Assembly (NCBI RefSeq): GCF_000023105.1
Contig: NC_012669.1
Coordinates: forward strand, 372,001-436,000
DNA length: 64,000 bases
Source: Beutenbergia cavernae DSM 12333
GTDB lineage: Bacteria; Actinomycetota; Actinomycetes; Actinomycetales; Beutenbergiaceae
Reading direction: 5' to 3'
Of this stretch, positions 1 to 64,000 are shown in pieces. The notes beneath the pieces are model-generated. The model had not been told where the DNA came from. It saw only the letters and a list, made by a program, of their open reading frames with translations, and ran no database searches. The stretch's first letter is position 1; each line of letters starts with the position of its first letter. The translations under genes were made by a program, and so were the position numbers.

Positions 1-128
1 CGTGATGCGGCCACGCGGCGCTGGACGGCTCGGCACGGGCGGGGTTCAGCAGTGCGGTGGTTCGGCTGTACGGCGCGCGTTCCGCGCTCCGGGTGCCGAG
101 TCCGGTCGATCGCCATCGAGGCCTCGGC
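1..128. other. No gene seen at left window edge
   Basis: These bases follow the stop codon of the DUF222/HNH gene. The short open frames crossing them look like high-GC shadows, and I see no domain or clear signal. A neighbouring gene could begin outside the window. Confidence 0.4.
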
Positions 129-2102
129 CTACTGGCGTCGTGGCGGCAGGGGCGGACGGTGGTAGGTGTTGCGCACCGGGCGACGCCCGGCCCCGCGGCT
201 CGGACTGGAATTCGGCTCGTGGAACTGCGGGACTCCGGACGCGGTTGTCACGCGGCTGCGCCCGGCGTGGATGAGGTGATGGTGGTACGCGCAGAGCAGC
301 ACGCCGTCGTTGATGCTCGTGCCGCCTCCGCGCCACCACTCCACGACGTGGTGGCCTTCGCACCACGGGGCTGGGATGTGGCAGCCGGGGTAGGCGCAGC
401 CGCCGTCTCGGGCGATCAGTGCCCGGCGCTGGTGGGGCGGAAAGAGGCGGTGCGCGCGTCCGACGTCGAGGACCTGCCCGCGTGTGCCGAGCACGATCGG
501 GATGATGTCGGCGTCGCAGGCCAACTGGCGGACGTCACGGGCCCGGATCGGGCCGGTGTACGGAAGGTGGGCGGAGCCGAGCCCGCTCCGTAGCTCATCA
601 AGCGAGACGGTGACCATGACCTGCGTGGGCAGACCCCCGGTCTTGGGCAGCGCCCGCACGCGAAGTGCGGCACCGCACGCCGCGAGCAGGGCGTCCAGCC
701 GTAGCCTGGCGACGGAGCGGCGTTCGGGGGGAGCAGCGGTCGTTGCGGCCGTGGCGGTCATGCCCGCGTCGGAGCCCGCGGCGGCGTTGGGTGAGTCGCC
801 GCCCGGGCGCGTGCCGGTGCCCGCCGTTCCGCTCTGGGGCTCGTCGGCAGCAGTGGATCCGGTATCGGTGTCGGTGCGGGCGTTCTCGCAGGTGGTGTCC
901 TCGAACGTGCGCGGGTTGGTCGCTGTGGCGAACACGGTGTCGAGAAGCTCCCGCCCGACGTCGTCGACCAGGACGCGGAGGTGGTGCAGTCCGTGACGGC
1001 GTCCCATCTCCCACACGCCAGCGGCGGCGAGGTCCGGAACCATCGGCTCCGGGCCGTCCTGGTCGACCAGGTGGACGATCCGCTCGGCCAGGCGTCGGAC
1101 ACTGTCGGCGTCGACCTCCCGCGCCGCCGTCACGAGAATCTCCTCGGCACCGGTGAGCTGCTCGACCGCCTCCGCTCGGGCGCGCTCGCTCGCGGTCGCC
1201 CCGCCGTCCCCGTCGACGCCCTCCTCGCCACCGCCACCGTCCTCGTCGTGGTTCGCGACCGTGACGCCGATCGAGCGCCGGCGGCGGATAGCCTCGTCGA
1301 CCTGGTGGAGTCCGCGCAGGATGTGTCCGACGGCGTCCCGATCGCCCTCGCCGTCCGCGATCAGCGCACCGACTCGAGGAAACGCCGCCGGGAGCTCTGC
1401 CCCGGAGATCGCCACGCCCGGGAGAACGTCCCGCGCCGTGGCGACCCGCCGCCGCGCTTCGTAGCCGGACAGCCGAAGTCGCACCCGCAGGGCGTCCGCC
1501 GCACTGCGATAGGGCGACCGGTTCCGCGCGGCCCGACCCCGACGACCAGCGGTGGCTCCCGCGGCGGCCTGAGGGGCCGCGGCGCCCTGTCCTGCTGACG
1601 TCGCAGCGCTGCCTCGTTCCATGAGCCCGCCGTCCGACGTGTCCTCGGTGGCCGCCGTGTCGTCACGAGTCGTTCTACCGCTCGACGTGAGCCCGCCGTT
1701 CGACCGGAGCGAACCGTTTGTCATCGCGCCGCCGTCGCCATCGACGAGCCCGAGGTGTGCACGCTTGCCGAACGACAGGGGGTGGCCGTCGTCCGCGTCG
1801 CCGAGCCGAGTAGCGCCTGCTCCGGGGTCGCGCCCACGGTCGTGGACGTCGGCCACGGCGTGTGCTGCGACGAGCTGCAGGTGCCGGACTGCGCGCGCGA
1901 AGTCCTCGATCACGGCGGCGACGTCGAGTGCCTCATCCTCGCGCCACCCGCCCGACCCCGCACCCACCGCCGCGGTGACCGACCTCATCTGCGTTTTCAA
2001 GGTGGCGGTCATGCCGTCGAGTGCGCGTACGACGGCGACCGACGTCGCACCGGGATTCCCGCGGAATCCTGGTGACGAGTCACCTGCCATCGAAAAGGCC
2101 AT
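129..2102 (-). CDS. DUF222 / HNH endonuclease-domain protein (13E12-type family)
   Basis: A 657-residue protein of the actinobacterial DUF222-plus-HNH family (the mycobacterial 13E12 repeat proteins). The C-terminal quarter holds a clear HNH site: a CAYPGC pair of cysteines, then EGHHVVEW, then LCAYHHHLIH, giving the usual zinc and beta-beta-alpha metal ligands. The N-terminal half contains the helical DUF222 part broken by long Gly/Asp/Ala-rich low-complexity stretches. Such proteins are often present in many copies per genome and are predicted DNA nucleases, but their biological role is not established. The ATG at 2102 is chosen because a TTGTGA/TAGCGT promoter lies just upstream, giving a leaderless message. 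No partner gene is evident. Confidence 0.88.
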   Translation of the reverse strand: MAFSMAGDSSPGFRGNPGATSVAVVRALDGMTATLKTQMRSVTAAVGAGSGGWREDEALDVAAVIEDFARAVRHLQLVAAHAVADVHDRGRDPGAGATRLGDADDGHPLSFGKRAHLGLVDGDGGAMTNGSLRSNGGLTSSGRTTRDDTAATEDTSDGGLMERGSAATSAGQGAAAPQAAAGATAGRRGRAARNRSPYRSAADALRVRLRLSGYEARRRVATARDVLPGVAISGAELPAAFPRVGALIADGEGDRDAVGHILRGLHQVDEAIRRRRSIGVTVANHDEDGGGGEEGVDGDGGATASERARAEAVEQLTGAEEILVTAAREVDADSVRRLAERIVHLVDQDGPEPMVPDLAAAGVWEMGRRHGLHHLRVLVDDVGRELLDTVFATATNPRTFEDTTCENARTDTDTGSTAADEPQSGTAGTGTRPGGDSPNAAAGSDAGMTATAATTAAPPERRSVARLRLDALLAACGAALRVRALPKTGGLPTQVMVTVSLDELRSGLGSAHLPYTGPIRARDVRQLACDADIIPIVLGTRGQVLDVGRAHRLFPPHQRRALIARDGGCAYPGCHIPAPWCEGHHVVEWWRGGGTSINDGVLLCAYHHHLIHAGRSRVTTASGVPQFHEPNSSPSRGAGRRPVRNTYHRPPLPPRRQ

Positions 2103-2138
2103 GCAGCAGACGCTAATTCATCGAACACACGTTCACAA
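2103..2138 (-). promoter_or_regulatory. Leaderless promoter of the DUF222/HNH gene
   Basis: Reading the minus strand, TTGTGA (2138-2133) and TAGCGT (2115-2110) are separated by 17 bp, and the ATG starts 7 bases after the -10 box. No Shine-Dalgarno sequence is present, so transcription probably starts at or next to the start codon. Assigned by inspection only. Confidence 0.45.
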
Positions 2139-2432
2139 GAGGTGGCGTCGAGTTCTCCTGTCAGCGAACGCCCATCCACAGGAAATGCACAGGAGGGTCG
2201 ACGCCCCCTCGGGTTTGGGAGCCTGGGGACAAGTCGTCAATAGGTGTCTCGAGTGACTGGTGATCAGCGTCGGTGCGCGTCGGTAGGGTCCCCGCACGCG
2301 CTGCGAGCGGGGGCCGCTCCGCGCATCGAGGAGGCGGCCGACCATGTGTCCCTCGGATCGGCCGGTGTCGAGAGTGGTGACGCGTGGCCGGCGGTGCGCG
2401 GGCGTCGTCGGTGTCCACGGGCACAGAGTTCC
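2139..2432. other. Gene-free intergenic stretch
   Basis: Between the divergent DUF222/HNH and GNAT genes. I see no convincing coding frame, RNA gene or dyad. Open frames here lack start signals and family resemblance. The right end runs into a short tandem repeat. Confidence 0.4.
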
Positions 2433-2545
2433 GGGGTGGGGCGTGGGTGTCTGGCCCGGCGGTGCTCGGGGTTTGGGTGTGGGTGTCTGGCCCGGCGGTG
2501 CTCGGGGTGGGGTGTGGGTCTCTGGCACGGCGGAGCCCGAGGCGC
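2433..2545. repeat. Three-copy 35/36-bp tandem repeat
   Basis: A GT-rich unit beginning GTGGGTGTCTGGC starts at 2443, 2479 and 2514, giving spacings of 36 and 35 bp. Copies one and two are nearly identical over 30 bp and the third has diverged. The array ends about 20 bp before the -10 box of the GNAT gene, so copy number could affect its promoter. There are no spacers, so it is not a CRISPR. Confidence 0.7.
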
Positions 2546-2575
2546 GTTGTCGGTGCTCGCCGTTAGCCTCCACGC

Positions 2576-3046
2576 ATGAGCCACCTACGCCTCCACGAAG
2601 TGACCGATCAAAACCTGCGAGCGCTCACTGATTTCCAGCTGAAGCCCGGTCAGGAGCGCTTTGTGGCCCCGGTGGTGCTCTCGATCGCCGAGGCGTACGT
2701 GACACCGACGGCGTGGCCGCGGGCCATCCTCGAGCAGGACAAGATTGTGGGTTTCGTCATGGCCAACTTCGATCCTGACAACGAGATCGAGGCCTTTCGC
2801 TGCGGGATATGGCGGCTGAACATCGCCGCCCACGCTCAGGGGCGAGGTGTGGGCCGCTTCGCAGTCGAGGAAGTCGCCAGCGAGGCGCGGAAACGGGGGC
2901 AGGACCGGATGACTGTTCTCTGGGCGGAAGGCGAGGGCGGACCGGAGAGCTTCTACCTGCGCTGCGGGTTCGAGCCGACCGGGGAGCGGATCTTCGACCA
3001 GACTCTCGGGGTGCGCACCACCGCCGCGTCGGCGCCGCGCACCTGA
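2576..3046 (+). CDS. GNAT-family N-acetyltransferase
   Basis: A 156-residue single-domain GNAT enzyme transferring an acyl group from acyl-CoA to an amine; the substrate is unknown. The acetyl-CoA pyrophosphate loop is visible as AQGRGVGRFAVEEV (the Q/R-x-x-G-x-G/A motif), preceded by the beta-4 strand LNIAAHA and followed by SFYLRCGFEPTGE, the typical C-terminal Y-x-x-x-GF segment. The SpeG/PaiA-like group is possible because of its FVMANFDPDNE segment. The ATG lies 6 bases after TAGCCT (2564-2569) with no ribosome-binding site, so the message is probably leaderless. The stop codon sits in the first degenerate copy of the downstream tandem repeat. Confidence 0.88.
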   Translation: MSHLRLHEVTDQNLRALTDFQLKPGQERFVAPVVLSIAEAYVTPTAWPRAILEQDKIVGFVMANFDPDNEIEAFRCGIWRLNIAAHAQGRGVGRFAVEEVASEARKRGQDRMTVLWAEGEGGPESFYLRCGFEPTGERIFDQTLGVRTTAASAPRT

Positions 3047-3053
3047 ACACCGC

Positions 3054-3296
3054 GTACCTGAACACGGGGGCCGCCGCCTCGGCATCGCGGTAGGTGAACA
3101 CGGGGGGCCGCCGTGTGGGCATCGCGGTAGGTGAACACGGGGGGCCGCCGTGTGGGCATCGCGGTAGGTGAACATGGGGGCCGCCGTGTGGGCATCGCGG
3201 TAGGTGAACATGGGGGCCGCCGTGTGGGCATCGCGGTAGGTGAACATGGGGGCCGCCGTGTGGGCATCGCGGTAGGTGAACACCGGGGCCGCCGCG
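3054..3296. repeat. 36/37-bp tandem repeat array between convergent genes
   Basis: Five complete units start with GTAGGTGAAC at 3090, 3127, 3164, 3200 and 3236 (spacings 37, 37, 36, 36), with a degenerate unit before them and a truncated one from 3272. Each unit contains ACACGG (or ACATGG) followed by CCGTGT, able to form a small GC hairpin. The array fills the junction between the GNAT gene and the end of the nine-gene operon, so it may act as a set of weak bidirectional terminators. Because 36 is divisible by three, the minus strand reads as an open 12-residue repeat; I regard this as incidental. Confidence 0.85.
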
Positions 3297-3370
3297 AAGT
3301 GCGCCCGCCTCCCGACCCGCGGATCCCGACCGGCGTCCCCTCGGCCGCCAGCCGCTCGTCGGCACGCTCT

Positions 3371-4417
3371 TCAGCTCGGCAGGAGGCCTGCCTGCGCCCA
3401 GCTCGACCCGTCGAAGCCCACCCCCACCCCGATCGGCACGATGCGGCGGCGCGCCGCCGCCGTCGTCGTCGTCGCCCGCTCCGCACCCAGCAACGCGGCG
3501 AGGAGGGCGCGCGCCGCGGCGTCGTCGGTCGTCGCGGACAGGCGCCGCACAGCGTCGTCGTCGTCGGCGAACACCGCACCTGCGGGCGCGAACCAGGTGA
3601 TGGCCACCGGGACGGTACGCCCGCCGGGGCTCGGGCTCTCGCCGGGGCTGGGGCTCTCGCCGGGGCTGGGGCTCCCCCCGGGACCGGGAGCGAACGCGAC
3701 GCTGAGCCCGCACGGCCTGGGCAGCGCCTCGGACCGCAGGAGCTCACGAACACGTGCGCGCAAGAGGCCGTCCGAACCGAGCGTCGACCGCTCGAACGCC
3801 AGGAGGTCCACCTCCTCCGCGCGCTCGGCACGTGCGTACCACTCGGTGGTGCCGTCGTCGGCGACACCGGCCATGCGCCACGTCAGCCCCCACGAGCGGA
3901 ACACGGGATGGGCCGCGGGGTCTGGCAGCCGGGCGCCGTCGGGCACCTCGGCGTACACCTTCGCTCCATCACGTCCGTCCTCGGCGTGGCGCCCGGCGAG
4001 CCACGCCCCGTACCGCAGCGGCCGCCCGTGCTGCGCCTGCGCAAGCGACTGCGTGTCGACGCCGGCCCACGTCCCCGCGAGCGTGAGCCGCTGGGCCGTC
4101 GGCGTCTCCGGCGGGGCGACCTCCGCCGTCCAGCGCAACGACGCATCGCGCCCGGTCCAGGCCAGCTCGACCGGCGCCCCGCTCGTCGTCAGCCGGGAGA
4201 AGCGACCGGCGATCTCGGGCCACGTCGACCGCGCGACGCCGTCGAGCAGAGCGGCCAGCGCCAGGCGCGCCCGCGTCGCCGCCGCCGGCACCACTGCCGC
4301 CGCCCGTTCCAGGGTGCGTTCCACGGCGTCGACGACGTCGGCTGTGGAGCTCGCGGCAGCGGCAGCACTCACGGCGGCGGTCCTCTCGTCGGTCCCGATG
4401 GTCGGCGCGTCCCTCAC
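3371..4417 (-). CDS. Uncharacterised protein, last gene of the nine-gene operon
   Basis: A 348-residue protein of no family I recognise. It has an alanine-rich helical N-terminus (about residues 10-75), a middle part rich in Trp and beta-strand patterns, and a Pro/Ser/Gly linker with three near-identical SPSPGE-type units at about residues 247-265. The C-terminal part ends in [16 protein letters not shown]. There is no signal peptide, membrane helix or catalytic motif. The GTG start overlaps the stop of the preceding gene by 4 bp (GTGA, 4414-4417), so it is translationally coupled and is the 3' gene of the operon. Real coding capacity is supported by this coupling and by the long frame. Function unknown. 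Confidence 0.75.
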
Positions 4418-7404
4418 CGGATCGGCACGAGAATCTCCGTGGACTCGACGAACGCCCGCTGGTCGAAGAGCCCCGGCCCGGAGAACGTGAACCGGTGCCG
4501 ATACGTGCGGAGGTCGCCGTCGCGCAGCGCGATCCGGATGCGCACCGGCTCGACCTGCGTGCCGGGGATCTCCCGCCGCACCTCGCGCACGTAGGAGTTC
4601 GCGTCGTCGCGGTACTCGAGGTCGATGAACACGGTGGCGACAGCCGCCGCGTCGAACTGCGGCACGAACACCACCTCGAGCGCGCTCTCCAGGAGGTCGT
4701 GCACCACGACGACGTCGTCGACCGCCTCGGCCGGCGGCGCCGTCTCGCTCGTGCCGTCGGTCAGGTTCTGCGTCACGGTGAACGTCACGCCGCGCCCGTC
4801 AGGGCCGGGAAGCGCCCCGCGGATCCGGAACGTCTGCGGTCCAGAGTCCTTCGTGAGCGTGAGCAGTCCACGCGGCTCCGGGTCGGCATACCCATGGGCC
4901 TCGAGGCGGATGTCGAGCGACGCGACGGTCTCCCAGTCGACGACTCCCGGCTCGAACCTGATCTCGCGGAACTCCACGTGCTCGAACGGGTTGAGCACGA
5001 GGTCCCGCTTGACCGTGTCGGCCTCGACGACCTCGTAGTGGGCGGCGTCCGCCTCCCAGCCCGCCTGCGGCGCGAAGTCGAAGCGGATCGTGGCGTCGTA
5101 GTCGAGGTCGCGCGTGGAGTTGAGGAAGAACGTGGCGGTCTTCGGCGCGGCGTCCTGCGGCGTGAACGTCAGCTCGTGGTGCTTGTGATCCGCCGGCACG
5201 GCAGGGTCGCCGTAGTCGATCGCGATGTGCGCACGGGACAGCCCGATCGGCGCGAAGTCCGTGGCCGTGCTGGCCGTGATCGTCATCTCGCGGAAGAACG
5301 GGTCGTCGAGGTCGATCTCCTTGAAGAGCACGTCGTCGCCGGCGAGGTCCTTGATGAGCAGCCCGAGGAAACCCTGCGGGGCGAAGACCCGCCGGACCGC
5401 CTCCGCGCGCTGGTACTTCACCGTGAGCTTCTTGCGCTCCTCCTGGCGCACGAACTTGAGCTTGAACGCGACGGCCGTGGGGAGCTCGAGCGGCTTCGCG
5501 CCGCCGCCGGTTCCCGTTCCGGTGCCTGTCCCGGTGCCCGTGCCGGTGCCGGTTCCGGTGCCCGTGCCAGTCCCGGTCCCGGTCCCGGTGCCGGTTCCGG
5601 TCCCCGTGCCAGTCCCAGTCCCAGTCCCGGTCCCGCCGGTCGACGCCGCTCGCGCGATCGTCCCGCTCCACGTCCGCGCCGCCCCAGGCACCTGCGCGGT
5701 GACGTGCACGACACGGTTGTCCGGGTCGCCGCCCATCGGGGAGTGCGTGCCCGGCCGCGTGCTGGCGGGCGTGTCACCCCGCGCGGCCTCCGCCGCGATC
5801 GTGCCGCCGGCGGACGTGACGACGGCGTGCGCGACGGCGAGCCGGCGTTCCGAGAGCTGCTGGTTGTACCGCGTGCGCTGCGTGTCGTCGGAGACGGCGG
5901 GGGAGTGCTCGTGGCTGGCGTGCGCGGACAGGCGCACGCTCTTCGTGCCGGGCAGGGCGAGGATCCAGGCGCGCAGGCGGTCCGCGCCCCGCTCCGGTCC
6001 CGTCCACGCGCCGTCGCCCTCGATCCGCAGCGTCCCCGACGCATCCTGGTACCGCGGATCGGTCGTCGAGTTGGAGACGTACGAGCGGAACTCCGTGCTC
6101 GGCGGCTGCACGGCCCAGCCGTTCCGCGCGGGCTTGTCGAAGTCGAAGAACAGACCGAAGACCTGCTCCGTCGCCGTGCCCGGCCACTCGACCGTGATCG
6201 GGTGCGACGACGCGGCGGCCACGTCGATCACCACGGCACCTCCCGCGCCCGGCGTCACCGCCTTCCCGTCAACGGTGACCTTCGCCCCCGCCCCGGTCAC
6301 CGTCACCGTCTCGGACGTGCCGGTGGCGGACGGCTGGTGCGTGACCGCCAGCCCGGCGGGAAGAGGATTCGGCGACGACGCCGTCGTCGTCAGCGTGGCG
6401 CGTTGCAGGACCGGCGCCGTCGTCCCCCCGGCAGGCGGAGTCCCACCGGCAGGCGGAGTCCCCCCGGCGGGCGGGGTGCCGCCGGCGGGGGGAGTCCCAC
6501 CGGCCGGAGGCGTCGCGGGCGGTGTGGCAGGTGGGGTGGCCGGCGGCGTCGGGATCGTGGCCGAGGCACCCGACGTCGCGAGCTGCCCCGGAACGAGGGT
6601 CGGCTCGAACCACTTCGCGAGCAGGTCGTTCTTGAAGAACTCGAGCGCCCACTTCTCCTGCTCGACCTCGTCCGCCTCGCCGGTGAAGTTGACCACCTTG
6701 ATCGTGATCGCTCCCTCCTGCACGAGCGACTCGAATGCGGCGTCGATGCCCGCCTTCACGAACTTGTACTGCGCCTCGATGCTCGCGCTGAAGTGGTTGA
6801 AGATCCGCTCGAAGTCGGCCGTGATCTCGACGTCGAGCGCCGGCCGCATCGCCAGGTAGTTCATCGTGTAGACGACGCCGATGGGCGCCATCCCGTCCGT
6901 CATCGCCTCGCGCACGATCGTCGCCCCGGCCTGTGTGAGCTTGAGGCTGAACGCGGCGACGTTGCGGTGGTCCATCGACGGCACCGTGGCCCCGAGGATC
7001 GACTCGACCGCGCGGAACGTGCCGGGCCCACCGTCGGGCGCCTCCGTCCCGCCGCTCCCCTGCAGGTCCAGCGCGATGCACTGCACGGTGCCGCCGTCGA
7101 ACGGCGGCTGGGCGAGGATCGGCGTCGCTGTCACCCCGGGCTCGCTCGCGACACGGGCGCGGATGCGGGACTCGGCGTTCGGGGCGAGCGTCAGCACGCT
7201 CTCGAACATCACGAACCCGCCTCCCTCCAGTCCCGTGCCGGCCTCCGCCGGCTTGAACGCCATGAACTGGAACGCGGGCCGGCTCCCGTCCGCGGTCTCC
7301 CCGATCGCCACGTGCGGCGGGAGGTACCAGAAGCGGTTCGGGTCGGCGTGGTCGCGGTACACCGTCATGTCGTCGACGGTGATGGGCTGGGAGAGGCTCA
7401 ACAT
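4414..7404 (-). CDS. Large beta-rich operon protein with embedded OmpA-like domain (paralogue 3)
   Basis: A 996-residue protein. The N-terminal region (about 1-270) is shared with the next two upstream genes: an opening with [15 protein letters not shown], a [11 protein letters not shown] strand, NVAAFSLKL and [16 protein letters not shown] near residue 181. Next come a TPPAGG-type linker (about 285-328) and an OmpA-like domain (about 470-568) marked by [24 protein letters not shown] and [10 protein letters not shown] Gly-Thr repeat linker of about 45 residues (588-633) precedes a second shared module with APQGFLGLL (near 676) and IDLDDPFF, then a chain of beta-sandwich-like repeats. No signal peptide or membrane helix is seen. 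ATG with an AGGA ribosome-binding site. The OmpA-like part suggests binding to cell wall or to a repeating surface; this is inference. Confidence 0.8.
5509..5635 (-). repeat. Gly-Thr (GGNACN)n coding microsatellite
   Basis: Inside the 996-residue protein, roughly twenty imperfect 6-bp units encode alternating Gly-Thr. On the plus strand they read as CCGGTG/CCGGTC variants. Synonymous variation between units shows it is not a very recent expansion. It probably encodes a flexible linker and may vary in length between strains. Confidence 0.85.
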
Positions 7405-7432
7405 GGCGGTGTCCTGACAGTGTGGTCGGGTG

Positions 7433-9712
7433 TCACGGAGTCGTGACGACGAGGTCGAGAGCGGAGGCGGGCTGCCACTCCACGACGCGGGAGAGCCCGT
7501 TCTCGAACAGGAACGTCGAGCGGTACTCGTAGGAGTCGCGGGCGGCGTCGACGTAGTCGTACTCGAAGGCGGCCTCCGCGGTGGCGGCGTCGAGGATCAC
7601 CGTGTCGGCGAAGCTGAGCCCCGCGAGCAGGTCCTCGAACCGGAGCTCGACGGTGACCTTGCGCATCTTCCGGTCGAGGAAGTCCCGGGGACGGTGCACC
7701 CGCACCGCCCGGCGTCCCTTCATCTCCGGGGCCAGCACGATGCGCCGCTCGGCCGTGACGGACTCCGGGAGCGTCACGGTGCGCCCGTCGGCGTACTGGA
7801 ACGTCACCGTGTAGAACACGTCCCGCTTCGTGGGGTCGCGCAGGTCGACGGAGAACTTCTGCGGCGCCGCGCCCTGCTGGAACGTGAACGAGTCCTCGAG
7901 CACCAGCCCGGCGTCCGCGTCCACGTACCGCAGGTCGACGAACGCCGCGGCGAGCTCGGTCCAGACGACGGGCGGCACGACCTCGAGCACCCGCTTCGAC
8001 GGGAACGGGTCGCGGACCGTGACGCCCTCCTCGTCCACGGTGCGCCAGTCCAGCTCGACGTCGCGATGGTCCAGCGCGCGGTACACGAGGCGGACGTCGA
8101 ACGCGCGCCGAGACCGGTCGAGCTGGAACATCATCCAGGTCGACTCGAGGGCGTCGGCCGTCAGCCGCACGGTGTCGCGCTGGCTGATGGCGTTGGCCTC
8201 GTCCGTGTAGCGCAGCTCGACCTCCACGGAGGAGTACGTGGTCCACGGCACGTTCTCGGCACGCAGCGGGATCGGCTTGAACGTGAACAGGTCGACCTCG
8301 GGCGTGATCGGGATCGCGTTCTCGTGCACGGTCTCCACGGGTGACGTCAGCTGGCCGGGGCGCTCGGTCGTGTCGGCGTTCTTCAGGAGCACGTCGTACG
8401 TGACGTCGACGCCGGTCACCAGCGCGCCCGCCGGGTCGAGCTGGTTCGCCCAGTCGAACTCGGTGCTCCACGCTCCCGGCGTGAGGAACGCGTTCTTCGT
8501 GAGTCCGCCGTACGTGGCCCGCACGTTGATCGACGCGATCTCGTCGACGGCGAGGCCGGGCTGGTACGTCGCCGTCAGGCGTCGCCGCTCGAACCACGGG
8601 TCGTCGAGTGGGATGCGCTTGACGAACGTCTCGCGTGGCAACCCGCTGGCCGCGATCAGCGACAGCAGCTGCCCGAGGTGGCCCTGCGGGTGGATCGTGC
8701 GCTGGATCGTCACCCGCTCGGAGAAGTTGACGTCGAGCTTCTTGCGGTCGATCCGGGTGTAGTCGGTCTTCTTGTAGGAGAACGTCGCAGCGGTGGTGGC
8801 CGGGCCCCCGGCGGCCGCCGACGCGCCCTTGGCCGCGAGCCCGCCGATGACGTTGAGGGCGCGCTCCCAGTCCGGTGTCTTCTCCGGCGTCCACGGCGGG
8901 ATCGACGGCGTGAAGAACGCGTCAGTGATCATCTGCCGCACCTGCGCGACGGCGAGGTCGCGCCGTTCGAGGATGCCCTCGTGCTCCTCGCCCTCGGGCA
9001 CGAACGTGTCGGCCGAGAACACGATCGCTCGCGACTCCACGAGCTCGTCCACCGCCGTCGAGATCTCCGTGGAGAAGAACATCACGCTCGCCCCGAACGT
9101 CTCGTCGAGGTGCTTCTGCACCCGGTCCCAGTCGATCGAGAGCGTGACGTTGTAGGCCGGGCGCAGCCCGAGGAACTCGAGCGAGTACGCCACCACGATC
9201 GGGAGGATCGCCCCGTCGAGGCAGGCCTCGACGGCCGTGAAGCCCGCCTTGTCGAGGTGCACCGAGAACGCCGCCTGGTTGACGCCGTACAGCGCGGGCG
9301 CCGTGTCGTTGTCGATCGACAGCACGAACCGCGGATGCCCCTCGATCACCTCCGTGGGGCGGTCCGACTCGCCGTCGAGCATCTGCATCCGCACCGTCCC
9401 GCCGACGAGCGGCACCGGCACCACGCGCGGGACGTCGTCGAGCCCCGCGGTGCGCTGGATCTCGCGCGCGATCCCGTCGAGCCGGTCGGTGGCGACGCCG
9501 AGGTTGCAGTCGAGGTTGAGGAAGCCGCCCGAGCCCTCGACCCCGGTGTACGCGAAGAGCAGCACGCTCGGCACGTCGGTGCCGCTGCCCTCGTCGCGCA
9601 CCGTGGTGATGTGCGGCGCGGTGGGCAGGTAGTACCACTGCAGCGGGTCGGCGTGGTCGGGGAACACCGAGATGTCGTCGATGACCTGGCTGCGGCTGTC
9701 GAGCAGGAGCAT
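7433..9712 (-). CDS. Large beta-rich operon protein (paralogue 2)
   Basis: A 759-residue protein paralogous to its two neighbours. It opens with [20 protein letters not shown] and a [10 protein letters not shown] strand, continues with NQAAFSVHL and [16 protein letters not shown] near residue 180, and has [12 protein letters not shown] near 342 followed by IPLDDPWF. The rest is about four repeats of roughly 90 residues with strand patterns of the type VEVELRYTD...V and [13 protein letters not shown], typical of an Ig/FN3-like sandwich. There is no signal peptide, membrane segment or enzyme motif. The ATG at 9712 is preceded by AAAGGA eight bases upstream. The frame stays open far beyond this point, but that part overlaps the next gene and has no homologous start. 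Function unknown. Confidence 0.82.
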
Positions 9713-9741
9713 GGCGGGTCCTTTCGCCTCGTGCCGGCGAC

Positions 9742-11925
9742 TCAGGCCGGGAGCTCGGGGAAGATCGTGGTTCCGGTCTCCGTGGTGGGGCCGACCACCT
9801 TGCGGGTGCCGTCCATGAGGAAGAACGTGATCGTCGACGTGAAGTCCGTCTTCGCCGGGTCCTTGAGCGGGATCGTCCACACCGGGGGCGTCGCGGCCGG
9901 GGCGTCGAACGTGAAGTCCTTGCGCTCCCGGACGGCGTTCGTCTCGTCCAGATAGGCGAGGGCGACCAGCACCACCTTGACCTTCGTCCAGTCGACGAGG
10001 TTCGTCATGATCGTCACGTCGAGCTTGTCCGCGACGATCTCGCCGACGGCGATGATGCTGTCCGTCGTCGTCGTCGGGCCGAACGGCTCTGTGGTCCCGT
10101 CCTTGCGGCTGATGAAGCCCGAGTACGTGACCGAGCCCGCGGTGTCGTCGAACACCGGGAACGCCCACTCGAGGAACGGCATGTCCGCCGAGAGCACAGC
10201 CGTCTTCTTCTGCGTGTAGTCGTTCCCCGGGTCCGTGTAGGTGGCGTCGATCGTGACGCTGGCGATCTCGTTCGCCAGGTCGCCGAGCGCCCGGAACGTG
10301 ATGGTCCGCGGCGCGCCGAACGGGTCCCGCACGCTCAACGTCGTCTGCCCGACGTCGATCGTCCCGGGCGTGCCGGTGACGTCGCGGCCGTCGTCGAGCG
10401 AGTAGGTGACCTTGTACGTCACGGGCGTCGTGCGCGCCTCCTTGATGACCTCCCGCACCTGCGCGTTCGGGGCCTCGGCGGTGAGGTTCAGCGTCTTCAC
10501 CACCGGCGTCGCGCCGTCGTACCGGAGCTCCACGGACGTGCGTGGGACGCGGGCGAAGTCGATGCCGTCCGCGGCGATGTCGACGGAGAGCACGCCGAGG
10601 TCGTCGACGTTGATGACGACCTCGTCGCCCGACTCCGTGAACTCCTCGGACGTGAACGAGAACGCGCTGTTCTCGTAGTTCACCGTGTAGGTGTACGTGA
10701 CGTCCCGCTTGCCGTCGTGCACGAGGGACTCGAACTCCCAGACGTCGTCGGCCGAGGTGAACGTCTCGCTGTCCGTCTTCGGCTGCGGCCCGAACGGGTA
10801 CGTCATCGACACGGCGACCGTATGGATGGGCAGGTTCTCGAACGGCGCGTTCACCCGCACGTTGACGCGCTTGTCCTTGAAGAACTCGTCCGCCGAGATC
10901 TTCGTGTAGTAGTCCTCCCACTTCAGGGCGTTGCCCTCGGCGTCCTTGAGCGTCGTGATGCTCGGGAGCTGGCCCTGCGGGTGCTTGGAGATGAGCGTCG
11001 CCTTGGACTCCGTGAGGTCGACGCGCACGTTCGCGATCTGCGTGCTCGAGATCGTCCGCTGGATGTTCTCGAAGTCCTGCTCGTCGTACAGGCTCTTGAC
11101 GTTCGGGTCGACCTCGGCGGCCGCCGTCAGGAGGTTCCGCTCGACCTGCTCGGCGAGCATGCTCTGGATCGCCGTGCGGATCTCGGACTGGATCTTCGCG
11201 TTCTCCTCCGCCGTGAGGTTCGGGTTGTCGACGAAATCGCCCCCGATCGTCTGGACCTCGCTGTTGTAGCGGCTGGACTCCACGACCTCCGTGTAGGAGT
11301 CCTCGCTCCAGGTGTTCTCCTCGTAGTCGACACTCTGGAAGAAGCTGTAGAACTTCTCGGCGTGCCACTCGCCCCAGGCGTGCATCTTCGGCAGCCGCCC
11401 GAAGTACTCGAGGTTGTAGATCACCGTGATCGCGGAGTTCGCGCCGGTCGACAGCGTGTTCTTGAAGACGGCGGTGCCGATGTCCGTGAGCTCGAGCGCG
11501 AAGCACGCGACATTCGTGTTGTACAAGGACGGGATCGCGGCGCCGTGCTTCTTCTCGACGAGCGCTCCGCCGTCCTCGAGGAGCAGCGTCACGCTGCCCT
11601 TCGCCCAGTTGATCGGCGCGAGGGTCACCTGCGGGGCCTCGCGGCCGGCGTACTTCCGGGTGACCTCCTCCTGCAGCTTCGCCTTGATCGCGGCTTCCGT
11701 CTCCGCCGGGATCGCCAGGTCGGCGGAGAACACGACGAACCCGCCGAACGTGTCCTCGCCCTCGAGTCGCAGCTGCTCGTACTCGATGAATCGCAGCTGC
11801 AGTCCGCCGTCGGGGGTCCGAGCGAACGCCGGACCGTTGGGGAAGATGTAGAACGTGGAGTCGCTGGTGTCGTCGCCGTGGACGGTGTACCCGTCGACGA
11901 GCCGGATGTCGTCTACCTCGAGCAT
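9742..11925 (-). CDS. Large beta-rich operon protein (paralogue 1)
   Basis: A 727-residue protein and the most diverged of the triad. The N-terminus has DIRLVDGYTVHGDD, YIFPNGPAF and GGFVVFSADLAI, matching the other two in order. NVACFALEL and VIYNLEYFGRLPKM lie near residue 171, and KHPQGQLPS near 315. From about 330 on there are repeated sandwich-like units ending in patterns such as TYKVTYSLDDG and TSTITFFLMDGT, with fewer prolines and more Asp/Thr than its neighbours. It starts with ATG behind a GAAAGG ribosome-binding site and lies 11 bp after the short linker gene. No export signal or catalytic motif is visible. Shared order of motifs supports origin by duplication. Confidence 0.82.
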   Translation of the reverse strand: MLEVDDIRLVDGYTVHGDDTSDSTFYIFPNGPAFARTPDGGLQLRFIEYEQLRLEGEDTFGGFVVFSADLAIPAETEAAIKAKLQEEVTRKYAGREAPQVTLAPINWAKGSVTLLLEDGGALVEKKHGAAIPSLYNTNVACFALELTDIGTAVFKNTLSTGANSAITVIYNLEYFGRLPKMHAWGEWHAEKFYSFFQSVDYEENTWSEDSYTEVVESSRYNSEVQTIGGDFVDNPNLTAEENAKIQSEIRTAIQSMLAEQVERNLLTAAAEVDPNVKSLYDEQDFENIQRTISSTQIANVRVDLTESKATLISKHPQGQLPSITTLKDAEGNALKWEDYYTKISADEFFKDKRVNVRVNAPFENLPIHTVAVSMTYPFGPQPKTDSETFTSADDVWEFESLVHDGKRDVTYTYTVNYENSAFSFTSEEFTESGDEVVINVDDLGVLSVDIAADGIDFARVPRTSVELRYDGATPVVKTLNLTAEAPNAQVREVIKEARTTPVTYKVTYSLDDGRDVTGTPGTIDVGQTTLSVRDPFGAPRTITFRALGDLANEIASVTIDATYTDPGNDYTQKKTAVLSADMPFLEWAFPVFDDTAGSVTYSGFISRKDGTTEPFGPTTTTDSIIAVGEIVADKLDVTIMTNLVDWTKVKVVLVALAYLDETNAVRERKDFTFDAPAATPPVWTIPLKDPAKTDFTSTITFFLMDGTRKVVGPTTETGTTIFPELPA

Positions 11926-11936
11926 GGTGCTGCCTT

Positions 11937-12674
11937 TCAGGTGGTCCGCCAGGCGGCGGCGTCGGTGAGCAGGACGATCGGGCCGGGTTCGGAGGGTGGT
12001 CCGGGAGGCGCGACGTGGGTGTCGTGCCGCTCGGTGGCGACCCGCTCGTGGGTCGTGCCGCCCTCGGGCGAGGCGTCGCCACGGCTGGACGTGGTGGTGG
12101 TGGTGGTCGTCGTCGACGAGAAGGAGGAGGACGACGACGTCGTGGCCTCCCGGGTGGGCGCCGGCGCCTCGGTCAGGGTGTAGCGGGCGGCCAGCTGCCC
12201 GCTCGTGCCGTCGAGCGCGGCGCGTACCGCGGCGACGCGCGCGGGGCTCAGCGGGACGGCGAACGCGGCGGAGTACGGCGGGACGCCGGAGGTGACGCGC
12301 CGCGCGAGGCAGATCCAGCCGCCGTCGCCGTCGCCGACGAGCAGCTCGGCCGGCGCGACGTCGAGGCGGGCGGGCCGCAGCGTCAGCTCCGCCGGCGGCA
12401 CGCCCTCGCGCCGCGCGAGCTCCTTCGCCAGGGCGGCGACGGCGTCGTCGTCAGCGGGCAGGAGGGTCGTGAGGTTGAGGAAGGCGTCGTCGCCGGCGGC
12501 GATGAGCGTGACGCTTGGTCGGCCGCGGGCGTCGCGCGCCACGCCGACGGCGTCCGGCCGGTACGTCCACTCGGTGGGCCCGACGCGGCGCGCGTGCAGG
12601 CCGTGCGCCGTCAGCTGCGGCACCGGCGCGCCGGGCACGCCCGGCGGCCGGGCGCCGGCCGCCCACCCGGTCAC
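11937..12674 (-). CDS. Short operon protein with Ser/Thr-rich linker
   Basis: A 245-residue protein with no recognised family. Residues 1-185 look like a small alpha/beta domain with PTEWTYRPDAVGVARDARG, an FLNLTTLLP segment and GGWICLARRV. A run of Ser then Thr residues (about 185-205) follows, with a hydrophilic tail. The GTG start at 12674 overlaps the stop of the preceding gene by 4 bp (GTGA), which is why I prefer it to the longer upstream reading. It lies between a large putative structural gene and the paralogue triad, and could be an adaptor. That role is a guess from position only. Confidence 0.72.
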   Translation of the reverse strand: MTGWAAGARPPGVPGAPVPQLTAHGLHARRVGPTEWTYRPDAVGVARDARGRPSVTLIAAGDDAFLNLTTLLPADDDAVAALAKELARREGVPPAELTLRPARLDVAPAELLVGDGDGGWICLARRVTSGVPPYSAAFAVPLSPARVAAVRAALDGTSGQLAARYTLTEAPAPTREATTSSSSSFSSTTTTTTTTSSRGDASPEGGTTHERVATERHDTHVAPPGPPSEPGPIVLLTDAAAWRTT

Positions 12675-14437
12675 GGTGTGCCTCCCGGGACCGGCGCGGG
12701 CACGCGCAGCGGGGTGTCCGGGCCGAGCGGCTCCGAGAAGTCCGACTCGCCGGCCCGCCGCCACCGGTAGCCCGGAGTGAACGGCGAGAGCGCGAGGTAG
12801 GACCAGACGGCGCGCGGGCGGTCGGCGGTGAGGGCCACAGCGCCCACCGGCCCGCCGGCCTCGGGCGTGAGCTCGAGCCGCAGCACCCCGTCCGCGCTGC
12901 CGCCGGCGAACGGCCCGTCGGGGCTGACGTCGATCGTCACCTCGTGCCGCCCGGCGCCACCGAACGAGAACGGGTCGAACCGTGTGGGCCCGGACTCCAG
13001 CGGCGGGGTGCTCGCCACGCGTCCGACGGCGTCCCGCGCCTCGGCGTGCAGGGTGGCGCTGCCCGTATCGGGGGCGACGACGAGCGTGGCGCGCGGCGTG
13101 CCGGCGTCGAGCGTCACGCGCGTGCGCTGCATGAGCCCGTTCACCTCGGCCTCGTGCACGACGTCCACGGCCACGGCCTGGGCGCGCAGCGCGTCGTCGA
13201 TCTCGACGGGGAGGAACGCGGCTCCGAAGGCGTCCGGCCCCAGCACCACCGTCTCGCTCGTGACGTCGAGCTCCGGCCCGGGCAGCTCCGGCACGGGGGA
13301 GTCCAGGTACGTGATCGTGCGCACGCGCGCCGCGAGCGGCTCACCGGGTGCCAGGCGCAGTGCGAGCGTCGTGAACGGCGCGGCGGGGTCGAGCACCACG
13401 GTCTCGCGCACCGTCGCGGGGCGCTCGGGCGGGCGCGGCGGCACCGTCACGTCGGCGGCGAGCGCGACGGCGCCCGCCCACGGCGGCCGGATGACGCTGG
13501 CGATGCCCAGCGTGCGATGGCCGGAGTCCAGGGCCGGCGCGACGTGCCGCCGCACCACCCGGGCGCCGACCTCCTCGGCGGTCATCGCGCGCAGCGGCCC
13601 CCACGGGTCGGTCGCGAGGGCGAGGTGGCGCGGGGCGACGACGACGTCGTCCAGCTCCCAGTGCATGTGGTCGGGGGCCTCAGCCGCCAGGAGCACGCAG
13701 GCCTCACCGTCGTCGTCGAGGATGCCGGAGCCCAGCTCGGCCGTGACGCGGTCGGCGAGGGCCGCGGCGAGGCGCGCGCGACCGGCGTCGTCCTCCGCCG
13801 CCGCGCCGCTGACGACCACGCCCAGGGCAGCGGGTGCCCGGACGAGCGCCTCGAGGAGGTCGCGGACGCGCACGGGGTCGCCGCCGAGCCCGGCGCGCAG
13901 GCGGGCGACGTCGACGTCCGCGACGCCGGGCCACCTCGCGGCGGCCCCGCGCACGGTGACGAGGGCCCGTGCCTCGACGAGGGCGATGCCGCGGTGCAGC
14001 GCCTCGACCACGAGGTCCGCAGCGACGCCGTCGAGGCTGACGCTCGCCGTGAGGCCCGCGACGCCGGCGCCGTCGAGCGGGAGGTCCGGCAGCTCGTCCG
14101 TCCCGGCGAGGTCGGGCGCCACGAGCCGCAGCAGCCCGCCCGCCGCCGGCAGCGGCTCCACCCGCATCGCCTCGTCCTGCCCGAACAGCGCGAGCCGGGT
14201 CTCGGGCAGGTCGAACCGCGTCTCGAGCCGCAGCTGCAGGAACCCGGTGGTGACGAGGCCCGGGGACCGGTCCTGCGCGACGACGTCGAGGGTCACCGCC
14301 GGGGTGTCGCCCTCGGGCGCCGCCTCAAGCCTCAGCGGCGGGGCGAACGCGAGCCCGGGCCGCTCGTGCGCGGCGAACGCCGTCCGGCCCGCCACCGCGA
14401 ACGGGGCGTCCCAGTCGGGGAGCGCGTCGGCAGGCAC
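12671..14437 (-). CDS. Uncharacterised beta-rich operon protein
   Basis: A 588-residue protein, Ala/Asp/Val-rich, without signal peptide, membrane helix or known enzymatic motif. Many short strand patterns are visible, such as VTLDVVAQDRSPG, LQLRLETRFDLPE, RVTLDAGTPRATLVV and RHEVTIDVSPDG. The end (AVWSYLALSPFTPGYRWR) resembles the ends of the sandwich repeats in the neighbouring paralogues. The GTG start at 14437 is one base after the previous gene's stop, and the 3' end overlaps the next gene by 4 bp, so it is embedded in the operon. I do not recognise the family. Confidence 0.75.
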   Translation of the reverse strand: MPADALPDWDAPFAVAGRTAFAAHERPGLAFAPPLRLEAAPEGDTPAVTLDVVAQDRSPGLVTTGFLQLRLETRFDLPETRLALFGQDEAMRVEPLPAAGGLLRLVAPDLAGTDELPDLPLDGAGVAGLTASVSLDGVAADLVVEALHRGIALVEARALVTVRGAAARWPGVADVDVARLRAGLGGDPVRVRDLLEALVRAPAALGVVVSGAAAEDDAGRARLAAALADRVTAELGSGILDDDGEACVLLAAEAPDHMHWELDDVVVAPRHLALATDPWGPLRAMTAEEVGARVVRRHVAPALDSGHRTLGIASVIRPPWAGAVALAADVTVPPRPPERPATVRETVVLDPAAPFTTLALRLAPGEPLAARVRTITYLDSPVPELPGPELDVTSETVVLGPDAFGAAFLPVEIDDALRAQAVAVDVVHEAEVNGLMQRTRVTLDAGTPRATLVVAPDTGSATLHAEARDAVGRVASTPPLESGPTRFDPFSFGGAGRHEVTIDVSPDGPFAGGSADGVLRLELTPEAGGPVGAVALTADRPRAVWSYLALSPFTPGYRWRRAGESDFSEPLGPDTPLRVPAPVPGGTP

Positions 14438-14438
14438 G

Positions 14439-16760
14439 TCAGGTCACCGGGACCACGAGCAGGGACCGGTCGGTCGTGCGCCAGTCGGCGTCCTCGACGG
14501 TCTCGCCGGACGCCGTCACCAGCGTCTGGCGGTAGCGGAACTCGCCGCCGCCGTCCCGCCCGAGGAGGACGTCGACGAGCGGCACCGGGACCTTGCCCTT
14601 CGCCGACGGCGTCGCAGCATCCACGACGACCGGCGCGGGTCCGCCGTCGAGCTCGACGATGACCGTCTCGACAGGTCGCGCCGTATCGGCGGCCAGCTTG
14701 GCGGCGGTCGTGAGCACCGTGACCTCCCGGTTCACCGACTGTGCGATGCGCCGGTCGAGGGTGAGCGCGAGGATGGCCGCCGGGTCCGGCAGCGCCTCGA
14801 CGCCGCTCGTGTCGAAGCCGACCTCGATGTCCCCCTCGCCACCGAGCTGGGCGGACGGCGTCACCGTGCAGGAGATCTCGCCGTCGGGCGCGAGCTCGAC
14901 GGGCAGGTGCAGCCCGGCGATCTCCCCGGCGACCACCGCTGTCCCACGACTCACGGACGCCGTCAGCGACGAGATGCGGACCGGGCTCTCGCTCGCGTTG
15001 CGGAGCGCGACGTCGGCCGTGCCCTCGGCATCCACGGTGACGGCGCTCGCGAGCACGTCGCCGACGGTCGTCGCGAACCGCAGGTCCACGGGGATCAGGT
15101 CCTCGGCGGCCAGGCCCGTCGCCACGCTCACCGTCCCGCGCAGGACCGTTGAGACGTCGCCGACGGCGGCGAGGGCGGCGTACACGTCCTGGAACTCGGC
15201 GAACGGGAACGACTCCGCGAAGAGGAAGCCGTTGACGACGTCGACCGACTCACCCTGGGCGTCAGCATCGTCCGTGCCCTCGGGCAGGCCGAGCGTGAGC
15301 GTCGCGCTCGCGCGCAGCGGCCGCAGCTCCACCGCCGGCCGGACGCCGTCACGCTCCGGGACGTTCGCGGCGAGCGCCTCGGCGGCCGCGGCGAGCCGGC
15401 TCAGCTCGGTGACCGGAGTGATCTGGCACGTGAGAGTGACGCTGGCCTCTGACTCCTCGGCGCCCTGGTCGACTCGGAACGCCAGCGCCGGTCGCAGCGG
15501 CGCCGTCGTCGTGCGGGCCAACCGGAACGCGTCAGGAAGGTGGTAGAAGACGTGCGGGACGGCGACCTCGCGCAGGTACGGATGACGGCGGCCGTCGTGC
15601 TCCAGCAGCAGTCGCTCGTACGAGGGTGCGGACCCGCCGGATCCGGTGCCCGGGTAGACGTACGGGTGCACGGCAGGGTCGAACCGCAGGTCGACGGTGC
15701 ACTGGAGCGACGGCGTCGCGGAGGAGTACTGCTGCTCCGCCGGCGGCACCACGACCGGCGGTTCGGGGACGGTCGGGGACGGTTCGGGCACGTCGACGGG
15801 GATGCGAGGGATGCGGGGGATGCGTGGCGTCCGGTGGTCCCGCACGATGGGCCCGGTGCGGTGGTCGCGGACCACTGCTCGATCGAGGCCGACGAGGCGA
15901 CCTCGCGCCGCCAGCGCGAACCCCGCGGTCGGCTCGTCCGCCGCCACCGCCATCAACCCCGTCAGTCGCGACCCGACGACCAGGCGTGCCGAGCCGGCGA
16001 CGTCGGCCCCGAACGTCTCGATGATCGGGTCGGGATCGGGCTCCAGGACCGGGATCGGATCCGGTTCGACGCGCTCGATCACCGGCACCTCGACGGGTTC
16101 CACCACCGGTCCCTCGACGGGCTCCAGGATGCTCATCCGCAGCTGTGGCACCGCGGCCTCGGCCACCCACTCCAGCGGCACGAGCCGCACGGGCGCACTC
16201 CCCGCGGGCACCGCGAGCGGGGCTGCCCGTGTGACGGTCAGCCGCGCGCCCTGCTCCGAGCGGAACGCCCACAGCACGGCGTCGCGCTCGGCGAGCGTCA
16301 GGGAGAACTCGACGGCGAGCCCGCCCTCGACCTCGCTCGTCGCCGAGGCGACGACCTCCGCCAGGATCGGGCTGCCGTACGTCAGCCAGGCGGTGAGGGT
16401 GCCGGGGAGGACGACGGCGGTGCGGGCCGCGTCGCCGAGCTCCGGAGCCGGGAACGCGTCGAGCACGAGACGCAGGACGAATCGACCGGTCGGCCCAGGT
16501 TCGACGTGGATGTCGTACCGGTCCCCGGCGCTCCGCAGCCGGTACCGCGGGATGTAGTAGGAGGTTGCGCCGTCCGGCGAGGACAGCAGCATGGTGTCGA
16601 GGACGAGCGTGTCGGGCGCGATCGGATGTGCGCTGGCCGAGCGCGGGAACGTGGCTGGCGCGACGATCCGGTCGGGGTCGAGCAGCACGTGGCGGGAGCC
16701 GAGCAGGCGCGGCGAGAGCGCCGTCAGCGCTCCGGCCCGGAACGAGAAGTCGGTGGGCAT
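14439..16760 (-). CDS. Uncharacterised operon protein with Pro-rich linkers
   Basis: A 773-residue protein. An N-terminal beta-rich domain (about 1-205) is followed by a Glu/Pro/Val linker (EPVEGPVVEPVEVPVIE, about 210-247). A second linker of HRT and PRIP repeats (about 293-340) comes next, and then a C-terminal part of sandwich-like modules with VTLTCQITP, SCTVTPSAQLGGEGDIEVGF and FRYRQTLVTASGETV. The last pattern is similar to the repeat endings in the paralogue triad. No enzyme, export or membrane signal is seen. It starts with ATG 11 bp after the 1,624-residue gene. The modular, linker-joined design fits a structural component, but function is unknown. Confidence 0.77.
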   Translation of the reverse strand: MPTDFSFRAGALTALSPRLLGSRHVLLDPDRIVAPATFPRSASAHPIAPDTLVLDTMLLSSPDGATSYYIPRYRLRSAGDRYDIHVEPGPTGRFVLRLVLDAFPAPELGDAARTAVVLPGTLTAWLTYGSPILAEVVASATSEVEGGLAVEFSLTLAERDAVLWAFRSEQGARLTVTRAAPLAVPAGSAPVRLVPLEWVAEAAVPQLRMSILEPVEGPVVEPVEVPVIERVEPDPIPVLEPDPDPIIETFGADVAGSARLVVGSRLTGLMAVAADEPTAGFALAARGRLVGLDRAVVRDHRTGPIVRDHRTPRIPRIPRIPVDVPEPSPTVPEPPVVVPPAEQQYSSATPSLQCTVDLRFDPAVHPYVYPGTGSGGSAPSYERLLLEHDGRRHPYLREVAVPHVFYHLPDAFRLARTTTAPLRPALAFRVDQGAEESEASVTLTCQITPVTELSRLAAAAEALAANVPERDGVRPAVELRPLRASATLTLGLPEGTDDADAQGESVDVVNGFLFAESFPFAEFQDVYAALAAVGDVSTVLRGTVSVATGLAAEDLIPVDLRFATTVGDVLASAVTVDAEGTADVALRNASESPVRISSLTASVSRGTAVVAGEIAGLHLPVELAPDGEISCTVTPSAQLGGEGDIEVGFDTSGVEALPDPAAILALTLDRRIAQSVNREVTVLTTAAKLAADTARPVETVIVELDGGPAPVVVDAATPSAKGKVPVPLVDVLLGRDGGGEFRYRQTLVTASGETVEDADWRTTDRSLLVVPVT

Positions 16761-16771
16761 GGGTCAGCCCC

Positions 16772-19700
16772 TCACAGAGCGATCGTGTCGGCGTAGACGA
16801 GGCGCGTGACGCGGGTCGTCGCACCGCGCACGTTCGGGGAGTCCGGGGCGTCGGCGTCGAGCAGCTCGTGCTCCTCGACCAGCACGCGCCAGTGCTCCGA
16901 GGCGCCCGGCGTGCGCAGCGCGACGTCGAACGGGACGCCGTCGGGCCGTTCGTCAGGCGCCGGAAGGGCGAGCTCGCCGCTCCAGGTCGCGAGGAAGTTC
17001 GTCTCGTCGCCGATGCCCACCAGCGGCAGGCGGCGGCTCGCGACGTCGACCCACTGCAGGTCTGTCCCGCCGGTGGCGCGGGCCTGGAGCGTGAGCCGCA
17101 CGGTGCGCGTGCGGCGCACGAGGGCGTCGATCGCGCTCACGGACTCCTCGGGTTCCTCGCGCTCGTCGTCGTCCCCGCGCTCGAGTCCCCGCAGCAGCGC
17201 GATCACGCCGGTGAGCGTGAGGCGTACCCGGTCGGCGTCCGGCCGGCTCACCGTCGCGGTGCGCGTGGGCAGCGGTTGGATCCACTCGACGAGGTCGACG
17301 GCGGAGAGCTCGCACCGGGCGATTGAGTGCGGCTGGTAGCGGGCGACGGCGAGACGCACGAACGGCCACAGGGTGGAGGTGGCGTCGAGGGCCACGTCCA
17401 CGTACCACTGGCCGCGCCCGGGGTGGAACACGGGGACGTACCCGCACACGGTGACCGCGGGTCCGGCGTCCTCGCCCGGCAGCGGCACCGCCGGTGCCAC
17501 GGTGAGGGGCCGGGCGACGTCGGGGCCGCCGGGGGAGGACCCGTACGCGGCGAGCAGCAGCTGCTCGCCGGTGAGCAGCGGGGGCCGGGACATGCCGGGC
17601 ACCTGCGCCCCGGCGAGCACCGGGTCGCGCCCCCACGCGCTCACCACGCCGGACGGGTTCTTCTCCGTGCCGAGCAGGACGCCGAGCAGCTCGCCGTCGC
17701 CCGAGGAGAACCAGGGGCGGCGCAGCCAGATCCGCACGCCGGAGCGTCGGACGCGCCGCAGCGCGAACGGCTGGTCCGGTTCCGTGGTGGTCTCCCAGCG
17801 CAGCAGCGGGACGGCGCCGGCGAGGTGCGCGGCGGCCGGCCGGGCCGTGGACGGGATGACCAGCTCGACGCTCTCGCCGGCGAGCGCGGGGTCGTCGTCG
17901 GCCGGGACGTCGGCGGCGGCGAAGAACTCGCGGTACCGGGTGGTCCCGGTCGGCGTGTAGGTCACGCGGCGGTGGTGGGTGTCGGTGAACGTGTGGATGG
18001 CCCGGTGCAGCTGGACGCCGGCGGCCGCGAGCGGGCCGAGCTCGTCGTCCGCCGGGTCCGGCGCCCAGTCGACGGTCGACAGGACGCCGAGCCGTTCGGC
18101 GCCGCCCACCGGGGAGTTGACGACGACGTCGTCCCGCGCCACCTCGGCCGGCGCCGCGATCGCCACGTCGTCGACCTGCTCCGTCCAGCGGGCCTTCACG
18201 AGCAACCGGTCCGTGCTGGCCCCGTGCACGTCGACGAGCCCGACGAGCGGAGCCACCGTGATCCCCGGCGTCCGGGCTCCGCACCGCAGCACACGGAGCT
18301 CGGGCGGGCGGGCCGGCGTCGGGATCGCGTGCACGAGGCGCACGTCGACGCTGGGGGTGAGCCACCAGGTCCAGCCGGACACGGCGGCCTGGCGGAGCAG
18401 GTCGGCCGCCGCGAGGACCGCCGGCTCCGCGCTGGAGCGGTCGATCCCGCTGACCGGGTGGGAGCGCCACAGGCCGAGCTTCTCCAGGTCGTCGGTGCGC
18501 AGCGACGACGAGACGGCGACCCGCACCTGCTCGCCTGGCGGCAGGCTCACGTGGATGGCCCGCCCCTCGAGGCGCGCCCCGAGCTCGCCGCCACCGGCCA
18601 GCACCAGGCGCAGCGGTTCGACGGTGGGCCACGTCCCGGGGAACGGGATGACGACGGCCTGCAGCACCCGCGCATCGGGCAGCAGGTGCGGGTCACCGGC
18701 GTCGTAGAACACGAGCGCGACGCCGGCCGCGAACACGTCCGGCAGGTACGGCAGCCGGAGCTCGTCGACGTCGTGCACCACGTACTGCCCCTCGCCGAGC
18801 GGGGTGCCGCGCCCCGCGCCCTCCAGGTCGGCGAGCGTGACGGCGGTGTCCGGGTCGGCGTCCGGGCGGGCGTGCAGCGCGATGTCCGGCTGCTCCAGCT
18901 CGGCGCCCGGGTTCGCCGGGTCGGGCACGAACCGGTCGGTGAGCGTGCCGCGTTCCACGAGCGCCCAGCCGTACGCCGCCCTCTGCACGGCCGGGTCGGT
19001 GCTGCCGATCGCGGCGTCGAACGCGCTGCTCGTCTCGGCCTCGAGCTGGTGCGTCTTCGGCGGCACCACGTGCCGCTCGCTCGTGGCGGCGGCGTCGGGC
19101 GACGACGGCGGAAGGCCGGTCCGGACGACCAGTCGCGAGAGCTGTTCTCCGGTCGTGAGCGGCGCGCGCGCCACGAGCGCCGGGGCGCCGACCGGCTCCC
19201 ACCGCAGATACGGCCGCGGCGTGGTGACGACCGGCCGGGGTCGGGGGAGCGGCCGGCCCGGGATCGGGAGTCCGGGCCGCCGCAGCACGTCGCCGAGGCC
19301 GGCGAGCGCCTCCGGGTCGATCCCCAGCTGCGGCCGGGTGCGCCAGACCTCGGCGTGCTCGGCGATCCGGCGCGACGCCGCGGCGACGCTGCGATGCAGC
19401 CCGGCGACGGTGGGCGCGACGCCGGGGGGCAGGCCCGCCGCACCACCCGCACCGCCGGCAGCCCGGCTGGCGGGGTCGGCGCCTCGGACGGCGTCCGCGA
19501 CCCGCTGGGCCACGAACGCGTCGATGCGCGGCTCCCCCGTGCGCACGGCCCGCGGCAGCGTGTACGGGCGGGCGGACGACGCGCCGCCCGTGGCGCCCCT
19601 CCGTCCGCGGCGACCGGTACGCGACCGGCGCGCCCCGCCGTCATCGCCGGGCGTGACGCCGCCCAGCCATGCGGCGTCGTCGTCCGCGTCCCTCGGCAAC

Positions 19701-21646
19701 GACGCCAGGACGTCGTCGCGGATCACGGAGACGAGACCGCCGCCGTCGCGGCGGGCGTAGCTGGCGCGCAGCCCGTCGAGGTGCGTGCGGGTGGCGGCGA
19801 GGTCGGGCCGGCGAGGCCGTGGCGTCCGCACCACCGAGTTCCCCGCCAGGTCGACGCCCACGAGCCGGAACGCGTACGACGTCCCGTAGCGCAGCCGCGG
19901 CAGGGTCCCGGGCGCGACCGTGGACCGGATGTGCACGCCGGACACGGCGGCGTCGCCGTGCGCGTCGCGCGGGTCGTCGACCACCTGCTCCTCGCCGCCC
20001 GGACCGTGCACGATCACCTTGCCCGGACGCGGTGCGGCGAGGCTCCACCCGTCCCAGCCCGCCACGACCTCGTGCAGGTAGTACGGGTTCGCGTCGTTGC
20101 CCGGCACCCGGTTGAGGCCGGAGAGCTGGAGGAACCCGGTGTCTGCGGTGCCCGTGAGGACATCCACCGGGACGTCGTCGTCGCCCGTCGCCGTCACGTC
20201 GACGAGGCGTTCGTGCACGCTGTGCCAGTCCTCGGACGCGTCGTCCCACACCTCGAGCCGCAGGCCGCGGACGACGTCGTCGTAGATGAGCTCCGGGCCG
20301 CTCACGCCGGGGCCGTCGTCGGGCGACGTGAGCTGCTCGGCCGCCTGCACCCGTTCGCGCGTCGCCGCCACGCGATCGGTGCGCGCGATGCCGAACCCTG
20401 TGGCACGCAGCGTGGCGGGCGCGGCGCTGGCCTCGTCGCCGTTGACCTCGGACGCGAGGCTGCGCGGCAGGTTGCGCAGGTGCTGGTCGAGCTTGAGCCC
20501 CGACGCGTCCGGGTCGAGGTCGAGCACCACGTACTCCTCCTCGCCGAGGGGGACGGCGCCCGCGACCCAGGCGTCGGAGGAGATCGCCGCGACGACGTCG
20601 CCGCCGACGATCACCCGCAGCCGCGGCGGGGCGAGCGAGACGACGTCGGGCGCCTCGCCGTCGTCATCCGCCGGCACGAGCCGCGCCGCGATCCACGACG
20701 CGCCCTCCAGGGCGGCGCGGTCGGCGTCGGACAGCGTCACGTCGAGCACGAGGCCGAGCCGGCGCAGCAGCGCCGGCGTGGAGCCGAGGCCGGCGGCGCG
20801 GGCGTGGAAGTCCGGGTCGGGCTCCTCGGGGCGGGGCGTCGTCGCGCCCGGCGTGGGCTCGCGCTGGTAGGGCGTCTGCTCCTCGGGGCGGTCGTAGTAG
20901 CGCCGCGTCGCGTGGGCGTCGGCCATGAGCTGGAGCACGGGCTGGGAGCTCAGGTCGTCGTCAAGCAGGCCGTCGAGGTAGGCGTTCAGCTTCTTCTCGT
21001 CGACGGCGCCGCGTTCGTCCAGCAGCACCTCGATCGCCGACGGCGTCCGCTCGTCCGTCTCGCTCGGGTACCCCTCGCGCGACCCGAGCGTCCCCAGGCT
21101 CGCGCGCGCCTCGAGCAGGCGGCGCTCCAGCAGCCGCCGGGAGCGGACCGACTTCTGCTCCGCGAGCGCGAGGAGGTTGCGGACGGCGGGGTGCACCTGC
21201 ACGAGCTGGTCGATGACGGCGGCAGCCGGCGGACTGTCCATCACGCCCGGGCGTGCGGTGGGCGCCGCCAGCGCTGACGTGAGCTGCAGGTCGACGGCGT
21301 GGTCGGCCAGGCGGTGCGCCGGGTAGCTGTTCCACTCCGCCGCGGACACCTGAGGCTCGGGGAAGCCGTCCACGCGCAGACCCGGCGGGAAGACGGCGCG
21401 CCAGGCTGCGGCGTCGGGGTCGGACACGATCGTGGCGGGCAGGGGATCCGCGAGGTGCGACGCGAGGATCTCCACGCGGAGCCCCGCGAGCGTGGTCACC
21501 CAGTCCGCGGCCGCCGGGAAGTCCGCGAGGGTCGAGCCCACCGCCTGGGGCGTGAGCCGGTGCGTGACGAACACGGACAGGTGCGCCGGCGCGCCGGCCG
21601 CCAGGGTCACCGGGAGCGCCGTCGTGAGGATGCGGGTCGTCGTCAT
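16772..21646 (-). CDS. Giant operon protein with FN3-like modules
   Basis: A 1,624-residue protein, the largest of the operon. The N-terminus (PAHLSVFVTHRLTPQ) and FPAAADWVTTLAGL look like a conserved opening domain. Near residue 595 there is LRYGTSYAFRLVGVDLAGNS, a pattern typical of FN3-like sandwiches. A basic Arg/Gly stretch (about 669-692) separates the N- and C-terminal halves. The second half has YLRWEPVGAP (about 812), YLPDVFAAGVALVFYDAG and FPGTWPTVEPLRLVLAGG, again beta-rich. No signal peptide, membrane helix or catalytic motif was found. The ATG at 21646 follows an AGGAGC ribosome-binding site. Similar large proteins exist in bacteria as unnamed conserved proteins to my memory; I can give no function. 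Confidence 0.8.
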   Translation of the reverse strand: MTTTRILTTALPVTLAAGAPAHLSVFVTHRLTPQAVGSTLADFPAAADWVTTLAGLRVEILASHLADPLPATIVSDPDAAAWRAVFPPGLRVDGFPEPQVSAAEWNSYPAHRLADHAVDLQLTSALAAPTARPGVMDSPPAAAVIDQLVQVHPAVRNLLALAEQKSVRSRRLLERRLLEARASLGTLGSREGYPSETDERTPSAIEVLLDERGAVDEKKLNAYLDGLLDDDLSSQPVLQLMADAHATRRYYDRPEEQTPYQREPTPGATTPRPEEPDPDFHARAAGLGSTPALLRRLGLVLDVTLSDADRAALEGASWIAARLVPADDDGEAPDVVSLAPPRLRVIVGGDVVAAISSDAWVAGAVPLGEEEYVVLDLDPDASGLKLDQHLRNLPRSLASEVNGDEASAAPATLRATGFGIARTDRVAATRERVQAAEQLTSPDDGPGVSGPELIYDDVVRGLRLEVWDDASEDWHSVHERLVDVTATGDDDVPVDVLTGTADTGFLQLSGLNRVPGNDANPYYLHEVVAGWDGWSLAAPRPGKVIVHGPGGEEQVVDDPRDAHGDAAVSGVHIRSTVAPGTLPRLRYGTSYAFRLVGVDLAGNSVVRTPRPRRPDLAATRTHLDGLRASYARRDGGGLVSVIRDDVLASLPRDADDDAAWLGGVTPGDDGGARRSRTGRRGRRGATGGASSARPYTLPRAVRTGEPRIDAFVAQRVADAVRGADPASRAAGGAGGAAGLPPGVAPTVAGLHRSVAAASRRIAEHAEVWRTRPQLGIDPEALAGLGDVLRRPGLPIPGRPLPRPRPVVTTPRPYLRWEPVGAPALVARAPLTTGEQLSRLVVRTGLPPSSPDAAATSERHVVPPKTHQLEAETSSAFDAAIGSTDPAVQRAAYGWALVERGTLTDRFVPDPANPGAELEQPDIALHARPDADPDTAVTLADLEGAGRGTPLGEGQYVVHDVDELRLPYLPDVFAAGVALVFYDAGDPHLLPDARVLQAVVIPFPGTWPTVEPLRLVLAGGGELGARLEGRAIHVSLPPGEQVRVAVSSSLRTDDLEKLGLWRSHPVSGIDRSSAEPAVLAAADLLRQAAVSGWTWWLTPSVDVRLVHAIPTPARPPELRVLRCGARTPGITVAPLVGLVDVHGASTDRLLVKARWTEQVDDVAIAAPAEVARDDVVVNSPVGGAERLGVLSTVDWAPDPADDELGPLAAAGVQLHRAIHTFTDTHHRRVTYTPTGTTRYREFFAAADVPADDDPALAGESVELVIPSTARPAAAHLAGAVPLLRWETTTEPDQPFALRRVRRSGVRIWLRRPWFSSGDGELLGVLLGTEKNPSGVVSAWGRDPVLAGAQVPGMSRPPLLTGEQLLLAAYGSSPGGPDVARPLTVAPAVPLPGEDAGPAVTVCGYVPVFHPGRGQWYVDVALDATSTLWPFVRLAVARYQPHSIARCELSAVDLVEWIQPLPTRTATVSRPDADRVRLTLTGVIALLRGLERGDDDEREEPEESVSAIDALVRRTRTVRLTLQARATGGTDLQWVDVASRRLPLVGIGDETNFLATWSGELALPAPDERPDGVPFDVALRTPGASEHWRVLVEEHELLDADAPDSPNVRGATTRVTRLVYADTIAL

Positions 21647-21663
21647 CGTTGCTCCTGGGCTCC

Positions 21664-24600
21664 TCAGACGGCCGCGAACGCGGCGCAGTAGCGGGACCAG
21701 TCGGCGTTCTCGCCGGTCACGGGATCGGGCGGCATGACGTCGGCCAGCGTCGGGTCGCCCTTCGAGCCGGCCAGCTTGCGTTCGCACGTGATCTCGACCG
21801 ACGCGGAGAAGAACAGCACCTCGACCTCGACCACGAGCGACGCCCGGCCGATCAGCTTCCCGGTCTCGAAGTGATACGTCAGCGACAGCTCGAGCGTGAT
21901 CGACGCCGAGATGAGGCCGAGCACGTCCACCTCGCCGCGGATCCGGAAGTACGCCGTCAGCAGCCCCTTCTCACCCTCGAGGCGCAGGTAGACGCCGACG
22001 GCGATCGACACCGACCCGGACGCCACGCCCAGGTCGATCGACAGGCACGCCGTCGCCTCGAGCCCGAGCTCGAGCACGACGAGCCCCTTCGGCGACGCAC
22101 GCAGCTCGAGCCAGCCGCCGCCCCCGATGCACATGACGGTGAGGCGGAACGGGGAGTCCTTGCGGCAGAAGTGGAAGCCGACGGTGACGGCGTCGCCGAG
22201 GAACGGCACGCGCGCGTCCGCGCCGAGCGAGAGGTTCTCCAGGCTGAACACGCCGACCGACACGTTCGGGAGCGCGAGGTCGAAGCCGGCCGTCACCCCC
22301 TCGGGCGACACGTCGACGAACGGCGGGTCGGCGAACCCGTCGAACGGGATCAGCTGCCGCAGCGTCTCCACGAACGAGAGCGGGCCGAGGAACTCCATCC
22401 CGCCGAAGACGACGTCGATCTCCGGTTTCGCGCCGGACGACGCGCGGAAGCCGACGCGCCGGAAGGTCATCGCCATGAGTTCCGCGTTCGGCAGGAGCTG
22501 GAGGGCGAAGGTCGTCAGCTCCGCGACGACGTCGACGCTCGGGGGCGACGTCGCGCTGCCGCGGACCTCGACGGCGAGGCGGAGCCCCTGGGGATCGTCG
22601 GCGCGGAAGACGGGGCTGCCCGTGGTGGGCCAGCTCCGGATCTTCGGCTTCCACTCCAGGCGGGCGACGACGGCGCCGTCGGGGCTGAGGAGGCCGTCCA
22701 GGAAGTCCGAGAGGGCTTTCGTCACGAGGGCGACGTCGGCCCCGAGCGCCGCCAGGGCGCCGACCGGGCGCTGGAGCGCCGCCCGCAACGCGGCGGGGAT
22801 CTGGGGCGCCTTGAGGGCGTCGTCCAGCGGGCCGAGCCGCCCCACGATGCTTGCCAGGGCGTCGGTGACATCCGTGATGGTGGCGGCGCTGAGGTTCTCG
22901 ACGGCGTCGACCAGCGCGTCGAGGTCCACGAGCAGCGGGTTCAGCACCGCCTCGAGCTGGGCGCGGGCGGCCTCGACGCCGGCCCGGGCGCCGTCGTGCG
23001 CCGCGCCGGCGACCTCTGCGGCCAGACGCGGGCCGGCGTCGGCGGCGGCGGCGCGCAGCCGGCTCGCCTCGCTCACCAGCGTGCTGACGGCGTCGAGCGT
23101 CTCCGTCACGAACTCCGGCGCGCCTCCGAGGCCGAGCTTCTCGAGCAGCTCCACGAGGTCGAACAGGCCGAACAGCTTCGGCATCGCGCCCGCAAGGAAC
23201 GTGCCCGGATCGAACTCGCCCTGCGAGAGGCCCGCGGGCGCCGTCCCGTCGTCACCGACGGCGCCGAGCGAGCGGGACAGCCCCCGCACCGCCAGGCTCG
23301 GCGCGAGGAAACCGCCCGAGCGGTCGGAGCCGCCCGAGAAGTCGACGGCGGGCGGGGCGCCGGTGACGGACAGGAACACCTGGCCGGGGTTGCCGGCGCC
23401 GAAGCCGCGGTCGGGGTCGCCCGCCGGCGCGGCGGCCGCCGCGTCCAGGTAGGGCTGCGCGTAAGCGAGGTCGACGCCTGGCGCTTGCGGCGCGAGGTGC
23501 CGCATCGCCGGGACGACGGCGTTCGTCGTCACCAGCGAGGGGCGCGACGTGCGGGCGTCGACGTCGATCGTGCCGGTGAAGCGCAGCGTGTTGACCTCGA
23601 AACGGGTGTCTCCCGAGACGGCTGACGACGCGAACGTGATCTGCTGGCCGCCGGCCGGGATGGTGCCGATCGGCGCGTACGCGGCCTCGGCGAGCGCCTG
23701 GACGTTCGGCTTCTGCAGGGCGAGATCCGGCACGAACACCAGCGGTGCGCGCAAGGTGGACGGGCGGCCGCCGGCGTCGATCCCGGTGAGCGTGAACAGG
23801 AACGGTTCGCCGGCCCGGCTGGGGACGATGGGGTCATCGACCGGAGACGGGGCGGGGTCGAGGTTCGGCGTCACCTCGGGGTCGATAGCGATCCAGCGGT
23901 ACGGGTCGTCCGCGTCGGAGTAGGTGCGCTCGCGCTGCTTGATGACGATGAACGTGCGCTGCCACAACGCGGCGACGGGGTCGTCGAGGTGGGCGATCTT
24001 GCGCTCGCTCAGCGTGACCCACAGGCAGCGGTGCCCGGGCCAGAACAGGAAGCCCGGTCGTGCGACGCGCACGTACCAGTCGCGACCCATCGTGGCCTGG
24101 TGCCGGTACTGCGCGAGCAGCTCGACGCCGTCCTCGATGGGATCGTTGGGGTCGAACACGTCGGTGGACGCCCAGTCCCCCGCGAGGTCGAGCCACGCCC
24201 CGAGGGTCGAGAGCGCGAGGGCGCGCGCGTCGATCGGCGTCGCAGGCTTCGGCATGGTGCGGCTCGTGGTCTGCCGCACGAGCGCGCGTCTGTCCGCCGG
24301 GGCGAGCGACGTCGGCTGGATCTGGTGCGGGTCGGTGGTGGCGGGGCGGTCGATCGGGTCGAGGTCGCGTGACCAGATCGCGCGGACCGGGCGCTCGGCG
24401 GTCTCGTCGAGACCCACGAACGCGCCGTCGTCGTCCGTGAGGCGCGTGGTGAGGTGCGTGCGCCACAGCTCCGCGCGCTCGGGGTCCTCCAGTGCGACCA
24501 ACGGTTCGGCGTCGTGCGTGAACGCGCCGTCCTCGCCCGGGGAGAGCGTGACGCGGTACGGGGCCTCGATCGCCGTCTCGTCCTCTTTCGGTGCTCGGGG

Positions 24601-25290
24601 CCGGGGCGAGGGGCGGGGGATCGGTCGGGGGCGCGGCGCTCGTGGGAGCAGGTCTCCGAGGCGCACGGGGCCCGCCGCGAGGCCGGCGGCGGCCCGTGCG
24701 GCCTGGACCGAGCGGAGCGTCTGGGCGCGCTGCAGCACGTGGGCGGCGGGGCGGGCGAGCCGGGCTGCCTCGAGCGCGGCGTCCCCGGTGGCCCGCACGA
24801 GGTCCGCGGGGCTGACGCCGCGCCGCAGCCGCCCGCGGGGCGTGAGCAGTCGCTCCCAGCCGGGGGCCGGGTCGATGCCGCGCAGCGGCCGGCCCGGCCG
24901 GACGGGAGCGGGGCGGCGGGCGTCCGGGGCGAGACGCAGCGCGAGCGTGCGCATCGCCGTGAGGACCCCGGCGATCGTGAACGGGACGCTCGCGCCGTCG
25001 TCCAGCGCGAACACGATGCGGCTCGCCGCCGCCGCCCGGTGCCCGACGAGCGCCGGTTCCTTCGGGAACGGCGGCGGTGGGTTGCCCACCGGCTCGGGCA
25101 GCGTGCGCTCCGTGACGTGCTGCGGCGGCAGGTGGAGGACGAGCGACGCGTCCCGTCCCGCCGTCAGGACCGGTCCGTCGGCCGTCTCGGTGAGCGTGCA
25201 GCCCGGCGCGCTGATCCGGACGTCGAGCAGGTCCCTCGCGCGGAGCAGCCGTGCCTCGGGGGCACGTGGCGTCCGCCTCGGTGGTGGCAT
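21664..25290 (-). CDS. First operon protein: helical core and long beta-rich C-terminus
   Basis: A 1,208-residue protein. The N-terminal region is mixed and ends in a Pro/Arg-rich linker (about 213-233). A middle beta-rich region contains YVRVARPGFLFWPGHR and FLFTLTGIDAGGRPS. A roughly 140-residue Ala/Leu/Asp helical segment (about 727-867) looks like an elongated bundle or coiled coil. Residues about 900-1160 form long alternating strands, for example FSLENLSLGADARVPFLGD, FRLTVMCIGGGGW and SVSIAVGVYLRLEG, as in a large beta-helix or barrel-like sheet. No signal peptide precedes it, so it is not a conventional secreted or outer-membrane barrel. ATG behind GGGGAGAG. First gene of the nine-gene transcript; function unknown. 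Confidence 0.8.
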   Translation of the reverse strand: MPPPRRTPRAPEARLLRARDLLDVRISAPGCTLTETADGPVLTAGRDASLVLHLPPQHVTERTLPEPVGNPPPPFPKEPALVGHRAAAASRIVFALDDGASVPFTIAGVLTAMRTLALRLAPDARRPAPVRPGRPLRGIDPAPGWERLLTPRGRLRRGVSPADLVRATGDAALEAARLARPAAHVLQRAQTLRSVQAARAAAGLAAGPVRLGDLLPRAPRPRPIPRPSPRPRAPKEDETAIEAPYRVTLSPGEDGAFTHDAEPLVALEDPERAELWRTHLTTRLTDDDGAFVGLDETAERPVRAIWSRDLDPIDRPATTDPHQIQPTSLAPADRRALVRQTTSRTMPKPATPIDARALALSTLGAWLDLAGDWASTDVFDPNDPIEDGVELLAQYRHQATMGRDWYVRVARPGFLFWPGHRCLWVTLSERKIAHLDDPVAALWQRTFIVIKQRERTYSDADDPYRWIAIDPEVTPNLDPAPSPVDDPIVPSRAGEPFLFTLTGIDAGGRPSTLRAPLVFVPDLALQKPNVQALAEAAYAPIGTIPAGGQQITFASSAVSGDTRFEVNTLRFTGTIDVDARTSRPSLVTTNAVVPAMRHLAPQAPGVDLAYAQPYLDAAAAAPAGDPDRGFGAGNPGQVFLSVTGAPPAVDFSGGSDRSGGFLAPSLAVRGLSRSLGAVGDDGTAPAGLSQGEFDPGTFLAGAMPKLFGLFDLVELLEKLGLGGAPEFVTETLDAVSTLVSEASRLRAAAADAGPRLAAEVAGAAHDGARAGVEAARAQLEAVLNPLLVDLDALVDAVENLSAATITDVTDALASIVGRLGPLDDALKAPQIPAALRAALQRPVGALAALGADVALVTKALSDFLDGLLSPDGAVVARLEWKPKIRSWPTTGSPVFRADDPQGLRLAVEVRGSATSPPSVDVVAELTTFALQLLPNAELMAMTFRRVGFRASSGAKPEIDVVFGGMEFLGPLSFVETLRQLIPFDGFADPPFVDVSPEGVTAGFDLALPNVSVGVFSLENLSLGADARVPFLGDAVTVGFHFCRKDSPFRLTVMCIGGGGWLELRASPKGLVVLELGLEATACLSIDLGVASGSVSIAVGVYLRLEGEKGLLTAYFRIRGEVDVLGLISASITLELSLTYHFETGKLIGRASLVVEVEVLFFSASVEITCERKLAGSKGDPTLADVMPPDPVTGENADWSRYCAAFAAV

Positions 25291-25330
25291 CGCGTCTCTC
25301 CCCTCGCCACGTCGGTCGGCCCCGGACGCG

Positions 25331-25364
25331 CCGTCACGTTCGTCGCCATCGACGAACGTGACGG
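25331..25364. promoter_or_regulatory. Perfect 15-bp dyad before the nine-gene operon
   Basis: CCGTCACGTTCGTCG (25331-25345) is exactly complementary to 25350-25364, with a 4-base centre (CCAT). It lies 41 bp before the first operon gene and downstream of a possible -10 box (TAGCGT, minus strand, 25386-25381). If that box is real, the dyad falls at the 5' end of the message, as an operator or a leader hairpin. No gene ends here, so a terminator is unlikely. Confidence 0.6.
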
Positions 25365-25507
25365 GCCCGCCCCTGCCGCGACGCTACGGACGGCGCGTGG
25401 TCGGCCACATCGGGGAAAACACTGCGATGCGCTGACGTGCCGGACGCCGTCGAGGGGCGTGCGCCGCGCCGAGTCGGCGGTGGTCGCGGTCCGAGACCAC
25501 GCCGGGC

Positions 25508-25543
25508 TTGATACGTGACCAAAGAGTCACCTATGCTCGTGCG
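25508..25543 (+). promoter_or_regulatory. Autoregulatory promoter/operator of the ArsR-SRPBCC gene
   Basis: TTGATA (25508-25513) and TATGCT (25532-25537) are 18 bp apart, and the GTG start is exactly 7 bases after the -10 box, so the message should be leaderless. Between the boxes sits an inverted repeat, GTGAC (25515-25519) and GTCAC (25526-25530), placed as expected for an ArsR-type repressor that blocks RNA polymerase. Confidence 0.6.
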
Positions 25544-26410
25544 GTGGCCACCGACCGGGAGTTCGACGGCACGATCCGTGCGCTCTCCGACGCGCACCGT
25601 CGCGCACTCCTCGACGCGCTGCGCGAGCGTGACGGGCAGACCGTCTCGGAGCTCGAGCGGGTGCTGCCGGACCTCGGCCGGCACGCGGTGCTCAAGCATC
25701 TCCGGGTGCTCGAGGGCGCCGCGGTGGTCACGACGCAGAAGGTGGGGCGCACGCGCATCGTGCGGCTCAATCCCACGCCGATCGTCGAGCTTGCCACGCG
25801 GTGGCTCGACGACTACGCGGCGCTCGCCGGCCTCACGCTGCACCGGTTGCGCCGCCACCTCGAGACCGACCACACCGACCAGACGGACCAGACGGACCAG
25901 ACGGACCAGACCGGGCCACCGGTGCCCGGTACCCACGACCATCAAGGAGTCACCATGCCCACCACCGACACCCGCACCCTGGTGGCGAGCGTCGTCATCG
26001 AGGCGACGCCCGACCGCGTCTGGCGCGCGCTCACCGATCCCGACGAGACCCGCCGCTGGTACTTCGGGGGCATCGTCCGCAGCGACTGGCGCGTCGGCAG
26101 CGCCGTCGAGTGGGTGGACGCCGACGGTGCCTCGCTCATCGCCGGCGAGATCACCGCACTCGAACCCGGTCGTCGCCTGGCGCACACGTTCCGGGCGACG
26201 TGGTCGCCCGAGACCGCCGCTGACCCGGCCTCCGACTACGAGTGGCTGCTCGAGCCGCTCGGCGACGGGCTCACCCGCGTGACCGTCACGCACACGAACG
26301 TGCCGCCCGGGACCCCGACCGCCGAGCAGGTCGACGGCGGGGCATCGCTCGTGATCAGCGCGCTGAAGACCTTCGTCGAGACGGGGCGCACGATGCCCGG
26401 CATGGGGTGA
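25544..26410 (+). CDS. ArsR-type HTH fused to SRPBCC (AHSA1-like) domain
   Basis: A 288-residue two-domain protein. Residues 1-105 are a winged helix of the ArsR family (ALSDAHRRALLDALRERDG, then VLKHLRVLEGA as the recognition region) without obvious metal-binding cysteines. Residues about 138-288 are an SRPBCC/AHSA1 ligand-binding fold (VIEATPDRVWRALTDPDE, then WYFGG and VTHTN). The domains are joined by four Asp-Gln-Thr units from a 9-bp tandem repeat (about 25874-25911). At 25955 there is an in-frame ATG after a perfect AAGGAG, so the SRPBCC part alone could also be made. In most relatives the two are separate, adjacent genes. GTG start chosen from promoter position and family length. Confidence 0.85.
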   Translation: MATDREFDGTIRALSDAHRRALLDALRERDGQTVSELERVLPDLGRHAVLKHLRVLEGAAVVTTQKVGRTRIVRLNPTPIVELATRWLDDYAALAGLTLHRLRRHLETDHTDQTDQTDQTDQTGPPVPGTHDHQGVTMPTTDTRTLVASVVIEATPDRVWRALTDPDETRRWYFGGIVRSDWRVGSAVEWVDADGASLIAGEITALEPGRRLAHTFRATWSPETAADPASDYEWLLEPLGDGLTRVTVTHTNVPPGTPTAEQVDGGASLVISALKTFVETGRTMPGMG

Positions 26411-26431
26411 TTCGCGCAGTCGGTCGGGCGG

Positions 26432-27124
26432 TCAGGCGGTCCGGGCGTGACCGTCGGCGACGAACCCGTTCGCGCCGACGGCGAGGTGCCGTGCCGCCCT
26501 GCGGGACAACGCCACAGCGGTGACCGTCATCGCGCACACCGGGACGGCGACGAGCGCACCGAGGAGGTGGTGGCCCGGAGCCATCGAGGCCAGGGCCACC
26601 AGGACGGCAAGGCCGAAGATGCTGAGCGCCGTGAGCGTGAGGCGTGTGAGCCAGGTGGGGACAGTCGTGGGAGCGAGGCGACGCATCGGGAACGACGTGG
26701 CGACGATGCCCAGGGCGGCACCGACCTGAGCGACGATCGCCGCAGCCCGGAGCACGTCGATGCCGGCGAGGAAGACGGCGCCCGCCCATCCGGTCGGCAC
26801 GCTGGTCTCGGGGACGCCCACCGTCGAGTCGAACACCAGCCAGCCCGCCCAGCTCGCGAGCAGCACCCCCAGGACGTACGCCGAGTTGCGGCGAGCCAGC
26901 CTCAGCCTGATCTCGGCTGCGAGAGCGGAGCCGACCTCCTGCGGCGTGCCGAACTCCCGGACGAGCAGGGCTGCGGCGTCCTGCGGGACGAGCGACGGGC
27001 AGATCTCGATCGCCTCGGTCAGGCCGTCGCGGAGCTCGTCGCACACGTCACGAGCGCGGCGGCCCCGGGGCAGCTGGGCCGACACCTGTGCGAGGTACTC
27101 CTCCACCGCGCCCGACGCGGTCAT
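26432..27124 (-). CDS. PadR-associated membrane protein (HAAS-like N-terminus)
   Basis: A 230-residue protein. Residues 1-75 are soluble and helical (VEEYLAQVSAQLP, DVCDELRDGLTEAIE, LLVREFGTPQEVGSAL), resembling the HAAS/DUF1700-type domain commonly encoded next to PadR regulators. The rest holds four hydrophobic helices: around YVLGVLLASWAGWLVF, VLRAAAIVAQVGAALGIV, LTLTALSIFGLAVLVALA and LGALVAVPVCAMTVTAVA. It overlaps the padR stop by 4 bp (ATGA, 27121-27124), so the two are co-translated. A role in envelope sensing or transport linked to the divergent ABC exporter is inferred from context only. Confidence 0.78.
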   Translation of the reverse strand: MTASGAVEEYLAQVSAQLPRGRRARDVCDELRDGLTEAIEICPSLVPQDAAALLVREFGTPQEVGSALAAEIRLRLARRNSAYVLGVLLASWAGWLVFDSTVGVPETSVPTGWAGAVFLAGIDVLRAAAIVAQVGAALGIVATSFPMRRLAPTTVPTWLTRLTLTALSIFGLAVLVALASMAPGHHLLGALVAVPVCAMTVTAVALSRRAARHLAVGANGFVADGHARTA

Positions 27125-27444
27125 GACGGCACCGAGATGACGCGCTCGACGACGTCGGCGAAGCCCCGCCAGTCCGAGCGTCGCGCGACGAGACGCGCCT
27201 CTCCCGCGGCGGTGAGCGCGTAGACCCGTCGTCGTCGGCCGTTGTGGATGGTCCACTCGCCGCTGATCAGGCCGGTCCGCTCGAGACGGTGCAGGGCCGG
27301 GTACACGGTGCCCGAGGGGAGGTCGAGGGCCCTGTCGCTCCGCGCCCGCAGGGCCTCCACGACGCCGTAGCCGTGGCGCGGTCCTGGCTCGAGCACGGCG
27401 AGCAGGAGCAGGTCCAGGTGGCCCTTGAGCATCTCCGCGTTCAT
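27121..27444 (-). CDS. PadR-family transcriptional regulator
   Basis: A 107-residue PadR protein: LKGHLDLLLLAVLEPGPRHGYGVVEAL is not broken and is followed by SGTVYPALHRLERTGLI, the family's DNA-recognition winged helix. The short C-terminal helix for dimerisation is present. It is divergent from an ABC transporter operon with dyads in the shared promoter, the usual layout of PadR repressors of drug or peptide exporters. It is probably autoregulated. ATG at 27444; a TAGCAT box lies 8 bases upstream. Confidence 0.9.
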   Translation of the reverse strand: MNAEMLKGHLDLLLLAVLEPGPRHGYGVVEALRARSDRALDLPSGTVYPALHRLERTGLISGEWTIHNGRRRRVYALTAAGEARLVARRSDWRGFADVVERVISVPS

Positions 27445-27452
27445 ACGTAGTT

Positions 27453-27498
27453 ATGCTACCTCTGGACGATATGTAGCATCGCTACCTGTAGCGATGCT
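27453..27498. promoter_or_regulatory. Operator cluster between padR and the ABC exporter
   Basis: Two overlapping dyads lie in the divergent promoter. ATGCTAC (27453-27459) pairs with GTAGCAT (27473-27479). AGCATCGCTAC (27475-27485) pairs perfectly with GTAGCGATGCT (27488-27498) across a 2-base centre. The shared half-site GTAGC/GCTAC suggests two or more PadR dimers controlling both directions. Confidence 0.65.
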
Positions 27499-27523
27499 GC
27501 TCATAGTCGAGACGGAGGACGAC

Positions 27524-28426
27524 GTGGGTCTCACGACGGACGGACTGACGAAGCGGTACGGCGACCGGATCGCCGTCGACGACCTCACGATGGAGGTGCC
27601 GGCGAGGCGGGTCACCGGTTTTGTCGGCCCCAACGGAGCGGGCAAGACCACCACCATCCGGATGCTCCTCGGGCTCGTGCGGCCCACCGCGGGCTCGGCG
27701 CAGATCCTGGGCCACCCGCTCGCGGAGCCCGCCGCCTACCTCCGCCGCGTCGGGTCCCTCGTCGACGGCCCGGCGTTCTACCCCCACCTCACGGGACGGG
27801 ACAACCTCCGGGTGCTCGGCCGGCTCGCGGGGCGGACGAGCCGGATCGAGCGCGTGCTCGACGTCACGGGGCTCAGCCGGCGCGCGGGCGACCCGGTGGC
27901 CGCGTACTCGCTCGGTATGCGGCAGCGGTTGGCGATCGCTGCCGCGTTGCTGCCGTCGCCGGACCTCGTCATCCTCGACGAGCCGGCCAACGGCCTCGAT
28001 CCCTCAGGGATTCGCGAGATCCGCCGTCTGCTGCGCGATCTCGCCGACGACGGCACGACAGTGCTGGTCTCGAGCCATCAGCTCGCCGAGCTCGAGCAGG
28101 TCTGCGACCACGTGGTCCTCCTCCACGAGGGCAGGTTGAGGTTCCAGGGCGCGCTCACGGACCTTCTCCTCCGCCACCACGCCCGCGTGCTCGCCCGGCC
28201 GGAGGATCCCGCGCAGCTCGACGCGCTGGCGCGCATCGCCGGGGACGACGGCTGGCAGCTCCAGGTCGACCAGGGCGTGCTGGCGGGCGACTCGCCGCGC
28301 CGCAGCCCTGCGGAGCTCAACCGGTTGGCGCACGCGCACGGCATCACGTTGGCCGAGCTCTCGAGCAGACCACCAACCCTGGAGGAGATCTTCTTCGTGC
28401 TGACTCAGGGCGGAGCCGAGCGATGA
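27524..28426 (+). CDS. ABC transporter ATP-binding protein
   Basis: A 300-residue single ATPase domain of the drug/antibiotic exporter type. Walker A is GPNGAGKT, the signature is YSLGMRQRL, Walker B is LVILDEPANGLD and the switch histidine is in SSHQLAEL. The C-terminal 80 residues are the usual accessory region of exporters working with separate permeases. GTG at 27524 is chosen for its GGAGG ribosome-binding site; an earlier in-frame ATG lies inside the operator dyad. The stop overlaps the permease start by 4 bp (ATGA), so the complex is co-translated. Substrate unknown; expected to be repressed by the divergent PadR. Confidence 0.92.
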   Translation: MGLTTDGLTKRYGDRIAVDDLTMEVPARRVTGFVGPNGAGKTTTIRMLLGLVRPTAGSAQILGHPLAEPAAYLRRVGSLVDGPAFYPHLTGRDNLRVLGRLAGRTSRIERVLDVTGLSRRAGDPVAAYSLGMRQRLAIAAALLPSPDLVILDEPANGLDPSGIREIRRLLRDLADDGTTVLVSSHQLAELEQVCDHVVLLHEGRLRFQGALTDLLLRHHARVLARPEDPAQLDALARIAGDDGWQLQVDQGVLAGDSPRRSPAELNRLAHAHGITLAELSSRPPTLEEIFFVLTQGGAER

Positions 28427-29208
28427 GCGCGGCGTTCGGCAGCGAGGTGGTCAAGCTCCGGCAGCGCACCTACTGGTTCGCACTCGCGGCGATGCTCGCG
28501 TTCATGGCGATCGCCATGGTGATCTCCGTGGGCGACCCCGGCGAGGTCGCGAGCGACCGCGGCCCGGCCGGCCTCGTCCTCGCGCGCCAGGATCTCGAAG
28601 CCGCGGACGGCCTTGCGCGCAGCCTCGGCAACGCCGTGACCTTCGTCGGCGTGGTCGCGCTCGCGATCGTCGCGCTCAACGTCGGCGGTGAGTACGGCCA
28701 CGGCACCATCCGGAACCTCCTGGTACGCCAGCCGAACCGGGCGCGGCTGCTGCTCGGCAAGTCGGCGGCGCTCCTCACGTTCTCGGCAGCCGCCGCAGTC
28801 CTGGTGGCCCTCGTCGGGATCGGCGTCGCGCAGATCCTCGCCCGCGACCTCGACACCGCCGCCTGGTGGTCCGCGCAGGGTCGTGCGGCGAGCGCTGCCG
28901 GGGTGCTCGCGTTCGCCGTCGCCACCTGCGGCTGGGCTGCGCTCGGCATCCTCTTCGGCTTCGTGCTGAGGTCCGCGCCCGCCGCCATCGGTGTCGGCAT
29001 CGGGTACGCCCTGCCCGTCGAGATCCTGTTCGGCACGATGTTCCCGGTGGCCGCACGGTGGCTGCCCGCGCAGACGTTCCAAGCCCTCGCGCGTGGAGGC
29101 ACGCCCGACGTCGACGTCGCCCTCGCCGCTGCCGGGTCCGTCGCGTGGGCCGTCGTCGCCGTCCTCGTGGCACTCGTCGTCTTCCGACGGCGAGACGTCG
29201 AGGCCTGA
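28423..29208 (+). CDS. ABC transporter permease (ABC-2 type)
   Basis: A 261-residue integral membrane protein with six hydrophobic segments (for example FALAAMLAFMAIAMVI, AVTFVGVVALAIVALNVG, LTFSAAAAVLVALVGIGVA and AVVAVLVALVVF). Between the second and third it has GGEYGHGTIRNLLVRQPNR, typical of ABC-2/NatB-like permeases. It is coupled to the ATPase by an ATGA overlap and is the membrane half of the exporter. Substrate cannot be told from sequence. Confidence 0.88.
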   Translation: MSAAFGSEVVKLRQRTYWFALAAMLAFMAIAMVISVGDPGEVASDRGPAGLVLARQDLEAADGLARSLGNAVTFVGVVALAIVALNVGGEYGHGTIRNLLVRQPNRARLLLGKSAALLTFSAAAAVLVALVGIGVAQILARDLDTAAWWSAQGRAASAAGVLAFAVATCGWAALGILFGFVLRSAPAAIGVGIGYALPVEILFGTMFPVAARWLPAQTFQALARGGTPDVDVALAAAGSVAWAVVAVLVALVVFRRRDVEA

Positions 29209-29399
29209 CCGCGAGGCCACCGCGCCGCGGGGTGAACGTCGGGGTGATTCCCGCGCCGCCCCCTTCCGGTGCCCCTCAGCCGCGAGCACGATGGACGTGC
29301 TTCGAACAGAGCGGCGGCGCTGGTGGGGACCGCGGATGCCGCATGGGTTCGCGCCGCAGCCCCGGGGGGCCTGCGACCTCGATCGAGGGGGCCTCGATC

Positions 29400-30107
29400 A
29401 TGCACATCTGCGTCATAGGGGTATCGCCGCTCGTCCGCCACGGGCTGGCGCTTCAGCTGCGCGCCCGCGGGATCGCCGTGCATGCCGAGCTCGCGTCCGC
29501 CCACGAGCTCGACGTCCGCGCGAGGTTCGACGCGGCGCTCGTCGTCGCGTCCGCGCAGGAGCTTCCGGCCCTTCCCGCCGCGCTGAGCGGCCTGCTCGAC
29601 GGCGGGACGGCGGTGCTCGTCCTCACGGACTCGCCAGGCGGCTGGGTGACGACGGCGGGGCGCGCCGGCAGCGCGCTGCGCTCGGTGCGGCCGGTCGGCC
29701 GCGCCCCACGCCTCGCTCGGGCCGTCGCGAGGCGGGGGCGCCTCGACGTCATGGCGCTCGACGACGCCCTCGACACCGACGTCCTCCTGGGCTGGCTCTC
29801 CTCGGCCACCGCCCGAGGAGAGGGGCCTCGCCGGGTGGCGAGCGCCGTCGTCGTCGGTCGTCCCACCCCGTTCCCGCCGCCGGGTCCGCGCGTGCGCCGC
29901 GCCCTCACCGCCGCGGAGAGCGCCGTGCTCGCCCTCGTCGGGCAGGGGTACTCGAACGCCGGGATCGCGAGCGCGCTGTCGCTGAGCCCGAAGACCGTGG
30001 AGTGCTACGTGTCGGCGGTGTTCGGCAAGCTCGGCCTGTTCGCGGAGGACCGGGAGCGCAACCGCCGTGTCGCGGCCGCCCTGGAGTGGCTCCAGAGCAC
30101 CGGCTGA
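29400..30107 (+). CDS. LuxR/NarL-type regulator with degenerate receiver
   Basis: A 235-residue protein. Residues 1-115 have the layout of a response-regulator receiver (MHICVIGVSPLVRHGLALQL), but the acidic pair after strand 1 is missing and the phosphorylated Asp of strand 3 is replaced (DAALVVASAQ), so it is unlikely to be phosphorylated in the usual way. Residues about 165-235 are a clean LuxR HTH: LTAAESAVLALVGQGYSNAG, then SPKTVECYVSAVFGKLGL. No kinase gene is adjacent. It starts with ATG after a GAGGGGGC segment. It may control the adjacent secreted nuclease, but nothing in the sequence proves this. Confidence 0.85.
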   Translation: MHICVIGVSPLVRHGLALQLRARGIAVHAELASAHELDVRARFDAALVVASAQELPALPAALSGLLDGGTAVLVLTDSPGGWVTTAGRAGSALRSVRPVGRAPRLARAVARRGRLDVMALDDALDTDVLLGWLSSATARGEGPRRVASAVVVGRPTPFPPPGPRVRRALTAAESAVLALVGQGYSNAGIASALSLSPKTVECYVSAVFGKLGLFAEDRERNRRVAAALEWLQSTG

Positions 30108-30306
30108 CCGCTGCCCGAGGTCGACGGGCCCCTTGCCGCTGCGTCCGACATGCGAGACGATGCGGCGTCCCTGCAGCGGCCGGGACCTCGCGTTCGAGCG
30201 GCGTTCACACAGTCGTGACGCTCCGAGCCACCCGGTGTCACCGGCCGTCGCTACGGTGAGCGCGGCGCCGATCGGTGCCGCGTGGATGGTGGTCGAAGGA
30301 GACGTC

Positions 30307-33300
30307 GTGGGTTCAGCTGTGCGCACGCGGGTGACGGGTGGGATCGGGGCGCTGGCGCTCGCCGTGGTCGGGATCGGGGCGGCGCCGCTCGCCGCGCAGG
30401 CAGCTGTGTCGCCCGACGCGCCGGTCGTCGTGGCGGAGGTCTACGGCGGTGGGGGGAACTCCGGCGCCGTGTACAGCCACGACTTCATCGAGCTGGCCAA
30501 CACGAGCGACGCCGTCGTCGACCTCGCCGGATGGTCGGTGCAGTACGCGTCGGCGGCCGGGACCAACTGGAGCGGGGTCATCCCGCTGGCCGGCTCGATC
30601 GAACCGGGTGCGCGGTACCTCGTGCAGGCGGGCACGAACAACGCCGGCGTCGGTCAGCCGCTCCCCGCGCCGGACGCCACCGGCTCCGCGAACCTCAGCG
30701 CCACGAACGGCAACATCGCGCTCGTCAGCGCGGGCGGTGCGCTGCAGTGCGACGCGGCAGCCTGTGCGGCCGACGCCGCCGTCGTCGACCTGGTCGGGTT
30801 CGGCACCGGTGCCGCGTTCGCCGGGACCGGGCCGGCGCCGTCGCCGTCGAACTCGACGTCGATCGCCCGCGACGCGGATCTCACCAACACGGCGGCCAAC
30901 GCCGCCGACTTCACCGTCGGCGCACCGACGCCCGACGCGGCGGGCGGCGGAGATCCGGACCCGGACCCGGTGACGGCGACGATCGCCGAGATCCAGGGCG
31001 ACGGCGCCGCGTCGCCGCTCGTGGGGTCGACGGTCGTCACGCGAGGCGTCGTCACGGCGGCGTACCCGACCGGCGGGTTCGACGGCTACGTCATCCAGAC
31101 CCCGGGCACCGGCGGCGTGCTCGACCTTGCCACCCACACGACGTCGCAGGCGGTCTTCGTGTACTCCGCGGCCACCGTGGGTCAGGTCGCGATCGGCGAC
31201 CACGTCGAGGTGACGGGCGTCGTCAGCGAGTTCTTCGGCCTCACGGAGATCACCGTCGGTGCCGACGGGCTGTCGGTGCTGAGCGAGCCGGCCGACGACG
31301 TCGCCCCCGCGCAGCTGGCCGGGTGGCCGGCCGACGGCGCGCAGCGCGAGTCGCTCGAGTCGATGCTGTACCTGCCCGAGGGGGCGTTCACCGTCTCGGA
31401 CACCTACAACACGAACCGCTGGGGCGAGGTCACGCTCGCGGCCGGCGAGGAGCCGCTGCGGCAGCCCACGGACGTCGCGCGACCGGGATCGCCCGAGGCG
31501 GCGGCCGTGGTCGCCGACAACGCGGCACGCGAGGTGAGGCTGGACGACGGCGCGACGACCGACTTCCTCGAGCCCGCGAACTCCGGGCTCACCCCGCCGT
31601 ACATCTCGCTCACGGACCCGGTGCGGGTGGGCGCGGCAGCGACGTTCGGCGCCGCCGTCGTCGTGGACTTCCGGAACGACGTCTGGAAGCTCAACCCCGT
31701 CGCGCACGTGACGCCGGCCGACCCCGGCGCGTACCCCGCGACGTTCGCGAACACGCGCACGGACGCCCCCGACGCCGCGGCGATCGGCGACACGGGCGAC
31801 GACGCTGTGCGGCTTGCCTCGTTCAACGTGCTCAACTACTTCACGACGCTCGGCACCGATGGTGCGACCTGCGTCCCGTACACCGACCGCGCGGGCGACG
31901 GCGTCACGGTCGAGGAGGGCTGCGACCAGCGCGGGGCGTGGGACGCCGAGGACTTCCAGCGCCAGCAGGACAAGATCGTCGCGGCGATCAACGGGCTGGA
32001 CGCCGACGTCGTCGGGCTCATGGAGATCGAGAACTCCGCAGCGCTGGGCGAGACGGCCGACGAGGCGCTCGGTGCGCTCGTGGCGGCGCTCAACGCGGCG
32101 GCGGGTGCGGACGTGTGGGCGTTCGTGCCGTCGTCGGCGGAGCTGCCGCCGGTCGAGCTCCAGGACGTCATCACCAACGCGATCATCTACCGGCCGGGCG
32201 CGGTGACGCCGGTCGGCGAGCCGCGTGCGCTCGGGACGCAGAGCGCGGAGGGGCAGCCGTTCGCGAACGCCCGCGAGCCCATCGGCCAGGTGTTCGCGCC
32301 GGCCGGCGGTGGCGAGGACGTCTTCGTGGTCGTCAACCACTTCAAGTCGAAGGGCTCGCCCGGGCCGCTGCCGGGCGACGAGGACTCCGGCGACGGGCAG
32401 GGAGCGTCGAACGCGTCGCGCGTGGCGCAGGCGACGGCGTTGCGCGACTGGGTGGGGCAGGTCGCCGCGGCGGACGACGCCGTCGCGCTCCTCGGTGACT
32501 TCAACTCCTACGGGCAGGAGGACCCGCTGCACGTGCTGTACGACGCCGGGTACACCGACGTCGAGGCGCACTTCGACGTCGACGGGTCGTCGTACTCGTT
32601 CGGGCGGCAGTCCGGCTCGCTCGACCACGTGCTGCTCAACGCTCCCGCGCTCGCTCGGGCGACCGGTGCCGACATCTGGGAGATCAACTCCGGCGAGGCC
32701 GTGGCCCTCGAGTACAGCCGGCACAACTACCACGGCACGCTCTTCTACGACGCGACGGCGTACCGCTCCTCCGACCACGACCCGGTGCTCGTCGGCCTCG
32801 CCGCCGGCGACTCCGAGCCGACCGGACCGGTCGACCTGACGCTCCTGAACATCAACGACTTCCACGGCCGCATCGACGGCAACACCGTCGCGTTCGCGGG
32901 CACCGTCGAGGAGCAGCGGGCGGCGGCCGAGGCCGCCGGCGGGTCGGCCGTCTTCCTGTCCGCGGGCGACAACATCGGCGCGTCCCTGTTCGCGTCGTCG
33001 GTCCAGCAGGACCAGCCGACCATCGACGTCCTGAACGCCCTGGAGCTCGCGGCGTCCGCCGTCGGGAACCACGAGTTCGACGCCGGGTACGCCGACCTCG
33101 TCGACCGGGTGATCGCCGGTGGGTCGAACGCGCAGTGGGGCTACCTGGGCGCGAACGTGTACGAGGCCGGCACCACGACTCCGGCGCTGGACGAGTACCG
33201 GCTCGTCGAGTCGGGCGGCGTGACGGTCGGCGTCATCGGCGCCGTCACCGAGGAGACCCCCACGCTCGTGCGGCCCGGCGGGATCTCGACGCTCGAGTTC

Positions 33301-35040
33301 GGCAACCCCGTCGAGGCGGTGAACCGCGTGGCGGCGCAGCTGACGGACGGCGACGAGGCGAACGGCGAGGCCGACGTCATCGTGGCCGAGTACCACGAGG
33401 GTGCGGGGGCGGGTACCCCGGACGGCTCGACGCTGGAGGAGGAGGTCGCCGCGGGCGGCGCGTTCGCGCAGATCGTCAACGAGACGTCGCCGCTGGTGGA
33501 CGCGATCTTCACCGGGCACACCCACAAGCAGTACGCGTGGGACGCCCCGATCCCGGGCTCGACCGAGACGCGGCCGATCGTGCAGACCGGCTCGTACGGG
33601 GAGTTCATCGGGCAGGTCGTGCTGACGTACGACGCCACGACCGACGATGTGACCGCGTACACGGCGGAGAACGTGGCGCGCACGGCGACGCCGGCGGATC
33701 AGCTGATCGCGACGTACCCGCGGGTGTCCGAGGTGAACGACATCGTGACGGCGGCCCTCGCGTACGCCGAGGAGATCGGCGAGCAGCCGGTCGGGTCGGT
33801 GGCGGCGGACATCACGACGGCGTTCTCGGGCGGGTCGTACGTGAACGGTGTGTACGTCGGCCCCGGCCCGGAGCCGACGAGCGGGCGCGACGACCGCGCG
33901 TCCGAGTCGTCGCTGGGCGGTCTCGTCGCCAACGCGCTGCTCGACACGCTCGCCGACGCGGATCTGGGCGGCGCCGAGATCGGCGTCGTCAACCCCGGCG
34001 GCATGCGCGCGGAGCTGCTGTACGCACCGGACGGCGTCGTGACGTACGCGGAGGCGAACGCCGTCCTGCCGTTCGTCAACAACCTCTGGACCACCACGCT
34101 CACGGGCGAGCAGGTGAAGCTCATGCTCGAGCAGCAGTGGCAGCGGACCGACGAGGGCGAGGTGCCGTCGCGGCCGTACCTGCAGCTCGGGCTGTCGAGC
34201 AACGTCACCTACACGTTCGACGCGTCGCGGCCGGAGGGCGACCGCATCACGTCCATCACGGTGAACGGCGCACCCCTGGACCCGGCGGCGCCGTACCGCA
34301 TCGGGACGTTCTCGTTCCTCGCGGAGGGCGGCGACAACTTCCACGTCTTCGCCGACGGCGCCGACACCCGCGACTCGGGTCTCATCGACCGCGACGCGTG
34401 GATCGCGTACCTCGAGGCGCACCCCGGGCTAGAGCCGGACTTCGCGCGGCAGGCGGTGAGCGTGCCGGAGCTGCCGGAGACGGAGGCCGGCGCGGAGGTG
34501 GCATTCGACGTCACCGGCCTGAACCTAACGTCGCTGGGATCACCGGAGAACACCGCCCTCACCGCGTCGTTCGACGGCGCGGAGCTGGGCGAGTTCGCCG
34601 TGGCCGACGGCGCGGCATCGGTCGCGCTGACCGTGCCGGCCGACGCGACGGCGGGGGCGCACACGCTGACGCTGGTCGCGGCCCCGTCGGGGACCACTGT
34701 CACGGTCCCGATCACGGTGTCCGAGGCGGCGCCTCCCACCGTCGGGTCCGAGACGTCGCTGTGGCTCTCGCAGACGACGTACCGCAGCGGGTCCTGGTTG
34801 CCGATCATCGCGTTCAGCCATGTCGAGCTCGACGACGGACGGTTCCCGCGGGGGCGGGTCGAGATCCGGGAGGGCGACCAGGTCGTGGCGTCGGCGCGGG
34901 TGGTGCTCGGCGTCGCGATCACGACGCTGCCGCGGCACCTCACGCCGGGGACGCACACCTACACGGCGCACTTCGTGCCGAGCGACCCGGAGGCGGTGTC
35001 CGGGAGCGTCAGCGATCCGGTGACGGTCCGGGTGCGCTGA
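30307..35040 (+). CDS. Secreted ExeM/NucH-type nuclease fused to 5'-nucleotidase
   Basis: A 1,577-residue exported protein. A signal peptide (about 1-33, cleavage near AQA) leads to a lamin-tail-like domain (FIELANTSDAVVDLAGWSVQ) and an OB-like segment. Next is an endonuclease/exonuclease/phosphatase domain (about 500-835: LASFNVLNYF, GLMEIEN, LLGDFNSYG, SSDHDPVLVG). A metallophosphatase domain follows (about 840-1140: LLNINDFHGR, SAGDNIG, GNHEFD, FTGHTHKQY), then the 5'-nucleotidase C-terminal domain (NPGGMRAELL, FLAEGGDNFHVFADG) and an Ig-like tail. It should cut extracellular DNA and dephosphorylate the nucleotides, supplying phosphate and nucleosides. GTG with AAGGAG. No sortase or S-layer anchor was seen. 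A possible -10 (TACGGT) is at 30252. Confidence 0.92.
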   Translation: MGSAVRTRVTGGIGALALAVVGIGAAPLAAQAAVSPDAPVVVAEVYGGGGNSGAVYSHDFIELANTSDAVVDLAGWSVQYASAAGTNWSGVIPLAGSIEPGARYLVQAGTNNAGVGQPLPAPDATGSANLSATNGNIALVSAGGALQCDAAACAADAAVVDLVGFGTGAAFAGTGPAPSPSNSTSIARDADLTNTAANAADFTVGAPTPDAAGGGDPDPDPVTATIAEIQGDGAASPLVGSTVVTRGVVTAAYPTGGFDGYVIQTPGTGGVLDLATHTTSQAVFVYSAATVGQVAIGDHVEVTGVVSEFFGLTEITVGADGLSVLSEPADDVAPAQLAGWPADGAQRESLESMLYLPEGAFTVSDTYNTNRWGEVTLAAGEEPLRQPTDVARPGSPEAAAVVADNAAREVRLDDGATTDFLEPANSGLTPPYISLTDPVRVGAAATFGAAVVVDFRNDVWKLNPVAHVTPADPGAYPATFANTRTDAPDAAAIGDTGDDAVRLASFNVLNYFTTLGTDGATCVPYTDRAGDGVTVEEGCDQRGAWDAEDFQRQQDKIVAAINGLDADVVGLMEIENSAALGETADEALGALVAALNAAAGADVWAFVPSSAELPPVELQDVITNAIIYRPGAVTPVGEPRALGTQSAEGQPFANAREPIGQVFAPAGGGEDVFVVVNHFKSKGSPGPLPGDEDSGDGQGASNASRVAQATALRDWVGQVAAADDAVALLGDFNSYGQEDPLHVLYDAGYTDVEAHFDVDGSSYSFGRQSGSLDHVLLNAPALARATGADIWEINSGEAVALEYSRHNYHGTLFYDATAYRSSDHDPVLVGLAAGDSEPTGPVDLTLLNINDFHGRIDGNTVAFAGTVEEQRAAAEAAGGSAVFLSAGDNIGASLFASSVQQDQPTIDVLNALELAASAVGNHEFDAGYADLVDRVIAGGSNAQWGYLGANVYEAGTTTPALDEYRLVESGGVTVGVIGAVTEETPTLVRPGGISTLEFGNPVEAVNRVAAQLTDGDEANGEADVIVAEYHEGAGAGTPDGSTLEEEVAAGGAFAQIVNETSPLVDAIFTGHTHKQYAWDAPIPGSTETRPIVQTGSYGEFIGQVVLTYDATTDDVTAYTAENVARTATPADQLIATYPRVSEVNDIVTAALAYAEEIGEQPVGSVAADITTAFSGGSYVNGVYVGPGPEPTSGRDDRASESSLGGLVANALLDTLADADLGGAEIGVVNPGGMRAELLYAPDGVVTYAEANAVLPFVNNLWTTTLTGEQVKLMLEQQWQRTDEGEVPSRPYLQLGLSSNVTYTFDASRPEGDRITSITVNGAPLDPAAPYRIGTFSFLAEGGDNFHVFADGADTRDSGLIDRDAWIAYLEAHPGLEPDFARQAVSVPELPETEAGAEVAFDVTGLNLTSLGSPENTALTASFDGAELGEFAVADGAASVALTVPADATAGAHTLTLVAAPSGTTVTVPITVSEAAPPTVGSETSLWLSQTTYRSGSWLPIIAFSHVELDDGRFPRGRVEIREGDQVVASARVVLGVAITTLPRHLTPGTHTYTAHFVPSDPEAVSGSVSDPVTVRVR

Positions 35041-35120
35041 GCGGCCGTCGGACCCGGCCGCGGGGCGGTCGGCCGGGTCCGGCTCCGGCGCCCGGCGGAC
35101 CGGCTGGGCGCGCCGTCAAT

Positions 35121-35159
35121 GGGGTCGATCCGGGAGTCATGTGCTCCCGAATCGACCCC
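35121..35159. terminator. Bidirectional terminator hairpin
   Basis: A 16-bp stem with one mismatch: GGGGTCGATCCGGGAG (35121-35136) pairs with 35144-35159 across a 7-base loop. It lies between the convergent nuclease and gluconokinase genes. No U-run follows, as is common in high-GC actinobacteria. Confidence 0.75.
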
Positions 35160-35219
35160 GGTCCGGGCACCATCGTGCGCATCCCGCCGTGTGAACGGCC
35201 CGCGACGTCCGGCGTCCGG

Positions 35220-35750
35220 TCAGCGTGCCGCGAGCGCGAGGTCGCGTTCGATGCGCGCGACGATCTCGGCAGCCGTGTCGTCGACGTCGATGACGACCCC
35301 TGCCTCGTCGTCCGCCAGCGGCTCGAGCGTCGCGAACTGTGACGGCAGGAGCGACGGCGGCATGAAGTGGTCCGTGCGGCGCTCCATGCGCTCGGCGATC
35401 GTGGCCGCAGAGCCGCGCAGGTGGACGAAGACGACGGCGCCGCGCGCCTGCCGCAGGACGTCCCGGTAGGGCCGGCGCAGCGCGGAGCACGTGACGATCG
35501 TGCGACGTCCCGCCTCGTGCTGCTCGGTCATCCAGTCCCGGATCGCCTGCAGCCACGGCGCCCGGTCGTCGTCCGTCAAGGGAGTGCCGGCCGCCATCTT
35601 CGCGACGTTCGCCGGAGGGTGGAAGTCGTCGGCCTCGGCGTAGGTCCAGCCGAGGCCCGCGGCGAGTCCCTGGGCGACCGTCGTCTTCCCGGACCCGGCG
35701 ACGCCCATGACCACGACGTGCTGGAGGTCGGGCGGGATTGGCGCTGGCAC
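35220..35750 (-). CDS. gntK: Gluconokinase
   Basis: A 176-residue P-loop kinase phosphorylating D-gluconate to 6-phosphogluconate for the pentose-phosphate pathway. It has Walker A GVAGSGKT, the substrate segment EADDFHPPANVAKMAAGTPL, and LTDDDRAPWL, all typical of GntK, with the lid region ERMERRTDHFMPPSLLPSQ. Length agrees with the family. The GTG start lies 7 bases after TACCCT (minus strand, 35763-35758), so the message is probably leaderless. No gluconate permease or GntR regulator is in view. Confidence 0.93.
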   Translation of the reverse strand: MPAPIPPDLQHVVVMGVAGSGKTTVAQGLAAGLGWTYAEADDFHPPANVAKMAAGTPLTDDDRAPWLQAIRDWMTEQHEAGRRTIVTCSALRRPYRDVLRQARGAVVFVHLRGSAATIAERMERRTDHFMPPSLLPSQFATLEPLADDEAGVVIDVDDTAAEIVARIERDLALAAR

Positions 35751-35911
35751 GGCGACCAGGGTAGAGCGTCCGCACGCACGCTGCGGGCCGTGACATCTCG
35801 GGCGGTGGGACGTCCGGAGGCGCGCCGTCGAGCTCGGCTAGGGTTTCGCGGCGGCCGGGCTGGCCGGCCACCGGCTCCCTGGTCCGGCCACCGGCTACTG
35901 AAGAGGAACAC

Positions 35912-36235
35912 GTGAAGATCCGAACGATGGGTGCCGCCCTGACCGCGGCTGCCGCTGCGGTCGTGCTGGCGGCGTGCTCGGCGAGTGCCAACCTGACCGT
36001 GTCGCCGGACACCGTGGCCGACCTCGCGGAGGATGCGCTCGAGGAACAGGTCGGCGAGCGGCCCGAGATCGACTGCGGCGACGAGCAGATCGACCTCCTG
36101 AACGACGTGGAGGTCGCGTGCGAGCTCACCGATCCCGCCTCGGGGAACACCTACGACGCGACGGTGACGGTCTCCGACGTCGACGGCACGGACTTCCGCG
36201 TGAACGTTCAGGTGGCCGACTCGCCGCAAGGCTGA
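35912..36235 (+). CDS. DUF4333-type lipoprotein
   Basis: A 107-residue exported lipoprotein. The signal peptide ends in the lipobox LAAC (Cys near residue 22). The mature part of about 85 residues resembles the DUF4333 domain of actinobacteria, with VADLAEDALEEQVGERPEIDCGDEQID and a second Cys (VACEL) probably forming a disulphide. Its role is not known. GTG start with a GAGGAA ribosome-binding site. The direct repeat CCGGCCACCGGCT lies just upstream (about 35864 and 35885). Confidence 0.82.
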   Translation: MKIRTMGAALTAAAAAVVLAACSASANLTVSPDTVADLAEDALEEQVGERPEIDCGDEQIDLLNDVEVACELTDPASGNTYDATVTVSDVDGTDFRVNVQVADSPQG

Positions 36236-36298
36236 GTCGGCGGCACGCGCCGGGACGGCAGCGGTGCGAGCGGCGGCGCCTCCAGCCGGGCCAGCGGA

Positions 36299-38038
36299 CT
36301 ACGGCCGCGGGATGTTGCGCAGGTTGGACCGCGCCATCGCCATGACCTCGCCGAGCCCGCCGCCGAGCACCTCCTTGGTCATCGCCGTCGCGAAGCCCTT
36401 CACCTGCTTGGCGGTGATCGACGGCGGGATCGAGAGCGCGTTCGGGTCCGTCACCATGTCCACGAGCGCCGGGCCGCGCCGGTGCAGGGCTCCGGTGAGC
36501 GCCTTGCGCAGGTCCTTGGGGTGCTCCACCCGCACGGCCGGGATCCCGAGCGCCGTCGCGACGGCGGCGTAGTCGACCGGCGGTGAGTCGGTCGCCCAGG
36601 CCGGGAGACCCTCCACGAGCATCTCGAGCTTGACCATCCCGAGGGTCGAGTTGTTGAACACCACGACCTTCACGGGCAGGTGGTACGTCCGGATGGTGAT
36701 GAGGTCGCCGAGCAGCATCGACAGCCCGCCGTCGCCCGCCATCGCGATGACCTGGCGCGTCGGGTCGGCGAACGCGGCGCCGATGGCGTGCGGCATCGCG
36801 TTCGCCATCGAGCCGTGGATGAACGAGCCGATGACGCGCCGTCGCCCGTTCGGCGTGATGTAGCGGGCCGCCCAGACGTTCGTCATGCCGGTGTCGACGG
36901 TGAAGACGGCGTCTGGGCCGGCCACCTCGTCCAGCTGCACGGCCGCGTACTCGGGGTGGATCGGCGTCGTCCGCTCGACCTTCCTCGTGTACGCACCCAC
37001 CACCGAGCTCATGAGCTTGTCCTGCTTCGCGAGCATCTTGTCCAGGAACGCGCGCTTCTTCTTGCGGGTCACGAGCGGGAGCAGGGCGGCGGCCGTCTCC
37101 CTCGCATCCCCGACGACGGCGTAGTCCAGGCGCGTGCGGCGGCCCAGGTTCGCGGGGTTGATGTCGATCTGGGCGGTCGGGACGTCGTCGGGCAGGAACT
37201 GGTCGTACGGGAAGTCGGTCCCGATGAGCACGAGGAGGTCGGCGTCGTGCATCGCCTCGAAGCACGACCCGTACCCCAGCAGGCCGGACATGCCGACGTC
37301 GAACGGGTTGTCGTACTGGATGACCTCCTTGCCGCGCAGGGAGTGGCCGACGGGCGCCGCCGCGGCGTCGGCCAGCGCGATGATCTCGTCGTGGGCGCCC
37401 CGCGCGCCGGCGCCGACGAAGAACGTCACCTTCTGCGCGCGGTTGATTGCGTCCGCGAGCGTCTGCACGTCGGCCTGGTCGGGGACGACGCTCGGCGGGA
37501 CGGGGCGGCACACGATGGGGGTGGCCGACGTCGGCACCTCCTCCTCGGCGACGTCGCCGGGGATCGTGAGGACGGCGACACCCGGCCCGGCGAGGGCGTG
37601 ATGGATCGCCGAGGAGATGACGCGCGGTGCCTGCGTCCCGCTCGAGATCATCTCGGAGTAGACGGAGCACTCGATGAAGAGCCGATCGGGGTGGGTCTCC
37701 TGGAAGAAGCCGGTGCCGATCTGGTTGCTGGGGATGTGCGAGGCGATGGCGAGAACGGGCACCCGGGAGCGGTTCGCGTCGTACAGGCCGTTGATGAGGT
37801 GCAGGTTTCCGGGGCCGCACGACCCGGCGCACACCGCGAGGGCGCCCGTGACCTCGGCCTCTCCGGCGGCAGCGAACGCGGCCACCTCCTCGTGGCGCAC
37901 GTGCACCCAGTCGATGCCCTTCGTGCGGCGGATGGCGTCGACGATCGGGTTGAGACTGTCGCCGACGATGCCGTAGACCCGCGTCACGCCGGCGGCGACG
38001 ATGTTCTCGACGAGCTGTTCCGCGACGGTCCTGGCCAT
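36299..38038 (-). CDS. poxB: Pyruvate oxidase/dehydrogenase (quinone), ThDP-dependent
   Basis: A 579-residue enzyme of the ThDP-dependent family converting pyruvate to acetate and CO2 with electrons to the quinone pool. The catalytic Glu lies in HVRHEEVAAF. The ThDP motif is GDGGLSMLLGDL ending at VVVFNN, and the middle FAD-binding domain is intact (FVGAGARGAHDE, LLVLIGTDFPYDQFLP, IDINPANLGRRT). Length fits PoxB (about 572). The C-terminus is less clearly the lipid-binding helix of the E. coli enzyme, so membrane attachment is uncertain. ATG with GAGGAGGA. A 22-bp repeat array and the trxA terminator lie upstream. Confidence 0.9.
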   Translation of the reverse strand: MARTVAEQLVENIVAAGVTRVYGIVGDSLNPIVDAIRRTKGIDWVHVRHEEVAAFAAAGEAEVTGALAVCAGSCGPGNLHLINGLYDANRSRVPVLAIASHIPSNQIGTGFFQETHPDRLFIECSVYSEMISSGTQAPRVISSAIHHALAGPGVAVLTIPGDVAEEEVPTSATPIVCRPVPPSVVPDQADVQTLADAINRAQKVTFFVGAGARGAHDEIIALADAAAAPVGHSLRGKEVIQYDNPFDVGMSGLLGYGSCFEAMHDADLLVLIGTDFPYDQFLPDDVPTAQIDINPANLGRRTRLDYAVVGDARETAAALLPLVTRKKKRAFLDKMLAKQDKLMSSVVGAYTRKVERTTPIHPEYAAVQLDEVAGPDAVFTVDTGMTNVWAARYITPNGRRRVIGSFIHGSMANAMPHAIGAAFADPTRQVIAMAGDGGLSMLLGDLITIRTYHLPVKVVVFNNSTLGMVKLEMLVEGLPAWATDSPPVDYAAVATALGIPAVRVEHPKDLRKALTGALHRRGPALVDMVTDPNALSIPPSITAKQVKGFATAMTKEVLGGGLGEVMAMARSNLRNIPRP

Positions 38039-38145
38039 GACGGCGTCCTCCTCGTTGCTCGGATGGTCGCCTGCCACTCTGCCCTTGCCCCCGCCTCGGC
38101 GCGCGCGCAGACGGCGCCGTGTGACGTACGAGACCCCGCCCGGTT

Positions 38146-38233
38146 CGCGAGAGGTGAGTGGCCGCACCGCGAGAGGTGTGTGGCCGCACCGCGAGAGGTG
38201 TGTGGCCGCACCGCGAGAGGATCGTGGCCCGGA
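38146..38233. repeat. 22-bp repeat array I (CGCGAGAGG module)
   Basis: Units starting with CGCGAGAGG lie at 38146, 38168, 38190 and 38212, each exactly 22 bp. The first three end GGCCGCAC and the fourth diverges after GTGGCC. The array lies between the trxA terminator and the poxB start, about 110 bp before the ATG, so it may overlap the poxB promoter region. The same module occurs at 43.8 and 51.2 kb. Confidence 0.9.
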
Positions 38234-38237
38234 CGTG

Positions 38238-38274
38238 CGACGAGCCCGCACGCCTCGGGTGTGCGGGCTCGTCG
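38238..38274 (-). terminator. Terminator hairpin of trxA
   Basis: CGACGAGCCCGCAC (38238-38251) pairs perfectly with GTGCGGGCTCGTCG (38261-38274) across a 9-base loop: a 14-bp stem about 52 bases after the trxA stop. No U-run is present. Confidence 0.75.
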
Positions 38275-38325
38275 TCGGACGCGGGCCTCGGCGGGCCGGC
38301 TGGGCCGGCTGCTGGGCCGGGCGGC

Positions 38326-38697
38326 TCAGGCCTGAGCGGTCTCCTGCTCGGCGATCTTGGCGCGGACGTCGTCCATGTCGAGCTCCTTGACGGCCGTGAT
38401 GACCTGCTCGAGCGCGGCCGGCGGGAGAGCGCCGGGCTGCGAGAACACGAGCACCTGCTCGCGGAACGCCATCAGCGTCGGGATCGACCGGATGCCGAAC
38501 TGCATCGACAGGTCCTGCTCGGCGTCGGTGTCGACCTTGCCGAACACGATGTCCGTGTGCTGCTCCGACGCCGACTCGTACGTCGGCGCGAACTGCTTGC
38601 ACGGCGGGCACCAGGTCGCCCAGAAGTCGACCAGGACGATGTCGTTGTCGGTGACCGCGGACTCGAACGTCTCGCCGGTCAGCTCGCGGGTGGCCAT
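38326..38697 (-). CDS. trxA: Thioredoxin
   Basis: A 123-residue cytoplasmic thioredoxin reducing protein disulphides. The active site reads DFWATWCPPCK: WCPPC rather than the classical WCGPC, which should shift redox potential. The cis-Pro loop is IRSIPTLMAFRE. About 15 extra residues follow the usual end (MDDVRAKIAEQE). ATG with GAGGAG. It stands alone with its own terminator; no thioredoxin reductase gene is near. Confidence 0.93.
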   Translation of the reverse strand: MATRELTGETFESAVTDNDIVLVDFWATWCPPCKQFAPTYESASEQHTDIVFGKVDTDAEQDLSMQFGIRSIPTLMAFREQVLVFSQPGALPPAALEQVITAVKELDMDDVRAKIAEQETAQA

Positions 38698-38824
38698 GAA
38701 GTCTCCTCAGGGATCGGGGTTCGGAAGGCACAACGCCGTCGGGCTCCGAGGGATTCCCCGGACCGCCCGTCACGCCCGGCCGTCACGTTCGGCGGGTCAC
38801 CCGACGCCCGCGCACTGCGGGTCT

Positions 38825-39847
38825 TCAGGGCAGAGCGACAGTGGCGGCGGCGCGCTCCACGTCGAGCGGATCCAGGCTGACGTCGGCACGCCGCTCGGCG
38901 AGGTGCAGTGCCCCGAGCACGGGCGCCGTCGCGGCGCGCACCGCCACGCGCGGCAGGCGGTGGCCGAGCCCTGCCCTCACCCCGCGCGAGACGGGCCCGA
39001 CCGAGGTCAGGACGGAGCCCGCCAGCACCACGCACGGTACGTCGTCCTGGTCGCCGGCGGCCATCGCGACGGCGTCGCTCACCAGCGCCGCGACGGCCCG
39101 GGCGACGATTGCACCAGCGACCGCGTCGCCGTCGTCGGCGGCCTGCGAGACCAGCGGCGCGAGCCGCCCGAGGGCCGCCACCGGTCCGGCGTACGCCGCG
39201 GCGACCAGCGCCTGGCGGGGGTCCGCGCCCGTGTCCGGGCCGGCGTCGATCCCGAGCGCGTGGAGCACGATCGGGGTGAGCGCGGTGCGGGGGCCGCGCG
39301 CGTCGAGCTCGGCGGCACTCGCGCGCACCGCCTCCAGCGCGAGCCACAAGCCCGAGCCGACGTCGCCGAGCAGCCAGCCCATGCCGTCGCGCCGCCGCAC
39401 GACGTGGCCCGATCGCACGCGCGCGGCCACGGCGCCGGTGCCGGCGAGGAGAAGGACGCCGTCGGCGTCGTCGCCGGACCCGGCGGCGAACGCGATCTCG
39501 AGATCCGTGGAGACGTCGAGCGAGCCGGCGTCCGTGGGGAGGCCGAGCTCCGTCCAGACGTCGGACACGACGGCCACGATGCGGTCGCGCCCTGCCGCCG
39601 CGGCCCCGGAGGCGCCGACGACGGCGCTCACCCCCTGACGGGCGGCGTCGTCGAGCGCGAGCGGGCGCACGGCCTCGGCGACGGCGGTGTGCAGGGAGGC
39701 GCGCACGTCCCGGGCGCCTCCGCCGGAGTTGATGTTCGCGCCGGGGCCGCGGCCGACCGAGATCGTCGCGGGTGCACCCGGAAGGGCCATGACGGCGAGC
39801 GCCGACACCGACGTCCCGCCGACGTCCACGCCGAGCAGCAGTCTCAC
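38825..39847 (-). CDS. BadF-family sugar kinase (likely MurNAc/GlcNAc kinase)
   Basis: A 340-residue ATPase of the BadF/BadG/BcrA/BcrD fold used by N-acetylglucosamine kinases. Phosphate 1 is LGVDVGGTSVSALAV, phosphate 2 is LLLAGTGAVAARV with the GWLLGDVGSGLWLALEAV segment, and the adenosine motif is near CVVLAGSVLTS. It lies 7 bp after murQ, so a role in phosphorylating N-acetylmuramate (as in clostridial MurK) before MurQ cleavage is likely; GlcNAc could also be a substrate. The start is GTG at 39847. This would be cytosolic peptidoglycan-sugar recycling. Confidence 0.85.
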   Translation of the reverse strand: MRLLLGVDVGGTSVSALAVMALPGAPATISVGRGPGANINSGGGARDVRASLHTAVAEAVRPLALDDAARQGVSAVVGASGAAAAGRDRIVAVVSDVWTELGLPTDAGSLDVSTDLEIAFAAGSGDDADGVLLLAGTGAVAARVRSGHVVRRRDGMGWLLGDVGSGLWLALEAVRASAAELDARGPRTALTPIVLHALGIDAGPDTGADPRQALVAAAYAGPVAALGRLAPLVSQAADDGDAVAGAIVARAVAALVSDAVAMAAGDQDDVPCVVLAGSVLTSVGPVSRGVRAGLGHRLPRVAVRAATAPVLGALHLAERRADVSLDPLDVERAAATVALP

Positions 39848-39854
39848 GCGAGCA

Positions 39855-40778
39855 TCATGCCCGGTGCAGGATGTCCGCGAGGCGCCCCCCGGCCGCCGTG
39901 ACCAGGCGGTCGGCCTCGGCGGCGTCGACGCCCCGCGCGAGCATGACCGACGCCTGCGGCACGCGGTGGTCGGCGGCCGCGAGCGCCGCCGCGGCGTCGG
40001 CCTGGTCCGCTCCGGTGATGCGCTGCACGAGCCGCAGGGCGCGGGCGCGCAGCTTCGCGTTCGACGCCGTGACGTCGACCATGAGGTTCCCGTACGTCTT
40101 GCCGAGCCGCACCATGACCGTGGTCGAGATCGCGTTGAGCACCTGCTTCTGCGCGCTCCCGGCCTTCAGCCGCGTGCTCCCGGCGAGGACCTCGGGCCCG
40201 ACGACGACCTCCAGCGGGTGCGCGACCAGGCTGCTCAGCGCGGCGTGCGGGTTGCAGCAGAGTCCGACCGTGAGCGCGCCGCGCCGCCCGGCCTCCTCGA
40301 CGGCGCCGAGCACGTACGGCGTGCGGCCGCTCGCGGTGATCCCGACGACCGAGTCGTCGGCGGTGACGCCGCGCTCGGCGATGGCCGCGGCGCCGTCGTC
40401 GGCACGGTCCTCCGCGCCCTCGACGGACCGGAACACCGCCGACGGGCCGCCCGCGATGATCGCCTGCACGAGCTCCGGGTCGGTGTGGAACGTGGGCGGG
40501 CACTCGGAGGCGTCCAGCACCCCGAGTCGCCCGGGCGTGCCGGCTCCGACGTAGAACAGGCGCCCGCCGCGGGACATGCGCTCCGCGATCGCGTCGATCG
40601 CGCCGGCGATCGCGGGCGCGACCGCGCGCACCGCCGCCGGCACCGACTGCTCGGCCTCGTTCATCGCGAGCACGATGTCGGTTGTGCTCAGCTCGTCGAG
40701 GTGGCCGTACCGAGGATCGATGGCCTCGGTGGCCAGGCCGGACAGGTCGACGACGCCGTTCGTCGTTGCCTCGTCCAT
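39855..40778 (-). CDS. murQ: N-acetylmuramic acid 6-phosphate etherase
   Basis: A 307-residue SIS-domain enzyme cleaving the lactyl ether of MurNAc-6-phosphate to GlcNAc-6-phosphate and lactate. Motifs: IDPRYGHLDELSTTDIVLAM at the start, the SIS segment RLFYVGAGTPGRLGVLDASE, then ECPPTFHTDPE with the catalytic Glu region, and VGITASGRTPYVLGA. Length equals E. coli MurQ (298) closely. First gene of the pair with the BadF kinase. No PTS or ABC transporter for MurNAc is adjacent, so the sugar may come from another uptake system. ATG with AGGAGG. Confidence 0.95.
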   Translation of the reverse strand: MDEATTNGVVDLSGLATEAIDPRYGHLDELSTTDIVLAMNEAEQSVPAAVRAVAPAIAGAIDAIAERMSRGGRLFYVGAGTPGRLGVLDASECPPTFHTDPELVQAIIAGGPSAVFRSVEGAEDRADDGAAAIAERGVTADDSVVGITASGRTPYVLGAVEEAGRRGALTVGLCCNPHAALSSLVAHPLEVVVGPEVLAGSTRLKAGSAQKQVLNAISTTVMVRLGKTYGNLMVDVTASNAKLRARALRLVQRITGADQADAAAALAAADHRVPQASVMLARGVDAAEADRLVTAAGGRLADILHRA

Positions 40779-41127
40779 CGCACCTCCTGCGTGGGCTCAG
40801 GCACGCCGCCCGGCCGTTCTCGGCCAAGGTACCTCATTTACATCATGCGTGGCGAGAGTGAAAACGAATGACCATCAGGTGGATGCGCGGGACGTGCCGG
40901 GACGGGAGCGGGGTAGGCGCGACGTCGCCGGCGGCGCGCGCGGAGGTCGGCGGCGCACCCTGACGCGCGGCCGGCCGAGCGCCACTCTCGCGGCGTGGGC
41001 GGGGGTCCGCATCCCCGTCCGGCCGCGTCTCGTGCTCCGCCTCGGGGCCGCCGTCAGGACGGGAGCGGGCGGCCTGGAGCGGCGGGGCGCTCAGAAGCGG
41101 CGCCGGCGCCCCGACGCGGAGCCGGCG
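40779..41127. other. Intergenic region upstream of murQ
   Basis: No credible gene is present. Near murQ there is an AT-richer stretch (about 40835-40865) with TTTTCA and TGTAAA on the minus strand, 16 bp apart, a possible murQ promoter. Near the other end GGGGCGC (41084-41090) can pair with GCGCCCC (41106-41112) just after the MFS stop, a weak terminator candidate. Confidence 0.4.
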
Positions 41128-42372
41128 TCAGGACGCCGGGTCGGCGGCCGGGTCGGGGATCGTCGGGACCACGGCGTCCCGCCGCCTCCGGCTCGCGAGC
41201 GCCGTCCCCATGGCGGCGAGCGCCAGGGCGGCGGACGCCACGACCACGAGGAACCCGGCGCGCGCACCGTTCGCGTCGATGATCGGGCCGGCGATCGACG
41301 AGCCGAACGAGACGCCGACGCCCAGGGACGTGCCGATCCACGTGAGGCCCTCGGTGAGGCGTGCGGGCGGCACGATCTGCTGGACGAGCGCGTTCCCGTT
41401 GACGAGAGTCGGCGCGATCGAGAACCCGACCACGAACATGACAGCGGCCAGCACCCAGAGCGAGGTCACGAGGAAGAACAGCGAGACCCCGAGCGCGAGG
41501 GCGACGACGCCGATCGCGAACCGCCGCCACAGCGACGAGCGCCAATGCCGCGCCCCGTACAGCAGGCCGGAGATGAGCGAGCCACTCGCGCAGATCCCGA
41601 GGATGACGCCCGCCAGGCCCTTCTGGCCCTCCTCCTCGGCGAACGCGACCACCGACACGTCCGTCGCGCCGAAGATCGCGCCGATGCAGACGAACACGAT
41701 GCAGATCGAGACGATCGCGCCGTCGCGCAGCACCGACGTCCGCGGCGTTCCTGCGTCCGGGGGCGACGGGGCCGGCTCGGTCTTGCGCAGGCTGAGGAAC
41801 CAGTACCCGCCGACGAGTGCGGCGACGATCGCGACGACCAGCCCGGCCGACGGCGAGACGCTCGTCGCGAGGATGGTCGCGAGCACGGGGCCGATGACGA
41901 AGACGAACTCGTCGAGCGCCGACTCGAGGGAGTAGGCCGTGTGCAGCTCGCGCGGGTTGGTGACGACGGCGTTCCAGCGGGTGCGGACGAGCGAGCCGAG
42001 CGAGCCGATGGTCGCGCCCGTGACGATCGCGAGCGCGAACAGGAGCGGCGCTCCGGCGTGGGACGTGGCGGCCAGGATGAGCCCGACGAGCCCGATCATC
42101 GACACCGCGAGCGCGGGCCGCATGACGCGCGCCTGGCCGTGCCTGTCGACCAGTCGGGCCAGCTGAGGAGAGCAGAGCGCCTGGGCGACGACGTACACAG
42201 CGGAGACCTGGCCGGCGAGCCCGTACGAGTCGTACAGCTCCGAGATCATGAGCACGATCCCGATGCCGACCATCGACATCGGGAAGCGAGCCAGCACCCC
42301 GGCGCTGGAGAACTGGAGGGCGCCCGGCTTCCTCAGGATCTGGGCGTACGGGTTGGGCACGGTTCGCATCAT
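41128..42372 (-). CDS. MFS transporter
   Basis: A 414-residue permease with about twelve hydrophobic helices and the loop-2 signature LVDRHGQARVMRP of the major facilitator superfamily. The central cytoplasmic loop is LSLRKTEPAPSPPDAGTPRT. The protein resembles drug/sugar efflux MFS members, but the substrate is not clear. The ATG at 42372 is chosen because GGAG lies 9 bases upstream; an earlier ATG at 42390 has no ribosome-binding site. Divergent from the secreted Asp-box protein, so the two may share regulation. Confidence 0.85.
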   Translation of the reverse strand: MMRTVPNPYAQILRKPGALQFSSAGVLARFPMSMVGIGIVLMISELYDSYGLAGQVSAVYVVAQALCSPQLARLVDRHGQARVMRPALAVSMIGLVGLILAATSHAGAPLLFALAIVTGATIGSLGSLVRTRWNAVVTNPRELHTAYSLESALDEFVFVIGPVLATILATSVSPSAGLVVAIVAALVGGYWFLSLRKTEPAPSPPDAGTPRTSVLRDGAIVSICIVFVCIGAIFGATDVSVVAFAEEEGQKGLAGVILGICASGSLISGLLYGARHWRSSLWRRFAIGVVALALGVSLFFLVTSLWVLAAVMFVVGFSIAPTLVNGNALVQQIVPPARLTEGLTWIGTSLGVGVSFGSSIAGPIIDANGARAGFLVVVASAALALAAMGTALASRRRRDAVVPTIPDPAADPAS

Positions 42373-42571
42373 CGCACCGATCTCCGACATCGATCGAATC
42401 GATTTGAGTGGCGGTCGCGCCCGGACGGGCTGCGGCGGATGCGCCGCGAGCCGCCGAGTCGCCGCCGAGTGCATGATCCGTCCCGCCCCGGGCGGCGTGT
42501 CGCCGCGAGGCATCACGCAGTCGGCAAGGGTGGGCCGGTCGCGAGGTCGCCCGACCCGGGCTGCGTCGCCC

Positions 42572-42601
42572 TTGACAACGTTGTAATGGCGCTGCTCGAA
42601 T
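42572..42601 (+). promoter_or_regulatory. Promoter with LacI-type operator
   Basis: TTGACA (42572-42577) and TCGAAT (42596-42601) are 18 bp apart. The 10-bp palindrome ACAACGTTGT (42575-42584), with the central CG of LacI/PurR-family operators, covers the end of the -35 box. It precedes the secreted Asp-box gene by 43 bp. No LacI gene is in the window, so the regulator would act in trans. Confidence 0.55.
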
Positions 42602-42644
42602 GACGTGGCGAAGATCACAGTGGATCCGTTGGGGAGGAACTCAG

Positions 42645-43829
42645 GTGCGTCGTGCACTGCGTTCGATCGTCCTGTTCGCGCTCGCCTCGCTGATGCTGGT
42701 CACGACCGCCTCGTGGTCGTCGGCGGCACCGTCCGAGCCACCACCGCCGGGCGGTGCCGAGAACGGCACCCGCCTCATGGAGGGTCCGGCGTTCTACCCG
42801 CGCACGATCCGCCTCGCCCACGCCGGGGCGGACGACGGCGCGATCATCGCGAGCGTCGTCACGTTCGCCGACGGCCTCGGCCACGGCGCGATCTTCCGGA
42901 GCGACGACGACGGCCGCAGCTTCCAGCGCATCGGCACCGTCACCGACCCGGCCACGGCCGACGGGCTGTGCTGCGCCACCCTCTTCGAGCTCCCGCAGCA
43001 GGTCGGTGAGCTCCCGGCCGGAACCCTGCTCTGGTCGGCGTCGGTCGGCCAGCAGGCGCCGGACCGCAGGATGACGCTCCCGGTCTGGGCGAGCACGGAC
43101 CAGGGCCGCACGTGGAGCAAGGTCTCGACGATCGCCACCCAGCCGAACACCGGCGGCCTGTGGGAGCCGGAGTTCGCAGTCGCCCGCGACGGGTCGCTCG
43201 TCGTCTACGTCTCCGACGAGAGCCAGCAGCCCACGCACAGCCAGACGCTCGTCCAGGCGACCTCACCCGACGGGGTGCACTGGTCCGAGCTAGAGAACAT
43301 CGTGGCGGCGCGGGATCCCGACCTCCGGCCCGGCATGCCGCTCGTGAGGCAGCTGCCGAACACCACGTACCTCATGAGCTACGAGATCTGCGGGCCGGGC
43401 CAGGAGTGCAGCCAGCGGACGCGCCGCTCGCTCGACGGCGTCCACTGGGGTCCCGAGACCTGGCTCGGCGTCCGCGTCCGTACCGCCGACGGTGCGCACT
43501 TCCGGCATGCGCCGACGATCAGCTGGTACGACGACGGCACCCGCAACGGACGCCTGCTCGCCGTCGGCCAGATGCTCTACGGCGCGGACGGCACGGTGCA
43601 GCCCGGCAACGGTCGGACGATCTTCACGAGCGACCTGCTCCCGGAGCTCCCATGGGGCACCGGCCCGGCCCCGCTGGCCATCGCCGAGCCGTGGAACAAC
43701 TTCTGCCCGAACTACTCCTCGAGCCTGCTGGCGATGCCGGAGCGTGACGAGCTGCTGGAGCTCGCGAGCGGCTACGACGACGTGGGGGAGTGCACGACGT
43801 ACTTCGCCGTGGGGGACCTGCCGGACTGA
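42645..43829 (+). CDS. Secreted Asp-box (BNR) beta-propeller protein, sialidase-like
   Basis: A 394-residue exported protein. A signal peptide (about 1-28, ending SSA/AP) is followed by a propeller with Asp-box repeats: FRSDDDGRSF, ASTDQGRTW, TSPDGVHW and SLDGVHWG. These mark sialidases, exo-alpha-glycosidases and related six-bladed propellers. I cannot confirm the arginine triad of true sialidases, so glycosidase activity is likely rather than shown. Four Cys in pairs (LCCATL, CGPGQEC) may form disulphides. GTG with GGGGAGGA. The LacI-type operator suggests induction by a sugar. Confidence 0.82.
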   Translation: MRRALRSIVLFALASLMLVTTASWSSAAPSEPPPPGGAENGTRLMEGPAFYPRTIRLAHAGADDGAIIASVVTFADGLGHGAIFRSDDDGRSFQRIGTVTDPATADGLCCATLFELPQQVGELPAGTLLWSASVGQQAPDRRMTLPVWASTDQGRTWSKVSTIATQPNTGGLWEPEFAVARDGSLVVYVSDESQQPTHSQTLVQATSPDGVHWSELENIVAARDPDLRPGMPLVRQLPNTTYLMSYEICGPGQECSQRTRRSLDGVHWGPETWLGVRVRTADGAHFRHAPTISWYDDGTRNGRLLAVGQMLYGADGTVQPGNGRTIFTSDLLPELPWGTGPAPLAIAEPWNNFCPNYSSSLLAMPERDELLELASGYDDVGECTTYFAVGDLPD

Positions 43830-43832
43830 CGC

Positions 43833-43938
43833 AGCCACGAACCTCTCGCGGTGGGGCCACGAACCTCTCGCGGTGGGGCCACGAGCCTCTCGCGGAGGGG
43901 CCACGAGCCTCTCGCGGTGGGGCCACGAACCTCTCGCG
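43833..43938. repeat. 22-bp repeat array II (CGCGAGAGG module)
   Basis: Four exact 22-bp units at 43851, 43873, 43895 and 43917, plus a partial copy from 43833, in the reverse orientation to array I (plus strand ends CCTCTCGCG). Minus-strand units begin CGCGAGAGG and end GGCCCCAC. The array fills the whole junction between the convergent Asp-box and pgm genes, ending 5 bp from the pgm stop, so it may act as the terminator region for both. Confidence 0.9.
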
Positions 43939-43943
43939 GATGG

Positions 43944-45623
<1,680 letters not shown>

Positions 45624-45704
45624 GGTTCGATCCTCGCACCGGCCGCCGACGCGGTCATCCCGGTGCCGGAACGACGATGTCCCGCTGCCCGTAGGCTGCC
45701 GCCC

Positions 45705-46604
45705 ATGGCCAAGAAGAACCGCCGTCAGAAGCAGCGCGCCTCCGAGCAGGCCGCGGCGGCAGCATCGTCGCCCGCGAAGCCGCGCCGCGCCGTCCCCGAG
45801 TTCGTCGCCCGCCCGTTCGAGGGCCTGACGGGCGAGGCGGACTGGGTGGCGATGCGCGAGATCGTCCCGGCCGCCACGGCCAAGGTCCGGACGACGGCGG
45901 AGTACGGGAGCCGCGACGTCGTCGTCGCCACGCTCCTCCCGATGCTCTGGCCGGCGCTGCACCGCGAGGACGGCACCGTGCTGGTCGCGACGCAGACGAC
46001 GTCGTCGAGCGGCGACGCGAGCCGGGACGTGGCCGCAGCCCTCCTCCAGGCGCTCGAGGCCGAACCCGGCACGGCGATCCCGCCGGGCGAGCTTCCCGAG
46101 CCCGGCCCGCGGCTGCAGGACGTGCTCGAGGACGGACCCTTCGCCGTCGAGCTGAGCGAGACGTTCGACTTCTGGCTCTCGCCCCAGGACGAGCACGACC
46201 ACGAGATCGAGGAGAGCCTCGAGAACGCGAACGACGCGATCGTGCCGACGGTCGCCGTCGAGGGCGTCGACGCCGCGTACTGGTGCCGCATGAACGGGCG
46301 CGAGTTCCTGCGCTGGGTCGTCCCGCAGGAGGAGGACCGCATGCTCGACGCGCTCGCCCGCCTGCACGCGGACCGAGCCGCCGGGCTCGACGACGACGCT
46401 CGGCTGGTCGGCGCGTTCCGCACCTGCGGCGTGCTCGTGCCCGTCTGGGAGCTCGCGCGCGGCACCGAGGCGGACGAGCTCACCGCCCCGCTGCAGGCGT
46501 TCGCGGGCCGGCTCGAGGCAGCGCTCGCCGACGAGGAGCCCCTCACGCCCGAGCAGCGCCGCGCCCGCGCCGGGCTCGTGTCCCGGCAGGTCAACCTGCG
46601 CTGA
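45705..46604 (+). CDS. DUF5926-type protein
   Basis: A 299-residue cytosolic protein resembling the actinobacterial DUF5926 family. The N-terminal 30 residues are basic and Ala-rich (KKNRRQKQR), followed by an acidic globular part ([42 protein letters not shown] and [10 protein letters not shown]). The basic head could bind nucleic acid or ribosome; function is unknown. The ATG lies 7 bases after TAGGCT (45692-45697) with no ribosome-binding site: a leaderless start. It is followed by a GT2 gene with its own leaderless promoter. Confidence 0.78.
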
Positions 46605-46675
46605 CGACGGGCACGGCCGCCCGGGGAGGCGGCCCCGAACTGCGTCGGTGCTCCCGGCGGCTATAGGGTCGTGAC

Positions 46676-47689
46676 GTGAGCCAGCCGACCGCCCCAGGAC
46701 GCGGCCCGCTGCGCGTCGTGCGGCGTCGGCGGGGGCGCCCCGACGAGGTGTCGCAGCTCGAGGTCCAGGGGCCGGCCGAGGACCAGCGCGTCGCCGTCGT
46801 CATCCCCGCGAAGGACGAGTCGCAGCGCATCGCCGCGACGGTGCGCGCGGCTCGGGCGATCCCGCACGTCGACCTGGTTCTCGTGGTCGACGACGGCAGC
46901 GAGGACGACACCCAGCACGTGGCTCGGGCCGCCGGCGCCGTCGTCGTCCGGCACTCGCACAACCGCGGGAAGGCGTCGGCCATGGAGACGGGCGCCGCCG
47001 TCGTCGCGATGCGCGACGTCGAGGGCGGGCCGCCACGGCTCCTCCTGTTCATCGACGCCGACCTCGGCGAGACGGCCGTGAACACGGCGCCCCTGGTCCC
47101 GCCGGTGCTCGCCGGCCGCGCCGACCTCTCGGTCGCCGTGCTGCCGCGCCAGCCCGGGGCGGGCGGGCGCGGGATCGTCACCGGGCTGGCCCGGAGGGCG
47201 ATCCAGCGGGCGTCCGGGTGGAGCCCGAAGCAGCCGCTGTCGGGTCAGCGGTGCCTCACACGTGAGGCGTTCGAGGCGGCGACGCCGCTGGCCCGCGGCT
47301 GGGGCGTCGAGACGGGGATGACCCTCGACTTGCTCGCGCAGGGCTTCAGGATCGTCGAGGTCCCGTGCGACCTGCGCCACCGGCCGAGCGGAAACGACCT
47401 CGCGGGCCAGATGCACCGGGCCGCCCAGTACCGCGACATCGCGTACGCGATCGGGATGCGCCGCATGCGCACGTTCGGACGCCGCCCGCCGGCGTCCGAG
47501 GTCCGCCCCGCCCTGCCCGGCTCGACCCCGGACCCGGTGGATGCGGGGGACGTCGAGGGGACGACGGCGCCGGGCGGCTCGGGAGCGCGGCCGGCGGACG
47601 GCCCGGATCGTGCCTCGGGCGACGCCTCGGGCCAGACCCCGTCCGACGCCCCGGGCGACGTCCGCAAGGATCAGGCCGAGGAGTCCTGA
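46676..47689 (+). CDS. Glycosyltransferase family 2
   Basis: A 337-residue GT-A enzyme transferring sugar from a nucleotide donor. [18 protein letters not shown] and [10 protein letters not shown] are the GT2 start, and IDADLGETA provides the metal-binding D-x-[18 protein letters not shown] is the acceptor-side segment, followed by a basic, Pro-rich tail. It resembles glucosyl-3-phosphoglycerate synthases and dolichol-phosphate mannosyltransferases, but lacks membrane helices. The GTG start lies 6 bases after TAGGGT (46664-46669). Its 3' end overlaps the convergent membrane-protein gene by 19 bp. Confidence 0.85.
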
Positions 47690-50055
47690 GGCTCGACCAG
47701 CAGCGGCGCGTCGACCGGCACCGCCGGTGGTGACAGCGTGAGCATCCAGCTGGCGCACGCGGCGAGCAGCAGCGGCACCGCCACGGAGATCCCGATCGCG
47801 GGGATCGCGATGCCCGAGTCGTTGACGACGAACCCGATGCCCATGGCCACGGCCATCGCGACGAGCCCGGGCCGCAGCATCGGCGACGCCTGCCCCATCT
47901 GCGAGATCGGGGCGCCGGCCGAGAGCCAGTCGAACTTGCCGCCGCCCGGCGAGAGGATCGCGATCTTCACGGGCCTGGCCAGCACGAACACGACGAGCGC
48001 GACGCCGGCGATCGCCAGCAGCGTGAGCGGCCGGTTGTTCGCGAGGATGCGCAGGTTGGCCTCCAGCTTGCGGAACACGACGTCCCACAGACCGCCGTCG
48101 AGCACGGTGTCGATGAACCGCCCGAGGTGGGTGCGGTCGTCGGCCGGCCGCAGCCAGTCCACGAACGCGAACAGGACGGTCACGGCAGCCGCGCCGCCGA
48201 GGACGACGGCGATCCGTTTCCACGTCAGCCGCACCCCGGCGGCCATGAGCGCGAGGATCGTGAACGCCGGGACGAGCGCCGGCGGTCCGCCGAAGTCGGC
48301 GCCGATGCCGGGAGCGCCGTCGAGCACCGTCGCGACGATGCCGATCCCGGCCACGACGGCGGCGGCGAGGAGCCGCCGTCCGGCCCGCACGAGCGGGTTG
48401 GTGACGGCGACGACGACGAGGATCGTCGACACCGTGAACAGCGCGAACGCGGTGTTGTTGAAGCCGTAGAAGCGCCCGGCGACGAGCGTCGGCACCCCCA
48501 TGACCGCGGAGATCTGCAGCCGTGCCCCGGTGAGGACGTCGAGGGCGAGCACGGCGGCGGTGATGCCGGCCACCACGGCGAGCGGGCCGAGCACCCAGTC
48601 ACGCCACGGGCGCAGGAGCGCGACGGCGACGATCGCGGCGTCCCACACGATGATCGCGACGGCGAGGCCGAGCGCGGGTGGGTCGACGCGCCACCAGGGC
48701 AGCAGGTTCGCGAGGAAGGACGCGACGGGCAGGGCGCCGATCGCGAGCGACACGATGCGGAGCGAGAGCAGGACGCGGCGGCGCTGCGCGGCGAGGCCAC
48801 GGCGCAGGCCCTTGCCGCGCAGCACCGACAGCCGCCGGTCGAGAAACTCGCGGATCCGGAACGCGGCGGGCCGTTTGAGGCCGATCGCGACGGCGGCGTA
48901 GAGGGCGATGTTGCCGACGACGAGGAACAGGTAGAACGGCGCGACGATCGGCCGGACGGCCTGCGCGTGGACGTCCTGGTCGAGCACCGCGTCGAGGCGT
49001 CCCTCGGCGCTCGCCGGTCCGTCGGTCGCGCGCATCGGGGAGCCGACAAGCGTCCCGGTCGGCACGAACTCACCGAGGTCGAGGGCGCTGACGAGGCCGG
49101 GCAGGAGGTCGGTGGTCTGGACGTACCCCGTCTGCCGGGTCGAGGTGGTCACGAGGAGGCTCTCGCCGAACGGCGTGGACCCGTCGGTGAGGCCCGGCCC
49201 GGTCGCCGCGAGCAGGCGCAGCCCCGGGGCGGAACCGGAGTCGGCGAGCGAGGCGAGGATCACCGTCGCGTCCGGAGCCTGCTCCTGCACGGCCGCGAGG
49301 ACGGCGGCGATGCGCCGCTCGACGACGTCGACCTGCGCGGTGCGTGCCTCCTCCGGCGTCGTCGGGGCGGTCGGGGCCGGAGGGTTCGGGAGCGACGCGT
49401 TCGAGAGGTCCCGCACGGTGCCGGCGTCGACGACGACGAGCGCCGACGTCGTCAGGGCTGCCGTGACCTGGGCCTCGAGGCCGACCGGCGTGGGAGCGCG
49501 CCGCAACGACGTCCCCTGCACGGCACCGTCGGAGTCCGCGAGGGCGATCGCCGCGCCGGGCCCGATCGACGTCGCGGGCACCTCGGCCTCGCTGACGGCG
49601 TTGCCCAGCGTGCCGAGCCGGGCGCCGTACCCGGTCTCCTCGGCGGCGGCGACGTAGTCCGGCCACCCGGGGACCGCCCCGGCGACCGGTTCGGCGAGCG
49701 TGCGGCACCGCCCGGACTCGTCGGCGGCACGAGCACCGGACGAGACGGCGAGCCAGCCGTCGGCGGGGCACGTGGCCGTCCGGATGCTGCGGACCACCGC
49801 CGACCCCAGCGACGCGCGCTGCGCGAGATCCCACAGCGCGGGGGTCTCCGGGCTGACGTCGCTCCATGACAGGCCGCCCACCCCCACCAGCACGACCTGC
49901 TCGCCAGGCTGCCCGGCCGTCTCCGCCCGCGCCGGGGAGGCGCTCGCGAACACGGTGAGCGAGGCAGCGAGCACCGTCACGAGTGCCGCGAGCAGGGCGA
50001 CGACGGCGCCCCGTCGGGCGGTCGCGGCAGGTCGCGCAGGGCTGGTCGGCGGCAC
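47671..50055 (-). CDS. Large membrane protein with alkaline-phosphatase-like ectodomain
   Basis: A 794-residue protein. A signal or first membrane helix (about 16-45) leads to a 330-residue outside domain starting VVLVGVGGLSWSDVSPETP, with CPADGWLAVSSGARA, like the alkaline-phosphatase/sulfatase superfamily. Then come about ten membrane helices (from PFYLFLVVGNIALYAAVAIGL to the C-terminus). Similar proteins are often found near pheA in actinobacteria. Catalytic metal ligands are not certain, so activity is unproven. GTG at 50055 is preferred since TACCCT (minus strand 50067-50062) lies 6 bases upstream (leaderless). Confidence 0.75.
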   Translation of the reverse strand: MPPTSPARPAATARRGAVVALLAALVTVLAASLTVFASASPARAETAGQPGEQVVLVGVGGLSWSDVSPETPALWDLAQRASLGSAVVRSIRTATCPADGWLAVSSGARAADESGRCRTLAEPVAGAVPGWPDYVAAAEETGYGARLGTLGNAVSEAEVPATSIGPGAAIALADSDGAVQGTSLRRAPTPVGLEAQVTAALTTSALVVVDAGTVRDLSNASLPNPPAPTAPTTPEEARTAQVDVVERRIAAVLAAVQEQAPDATVILASLADSGSAPGLRLLAATGPGLTDGSTPFGESLLVTTSTRQTGYVQTTDLLPGLVSALDLGEFVPTGTLVGSPMRATDGPASAEGRLDAVLDQDVHAQAVRPIVAPFYLFLVVGNIALYAAVAIGLKRPAAFRIREFLDRRLSVLRGKGLRRGLAAQRRRVLLSLRIVSLAIGALPVASFLANLLPWWRVDPPALGLAVAIIVWDAAIVAVALLRPWRDWVLGPLAVVAGITAAVLALDVLTGARLQISAVMGVPTLVAGRFYGFNNTAFALFTVSTILVVVAVTNPLVRAGRRLLAAAVVAGIGIVATVLDGAPGIGADFGGPPALVPAFTILALMAAGVRLTWKRIAVVLGGAAAVTVLFAFVDWLRPADDRTHLGRFIDTVLDGGLWDVVFRKLEANLRILANNRPLTLLAIAGVALVVFVLARPVKIAILSPGGGKFDWLSAGAPISQMGQASPMLRPGLVAMAVAMGIGFVVNDSGIAIPAIGISVAVPLLLAACASWMLTLSPPAVPVDAPLLVEPQDSSA

Positions 50056-50132
50056 CGGTCCAGGGTAGGGGAGCACTAGTGTCGGAAGCCGGACGGGGCG
50101 CGTGGGCCCTGGTCGGGAGACGAGGAGAAGCT

Positions 50133-51140
50133 GTGCAGGACGCCGCTGCGGGGTCGATCGCCGGCTCTGGCCGGCCGCGGTACGCCTACCTCGGGCCGCC
50201 CGGGACGTTCACTGAGGCGGCGCTGCACCAGGTGGCGTCGCCGGACACCGCCGACTTCCTGCCTCGCGGCGACGTGGTCGCCGCCGTCGACGCCGTCCGG
50301 ACCGGTGACGCCGACTTCGCCGTCGTGCCGATCGAGAACTCGGTCGAGGGCGGGGTCTCCGCGACGCTCGACACGCTGGCCGCGGGCGGCGGGCTCGTCG
50401 TCGTCGGCGAGGCGCTCGTGCCGATCAGCTTCGTGCTCGCGGCGCTGCCAGGGACGCGACTGTCCGACGTCCGCCGCATCTCCACGCACCCGCACGCGTG
50501 GGCGCAGTGCCGACGCTCGGTGGCGGCCCTCACGCCGGGCGCGGTGCACGTGCCGGCGACCTCCACGGCCGCGGCGGCGGCGCGGCTCGCCGAGGTCGCG
50601 GCCGAGCGGGCGGGCGTGCACGAGGCGGCGGAGGCGCTGGGCTTCGACGCCGTCCTCGTGGCGCCGCACTCGGCGCGGTCGTACGGGCTGGAGGTGCTCG
50701 CCGCCGACGTCGGGGACAACCCGTCGGCGGTGACGCGCTTCGTCGTCGTCGGCCGCCCGGGGCGCATCCCGCCGCGGACCGGCGCCGACAAGACCACGCT
50801 CATGGTGCAGCTCCCGGACAACGAGGCCGGTGCGCTCCTCACGATGCTCGAGCAGTTCGCGACGCGCGGCGTGAACCTGTCGCGGATCGAGTCCCGCCCG
50901 ATCGGCGACGAGCTCGGCCGGTACGCGTTCTCGATCGACGCCGAGGGGCACCTCGAGGACGAGCGGGTGGCGGCGACGCTCATGGGGCTGCACCGCGTCT
51001 GTCCCCTCGTGCTGTTCCTCGGGTCCTACCCGCGGGCCGACGGCGCGCGCACCCAGGTGCACCGCGGGACCTCCGACGCGGAGTTCGCCGCGGCGCGCGG
51101 CTGGGTCGAGGGTCTGCGCGGCGACGGCGCCCCCGCCTGA
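50133..51140 (+). CDS. pheA: Prephenate dehydratase
   Basis: A 335-residue enzyme making phenylpyruvate from prephenate for phenylalanine synthesis. AYLGPPGTFTEAAL and VVPIENSVEGGVS open the catalytic domain, and SAVTRFVVVG has the conserved Thr-Arg-Phe. A C-terminal ACT domain with GALLTMLEQFATRGVNLSRI and ESRPIGDELG binds phenylalanine for feedback control. No chorismate mutase part is present. GTG at 50133 with GAGGAGAAG. It is divergent from the membrane protein. Confidence 0.95.
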   Translation: MQDAAAGSIAGSGRPRYAYLGPPGTFTEAALHQVASPDTADFLPRGDVVAAVDAVRTGDADFAVVPIENSVEGGVSATLDTLAAGGGLVVVGEALVPISFVLAALPGTRLSDVRRISTHPHAWAQCRRSVAALTPGAVHVPATSTAAAAARLAEVAAERAGVHEAAEALGFDAVLVAPHSARSYGLEVLAADVGDNPSAVTRFVVVGRPGRIPPRTGADKTTLMVQLPDNEAGALLTMLEQFATRGVNLSRIESRPIGDELGRYAFSIDAEGHLEDERVAATLMGLHRVCPLVLFLGSYPRADGARTQVHRGTSDAEFAAARGWVEGLRGDGAPA

Positions 51141-51157
51141 CCCCCAGTAACCCCCTT

Positions 51158-51252
51158 CGCGAGAGGAAGTCTGCGCCACCGCGAGAGGAAGTCTGCGCGA
51201 CCGCGAGAGGATCACTGCGATCCTCTCGCGGTGGCGCAGACTTCCTCTCGCG
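51158..51252. terminator. 22-bp repeat array III forming a 34-bp stem
   Basis: Two CGCGAGAGG units (51158-51179 and 51180-51201) are followed by a partial third and then an inverted copy. 51180-51213 pairs with 51219-51252 over 34 bp with one mismatch and a 5-base loop (ACTGC). It lies exactly between the convergent pheA and lipid-kinase genes, so a bidirectional terminator is likely. The modules match arrays at 38.1 and 43.8 kb. Confidence 0.85.
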
Positions 51253-51267
51253 AACGGTGGGGCAGCC

Positions 51268-52392
51268 TCAGCCGCGGACGCGGACCCTGAGCCCGCCGGG
51301 CTGCACGCGGGTCCGGACGCCGATCGCCTCGCCCAGCAGATCGCCGTCGACCTGCACCTGCTCGGCCTGGTCCATGCGCACCTCGATGTCGGCGCCGCGG
51401 AAGAAGTCGATGCGCCCCGGGCTCGCCGCGAGCTGCCCGCGCACCCCGACCCCCTGCAGCACCACCTTCCCGAACAGCGACGCCCAGCCGATGAGTCCGC
51501 CGCGGGTGTCGATCGCGGCGACGTCGAGAAGCCCGTCGTCGATCTCCGCATCCGGGAGGAGCACGATCCCGCCGGGCAGGCGCCCGCAGTTCGCGAACAG
51601 CAGCGACCGCAGCTTCAGCTGGCGCGGCTCGGCGTCGCCGATCCTCATCTCCAACCGGATCTTGCGCCCGTGCAGGTGCCGGACCCCCGCCAGGAAGTAG
51701 GCCATCCAGCCCATCCGGGCCTTGAGGTCGTCGTCGGCCCCGGCCACCATCGCGGCGTCGAACCCGATCCCCGCCATGACGAGGAACAGGTGCTCCTCGC
51801 GGTCCGTGAGCACGTCGGGAGCGTCGGCGTCGTCGTCCTCCTCGTCCGGCGTCCGCAGCCGCACGGGCGTCAGCCAACCGAGGTCCACCGGCACGTCGCG
51901 CCCGGCCAGCGCCGTGCGGATGAGCGCGTCGGCGCCGTCGACGGGCAGGTCCAGGTTCCGGGCCAGCAGGTTCCCCGTCCCGGAGGGGAGCAGCCCCATG
52001 GGCGTGCCGGTCCCCGCGAGCGCCGTCGCGACGGCGCGGACGGTTCCGTCGCCGCCGGCCGCGACGACGACCGACGCTCCGGCGTCGAGCGCCGCCCGCG
52101 CCTGCCCGACACCCGGGTCCTCGACGGTGGTGCGGTACAGCAACGGCTCCGGCATGCCGAGCTCCGCGCTGATGGTGCGCGCCGCGTGCTCGATGCGCGC
52201 CGGGTCGTCGACCTTGACCGGGTTGATGACGAACGCCGCCGGCCCGATGTCGGCGCGCGGGTTCTCGGCCCGTGGCGCCGGACCCGGGGCGTCGCCGGCG
52301 GCGCGCAGGCGGCGCAGCGCGAGCACCCCGACGACGATCGCGGCGAGGGCCAGCACGATCGCCGCGAGCGCGACGATCTGCTCCCAGGCCAT
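51268..52392 (-). CDS. Diacylglycerol/lipid kinase family protein
   Basis: A 374-residue membrane-anchored lipid kinase. An N-terminal helix (VALAAIVLALAAIVVGVLAL) is followed by the DAGK catalytic domain: VINPVKVDD, AAGGDGTVRAVATAL and LPSGTGNLLARNLDLP. The C-terminal sandwich ends in QVQVDGDLLGE. The substrate could be diacylglycerol, sphingosine-like lipid or another polyisoprenoid. ATG at 52392 is 6 bases after TACGTT (minus strand 52404-52399): leaderless. Confidence 0.9.
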   Translation of the reverse strand: MAWEQIVALAAIVLALAAIVVGVLALRRLRAAGDAPGPAPRAENPRADIGPAAFVINPVKVDDPARIEHAARTISAELGMPEPLLYRTTVEDPGVGQARAALDAGASVVVAAGGDGTVRAVATALAGTGTPMGLLPSGTGNLLARNLDLPVDGADALIRTALAGRDVPVDLGWLTPVRLRTPDEEDDDADAPDVLTDREEHLFLVMAGIGFDAAMVAGADDDLKARMGWMAYFLAGVRHLHGRKIRLEMRIGDAEPRQLKLRSLLFANCGRLPGGIVLLPDAEIDDGLLDVAAIDTRGGLIGWASLFGKVVLQGVGVRGQLAASPGRIDFFRGADIEVRMDQAEQVQVDGDLLGEAIGVRTRVQPGGLRVRVRG

Positions 52393-52398
52393 GAGCAC

Positions 52399-52435
52399 AA
52401 CGTAGGCGAAAGGACACGACGGGGCCCGATACGCT
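52399..52435. promoter_or_regulatory. Two divergent leaderless promoters (lipid kinase / serS)
   Basis: Minus strand: TACGTT at 52404-52399, ATG 6 bases later at 52392. Plus strand: TACGCT at 52430-52435, GTG 7 bases later at 52443. Neither start has a ribosome-binding site. No clear -35 boxes. Confidence 0.5.
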
Positions 52436-52442
52436 CGGGCGG

Positions 52443-53714
52443 GTGATCGACCTCAAGGCTCTGCGCGAGAATCCCGACGTCGGCCGGGCCAGCCAGCGCT
52501 CTCGCGGCGAGGATCCCGAGCTCGTGGACCGGCTGCTCGACGCCGACGCCCGGCACCGTGCGTTGCTCACCTCGTTCGAGCAGCAGCGCGCGGAGCAGAA
52601 GGAGCTCTCGCGCGCCGTCGGGAAGGCCGCCCCGCAGGATCGCCCGGCCGTCCTGGCGCACGCGAAGTCGCGCGCGGAGCAGGTGAAGTCCGCGGAGGCC
52701 GACGCCGACCGGGCCAGGGCGGAGCTCGACGCGCTGCTCTCCCGGATGCCGAACATCGTGGCCGACGGCGTCCCACCGGGCGGCGAGGACGACTACGTGG
52801 TGCTGCGGCACGAGGGCACCCCGCGCGACTTCGCCGCGGAGGGCTTCACGCCGCGGGACCATCTCGAGCTGGGCGAACGGCTCCGCGCGATCGACACGGA
52901 GCGCGGCGCGAAGGTCTCGGGGGCGCGGTTCTTCTACCTCACCGGTCTCGGCGCCCGGCTCGAGCTCGCGCTCCTCAACGCGGCGATCGACAAGGCGCTC
53001 ACGGCAGGTTTCACGCCGGTCATCACGCCGACGCTCGTGAAGCCGGAGATCATGGCCGGCACGGGGTTCCTCGGTGCGCACGCCGAGGAGGTGTACCGGA
53101 TCGAGAAGGACGACCTGTATCTCGTGGGGACGAGCGAGGTGGCGCTCGCCGGCTATCACGCGAACGAGATCGTCGACCTCTCCGACGGCCCGCTGCGCTA
53201 CGCCGGCTGGAGCGCGTGCTACCGGCGCGAGGCCGGCTCGCACGGGAAGGACACGCGCGGCATCATCCGCGTGCACCAGTTCCACAAGGTGGAGATGTTC
53301 TCGTACGCGCGCCTCGAGGACGCCGCCGTCGAGCACGAACGGCTGCTCGCCTGGGAGGAGGAGCTGCTCCGCCTGGTCGAGCTCCCGTACCGCGTGATCG
53401 ACACGGCGGCCGGCGATCTCGGCTCGAGCGCCGCGCGGAAGTTCGACTGCGAGGCGTGGCTCCCGACGCAGGAGCGCTACCTCGAGCTGACGTCGACGTC
53501 GAACTGCACGTCGTTCCAGGCGCGGCGGCTCGGCACCCGGGAGCGCCTCGAGGACGGCTCGACCCGACCCGTCGCCACGCTCAACGGGACGCTCGCCACG
53601 ACCCGGTGGATCGTCACGATCCTGGAGAACCACCAGAACCCCGACGGGTCCGTGCGCGTCCCGGCCGGCCTGCAGCCGTATCTCGGCGGGCTGACGGAGC
53701 TGCGCGCCTCATGA
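52443..53714 (+). CDS. serS: Seryl-tRNA synthetase
   Basis: A 423-residue class II synthetase charging tRNA-Ser. The N-terminal antiparallel coiled-coil arm spans about 30-100. Motif 2 is [15 protein letters not shown], with [10 protein letters not shown] after it, and motif 3 contains [10 protein letters not shown] and GLQPYLGG. Length matches the bacterial enzyme. The GTG start appears leaderless. Its stop overlaps the following HAD gene by 4 bp (ATGA). Confidence 0.97.
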
Positions 53715-54598
53715 GTGCGGAGCTCTCCGGGAAATCTGCCGACGCCGACGACGCCGCGGGTCGCCCGGTCTTCGACGCCGCCATGGTCACGTGGCCGGCG
53801 GGGCCGGACGCGCTGGTCGCCCTGGACATCGACGGCACGCTCCTCGGGCACGACGGCTCGATGAGCGTGGGCGTGCGGGACGCCGTCGCCGCGCTGCGGG
53901 AGGCGGGCACGCATCTCGTCCTCTCGACGGGCCGCTCCGTGCCGGCCGTGCTGCCGGTCGCGGAGGAGCTCGGGCTCGATCGCGGGTGGGCGGTGTGCTC
54001 GAACGGAGCCGTCACCATCACGCTCGACCCGGAGTCCGAGAAGGGGTACGAGTTCGCGGACCTCGTGACGTTCGACGCCGGGCCGGCCGTGCGGACGCTG
54101 CTCGCCGAGCAGCCGGGGGTGATCGTCGCCGTCGAGGACCTGGGCCGCGGGTTCAAGGTCTCCGCGCCGTTCCCGATGGGGGAGCTCGGCGGCGAGGTCG
54201 AGGTCGTGGACCTCGAGGAGATGCTCGCCGAGCCCGCGACGCGCGTGACGCTGCGCGCGCCGCAGCTCATGCCCGCGGACTTCGCGGACCTCGTCGACCG
54301 GGTCGGCCTGCACGGCGTCGCGTACGCCGTCGGCTGGACCGCGTGGCTCGACCTCACGCCCGACGGCGTCTCGAAGGCGAGCGCGCTCGAGCAGGTGCGA
54401 GGCTGGGCCGGCGTCGCGCCGGAGCGGACGCTCGCCGCCGGCGACGGCAACAACGACCGCGAGATGCTCCGCTGGGCGGGGCTCGGTGTGGCGATGGGCG
54501 GTGCCGACGCCGACACGGTCCTCGCCGCTGACGCGCGCACCGGGCCGGTGGAGGACGACGGCGTCGTGCCCGTCCTGCGCGCTCTCCTGCGAGCCTGA
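53711..54598 (+). CDS. Cof-type HAD hydrolase
   Basis: A 295-residue phosphatase of the HAD superfamily, Cof/type IIB. Motif I is [10 protein letters not shown], motif [10 protein letters not shown], motif III Lys in DGVSKASAL and motif [12 protein letters not shown]. These act on sugar phosphates or similar metabolites; the exact substrate is unknown. Start ATG overlaps the serS stop (ATGA), so the two are co-translated, a conserved pairing in many actinobacteria in my memory. Confidence 0.92.
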
Positions 54599-54664
54599 CG
54601 GCGTCGCGAGCGGACGCCGGCGCCGCTACTCTCGTCGGGTCGCACCGTCGCGACGGAGGTCATC

Positions 54665-56344
54665 ATGCCGACGACGCCGTACCCCTTCGATCTCGGGACG
54701 CACACGCGCCGCACCTCGACGTCGTCGCCGGAGGCGGCCCAGTGGTTCGACCGCGGCCTGGTCTGGAGCTACGCCTTCCACCACGAGGAGGCGGTGCGCT
54801 GCTTCGAGAGGGCGCTCCGAGCGGATCCGCGGTTCGCCCTCGCGCACTGGGGCATCGCGTACGCGATCGGCCCCAACTACAACCTCGCGTTCGACCTCTA
54901 CCCGCCCGAGGACCTGCCCGGCATGCTCGCCCGGGCAGCGGCCGAGCTGGCGCGGGCGCGTGAGCTCGCCGACGGCGCGCCGGAGGTCGAACGGGCGCTC
55001 ATCGAGGCCCTCAGCACCCGGTTCCCGACCGACCCGGCCGCGGACTTCGCGGCGTACAACCGGGCCTACGCGACGGCGATGGCGCGTGCGGCGGCGCTGC
55101 ACCCGGACGACCTCGACGTGATCGCGCTCCACGCCGACGCGCTGCTCAACGTCACCCCGTGGAAGCTGTGGTCGGTGGCCACCGGCGAGCCGGCGGAGGG
55201 GGCGAGCACGCTCGAGGCCAAGGCGCTGCTCGAGGATGCGCTGGCGCGACCCGGCGCGATGACCCATCCCGGGCTGCTGCACCTGTACGTGCACCTCATG
55301 GAGATGTCGCCCACCCCCGAGCTGGCGCTCCCCGCCGCTGACGCCCTGCGCCACCTGGTGCCGGACGCCGGGCACCTGTTGCACATGCCGACCCACATCG
55401 ACGTCCTCGTCGGCGACTACGAGAGCGTCATCGCCGGCAACACGGCAGCGATCGAGGCCGACGAGCGTTGGGTGGCCGCATCGGCGGCGTCTGGCGACGA
55501 GGCGCCCTTCTACGCGCTGTACCGCGCGCACGACCGGCACTTCCGCATCTACGGAGCGATGTTCGCTGGCCGGTTCGAGATCGCGCGGGCGACGGCGGAG
55601 GACCTGGAGGAGAGCGTCGCGCGTGAGCTGGTGCGCGATCCCGGCATGGCGGACTTCGTCGAAGGGTTCGCCGGCATGCGGCTGCACGTCCTCGTGCGCT
55701 TCGGCCGGTGGGACGAGCTGACGGCGCACCCGCTGCCCGCCGACCCTGACCTGTACTGCGTCACCACCGCCCTCACGCACTACGCGCGCGGCGTCGCCTT
55801 CGCCGCCCTCGGCCGGGTCGCCGAGGCCGAGGGCGAACGTGCGTCGTTCGTCGCCGCGTCGGCGCGCGTCCCCGAGTCGCGCTACCTCTTCAACAACACC
55901 TGCCGCGACATCCTCGCCGTCGCGTCGGCGATGCTCGACGGCGAGATCGCCTACCGCCGGGGCCACATCGAGGAGGCGTTCGCGCATCTGCGACGTGCGG
56001 TGGACCTCGACGACACGCTGCCCTACGACGAGCCGTGGGGGTGGATGCAGCCCGCCCGGCACGCCCTGGGCGCCCTGCTGCTCGAGCAGGGCCGGGTGGA
56101 CGAGGCCGCCGCCGTGTACGCGGCGGACCTCGGCCTCGACGCGACGCTCGGTCGCGCGTGCCGGCACCCGCGCAACGTGTGGAGCCTGCACGGCTACCAC
56201 GAGTGCCTGAGCCGCATGGCCGGGACCGACCCCGACCCCGACCGCGTCCAGGCCGCGACGGACGCCGGCCGGCAGCTCGCCCTGGCCACCGCCCGGACGG
56301 ACGTCCCGATCGAGGCGTCGTGCTTCTGCCGCACCGGGACGTGA
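54665..56344 (+). CDS. TPR-repeat protein
   Basis: A 559-residue soluble protein of helical tetratricopeptide-like repeats. The first is clear (AAQWFDRGLVWSYAFHHEEAVRCF is broken into two TPR helices, then ADPRFALAHWGIAYAIG). Others include HYARGVAFAALGRVAEAEGE and RHALGALLLEQGRVDEAAAV. There are unusual His-rich stretches (HPGLLHLYVHLMEMS, HLLHMPTHIDVL) and a C-terminal ASCFCR that could bind metal or haem; this is inference. No signal peptide. ATG with GGAGG. Probably monocistronic. Confidence 0.8.
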   Translation: MPTTPYPFDLGTHTRRTSTSSPEAAQWFDRGLVWSYAFHHEEAVRCFERALRADPRFALAHWGIAYAIGPNYNLAFDLYPPEDLPGMLARAAAELARARELADGAPEVERALIEALSTRFPTDPAADFAAYNRAYATAMARAAALHPDDLDVIALHADALLNVTPWKLWSVATGEPAEGASTLEAKALLEDALARPGAMTHPGLLHLYVHLMEMSPTPELALPAADALRHLVPDAGHLLHMPTHIDVLVGDYESVIAGNTAAIEADERWVAASAASGDEAPFYALYRAHDRHFRIYGAMFAGRFEIARATAEDLEESVARELVRDPGMADFVEGFAGMRLHVLVRFGRWDELTAHPLPADPDLYCVTTALTHYARGVAFAALGRVAEAEGERASFVAASARVPESRYLFNNTCRDILAVASAMLDGEIAYRRGHIEEAFAHLRRAVDLDDTLPYDEPWGWMQPARHALGALLLEQGRVDEAAAVYAADLGLDATLGRACRHPRNVWSLHGYHECLSRMAGTDPDPDRVQAATDAGRQLALATARTDVPIEASCFCRTGT

Positions 56345-56368
56345 GGTGGCCCGGACCGCGACGGCGTC

Positions 56369-57631
56369 CTACAGCGCCGCGAGCCGCCGGTTGAGGTACC
56401 GCTGCTCCGGCACGCTCCGCGTGAGCTGGGCGGCCCGCGCATAGGACTCGCGGGCGCCGTCGAGATCGCCGGCCTCTTCGAGCAGGTGCGCGCGGACCGC
56501 GTGCAGCCGGTGGTGGTCACGCATCGCGGCGTCGGCGCGGAGGTCCTCGAGCATCGCGAGGCCGGCACCCGGGCCGTCGACCATGGCGACGGCGACCGCC
56601 CGGTTCAGCGTGACGACCGGCGACGGCGCCACGTGGGTGAGCATGGCGTACAGCTCGCAGATCTGCGGCCAGTCGGTGTCCTCCCACGTCGCGGCCTCGT
56701 CGTGGACGGCGGCGATCGCCGCCGTGAGCTGGTACCGCCCGACCGGTCCGCGCGGCAGGACACGCTCGAGCAGGGCCACGCCCTCGGCGATCGGCGCGCG
56801 CGCCCAGCGGCGGCGGTCCTGCTCCGCGAGCGGCACGAGGTCGCCGGCACCGTCGGTGCGGGCGCCTGCGCGCGCGTTCGTGAGGAGCATGAGGGCGAGG
56901 GCGCCGGCCGCCTCGTCGTGGTCGGGCAGGGCGGCGACGACCTGGCGCACCAGGCGGATGGCCTCCGCCGTCAGGGCCTCGTCGAGCAGCGCCTCGCCCG
57001 ACGCGCGGGTGTAGCCGGCCGTGAACATGAGGTGGCAGGCGTCGAGGACGGCGGCGACGCGGTCCGGCAGCTCGTCGGCCGACGGCATCGCGAACCGGGC
57101 GCCCGCCTCGCGCAGCGTCGCGCGGGCACGGGTGAGCCGCTGCGTCATCGTGCGGACGGGCACGAGGTACGCGGCGGCGATGTCGTCCACGCCGAGGCCG
57201 CCGACCGATCGCAGGCACAGCGCGACCTGCGAGGACCGGCTCAGGCTCGGGTGGCAGCACAGGAGCAGGAGCTGCAGCGTGTCGTCCGCGTCGGTCGACG
57301 GCGTCTCGTCGGCGGCGGGGACGACGGCGGAGCGTGCGTCGCGCTCGTGGTCGGCCTCCTCGCGCGCGCGGCGGGCGCCGTCCGAGCGCAGCGCGTCGAT
57401 CAGCCGCCGGGACGCCACGCGGACGAGCCAGCCCCGTGGGTTGTCCGGGACGCCGTCGGTCTCCCAGGCGAGGGCGTCCTCGGCGGCGTCCTGGAGCGCG
57501 TCCTGGCACCGCTCGAGGTCGGAGTACCGCCGCAGCAGGGCCGCGAGGACGTGCGGCGCCTCCCGGCGCCACACGTCCTCGAGCGCGGCCGGGGCGGCGG
57601 AACCCGCCCCACGGCGTACGGGAACGCTCAT
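56369..57631 (-). CDS. ECF sigma factor with C-terminal TPR extension (ECF42 type)
   Basis: A 420-residue sigma-70-family factor. Region 2 is at about 20-85 (LERCQDALQDAAEDALAWE, then PRGWLVRVASRRLIDAL) and region 4 at about 130-180 (SVGGLGVDDIAAAYLV, TMTQRLTRARATLRE). A 230-residue helical extension with TPR-like repeats follows. This long form and its location 30 bp after a YCII/DGPF gene match the ECF42 group, which has no classical anti-sigma factor; its TPR part is thought to control activity. Target promoters are unknown. Confidence 0.88.
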   Translation of the reverse strand: MSVPVRRGAGSAAPAALEDVWRREAPHVLAALLRRYSDLERCQDALQDAAEDALAWETDGVPDNPRGWLVRVASRRLIDALRSDGARRAREEADHERDARSAVVPAADETPSTDADDTLQLLLLCCHPSLSRSSQVALCLRSVGGLGVDDIAAAYLVPVRTMTQRLTRARATLREAGARFAMPSADELPDRVAAVLDACHLMFTAGYTRASGEALLDEALTAEAIRLVRQVVAALPDHDEAAGALALMLLTNARAGARTDGAGDLVPLAEQDRRRWARAPIAEGVALLERVLPRGPVGRYQLTAAIAAVHDEAATWEDTDWPQICELYAMLTHVAPSPVVTLNRAVAVAMVDGPGAGLAMLEDLRADAAMRDHHRLHAVRAHLLEEAGDLDGARESYARAAQLTRSVPEQRYLNRRLAAL

Positions 57632-57661
57632 CGCGACCCTGTCGTCGTCGTCGTCGTCCCG

Positions 57662-58051
57662 CTACTCGTCGCCGCCCGGCCCCATCGCGGGGCGTAGCTC
57701 GACGGTCTCGCCGGGACCGGCGAACGACGCCGTGACCTCCTCGGCGCGCTCCTGGCTCTCGACGTCGATGAGGAAGAAGCCGGCGAGGTGCTCCTTGGCC
57801 TCGGAGTACGGGCCGTCGGAGACCAGCGGGGAACCGTCGGCCCAGCGGTACAGCCGTGCGCTCGCGGCGTCGCCGAGCGCCTCGCCCCCGATGAGCTCGC
57901 CGCGCTCCTGGAGCTCGGTCATGACGGACTCGAACGCGGCGTTGAGCCGCTCCCGCTCCGCGGCGGGCAGCGCCTGGTGCGCGGGGAGGAAGTCGCTCGT
58001 GGGGTGGCCCCAGGGCTGGGGGTTGGAGTGGATGAGGATGACGTACTTCAT
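57662..58051 (-). CDS. YCII/DGPF-domain protein
   Basis: A 129-residue protein with the YCII fold (MKYVILIHSNP...) and the motif VSDGPYSEAKEHLAGFFLID, the DGPF-type signature. It is upstream of, and most likely co-transcribed with, the ECF42 sigma gene; partner proteins of this type are often targets or modulators of the sigma factor. Catalytic residues for an enzyme are not obvious. ATG with AAGGAGA. Confidence 0.88.
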   Translation of the reverse strand: MKYVILIHSNPQPWGHPTSDFLPAHQALPAAERERLNAAFESVMTELQERGELIGGEALGDAASARLYRWADGSPLVSDGPYSEAKEHLAGFFLIDVESQERAEEVTASFAGPGETVELRPAMGPGGDE

Positions 58052-58159
58052 GGCGGCTCTCCTTGAGACTCGACGACGGCGTCCCTCGCCGTCACGGGTA
58101 CGTCGGAGCGGACGTCCCCGATGTCGACATGGTCGCCGCGAGCCGCTCGGGCTCGGGGC

Positions 58160-58729
58160 CTAGAGGTACTGACCGGGCGCGCGATCGCCGTCGTCGGCGC
58201 GGGCCACGGGCACCTGCCCCCCGGCGCCGTGCCCGGGCACCGGCATGACCCCGGGCGGCAGCGCCCGGCGCATCTGGGTCAGCTGCGACTGCGCCTGCAT
58301 CTGCTGCGCCACGAGCGCCGTCTGTATCCCGTGGAACAGACCCTCGAGCCAGCCGACGAGCTGCGCCTGTGCCACGCGAAGCTCGGCGTCGGACGGCGTG
58401 GAGGCGTCGGTGAACGGCAGCGTGATCCGGTGCAGCTCCGCGATGAGCTCCGGGGAGAGGCCGTCCTCGAGCTCGTGCAGGGATCGCTCGTGCACCTCCG
58501 CGAGGCGTTCACGGGCGGCGTCGTCGAGCGGTGCGGCCTTCACCTCCTCGAGCAGCTGCTTGAGCATCGTGCCGATCCGCATGACTTTGGCCGGCTCCTC
58601 GACGAGGCTGGTCGGGTCCGTCGGACCCTTCTCCTCGGGGGTGTCGGCGCCGATCGCCTCCGGTTCGACGACGACGACCTCGGGCTGGTCCGCACGCGTG
58701 CCGGTCTGGTCCTCGCTCTGCTCCGTCAT
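58160..58729 (-). CDS. bpa: Bacterial proteasome activator Bpa (PafE type)
   Basis: A 189-residue homologue of the mycobacterial proteasome activator (Rv3780). A disordered acidic N-terminus (about 1-45) is followed by a four-helix region (KVMRIGTMLKQLLEEVKAAP, LHELEDGLSPELIAELHRI and AQLVGWLEGLFHGIQTAL). The protein ends exactly in GQYL, the motif that docks on the 20S proteasome and opens its gate, allowing ATP-independent degradation. It implies a 20S proteasome elsewhere in this genome. It lies 7 bp after the cyclase gene, likely in one operon. Confidence 0.93.
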   Translation of the reverse strand: MTEQSEDQTGTRADQPEVVVVEPEAIGADTPEEKGPTDPTSLVEEPAKVMRIGTMLKQLLEEVKAAPLDDAARERLAEVHERSLHELEDGLSPELIAELHRITLPFTDASTPSDAELRVAQAQLVGWLEGLFHGIQTALVAQQMQAQSQLTQMRRALPPGVMPVPGHGAGGQVPVARADDGDRAPGQYL

Positions 58730-58736
58730 GACTCCA

Positions 58737-61700
58737 TCATGACCGCTCCGCGCGCGCCCGGCTCGCCCGCTGCCGCAGGGCTTCCCGGCCGGAGGTCGCC
58801 AGGTACTCCCGGGCGAGGTCGGGATCGCCGATGGCGGAGGTGCGGTCGTCGAGGAGGGCGAGCGCCAGCTCGGCGACGTCGGGGAGCGCCGCTCCGTCCC
58901 CGGCGTCGAGCGCCGTAGCGAGCACCGCCTCGGGTCGGACACAGCCCCGCAGCGCCTCGAGATCGAGCCGCGACAACAGCTCGACGTGGTCCGAGGAGCG
59001 CCCGAGAGCGATCTGCGCGGCCGCCAGCTCGAGCTCGTAGGACGCCCGCGCCCGGACGTCGTCGGGGACGTCGGCCACCACCGCCGCCAGGTCTCGGGCG
59101 AGCGCCGACGCCCTGCTGACCTCACCCAGCTCCCGGTACACGTAGTGCACGCGCAGCAGCGCCTCCGCCCGGTCCTTGGCCGTGTGCGCGTCGGACATGC
59201 TCGCCAGGGCGACGCCGGCCCACTCCCGCGCACTCTCGGGCACGCCCGCCTCGACCATGAGGAGCGCGAGCAGGGCGGCGAGGTCGACCTCGAGCTGGTG
59301 GTCGCCCACCTCCTTGGCGATCGTCAGCGCTTCCGTGAACAGCTCGTGGGCCGACGCCGTACGCCCGAGCAGCGCCTCGACCTGCCCGTGGACACCGAGC
59401 GCCGTCGCGAGCGCCTCCTGGTCGTCGAGCCGCCGGATGATCTCGAGGGACTCCGTCACCCACCGCCCGGCGTCGGCGAGCTGGCCGGTGAACAGGGCGA
59501 TCGCCGCCGCGTTCGTCAGCGTCACGGCCTCGCGGTAGCGGTACCCCGTCCGCCGGAACAGGGGCAGCGCCTGGATGAGCGCGGACAGGGCCTCCGAGTA
59601 CCGGCCCAGGTGGTACAGCACGTTCGAGGACTGGTGCAGCGTGACGGCCTGGGCCTCCTCGTCGCCACGCTGGGAGTTCAGGGCGTACGCGGCCTCGACG
59701 CTCGCGAGCGCCGCGGCGTAGTCGTCCTCCGCGACCTCGGTCATGGACCGGTACCGCAGCGCTTCCGCCTCGACGTCGGTCAGCCCGTGCGCGCGGGCCG
59801 TCCTGAGCGCGTCCGTCAGGGCCGCGCGCGCGCCGTCCAGGTCGAACGCCCACTGCCGTGCCTTCGCGAACGCGAGCTGGGCGGCGGCGAGCTCGGCGTC
59901 CGCGCCGAGGTGCCGCGCCAGGTCGGCGGCCTGCGCGGCGTGGGCCGACGCGTCGTCGTAGGAGCTCCGCTCGAACGCCCACACGGACCGCGCGAGGGCC
60001 AGGCGGAGCTGGCGTGCCTCGTCCGCGGGCAGGTCGGCGGCGCTCGCGGCCATCGCCTCGAGGTCGGCGTGCTGTCCGTCCACGTCGCCTCGTCGCTCTC
60101 GGACGAGCAGGCGCTCCGCATGGGCATCGAACCGCAGCGCGGGGTCGGCGGGCGCGGTACGCAGCGCGCCGGCCAGCAGGTTCTCGGCGTCCTGGAGCGC
60201 CCAGACGGACCCGGCCCGGCGTGCGGCGCGCAGGTACCACCCGGCGGCGCCCTCGTCGGCGCCGCGTTCGAGGTGGTCGGCGACGACGGCGGCGTACTCG
60301 TCGCCGCGCCCGGTGCGTTCCGTGAGGTCGGCGAGCCACGCGGCCGCCTGGCGGTGGTCGACGGTGCGGCGGGACCGGAGCACGCCGTCGTACGCGACGT
60401 CGCGCAGGAGGGAGTGCGCGAAGAGGAACTCGCGCGTGCCGTCGAAGGACGACGTCGCCCGCTCCTGCACGATGCCGACGGCGCGGAGCCGGTCCAGGAC
60501 GGTGCCCACGTCGGCCGGGTCCTCACCGGCGACGGCCGCCACCGCCGTGTCCCAGAACACGCGGCCGACGACGGCCGCCCGTTGCGCGACGTCCCGGTCG
60601 AGCGGTCCGAGCGCGTCGATCCGGGCCTGGAGGACGCCGCGCAGCGTGGCGGGGACGACGAGCGGCTCCCAGCGGCTGAGGTCGACGCGCCATTCGGCGT
60701 CGCGGCGGACGACGACGCCGGTCTCGTGCAGCCACGCGGCGAGCTCCTCGAGGTAGAACGGGTTGCCGTCGGCGGCCCCGAGCACCGTGTCGACGACGAC
60801 GTCCGGCAGCGTCCCGGCGTGGTGCGTGAGCTCGTCGAGGAGGGTGCGGCTCGCGCGCCGGCCGAGCGGGGCGAGGTCGAGCCGCACGTGGTGGGCGCGT
60901 CCCTCGCCCCAGAGCGGCCGCCGGTCGAACAGCGCGGGCCGCGCCGTCGCGACCACGTAGACGCGGGCGGACCGCAGCTGCTCGTCGGCGCTCTCGAGCC
61001 AGTCGAGCGACTCGTCGTCGGCCCAGTGCACGTCCTCGAGCAGCACGACGACCGGCGCGACCTCCGAGATGCGGGCCATGAGCTCCGCGAGGAGCGTCGT
61101 CGCCTGCTGCCGGAGCCCTCGCGGGTCGGTGCCCGGCTCGGGGTCCCGCAGCCCCAGCCACGTCGAGACGGTGCGCGCCGCTGCTGCGGCGCGCGAGCCG
61201 AACGGCGTCGCGAAGGCCGTGCCGATCGCCTGCTCGACGGTGGCCGGCGGATCCGTCTCCGTGACCCCGATCCTCGCGAAGAGCACGGTGCGCAGGAGGG
61301 CGTTCGGCCGGTGCAGGTCGGACCGCGTGGCGCGACCGCGGAACCACCACGCCGGCTCCGGGCGCTCCGACAGCCACCGGTCGAGCTCGAACGCCAGCCG
61401 GGACTTGCCGACTCCGGCGTCGCCGACGATCGTGACGAGCCGCCACGCCCGCTCCTCGACGACGTCGTCGAGCGTCTCCCGCAGCATCGCGAGCTCGCGT
61501 TCGCGGCCGACGGTGGGCGTGTCCGCCGAGCCGTCCGACTCGATGTGGAACCGCGCCGGCCGCTCGTTGCGCACCAGGTACGCGTCGACCGGGTCCTCGA
61601 TGCCCTTCAGCACGAGGCCCGGGCGCTCCTCGAACGAGAAGAGGCCGCGGACGTGCCGGTGCGTGCCGGCGGAGATGAGGACGCCGTCGACGGGTGCCGC

Positions 61701-62279
61701 CGCCTGGATCCGGCTCGCGCGGTTGACGGTCTGTCCCACGGCCACGAACTCGTGACCGGCCCGCTCGCCGAGCGTGCTGACGACGACGTCGCCCGTGTCG
61801 ATGCCGACCCGCATGTGCAGGCGGACGCCCTGCGGCAGGCCGGCCGCGGCGGTGAGGTCGCGGAGCGACGCCCGCATCTCGAGGGCGGCACGGACGGCGC
61901 GCTGCGCGTCGTCCTCCTCGGAGGCGTACAGCCCGAACACGGCCATCACGGCGTCGCCGATGAACTTCTCGACGACGCCGCCGTGCCGCGTGATCGCGGA
62001 CTGCCATCTGCCGAAGTAGGCGGCGACGATGCCGCGCACGTCCTCAGCGTCGAGGCTCCCCGACAACGTGGTGAAGTCGACGAGGTCGGCGAACACGACT
62101 GTCACGAGTCGGCGTTGCTCGCCGGCGGTGCGGGCGGAGAGCGCGTCGAGGCGCTCGCGCAGCGGCCCGAGCGCCACGTCGACGACCTGGTCCCCCAGGG
62201 TGTCGCGCTGCGCCTCGAGCGCCTCCATGGCACGCCGCAGCTGCGCGACGTCGTCTGCCCCCGGCACCTGGCCGGCCAT
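58737..62279 (-). CDS. Class III adenylate/guanylate cyclase with AAA ATPase and TPR domains
   Basis: A 1,180-residue multidomain regulator. The class III cyclase domain (about 58-240) has VVFADLVDFTTLS and VVEKFIGDAVMAVFG with both metal-binding Asp, and HEFVAVGQTVNRASRIQ. The AAA/STAND ATPase (about 265-600) has Walker A GDAGVGKSRL and Walker B VVVLLEDVHWADDESLDWL. The remaining ~500 residues are TPR helices. It resembles actinobacterial cyclase-regulator fusions that make cAMP (or cGMP) in response to unknown signals. ATG at 62279 is 6 bases after TACCGT (minus strand 62291-62286): leaderless. Divergent from a cyclic-nucleotide-binding protein. Confidence 0.92.
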   Translation of the reverse strand: MAGQVPGADDVAQLRRAMEALEAQRDTLGDQVVDVALGPLRERLDALSARTAGEQRRLVTVVFADLVDFTTLSGSLDAEDVRGIVAAYFGRWQSAITRHGGVVEKFIGDAVMAVFGLYASEEDDAQRAVRAALEMRASLRDLTAAAGLPQGVRLHMRVGIDTGDVVVSTLGERAGHEFVAVGQTVNRASRIQAAAPVDGVLISAGTHRHVRGLFSFEERPGLVLKGIEDPVDAYLVRNERPARFHIESDGSADTPTVGRERELAMLRETLDDVVEERAWRLVTIVGDAGVGKSRLAFELDRWLSERPEPAWWFRGRATRSDLHRPNALLRTVLFARIGVTETDPPATVEQAIGTAFATPFGSRAAAAARTVSTWLGLRDPEPGTDPRGLRQQATTLLAELMARISEVAPVVVLLEDVHWADDESLDWLESADEQLRSARVYVVATARPALFDRRPLWGEGRAHHVRLDLAPLGRRASRTLLDELTHHAGTLPDVVVDTVLGAADGNPFYLEELAAWLHETGVVVRRDAEWRVDLSRWEPLVVPATLRGVLQARIDALGPLDRDVAQRAAVVGRVFWDTAVAAVAGEDPADVGTVLDRLRAVGIVQERATSSFDGTREFLFAHSLLRDVAYDGVLRSRRTVDHRQAAAWLADLTERTGRGDEYAAVVADHLERGADEGAAGWYLRAARRAGSVWALQDAENLLAGALRTAPADPALRFDAHAERLLVRERRGDVDGQHADLEAMAASAADLPADEARQLRLALARSVWAFERSSYDDASAHAAQAADLARHLGADAELAAAQLAFAKARQWAFDLDGARAALTDALRTARAHGLTDVEAEALRYRSMTEVAEDDYAAALASVEAAYALNSQRGDEEAQAVTLHQSSNVLYHLGRYSEALSALIQALPLFRRTGYRYREAVTLTNAAAIALFTGQLADAGRWVTESLEIIRRLDDQEALATALGVHGQVEALLGRTASAHELFTEALTIAKEVGDHQLEVDLAALLALLMVEAGVPESAREWAGVALASMSDAHTAKDRAEALLRVHYVYRELGEVSRASALARDLAAVVADVPDDVRARASYELELAAAQIALGRSSDHVELLSRLDLEALRGCVRPEAVLATALDAGDGAALPDVAELALALLDDRTSAIGDPDLAREYLATSGREALRQRASRARAERS

Positions 62280-62424
62280 GAGCCAACGGTAGAGGCGGGA
62301 GCGGCGCCGCGTGCCCGACCGGCCCGCGATCACCCGGCCTCCGGCGCAGAATCACCCTGTTCCGGCAGCGCGCTGGCGCCTGCGGCCGAGGATGCTGGGC
62401 CCGTGTCGTGGTGAGGAGCTCCCC

Positions 62425-63447
62425 ATGCGTGTGCAGGCGACGGCGACAGCTGTGTCGTGGATCCCGTCCGAGTCGGTGACCGGGGCGTTGCGCGCGGGCT
62501 TCGACCTGCGGCTGTCCCACTACGACTCACCCCCTCCGGCGAGGCTGTCCTCCCCGGACGAGGTCCGGCGTCTCCGCGACGCCGACGGGTTCCGGTTCGC
62601 GAACGTGCTGGGGGTTTGGGCCGACGTCGACGACGACGGGGTGCACGACGTCGGGATCTCGCCGTCGTCGGGGCTCGCCATGGGGGCGACGACGACGCGG
62701 CTCGCGGGGCTCGCTATCCGGTTCGCGGCGGTGTCCCTGCCCGTGCTGCGCCATGAGCCGGAGGTGCTGGGCAGCGGGGTGCGGGTCGTGCAGACGGTCG
62801 GCGGTCGCACGGGTGTGCCGCTGCCGCGCCCGGTGCCGCACCCGCCGTTCGTCCAGTGGTCGGCGCCGACCGTGTGGACGACGCTCGCGGTGACGCTCCG
62901 GCCCGACGGCACGAGCGACGTCGAGCTCCTCGGCGCGAGCGCGTTCCCGCGGCACTGGGTCTACGGGCCCGACGGCACGCTCGTGGCGAAGAGCGGGCTC
63001 ACGGACCCCGACGGCTGGCTCAAGCACTCCTTCGGGGAGCGGACGCCGTGGAGCAGCTCGGACTCGTCGGTGCTGGTCGCTGAGGCGGAGAGCGCGCTCG
63101 AGCGGGAGCTGTCGGCGCTCATCATGCGCGGCGGCGCTGAGCCCGAGATCCGGCGTGTCGGTGCCGGCGCCGCCGTGATGCGCCAGGGTGAGCCTGGCGA
63201 CGAGCTCTTCCTCGTGCTCGACGGCGTCCTCGACGTGGCTGTCGACTCGACGATCGTGGCAGAGGTCGGGCCGGGCGCCGTCATCGGCGAACGTGCGCTC
63301 CTGGAGGGTGGTCGGCGCACGGCGACGGTGCGGGCGCGGACCCCGGCGCGGCTCGCCGTCGCGGGGGCCGACGCCGTGGACCTCGACCGGCTCCGCGAGC
63401 TCGCCGCGGGTCACCAGCGGGAGATCGGCGCGACGCCGGTCGCCTGA
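62425..63447 (+). CDS. Cyclic-nucleotide-binding domain protein
   Basis: A 340-residue protein. Residues about 235-330 are a cNMP-binding jelly roll: MRQGEPGDELFLVLDGVLDV, then PGAVIGERALLEGGRRTATVRA, the phosphate-binding cassette with the conserved Glu and Arg. The N-terminal 210 residues are not recognised, Pro/Val-rich and without HTH, so it is not a CRP. ATG with GAGGAG. Lying divergent from the cyclase, it is a candidate receptor of the signal made next door. Confidence 0.85.
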   Translation: MRVQATATAVSWIPSESVTGALRAGFDLRLSHYDSPPPARLSSPDEVRRLRDADGFRFANVLGVWADVDDDGVHDVGISPSSGLAMGATTTRLAGLAIRFAAVSLPVLRHEPEVLGSGVRVVQTVGGRTGVPLPRPVPHPPFVQWSAPTVWTTLAVTLRPDGTSDVELLGASAFPRHWVYGPDGTLVAKSGLTDPDGWLKHSFGERTPWSSSDSSVLVAEAESALERELSALIMRGGAEPEIRRVGAGAAVMRQGEPGDELFLVLDGVLDVAVDSTIVAEVGPGAVIGERALLEGGRRTATVRARTPARLAVAGADAVDLDRLRELAAGHQREIGATPVA

Positions 63448-63558
63448 CGGGCGGCGGGCCGGCGTCCGACGTCGCTTGGCGGGCGCCCGCCGTGACTGCC
63501 GGGTCGGGATGGTGCGGAAACCGTGGTGCGCCCGGCGCGGGTCTGGCATCCTCTGGCC

Positions 63559-64000
63559 ATGGTGACGGGCAGCACCACGATGACGACGGCGCGGGCAACG
63601 ATGCATGCGCGTTCGCTCCCGCTCGCGCTGACCTCGGTGACACTCATTGCGCTGTTGTTCTGCGAGATGGCGTACCCCCACAGCCCGTACCCCCAAGGGC
63701 TGGTGCCGGGTGTCGCGTACCTCGTGACGTTCCTGATCGTCCGAGCGATTCGGCCACGGGAGCCGATGGGTGTCCGTGTGCCCTACGGGGTGCTTGCTCT
63801 AGTCCTGCTCGCGCTCGGCATCATGCCGCTCGTCGGGATGTTCGCGGGCGCGCCGTTTCTCCTCGGGCTCGGCCTCGTCACGCTGGGGATTCGCGACCGC
63901 GATGCGTGGCTCTGGGTCCCCGGGATTGCGCTGATGGTCCTAAGCCCACTCATGGCGTTCTGGACTATCGAGAACCACCTGGGCCTGAATTCGGAGAGCG
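63559..64000 (+). CDS. Membrane protein, partial (right window edge)
   Basis: At least 147 residues, cut by the window end. Four to five hydrophobic helices ([76 protein letters not shown]). No family recognised. The ATG lies 6 bases after a weak -10 (CATCCT). The frame stays open to the last base. Confidence 0.65.
   Translation, partial: MVTGSTTMTTARATMHARSLPLALTSVTLIALLFCEMAYPHSPYPQGLVPGVAYLVTFLIVRAIRPREPMGVRVPYGVLALVLLALGIMPLVGMFAGAPFLLGLGLVTLGIRDRDAWLWVPGIALMVLSPLMAFWTIENHLGLNSES

Follow-up and report, generated by a model that had tools for sequence, protein, structure and literature searches.

A seven-gene cassette of YYLP-domain proteins and a DMATS-like protein adjoins a separable gene pair in Beutenbergia cavernae

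Layout and coding evidence of the nine-gene run

The window analysed here is a 64,000-nucleotide stretch of the Beutenbergia cavernae DSM 12333 genome (NC_012669.1, positions 372,001 to 436,000), in which nine consecutive minus-strand genes, g1 to g9, occupy positions 3371-25290. The run begins with g1 (21664-25290, 1208 aa, with a conserved C-terminal beta-meander at ~870-1208) and g2 (16772-21646, 1624 aa), which adjoins g1 at every locus with a flank read. These are followed by g3 (14439-16760, 773 aa), with an FYYLP-like motif in mid-protein and a C-terminal module akin to the one in g7, and by g4 (12671-14437, 588 aa), a paralogue of the YYLP family described below. The next four genes are g5 (11937-12674, 245 aa; a YYLP domain with a low-complexity tail), g6 (9742-11925, 727 aa; a YYLP domain and repeats), g7 (7433-9712, 759 aa; a YYLP domain at ~1-345 preceding four Fn3/Ig-like domains) and g8 (4414-7404, 996 aa; a YYLP domain, a long insert with a Gly-Thr repeat, and repeats). 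The last gene, g9 (3371-4417, 348 aa), encodes a DMATS/ABBA-type prenyltransferase-like protein. The intergenic spacings from g1 to g9 are 17, 11, 1, -4, 11, 29, 28 and -4 bp, with the two 4-bp overlaps at 12671-12674 (g4/g5) and 4414-4417 (g8/g9). The ORF coordinates thus bear out the earlier note on the number, strand, position, size range (245-1,624 residues) and tight spacing of the genes, and its failure to see a signal peptide or membrane helix also held, as none of the nine proteins has a signal peptide or a convincing membrane helix.

For each of the nine genes, the in-frame coding score (+74 to +692, obtained with a codon table trained on the other genes of the window) exceeds that of all five other frames. 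Their GC3 is 0.90-0.98, and the overall GC content of g6 (0.66) and g7 (0.70) compares with 0.74 for the window. The order of seven of the genes is kept in unrelated genomes (see below), which chance could not produce. Tandem repeats are present in and near g8 and g9: a 6/42-bp repeat at 5506-5635 inside g8 encodes ~20 Gly-Thr units, so that length changes by whole units would stay in frame, while just downstream of g9 lies a 36-bp tandem repeat (3059-3294, 6.5 copies, 96% identity) and, farther on, a second 36-bp array (2432-2533, 2.9 copies).

Searches of Pfam, NCBIfam, PHROGs and PADLOC returned nothing at curated cut-off for the g3-g9 cassette of the window, and g1 and g2 had neither a family match nor a PDB profile match. 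The only PADLOC hit among the nine proteins was a chance-level match of g2 to RmrT (E 0.036). No sheath, tube, baseplate or spike protein was found in the operon with PHROGs, Pfam or NCBIfam, nor was any sheath gene found in the whole genome by a search with positive controls. No match to T6SS or Tc machinery was seen either. A phage-tail, T6SS or contractile identity is therefore rejected, in agreement with the earlier note, which had recognised no such hallmark; its proposal of an undescribed system is likewise consistent with our finding no known system that most of the members clearly match.

Two separable cassettes and their distribution

The nine-gene run is composed of two separable cassettes, g1-g2 (16772-25290) and g3-g9 (3371-16760), as the two occur apart elsewhere. 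In a sample of 396 actinobacterial genomes, drawn from a much larger phylum, g2 is present in 12 and g7 in two; one of these two is the window genome and the other is devoid of g2. The g2 gene is also found on plasmids of Cupriavidus, Rhizobium, Diaphorobacter and Streptomyces. No g1-g2 pair was seen adjoining the other g3-g9 loci among the g7-relative loci read, and none was found elsewhere in the genome of a Methanosarcinales archaeon that carries g3-g9. Within the scope of the genome-wide co-occurrence analysis (this archaeon and two 396-genome phylum samples), the window genome is the only one seen to carry both g2 and g7. Profile comparisons found g1 unrelated to g6, and g2 unrelated to g3. 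The earlier note had taken all nine genes to encode subunits of one assembly; the tight operon and the paralogy of g4-g8 fit this view, but the independence of g1-g2 argues against a single nine-gene system. No sign of a particle, or of release by lysis, emerged from the analysis.

The sole functional hint for g1-g2 is the presence of patatin neighbours at two loci. On the megaplasmid of Cupriavidus metallidurans CH34 (L024, 10998-20985) the pair is directly followed by a patatin-like gene, and a patatin gene is located near the pair in Rhizobium (L026). The joining of g1-g2 to g3-g9 in the window may be fortuitous, or the pair may substitute for parts that are missing from the local g3-g9 copy.

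Relatives of the g3-g9 cassette were gathered via g7, yielding 18 loci in which start codons were picked by script. The search for the same gene order in other genomes, as proposed in the earlier note, was successful for g3-g9: the order g3-g4-g5-g6-g7-g8-g9 is kept in Nakamurella, Nitrospira, five Lysobacter, Marmoricola, Hydrogenophaga, Cellulomonas, Caldilineaceae, Paenibacillus and the Methanosarcinales archaeon, that is, across several phyla and in an archaeon (with g5 unrecognised in three of these loci). Partial or variant copies are found in Microbacterium, a Chloroflexales bin and cyanobacteria, as well as on plasmids of Pararhizobium, Paracoccus, Azospirillum and Calothrix. For example, the Calothrix plasmid (L064, 16559-28054) carries a mini-version consisting of a YYLP protein, g9, an alpha/alpha-toroid-like protein (see below), a second short YYLP protein and a 1494-aa protein resembling g6 at its end. 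Another locus, L004, is among those that have neither g9 nor the toroid.

The g7 gene is absent from all 58 relatives in the family or order of the window organism, and in the g7 tree the Actinomycetota fall in two well-supported parts. This patchy distribution, together with the division of the Actinomycetota, makes horizontal spread of g3-g9 likely, although a tree pattern that needs two or more changes does not by itself prove transfer. A phage or viral origin is rejected, since g7 has no relatives in phage records or viral contigs.

YYLP paralogues, the DMATS-like g9 and the terpene-cyclase-like toroid

Profile-profile alignments connect most of the large proteins of the cassette. The g6 and g7 profiles align over their full length (hhalign E 3e-64), and further links were obtained for g5-g6 (E 2.3e-11), g4-g7 (1.3e-8) and g4-g8 (3.4e-8). 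We conclude from these comparisons that g4-g8 are paralogues sharing an N-terminal domain of ~275-345 residues, termed here YYLP after one of its motifs (DHADP..WYYLP and GGFL are typical). The weaker links of g3, at its C-terminal end (E 6.5e-5) and at the FYYLP motif (8e-4), suggest that it is probably a paralogue as well; its match to ribonuclease Z, at 20 bits where the cut-off is 363, was treated as chance. PDB profile searches with g1, g2, g3, g7 and g8 found nothing, and an OmpA-like assignment of the g8 insert was dropped as neither Pfam nor PDB gave support.

The AlphaFold2 model of g7 (mean pLDDT 77, pTM 0.38) displays four C-terminal Fn3/Ig-like domains (375-757). The sandwich modules that the earlier note had predicted for what it called beta-rich proteins are hence seen in g7, the one protein covered by modelling. 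The g7 N-domain modelled alone with a 49-row paralogue alignment reached a pTM of 0.62. It has no convincing counterpart in the PDB (best Foldseek E-value 0.11, VIA-align Z at most 5.2), which leaves its fold unassigned but does not prove it new, and no resemblance to a pore former was found in the fold searches. A relationship of g7 to alpha2-macroglobulin, complement or teneurin was discarded, as only Ig/Fn3 folds are in common (TM-scores ~0.1, Z at most 7.2).

The earlier note had seen no enzyme motif in any of the nine proteins, and this has to be revised for g9. Of the 15 members of the g9 family, four match Trp_DMAT (PF11991; best E 0.005, below curated cut-off), more than match any other Pfam family, but the window g9 is not among the four. 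The best PDB relatives of the g9 profile are DMATS aromatic prenyltransferases (among them 4yzj and 6zrz) with E-values of 0.03-0.08; one of these alignments is nearly full length, and g9 is colinear with the bacterial DMATS 6zrz (E 0.07). The family motifs S-x-LT-x-x-G-x-P-x-E ... R and K-x-Y contain the invariant residues E84, R95, K153 and Y155, and Y194 is invariant too. Of these, E84, R95 and K153 (each conserved in all 15 members) align to Glu89, Arg100 and Lys187 of FgaPT2. In that enzyme (PMC11443524), Glu89 contacts the acceptor, and donor binding falls to Arg100, Lys187 and Lys259. Thus g9 resembles a DMATS-type (ABBA) prenyltransferase: its acceptor and diphosphate positions are occupied by Glu, Arg, Lys and Tyr, and most donor-site residues are kept. 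Marginal in E-value, this assignment rests on motif conservation. On the other hand, every member of the g9 family has Glu (E192) in place of Lys259, which makes the activity of g9 uncertain, and its catalysis may be altered or lost. A Lys is found at this position in two fusion proteins, from Paracoccus and Deinococcus, described below. The genomic setting differs as well, g9 being part of an operon of giant Fn3-type proteins and not of a metabolite cluster.

Directly after g9, 13 of the 18 loci with g9 carry a gene for an alpha/alpha-toroid-like protein of 250-360 aa. All 13 toroids have an intact DxDDT. Class II terpene cyclases have DxDD as their acid motif. In this motif and in its toroid-type sequence the protein resembles the monodomain members of that class, such as MstE and prenylcyclase 6ij1, but its profile has no match in Pfam or PDB; a match of one toroid to VMAP-M20 (E 7e-4) was read as chance. 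The sole link of the toroid to known cyclases is provided by the Paracoccus fusion, which the toroid profile matches with an E-value of 0.002. This fusion has PDB matches to squalene-hopene cyclase and MstE over its N-terminal part (E 3e-6 to 5e-3) and aligns colinearly with g9 over its C-terminal part (E 0.016); its acid motif reads DSDST. A comparable arrangement is found in a Deinococcus plasmid gene (L063, 13737-15902), where a SQHop_cyclase match (E 4e-10) precedes a g9-like domain (g9 profile E 6e-6); this gene is broken by two in-frame stops, and no YYLP proteins are annotated within 14 kb on either side. The window operon has no toroid gene, and a search of the whole window genome, run without a positive control, did not find one either.

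The pairing, or fusion, of a cyclase-like with a prenyltransferase-like domain has a parallel in NctPC and ChrPC, in which a prenyltransferase and an MstE-like cyclase modify Trp in ribosomal peptides (PMC13290415). The likeness has its limits: the prenyltransferase part of ChrPC is trans-IDS-like and g9 is DMATS-like, and NctPC and ChrPC act on RiPP precursors, whereas no short precursor peptide was seen here.

Variable neighbours and the possible role of the cassette

Four loci carry a protease gene between g8 and g9. It encodes a caspase in Nitrospira, Hydrogenophaga and Paenibacillus (Peptidase_C14, E 1e-21), the His/Cys motifs being intact at all three loci; PADLOC also gave a caspase match (E 1e-25). 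The first two of these loci have a second g8 paralogue as well. In Caldilineaceae the gene encodes a trypsin, a family present at two loci overall. The Paracoccus locus includes two trypsin-like genes, EAD1, a STAND-type NTPase, PLD and tyrosinase, the Azospirillum locus an HBL-type pore-forming family protein, and the Marmoricola locus patatin and tyrosinase. On the Methanosarcinales contig (L037, 1-18638) a contractile injection system, comprising sheath, tubes, spike, two baseplate-J-like proteins and a baseplate V domain, starts on the same strand ~1.9 kb after the last cassette gene. No protease is present in the window operon.

The composition of the cassette in terms of gene content, conservation, paralogy and domain assignments is well supported, and from it we infer, tentatively, a cytosolic hetero-oligomer that would be matured by isoprenoid chemistry, and sometimes by proteolysis, for conflict or competition. 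The cassette supplies up to six paralogous YYLP proteins and a dedicated g9, to which most relatives add the monodomain class-II-terpene-cyclase-like protein and some an endoprotease. Because of their paralogy and the tight coupling of their genes, the large YYLP subunits would be expected to assemble with one another. The residues conserved in g9 and the RiPP parallel suggest that g9, with the cyclase if present, may attach and fold an isoprenoid onto an aromatic residue of a subunit or partner, and the protease, where there is one, might switch or mature the assembly by cleavage. The system as a whole probably serves biological conflict or competition, given its neighbours (proteases, PLD, patatin, an HBL-type pore former, EAD/STAND and, once, a contractile injection system). 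The window locus would then be a composite of two horizontally moving cassettes; with cyclase and protease missing and the unrelated g1-g2 placed in front, its copy may use a simpler modification step. The boldest form of this model, a mobile machine spanning Bacteria and Archaea in which the giant cytosolic sandwich proteins are meroterpenylated by the DMATS-type enzyme and the monodomain cyclase, with a caspase or trypsin arming or switching the resulting conflict device, we regard as unlikely.

A search of open-access papers for a g3-g9 system surfaced only the description of NTP-dependent conflict systems (Kaur et al. 2020, PMC7159879). Like g3-g9, these systems have FNIII-repeat components and a patchy distribution, and they share caspase/trypsin, EAD1 and STAND neighbours with some g3-g9 loci. 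However, their defining MoxR/vWA or GTPase/GAP1 switch is missing from the window operon: Pfam detected no MoxR, STAND or GTPase switch there, and none was recognised in most related loci, a STAND protein occurring beside the Paracoccus copy only. A text search of that paper found no description of the YYLP domain. A seven-gene cassette shared across phyla and between Bacteria and Archaea, nearly all of whose proteins lack a curated family, points to a molecular machine that has yet to be described. Nothing in the libraries and literature searched combines prenyltransferase-like and terpene-cyclase-like proteins with giant paralogues and cell-death-type proteases in this way. The g3-g9 genes are annotated only as hypothetical proteins; mass shifts, cleavage and co-purification offer testable handles.

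Other explanations of the same gene set can be weighed on this evidence. It is conceivable, though on balance doubtful, that the product of g9 (with the cyclase) is a prenylated, cyclised aromatic metabolite and that the YYLP-Fn3 proteins carry or enclose it instead of serving as the substrate. DMATS enzymes and monodomain class II cyclases usually use small aromatics (PMC7839719), tyrosinase genes are present at two loci, and the Deinococcus cyclase-g9 fusion lacks annotated YYLP neighbours, all of which would suit a small-molecule product; the operon, however, has no recurring precursor synthase, oxidases or transporters, and five or six giant paralogues exceed the needs of a carrier. We likewise give little credence to a protease-gated effector, in which g9 and the toroid would be dead structural parts and the caspase or trypsin, if present, would free a toxic YYLP N-domain. 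The position of the protease between g8 and g9, the PADLOC caspase match, the extra g8 paralogue at two caspase loci, the EAD1 and STAND neighbours in Paracoccus and the replacement of the DMATS lysine by E192 are in its favor. Yet most loci, including the window, are devoid of a protease, no resemblance of the N-domain to a pore former was found, and dead enzymes would have no need of the conserved DxDDT and E/R/K residues. Finally, that g3-g9 is a payload or accessory set of an extracellular contractile injection system is very improbable, the adjoining archaeal system being countered by the absence of any contractile component from the g3-g9 operon, of a sheath gene from the window genome, of recognisable contractile genes from the ~10 kb on either side of the other loci, and of g7 relatives from phage or viral collections.

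Elsewhere in the window, a plus-strand gene (30319-35040) encodes a 1573-aa protein with a signal-peptide-like start that is probably secreted and multi-domain.
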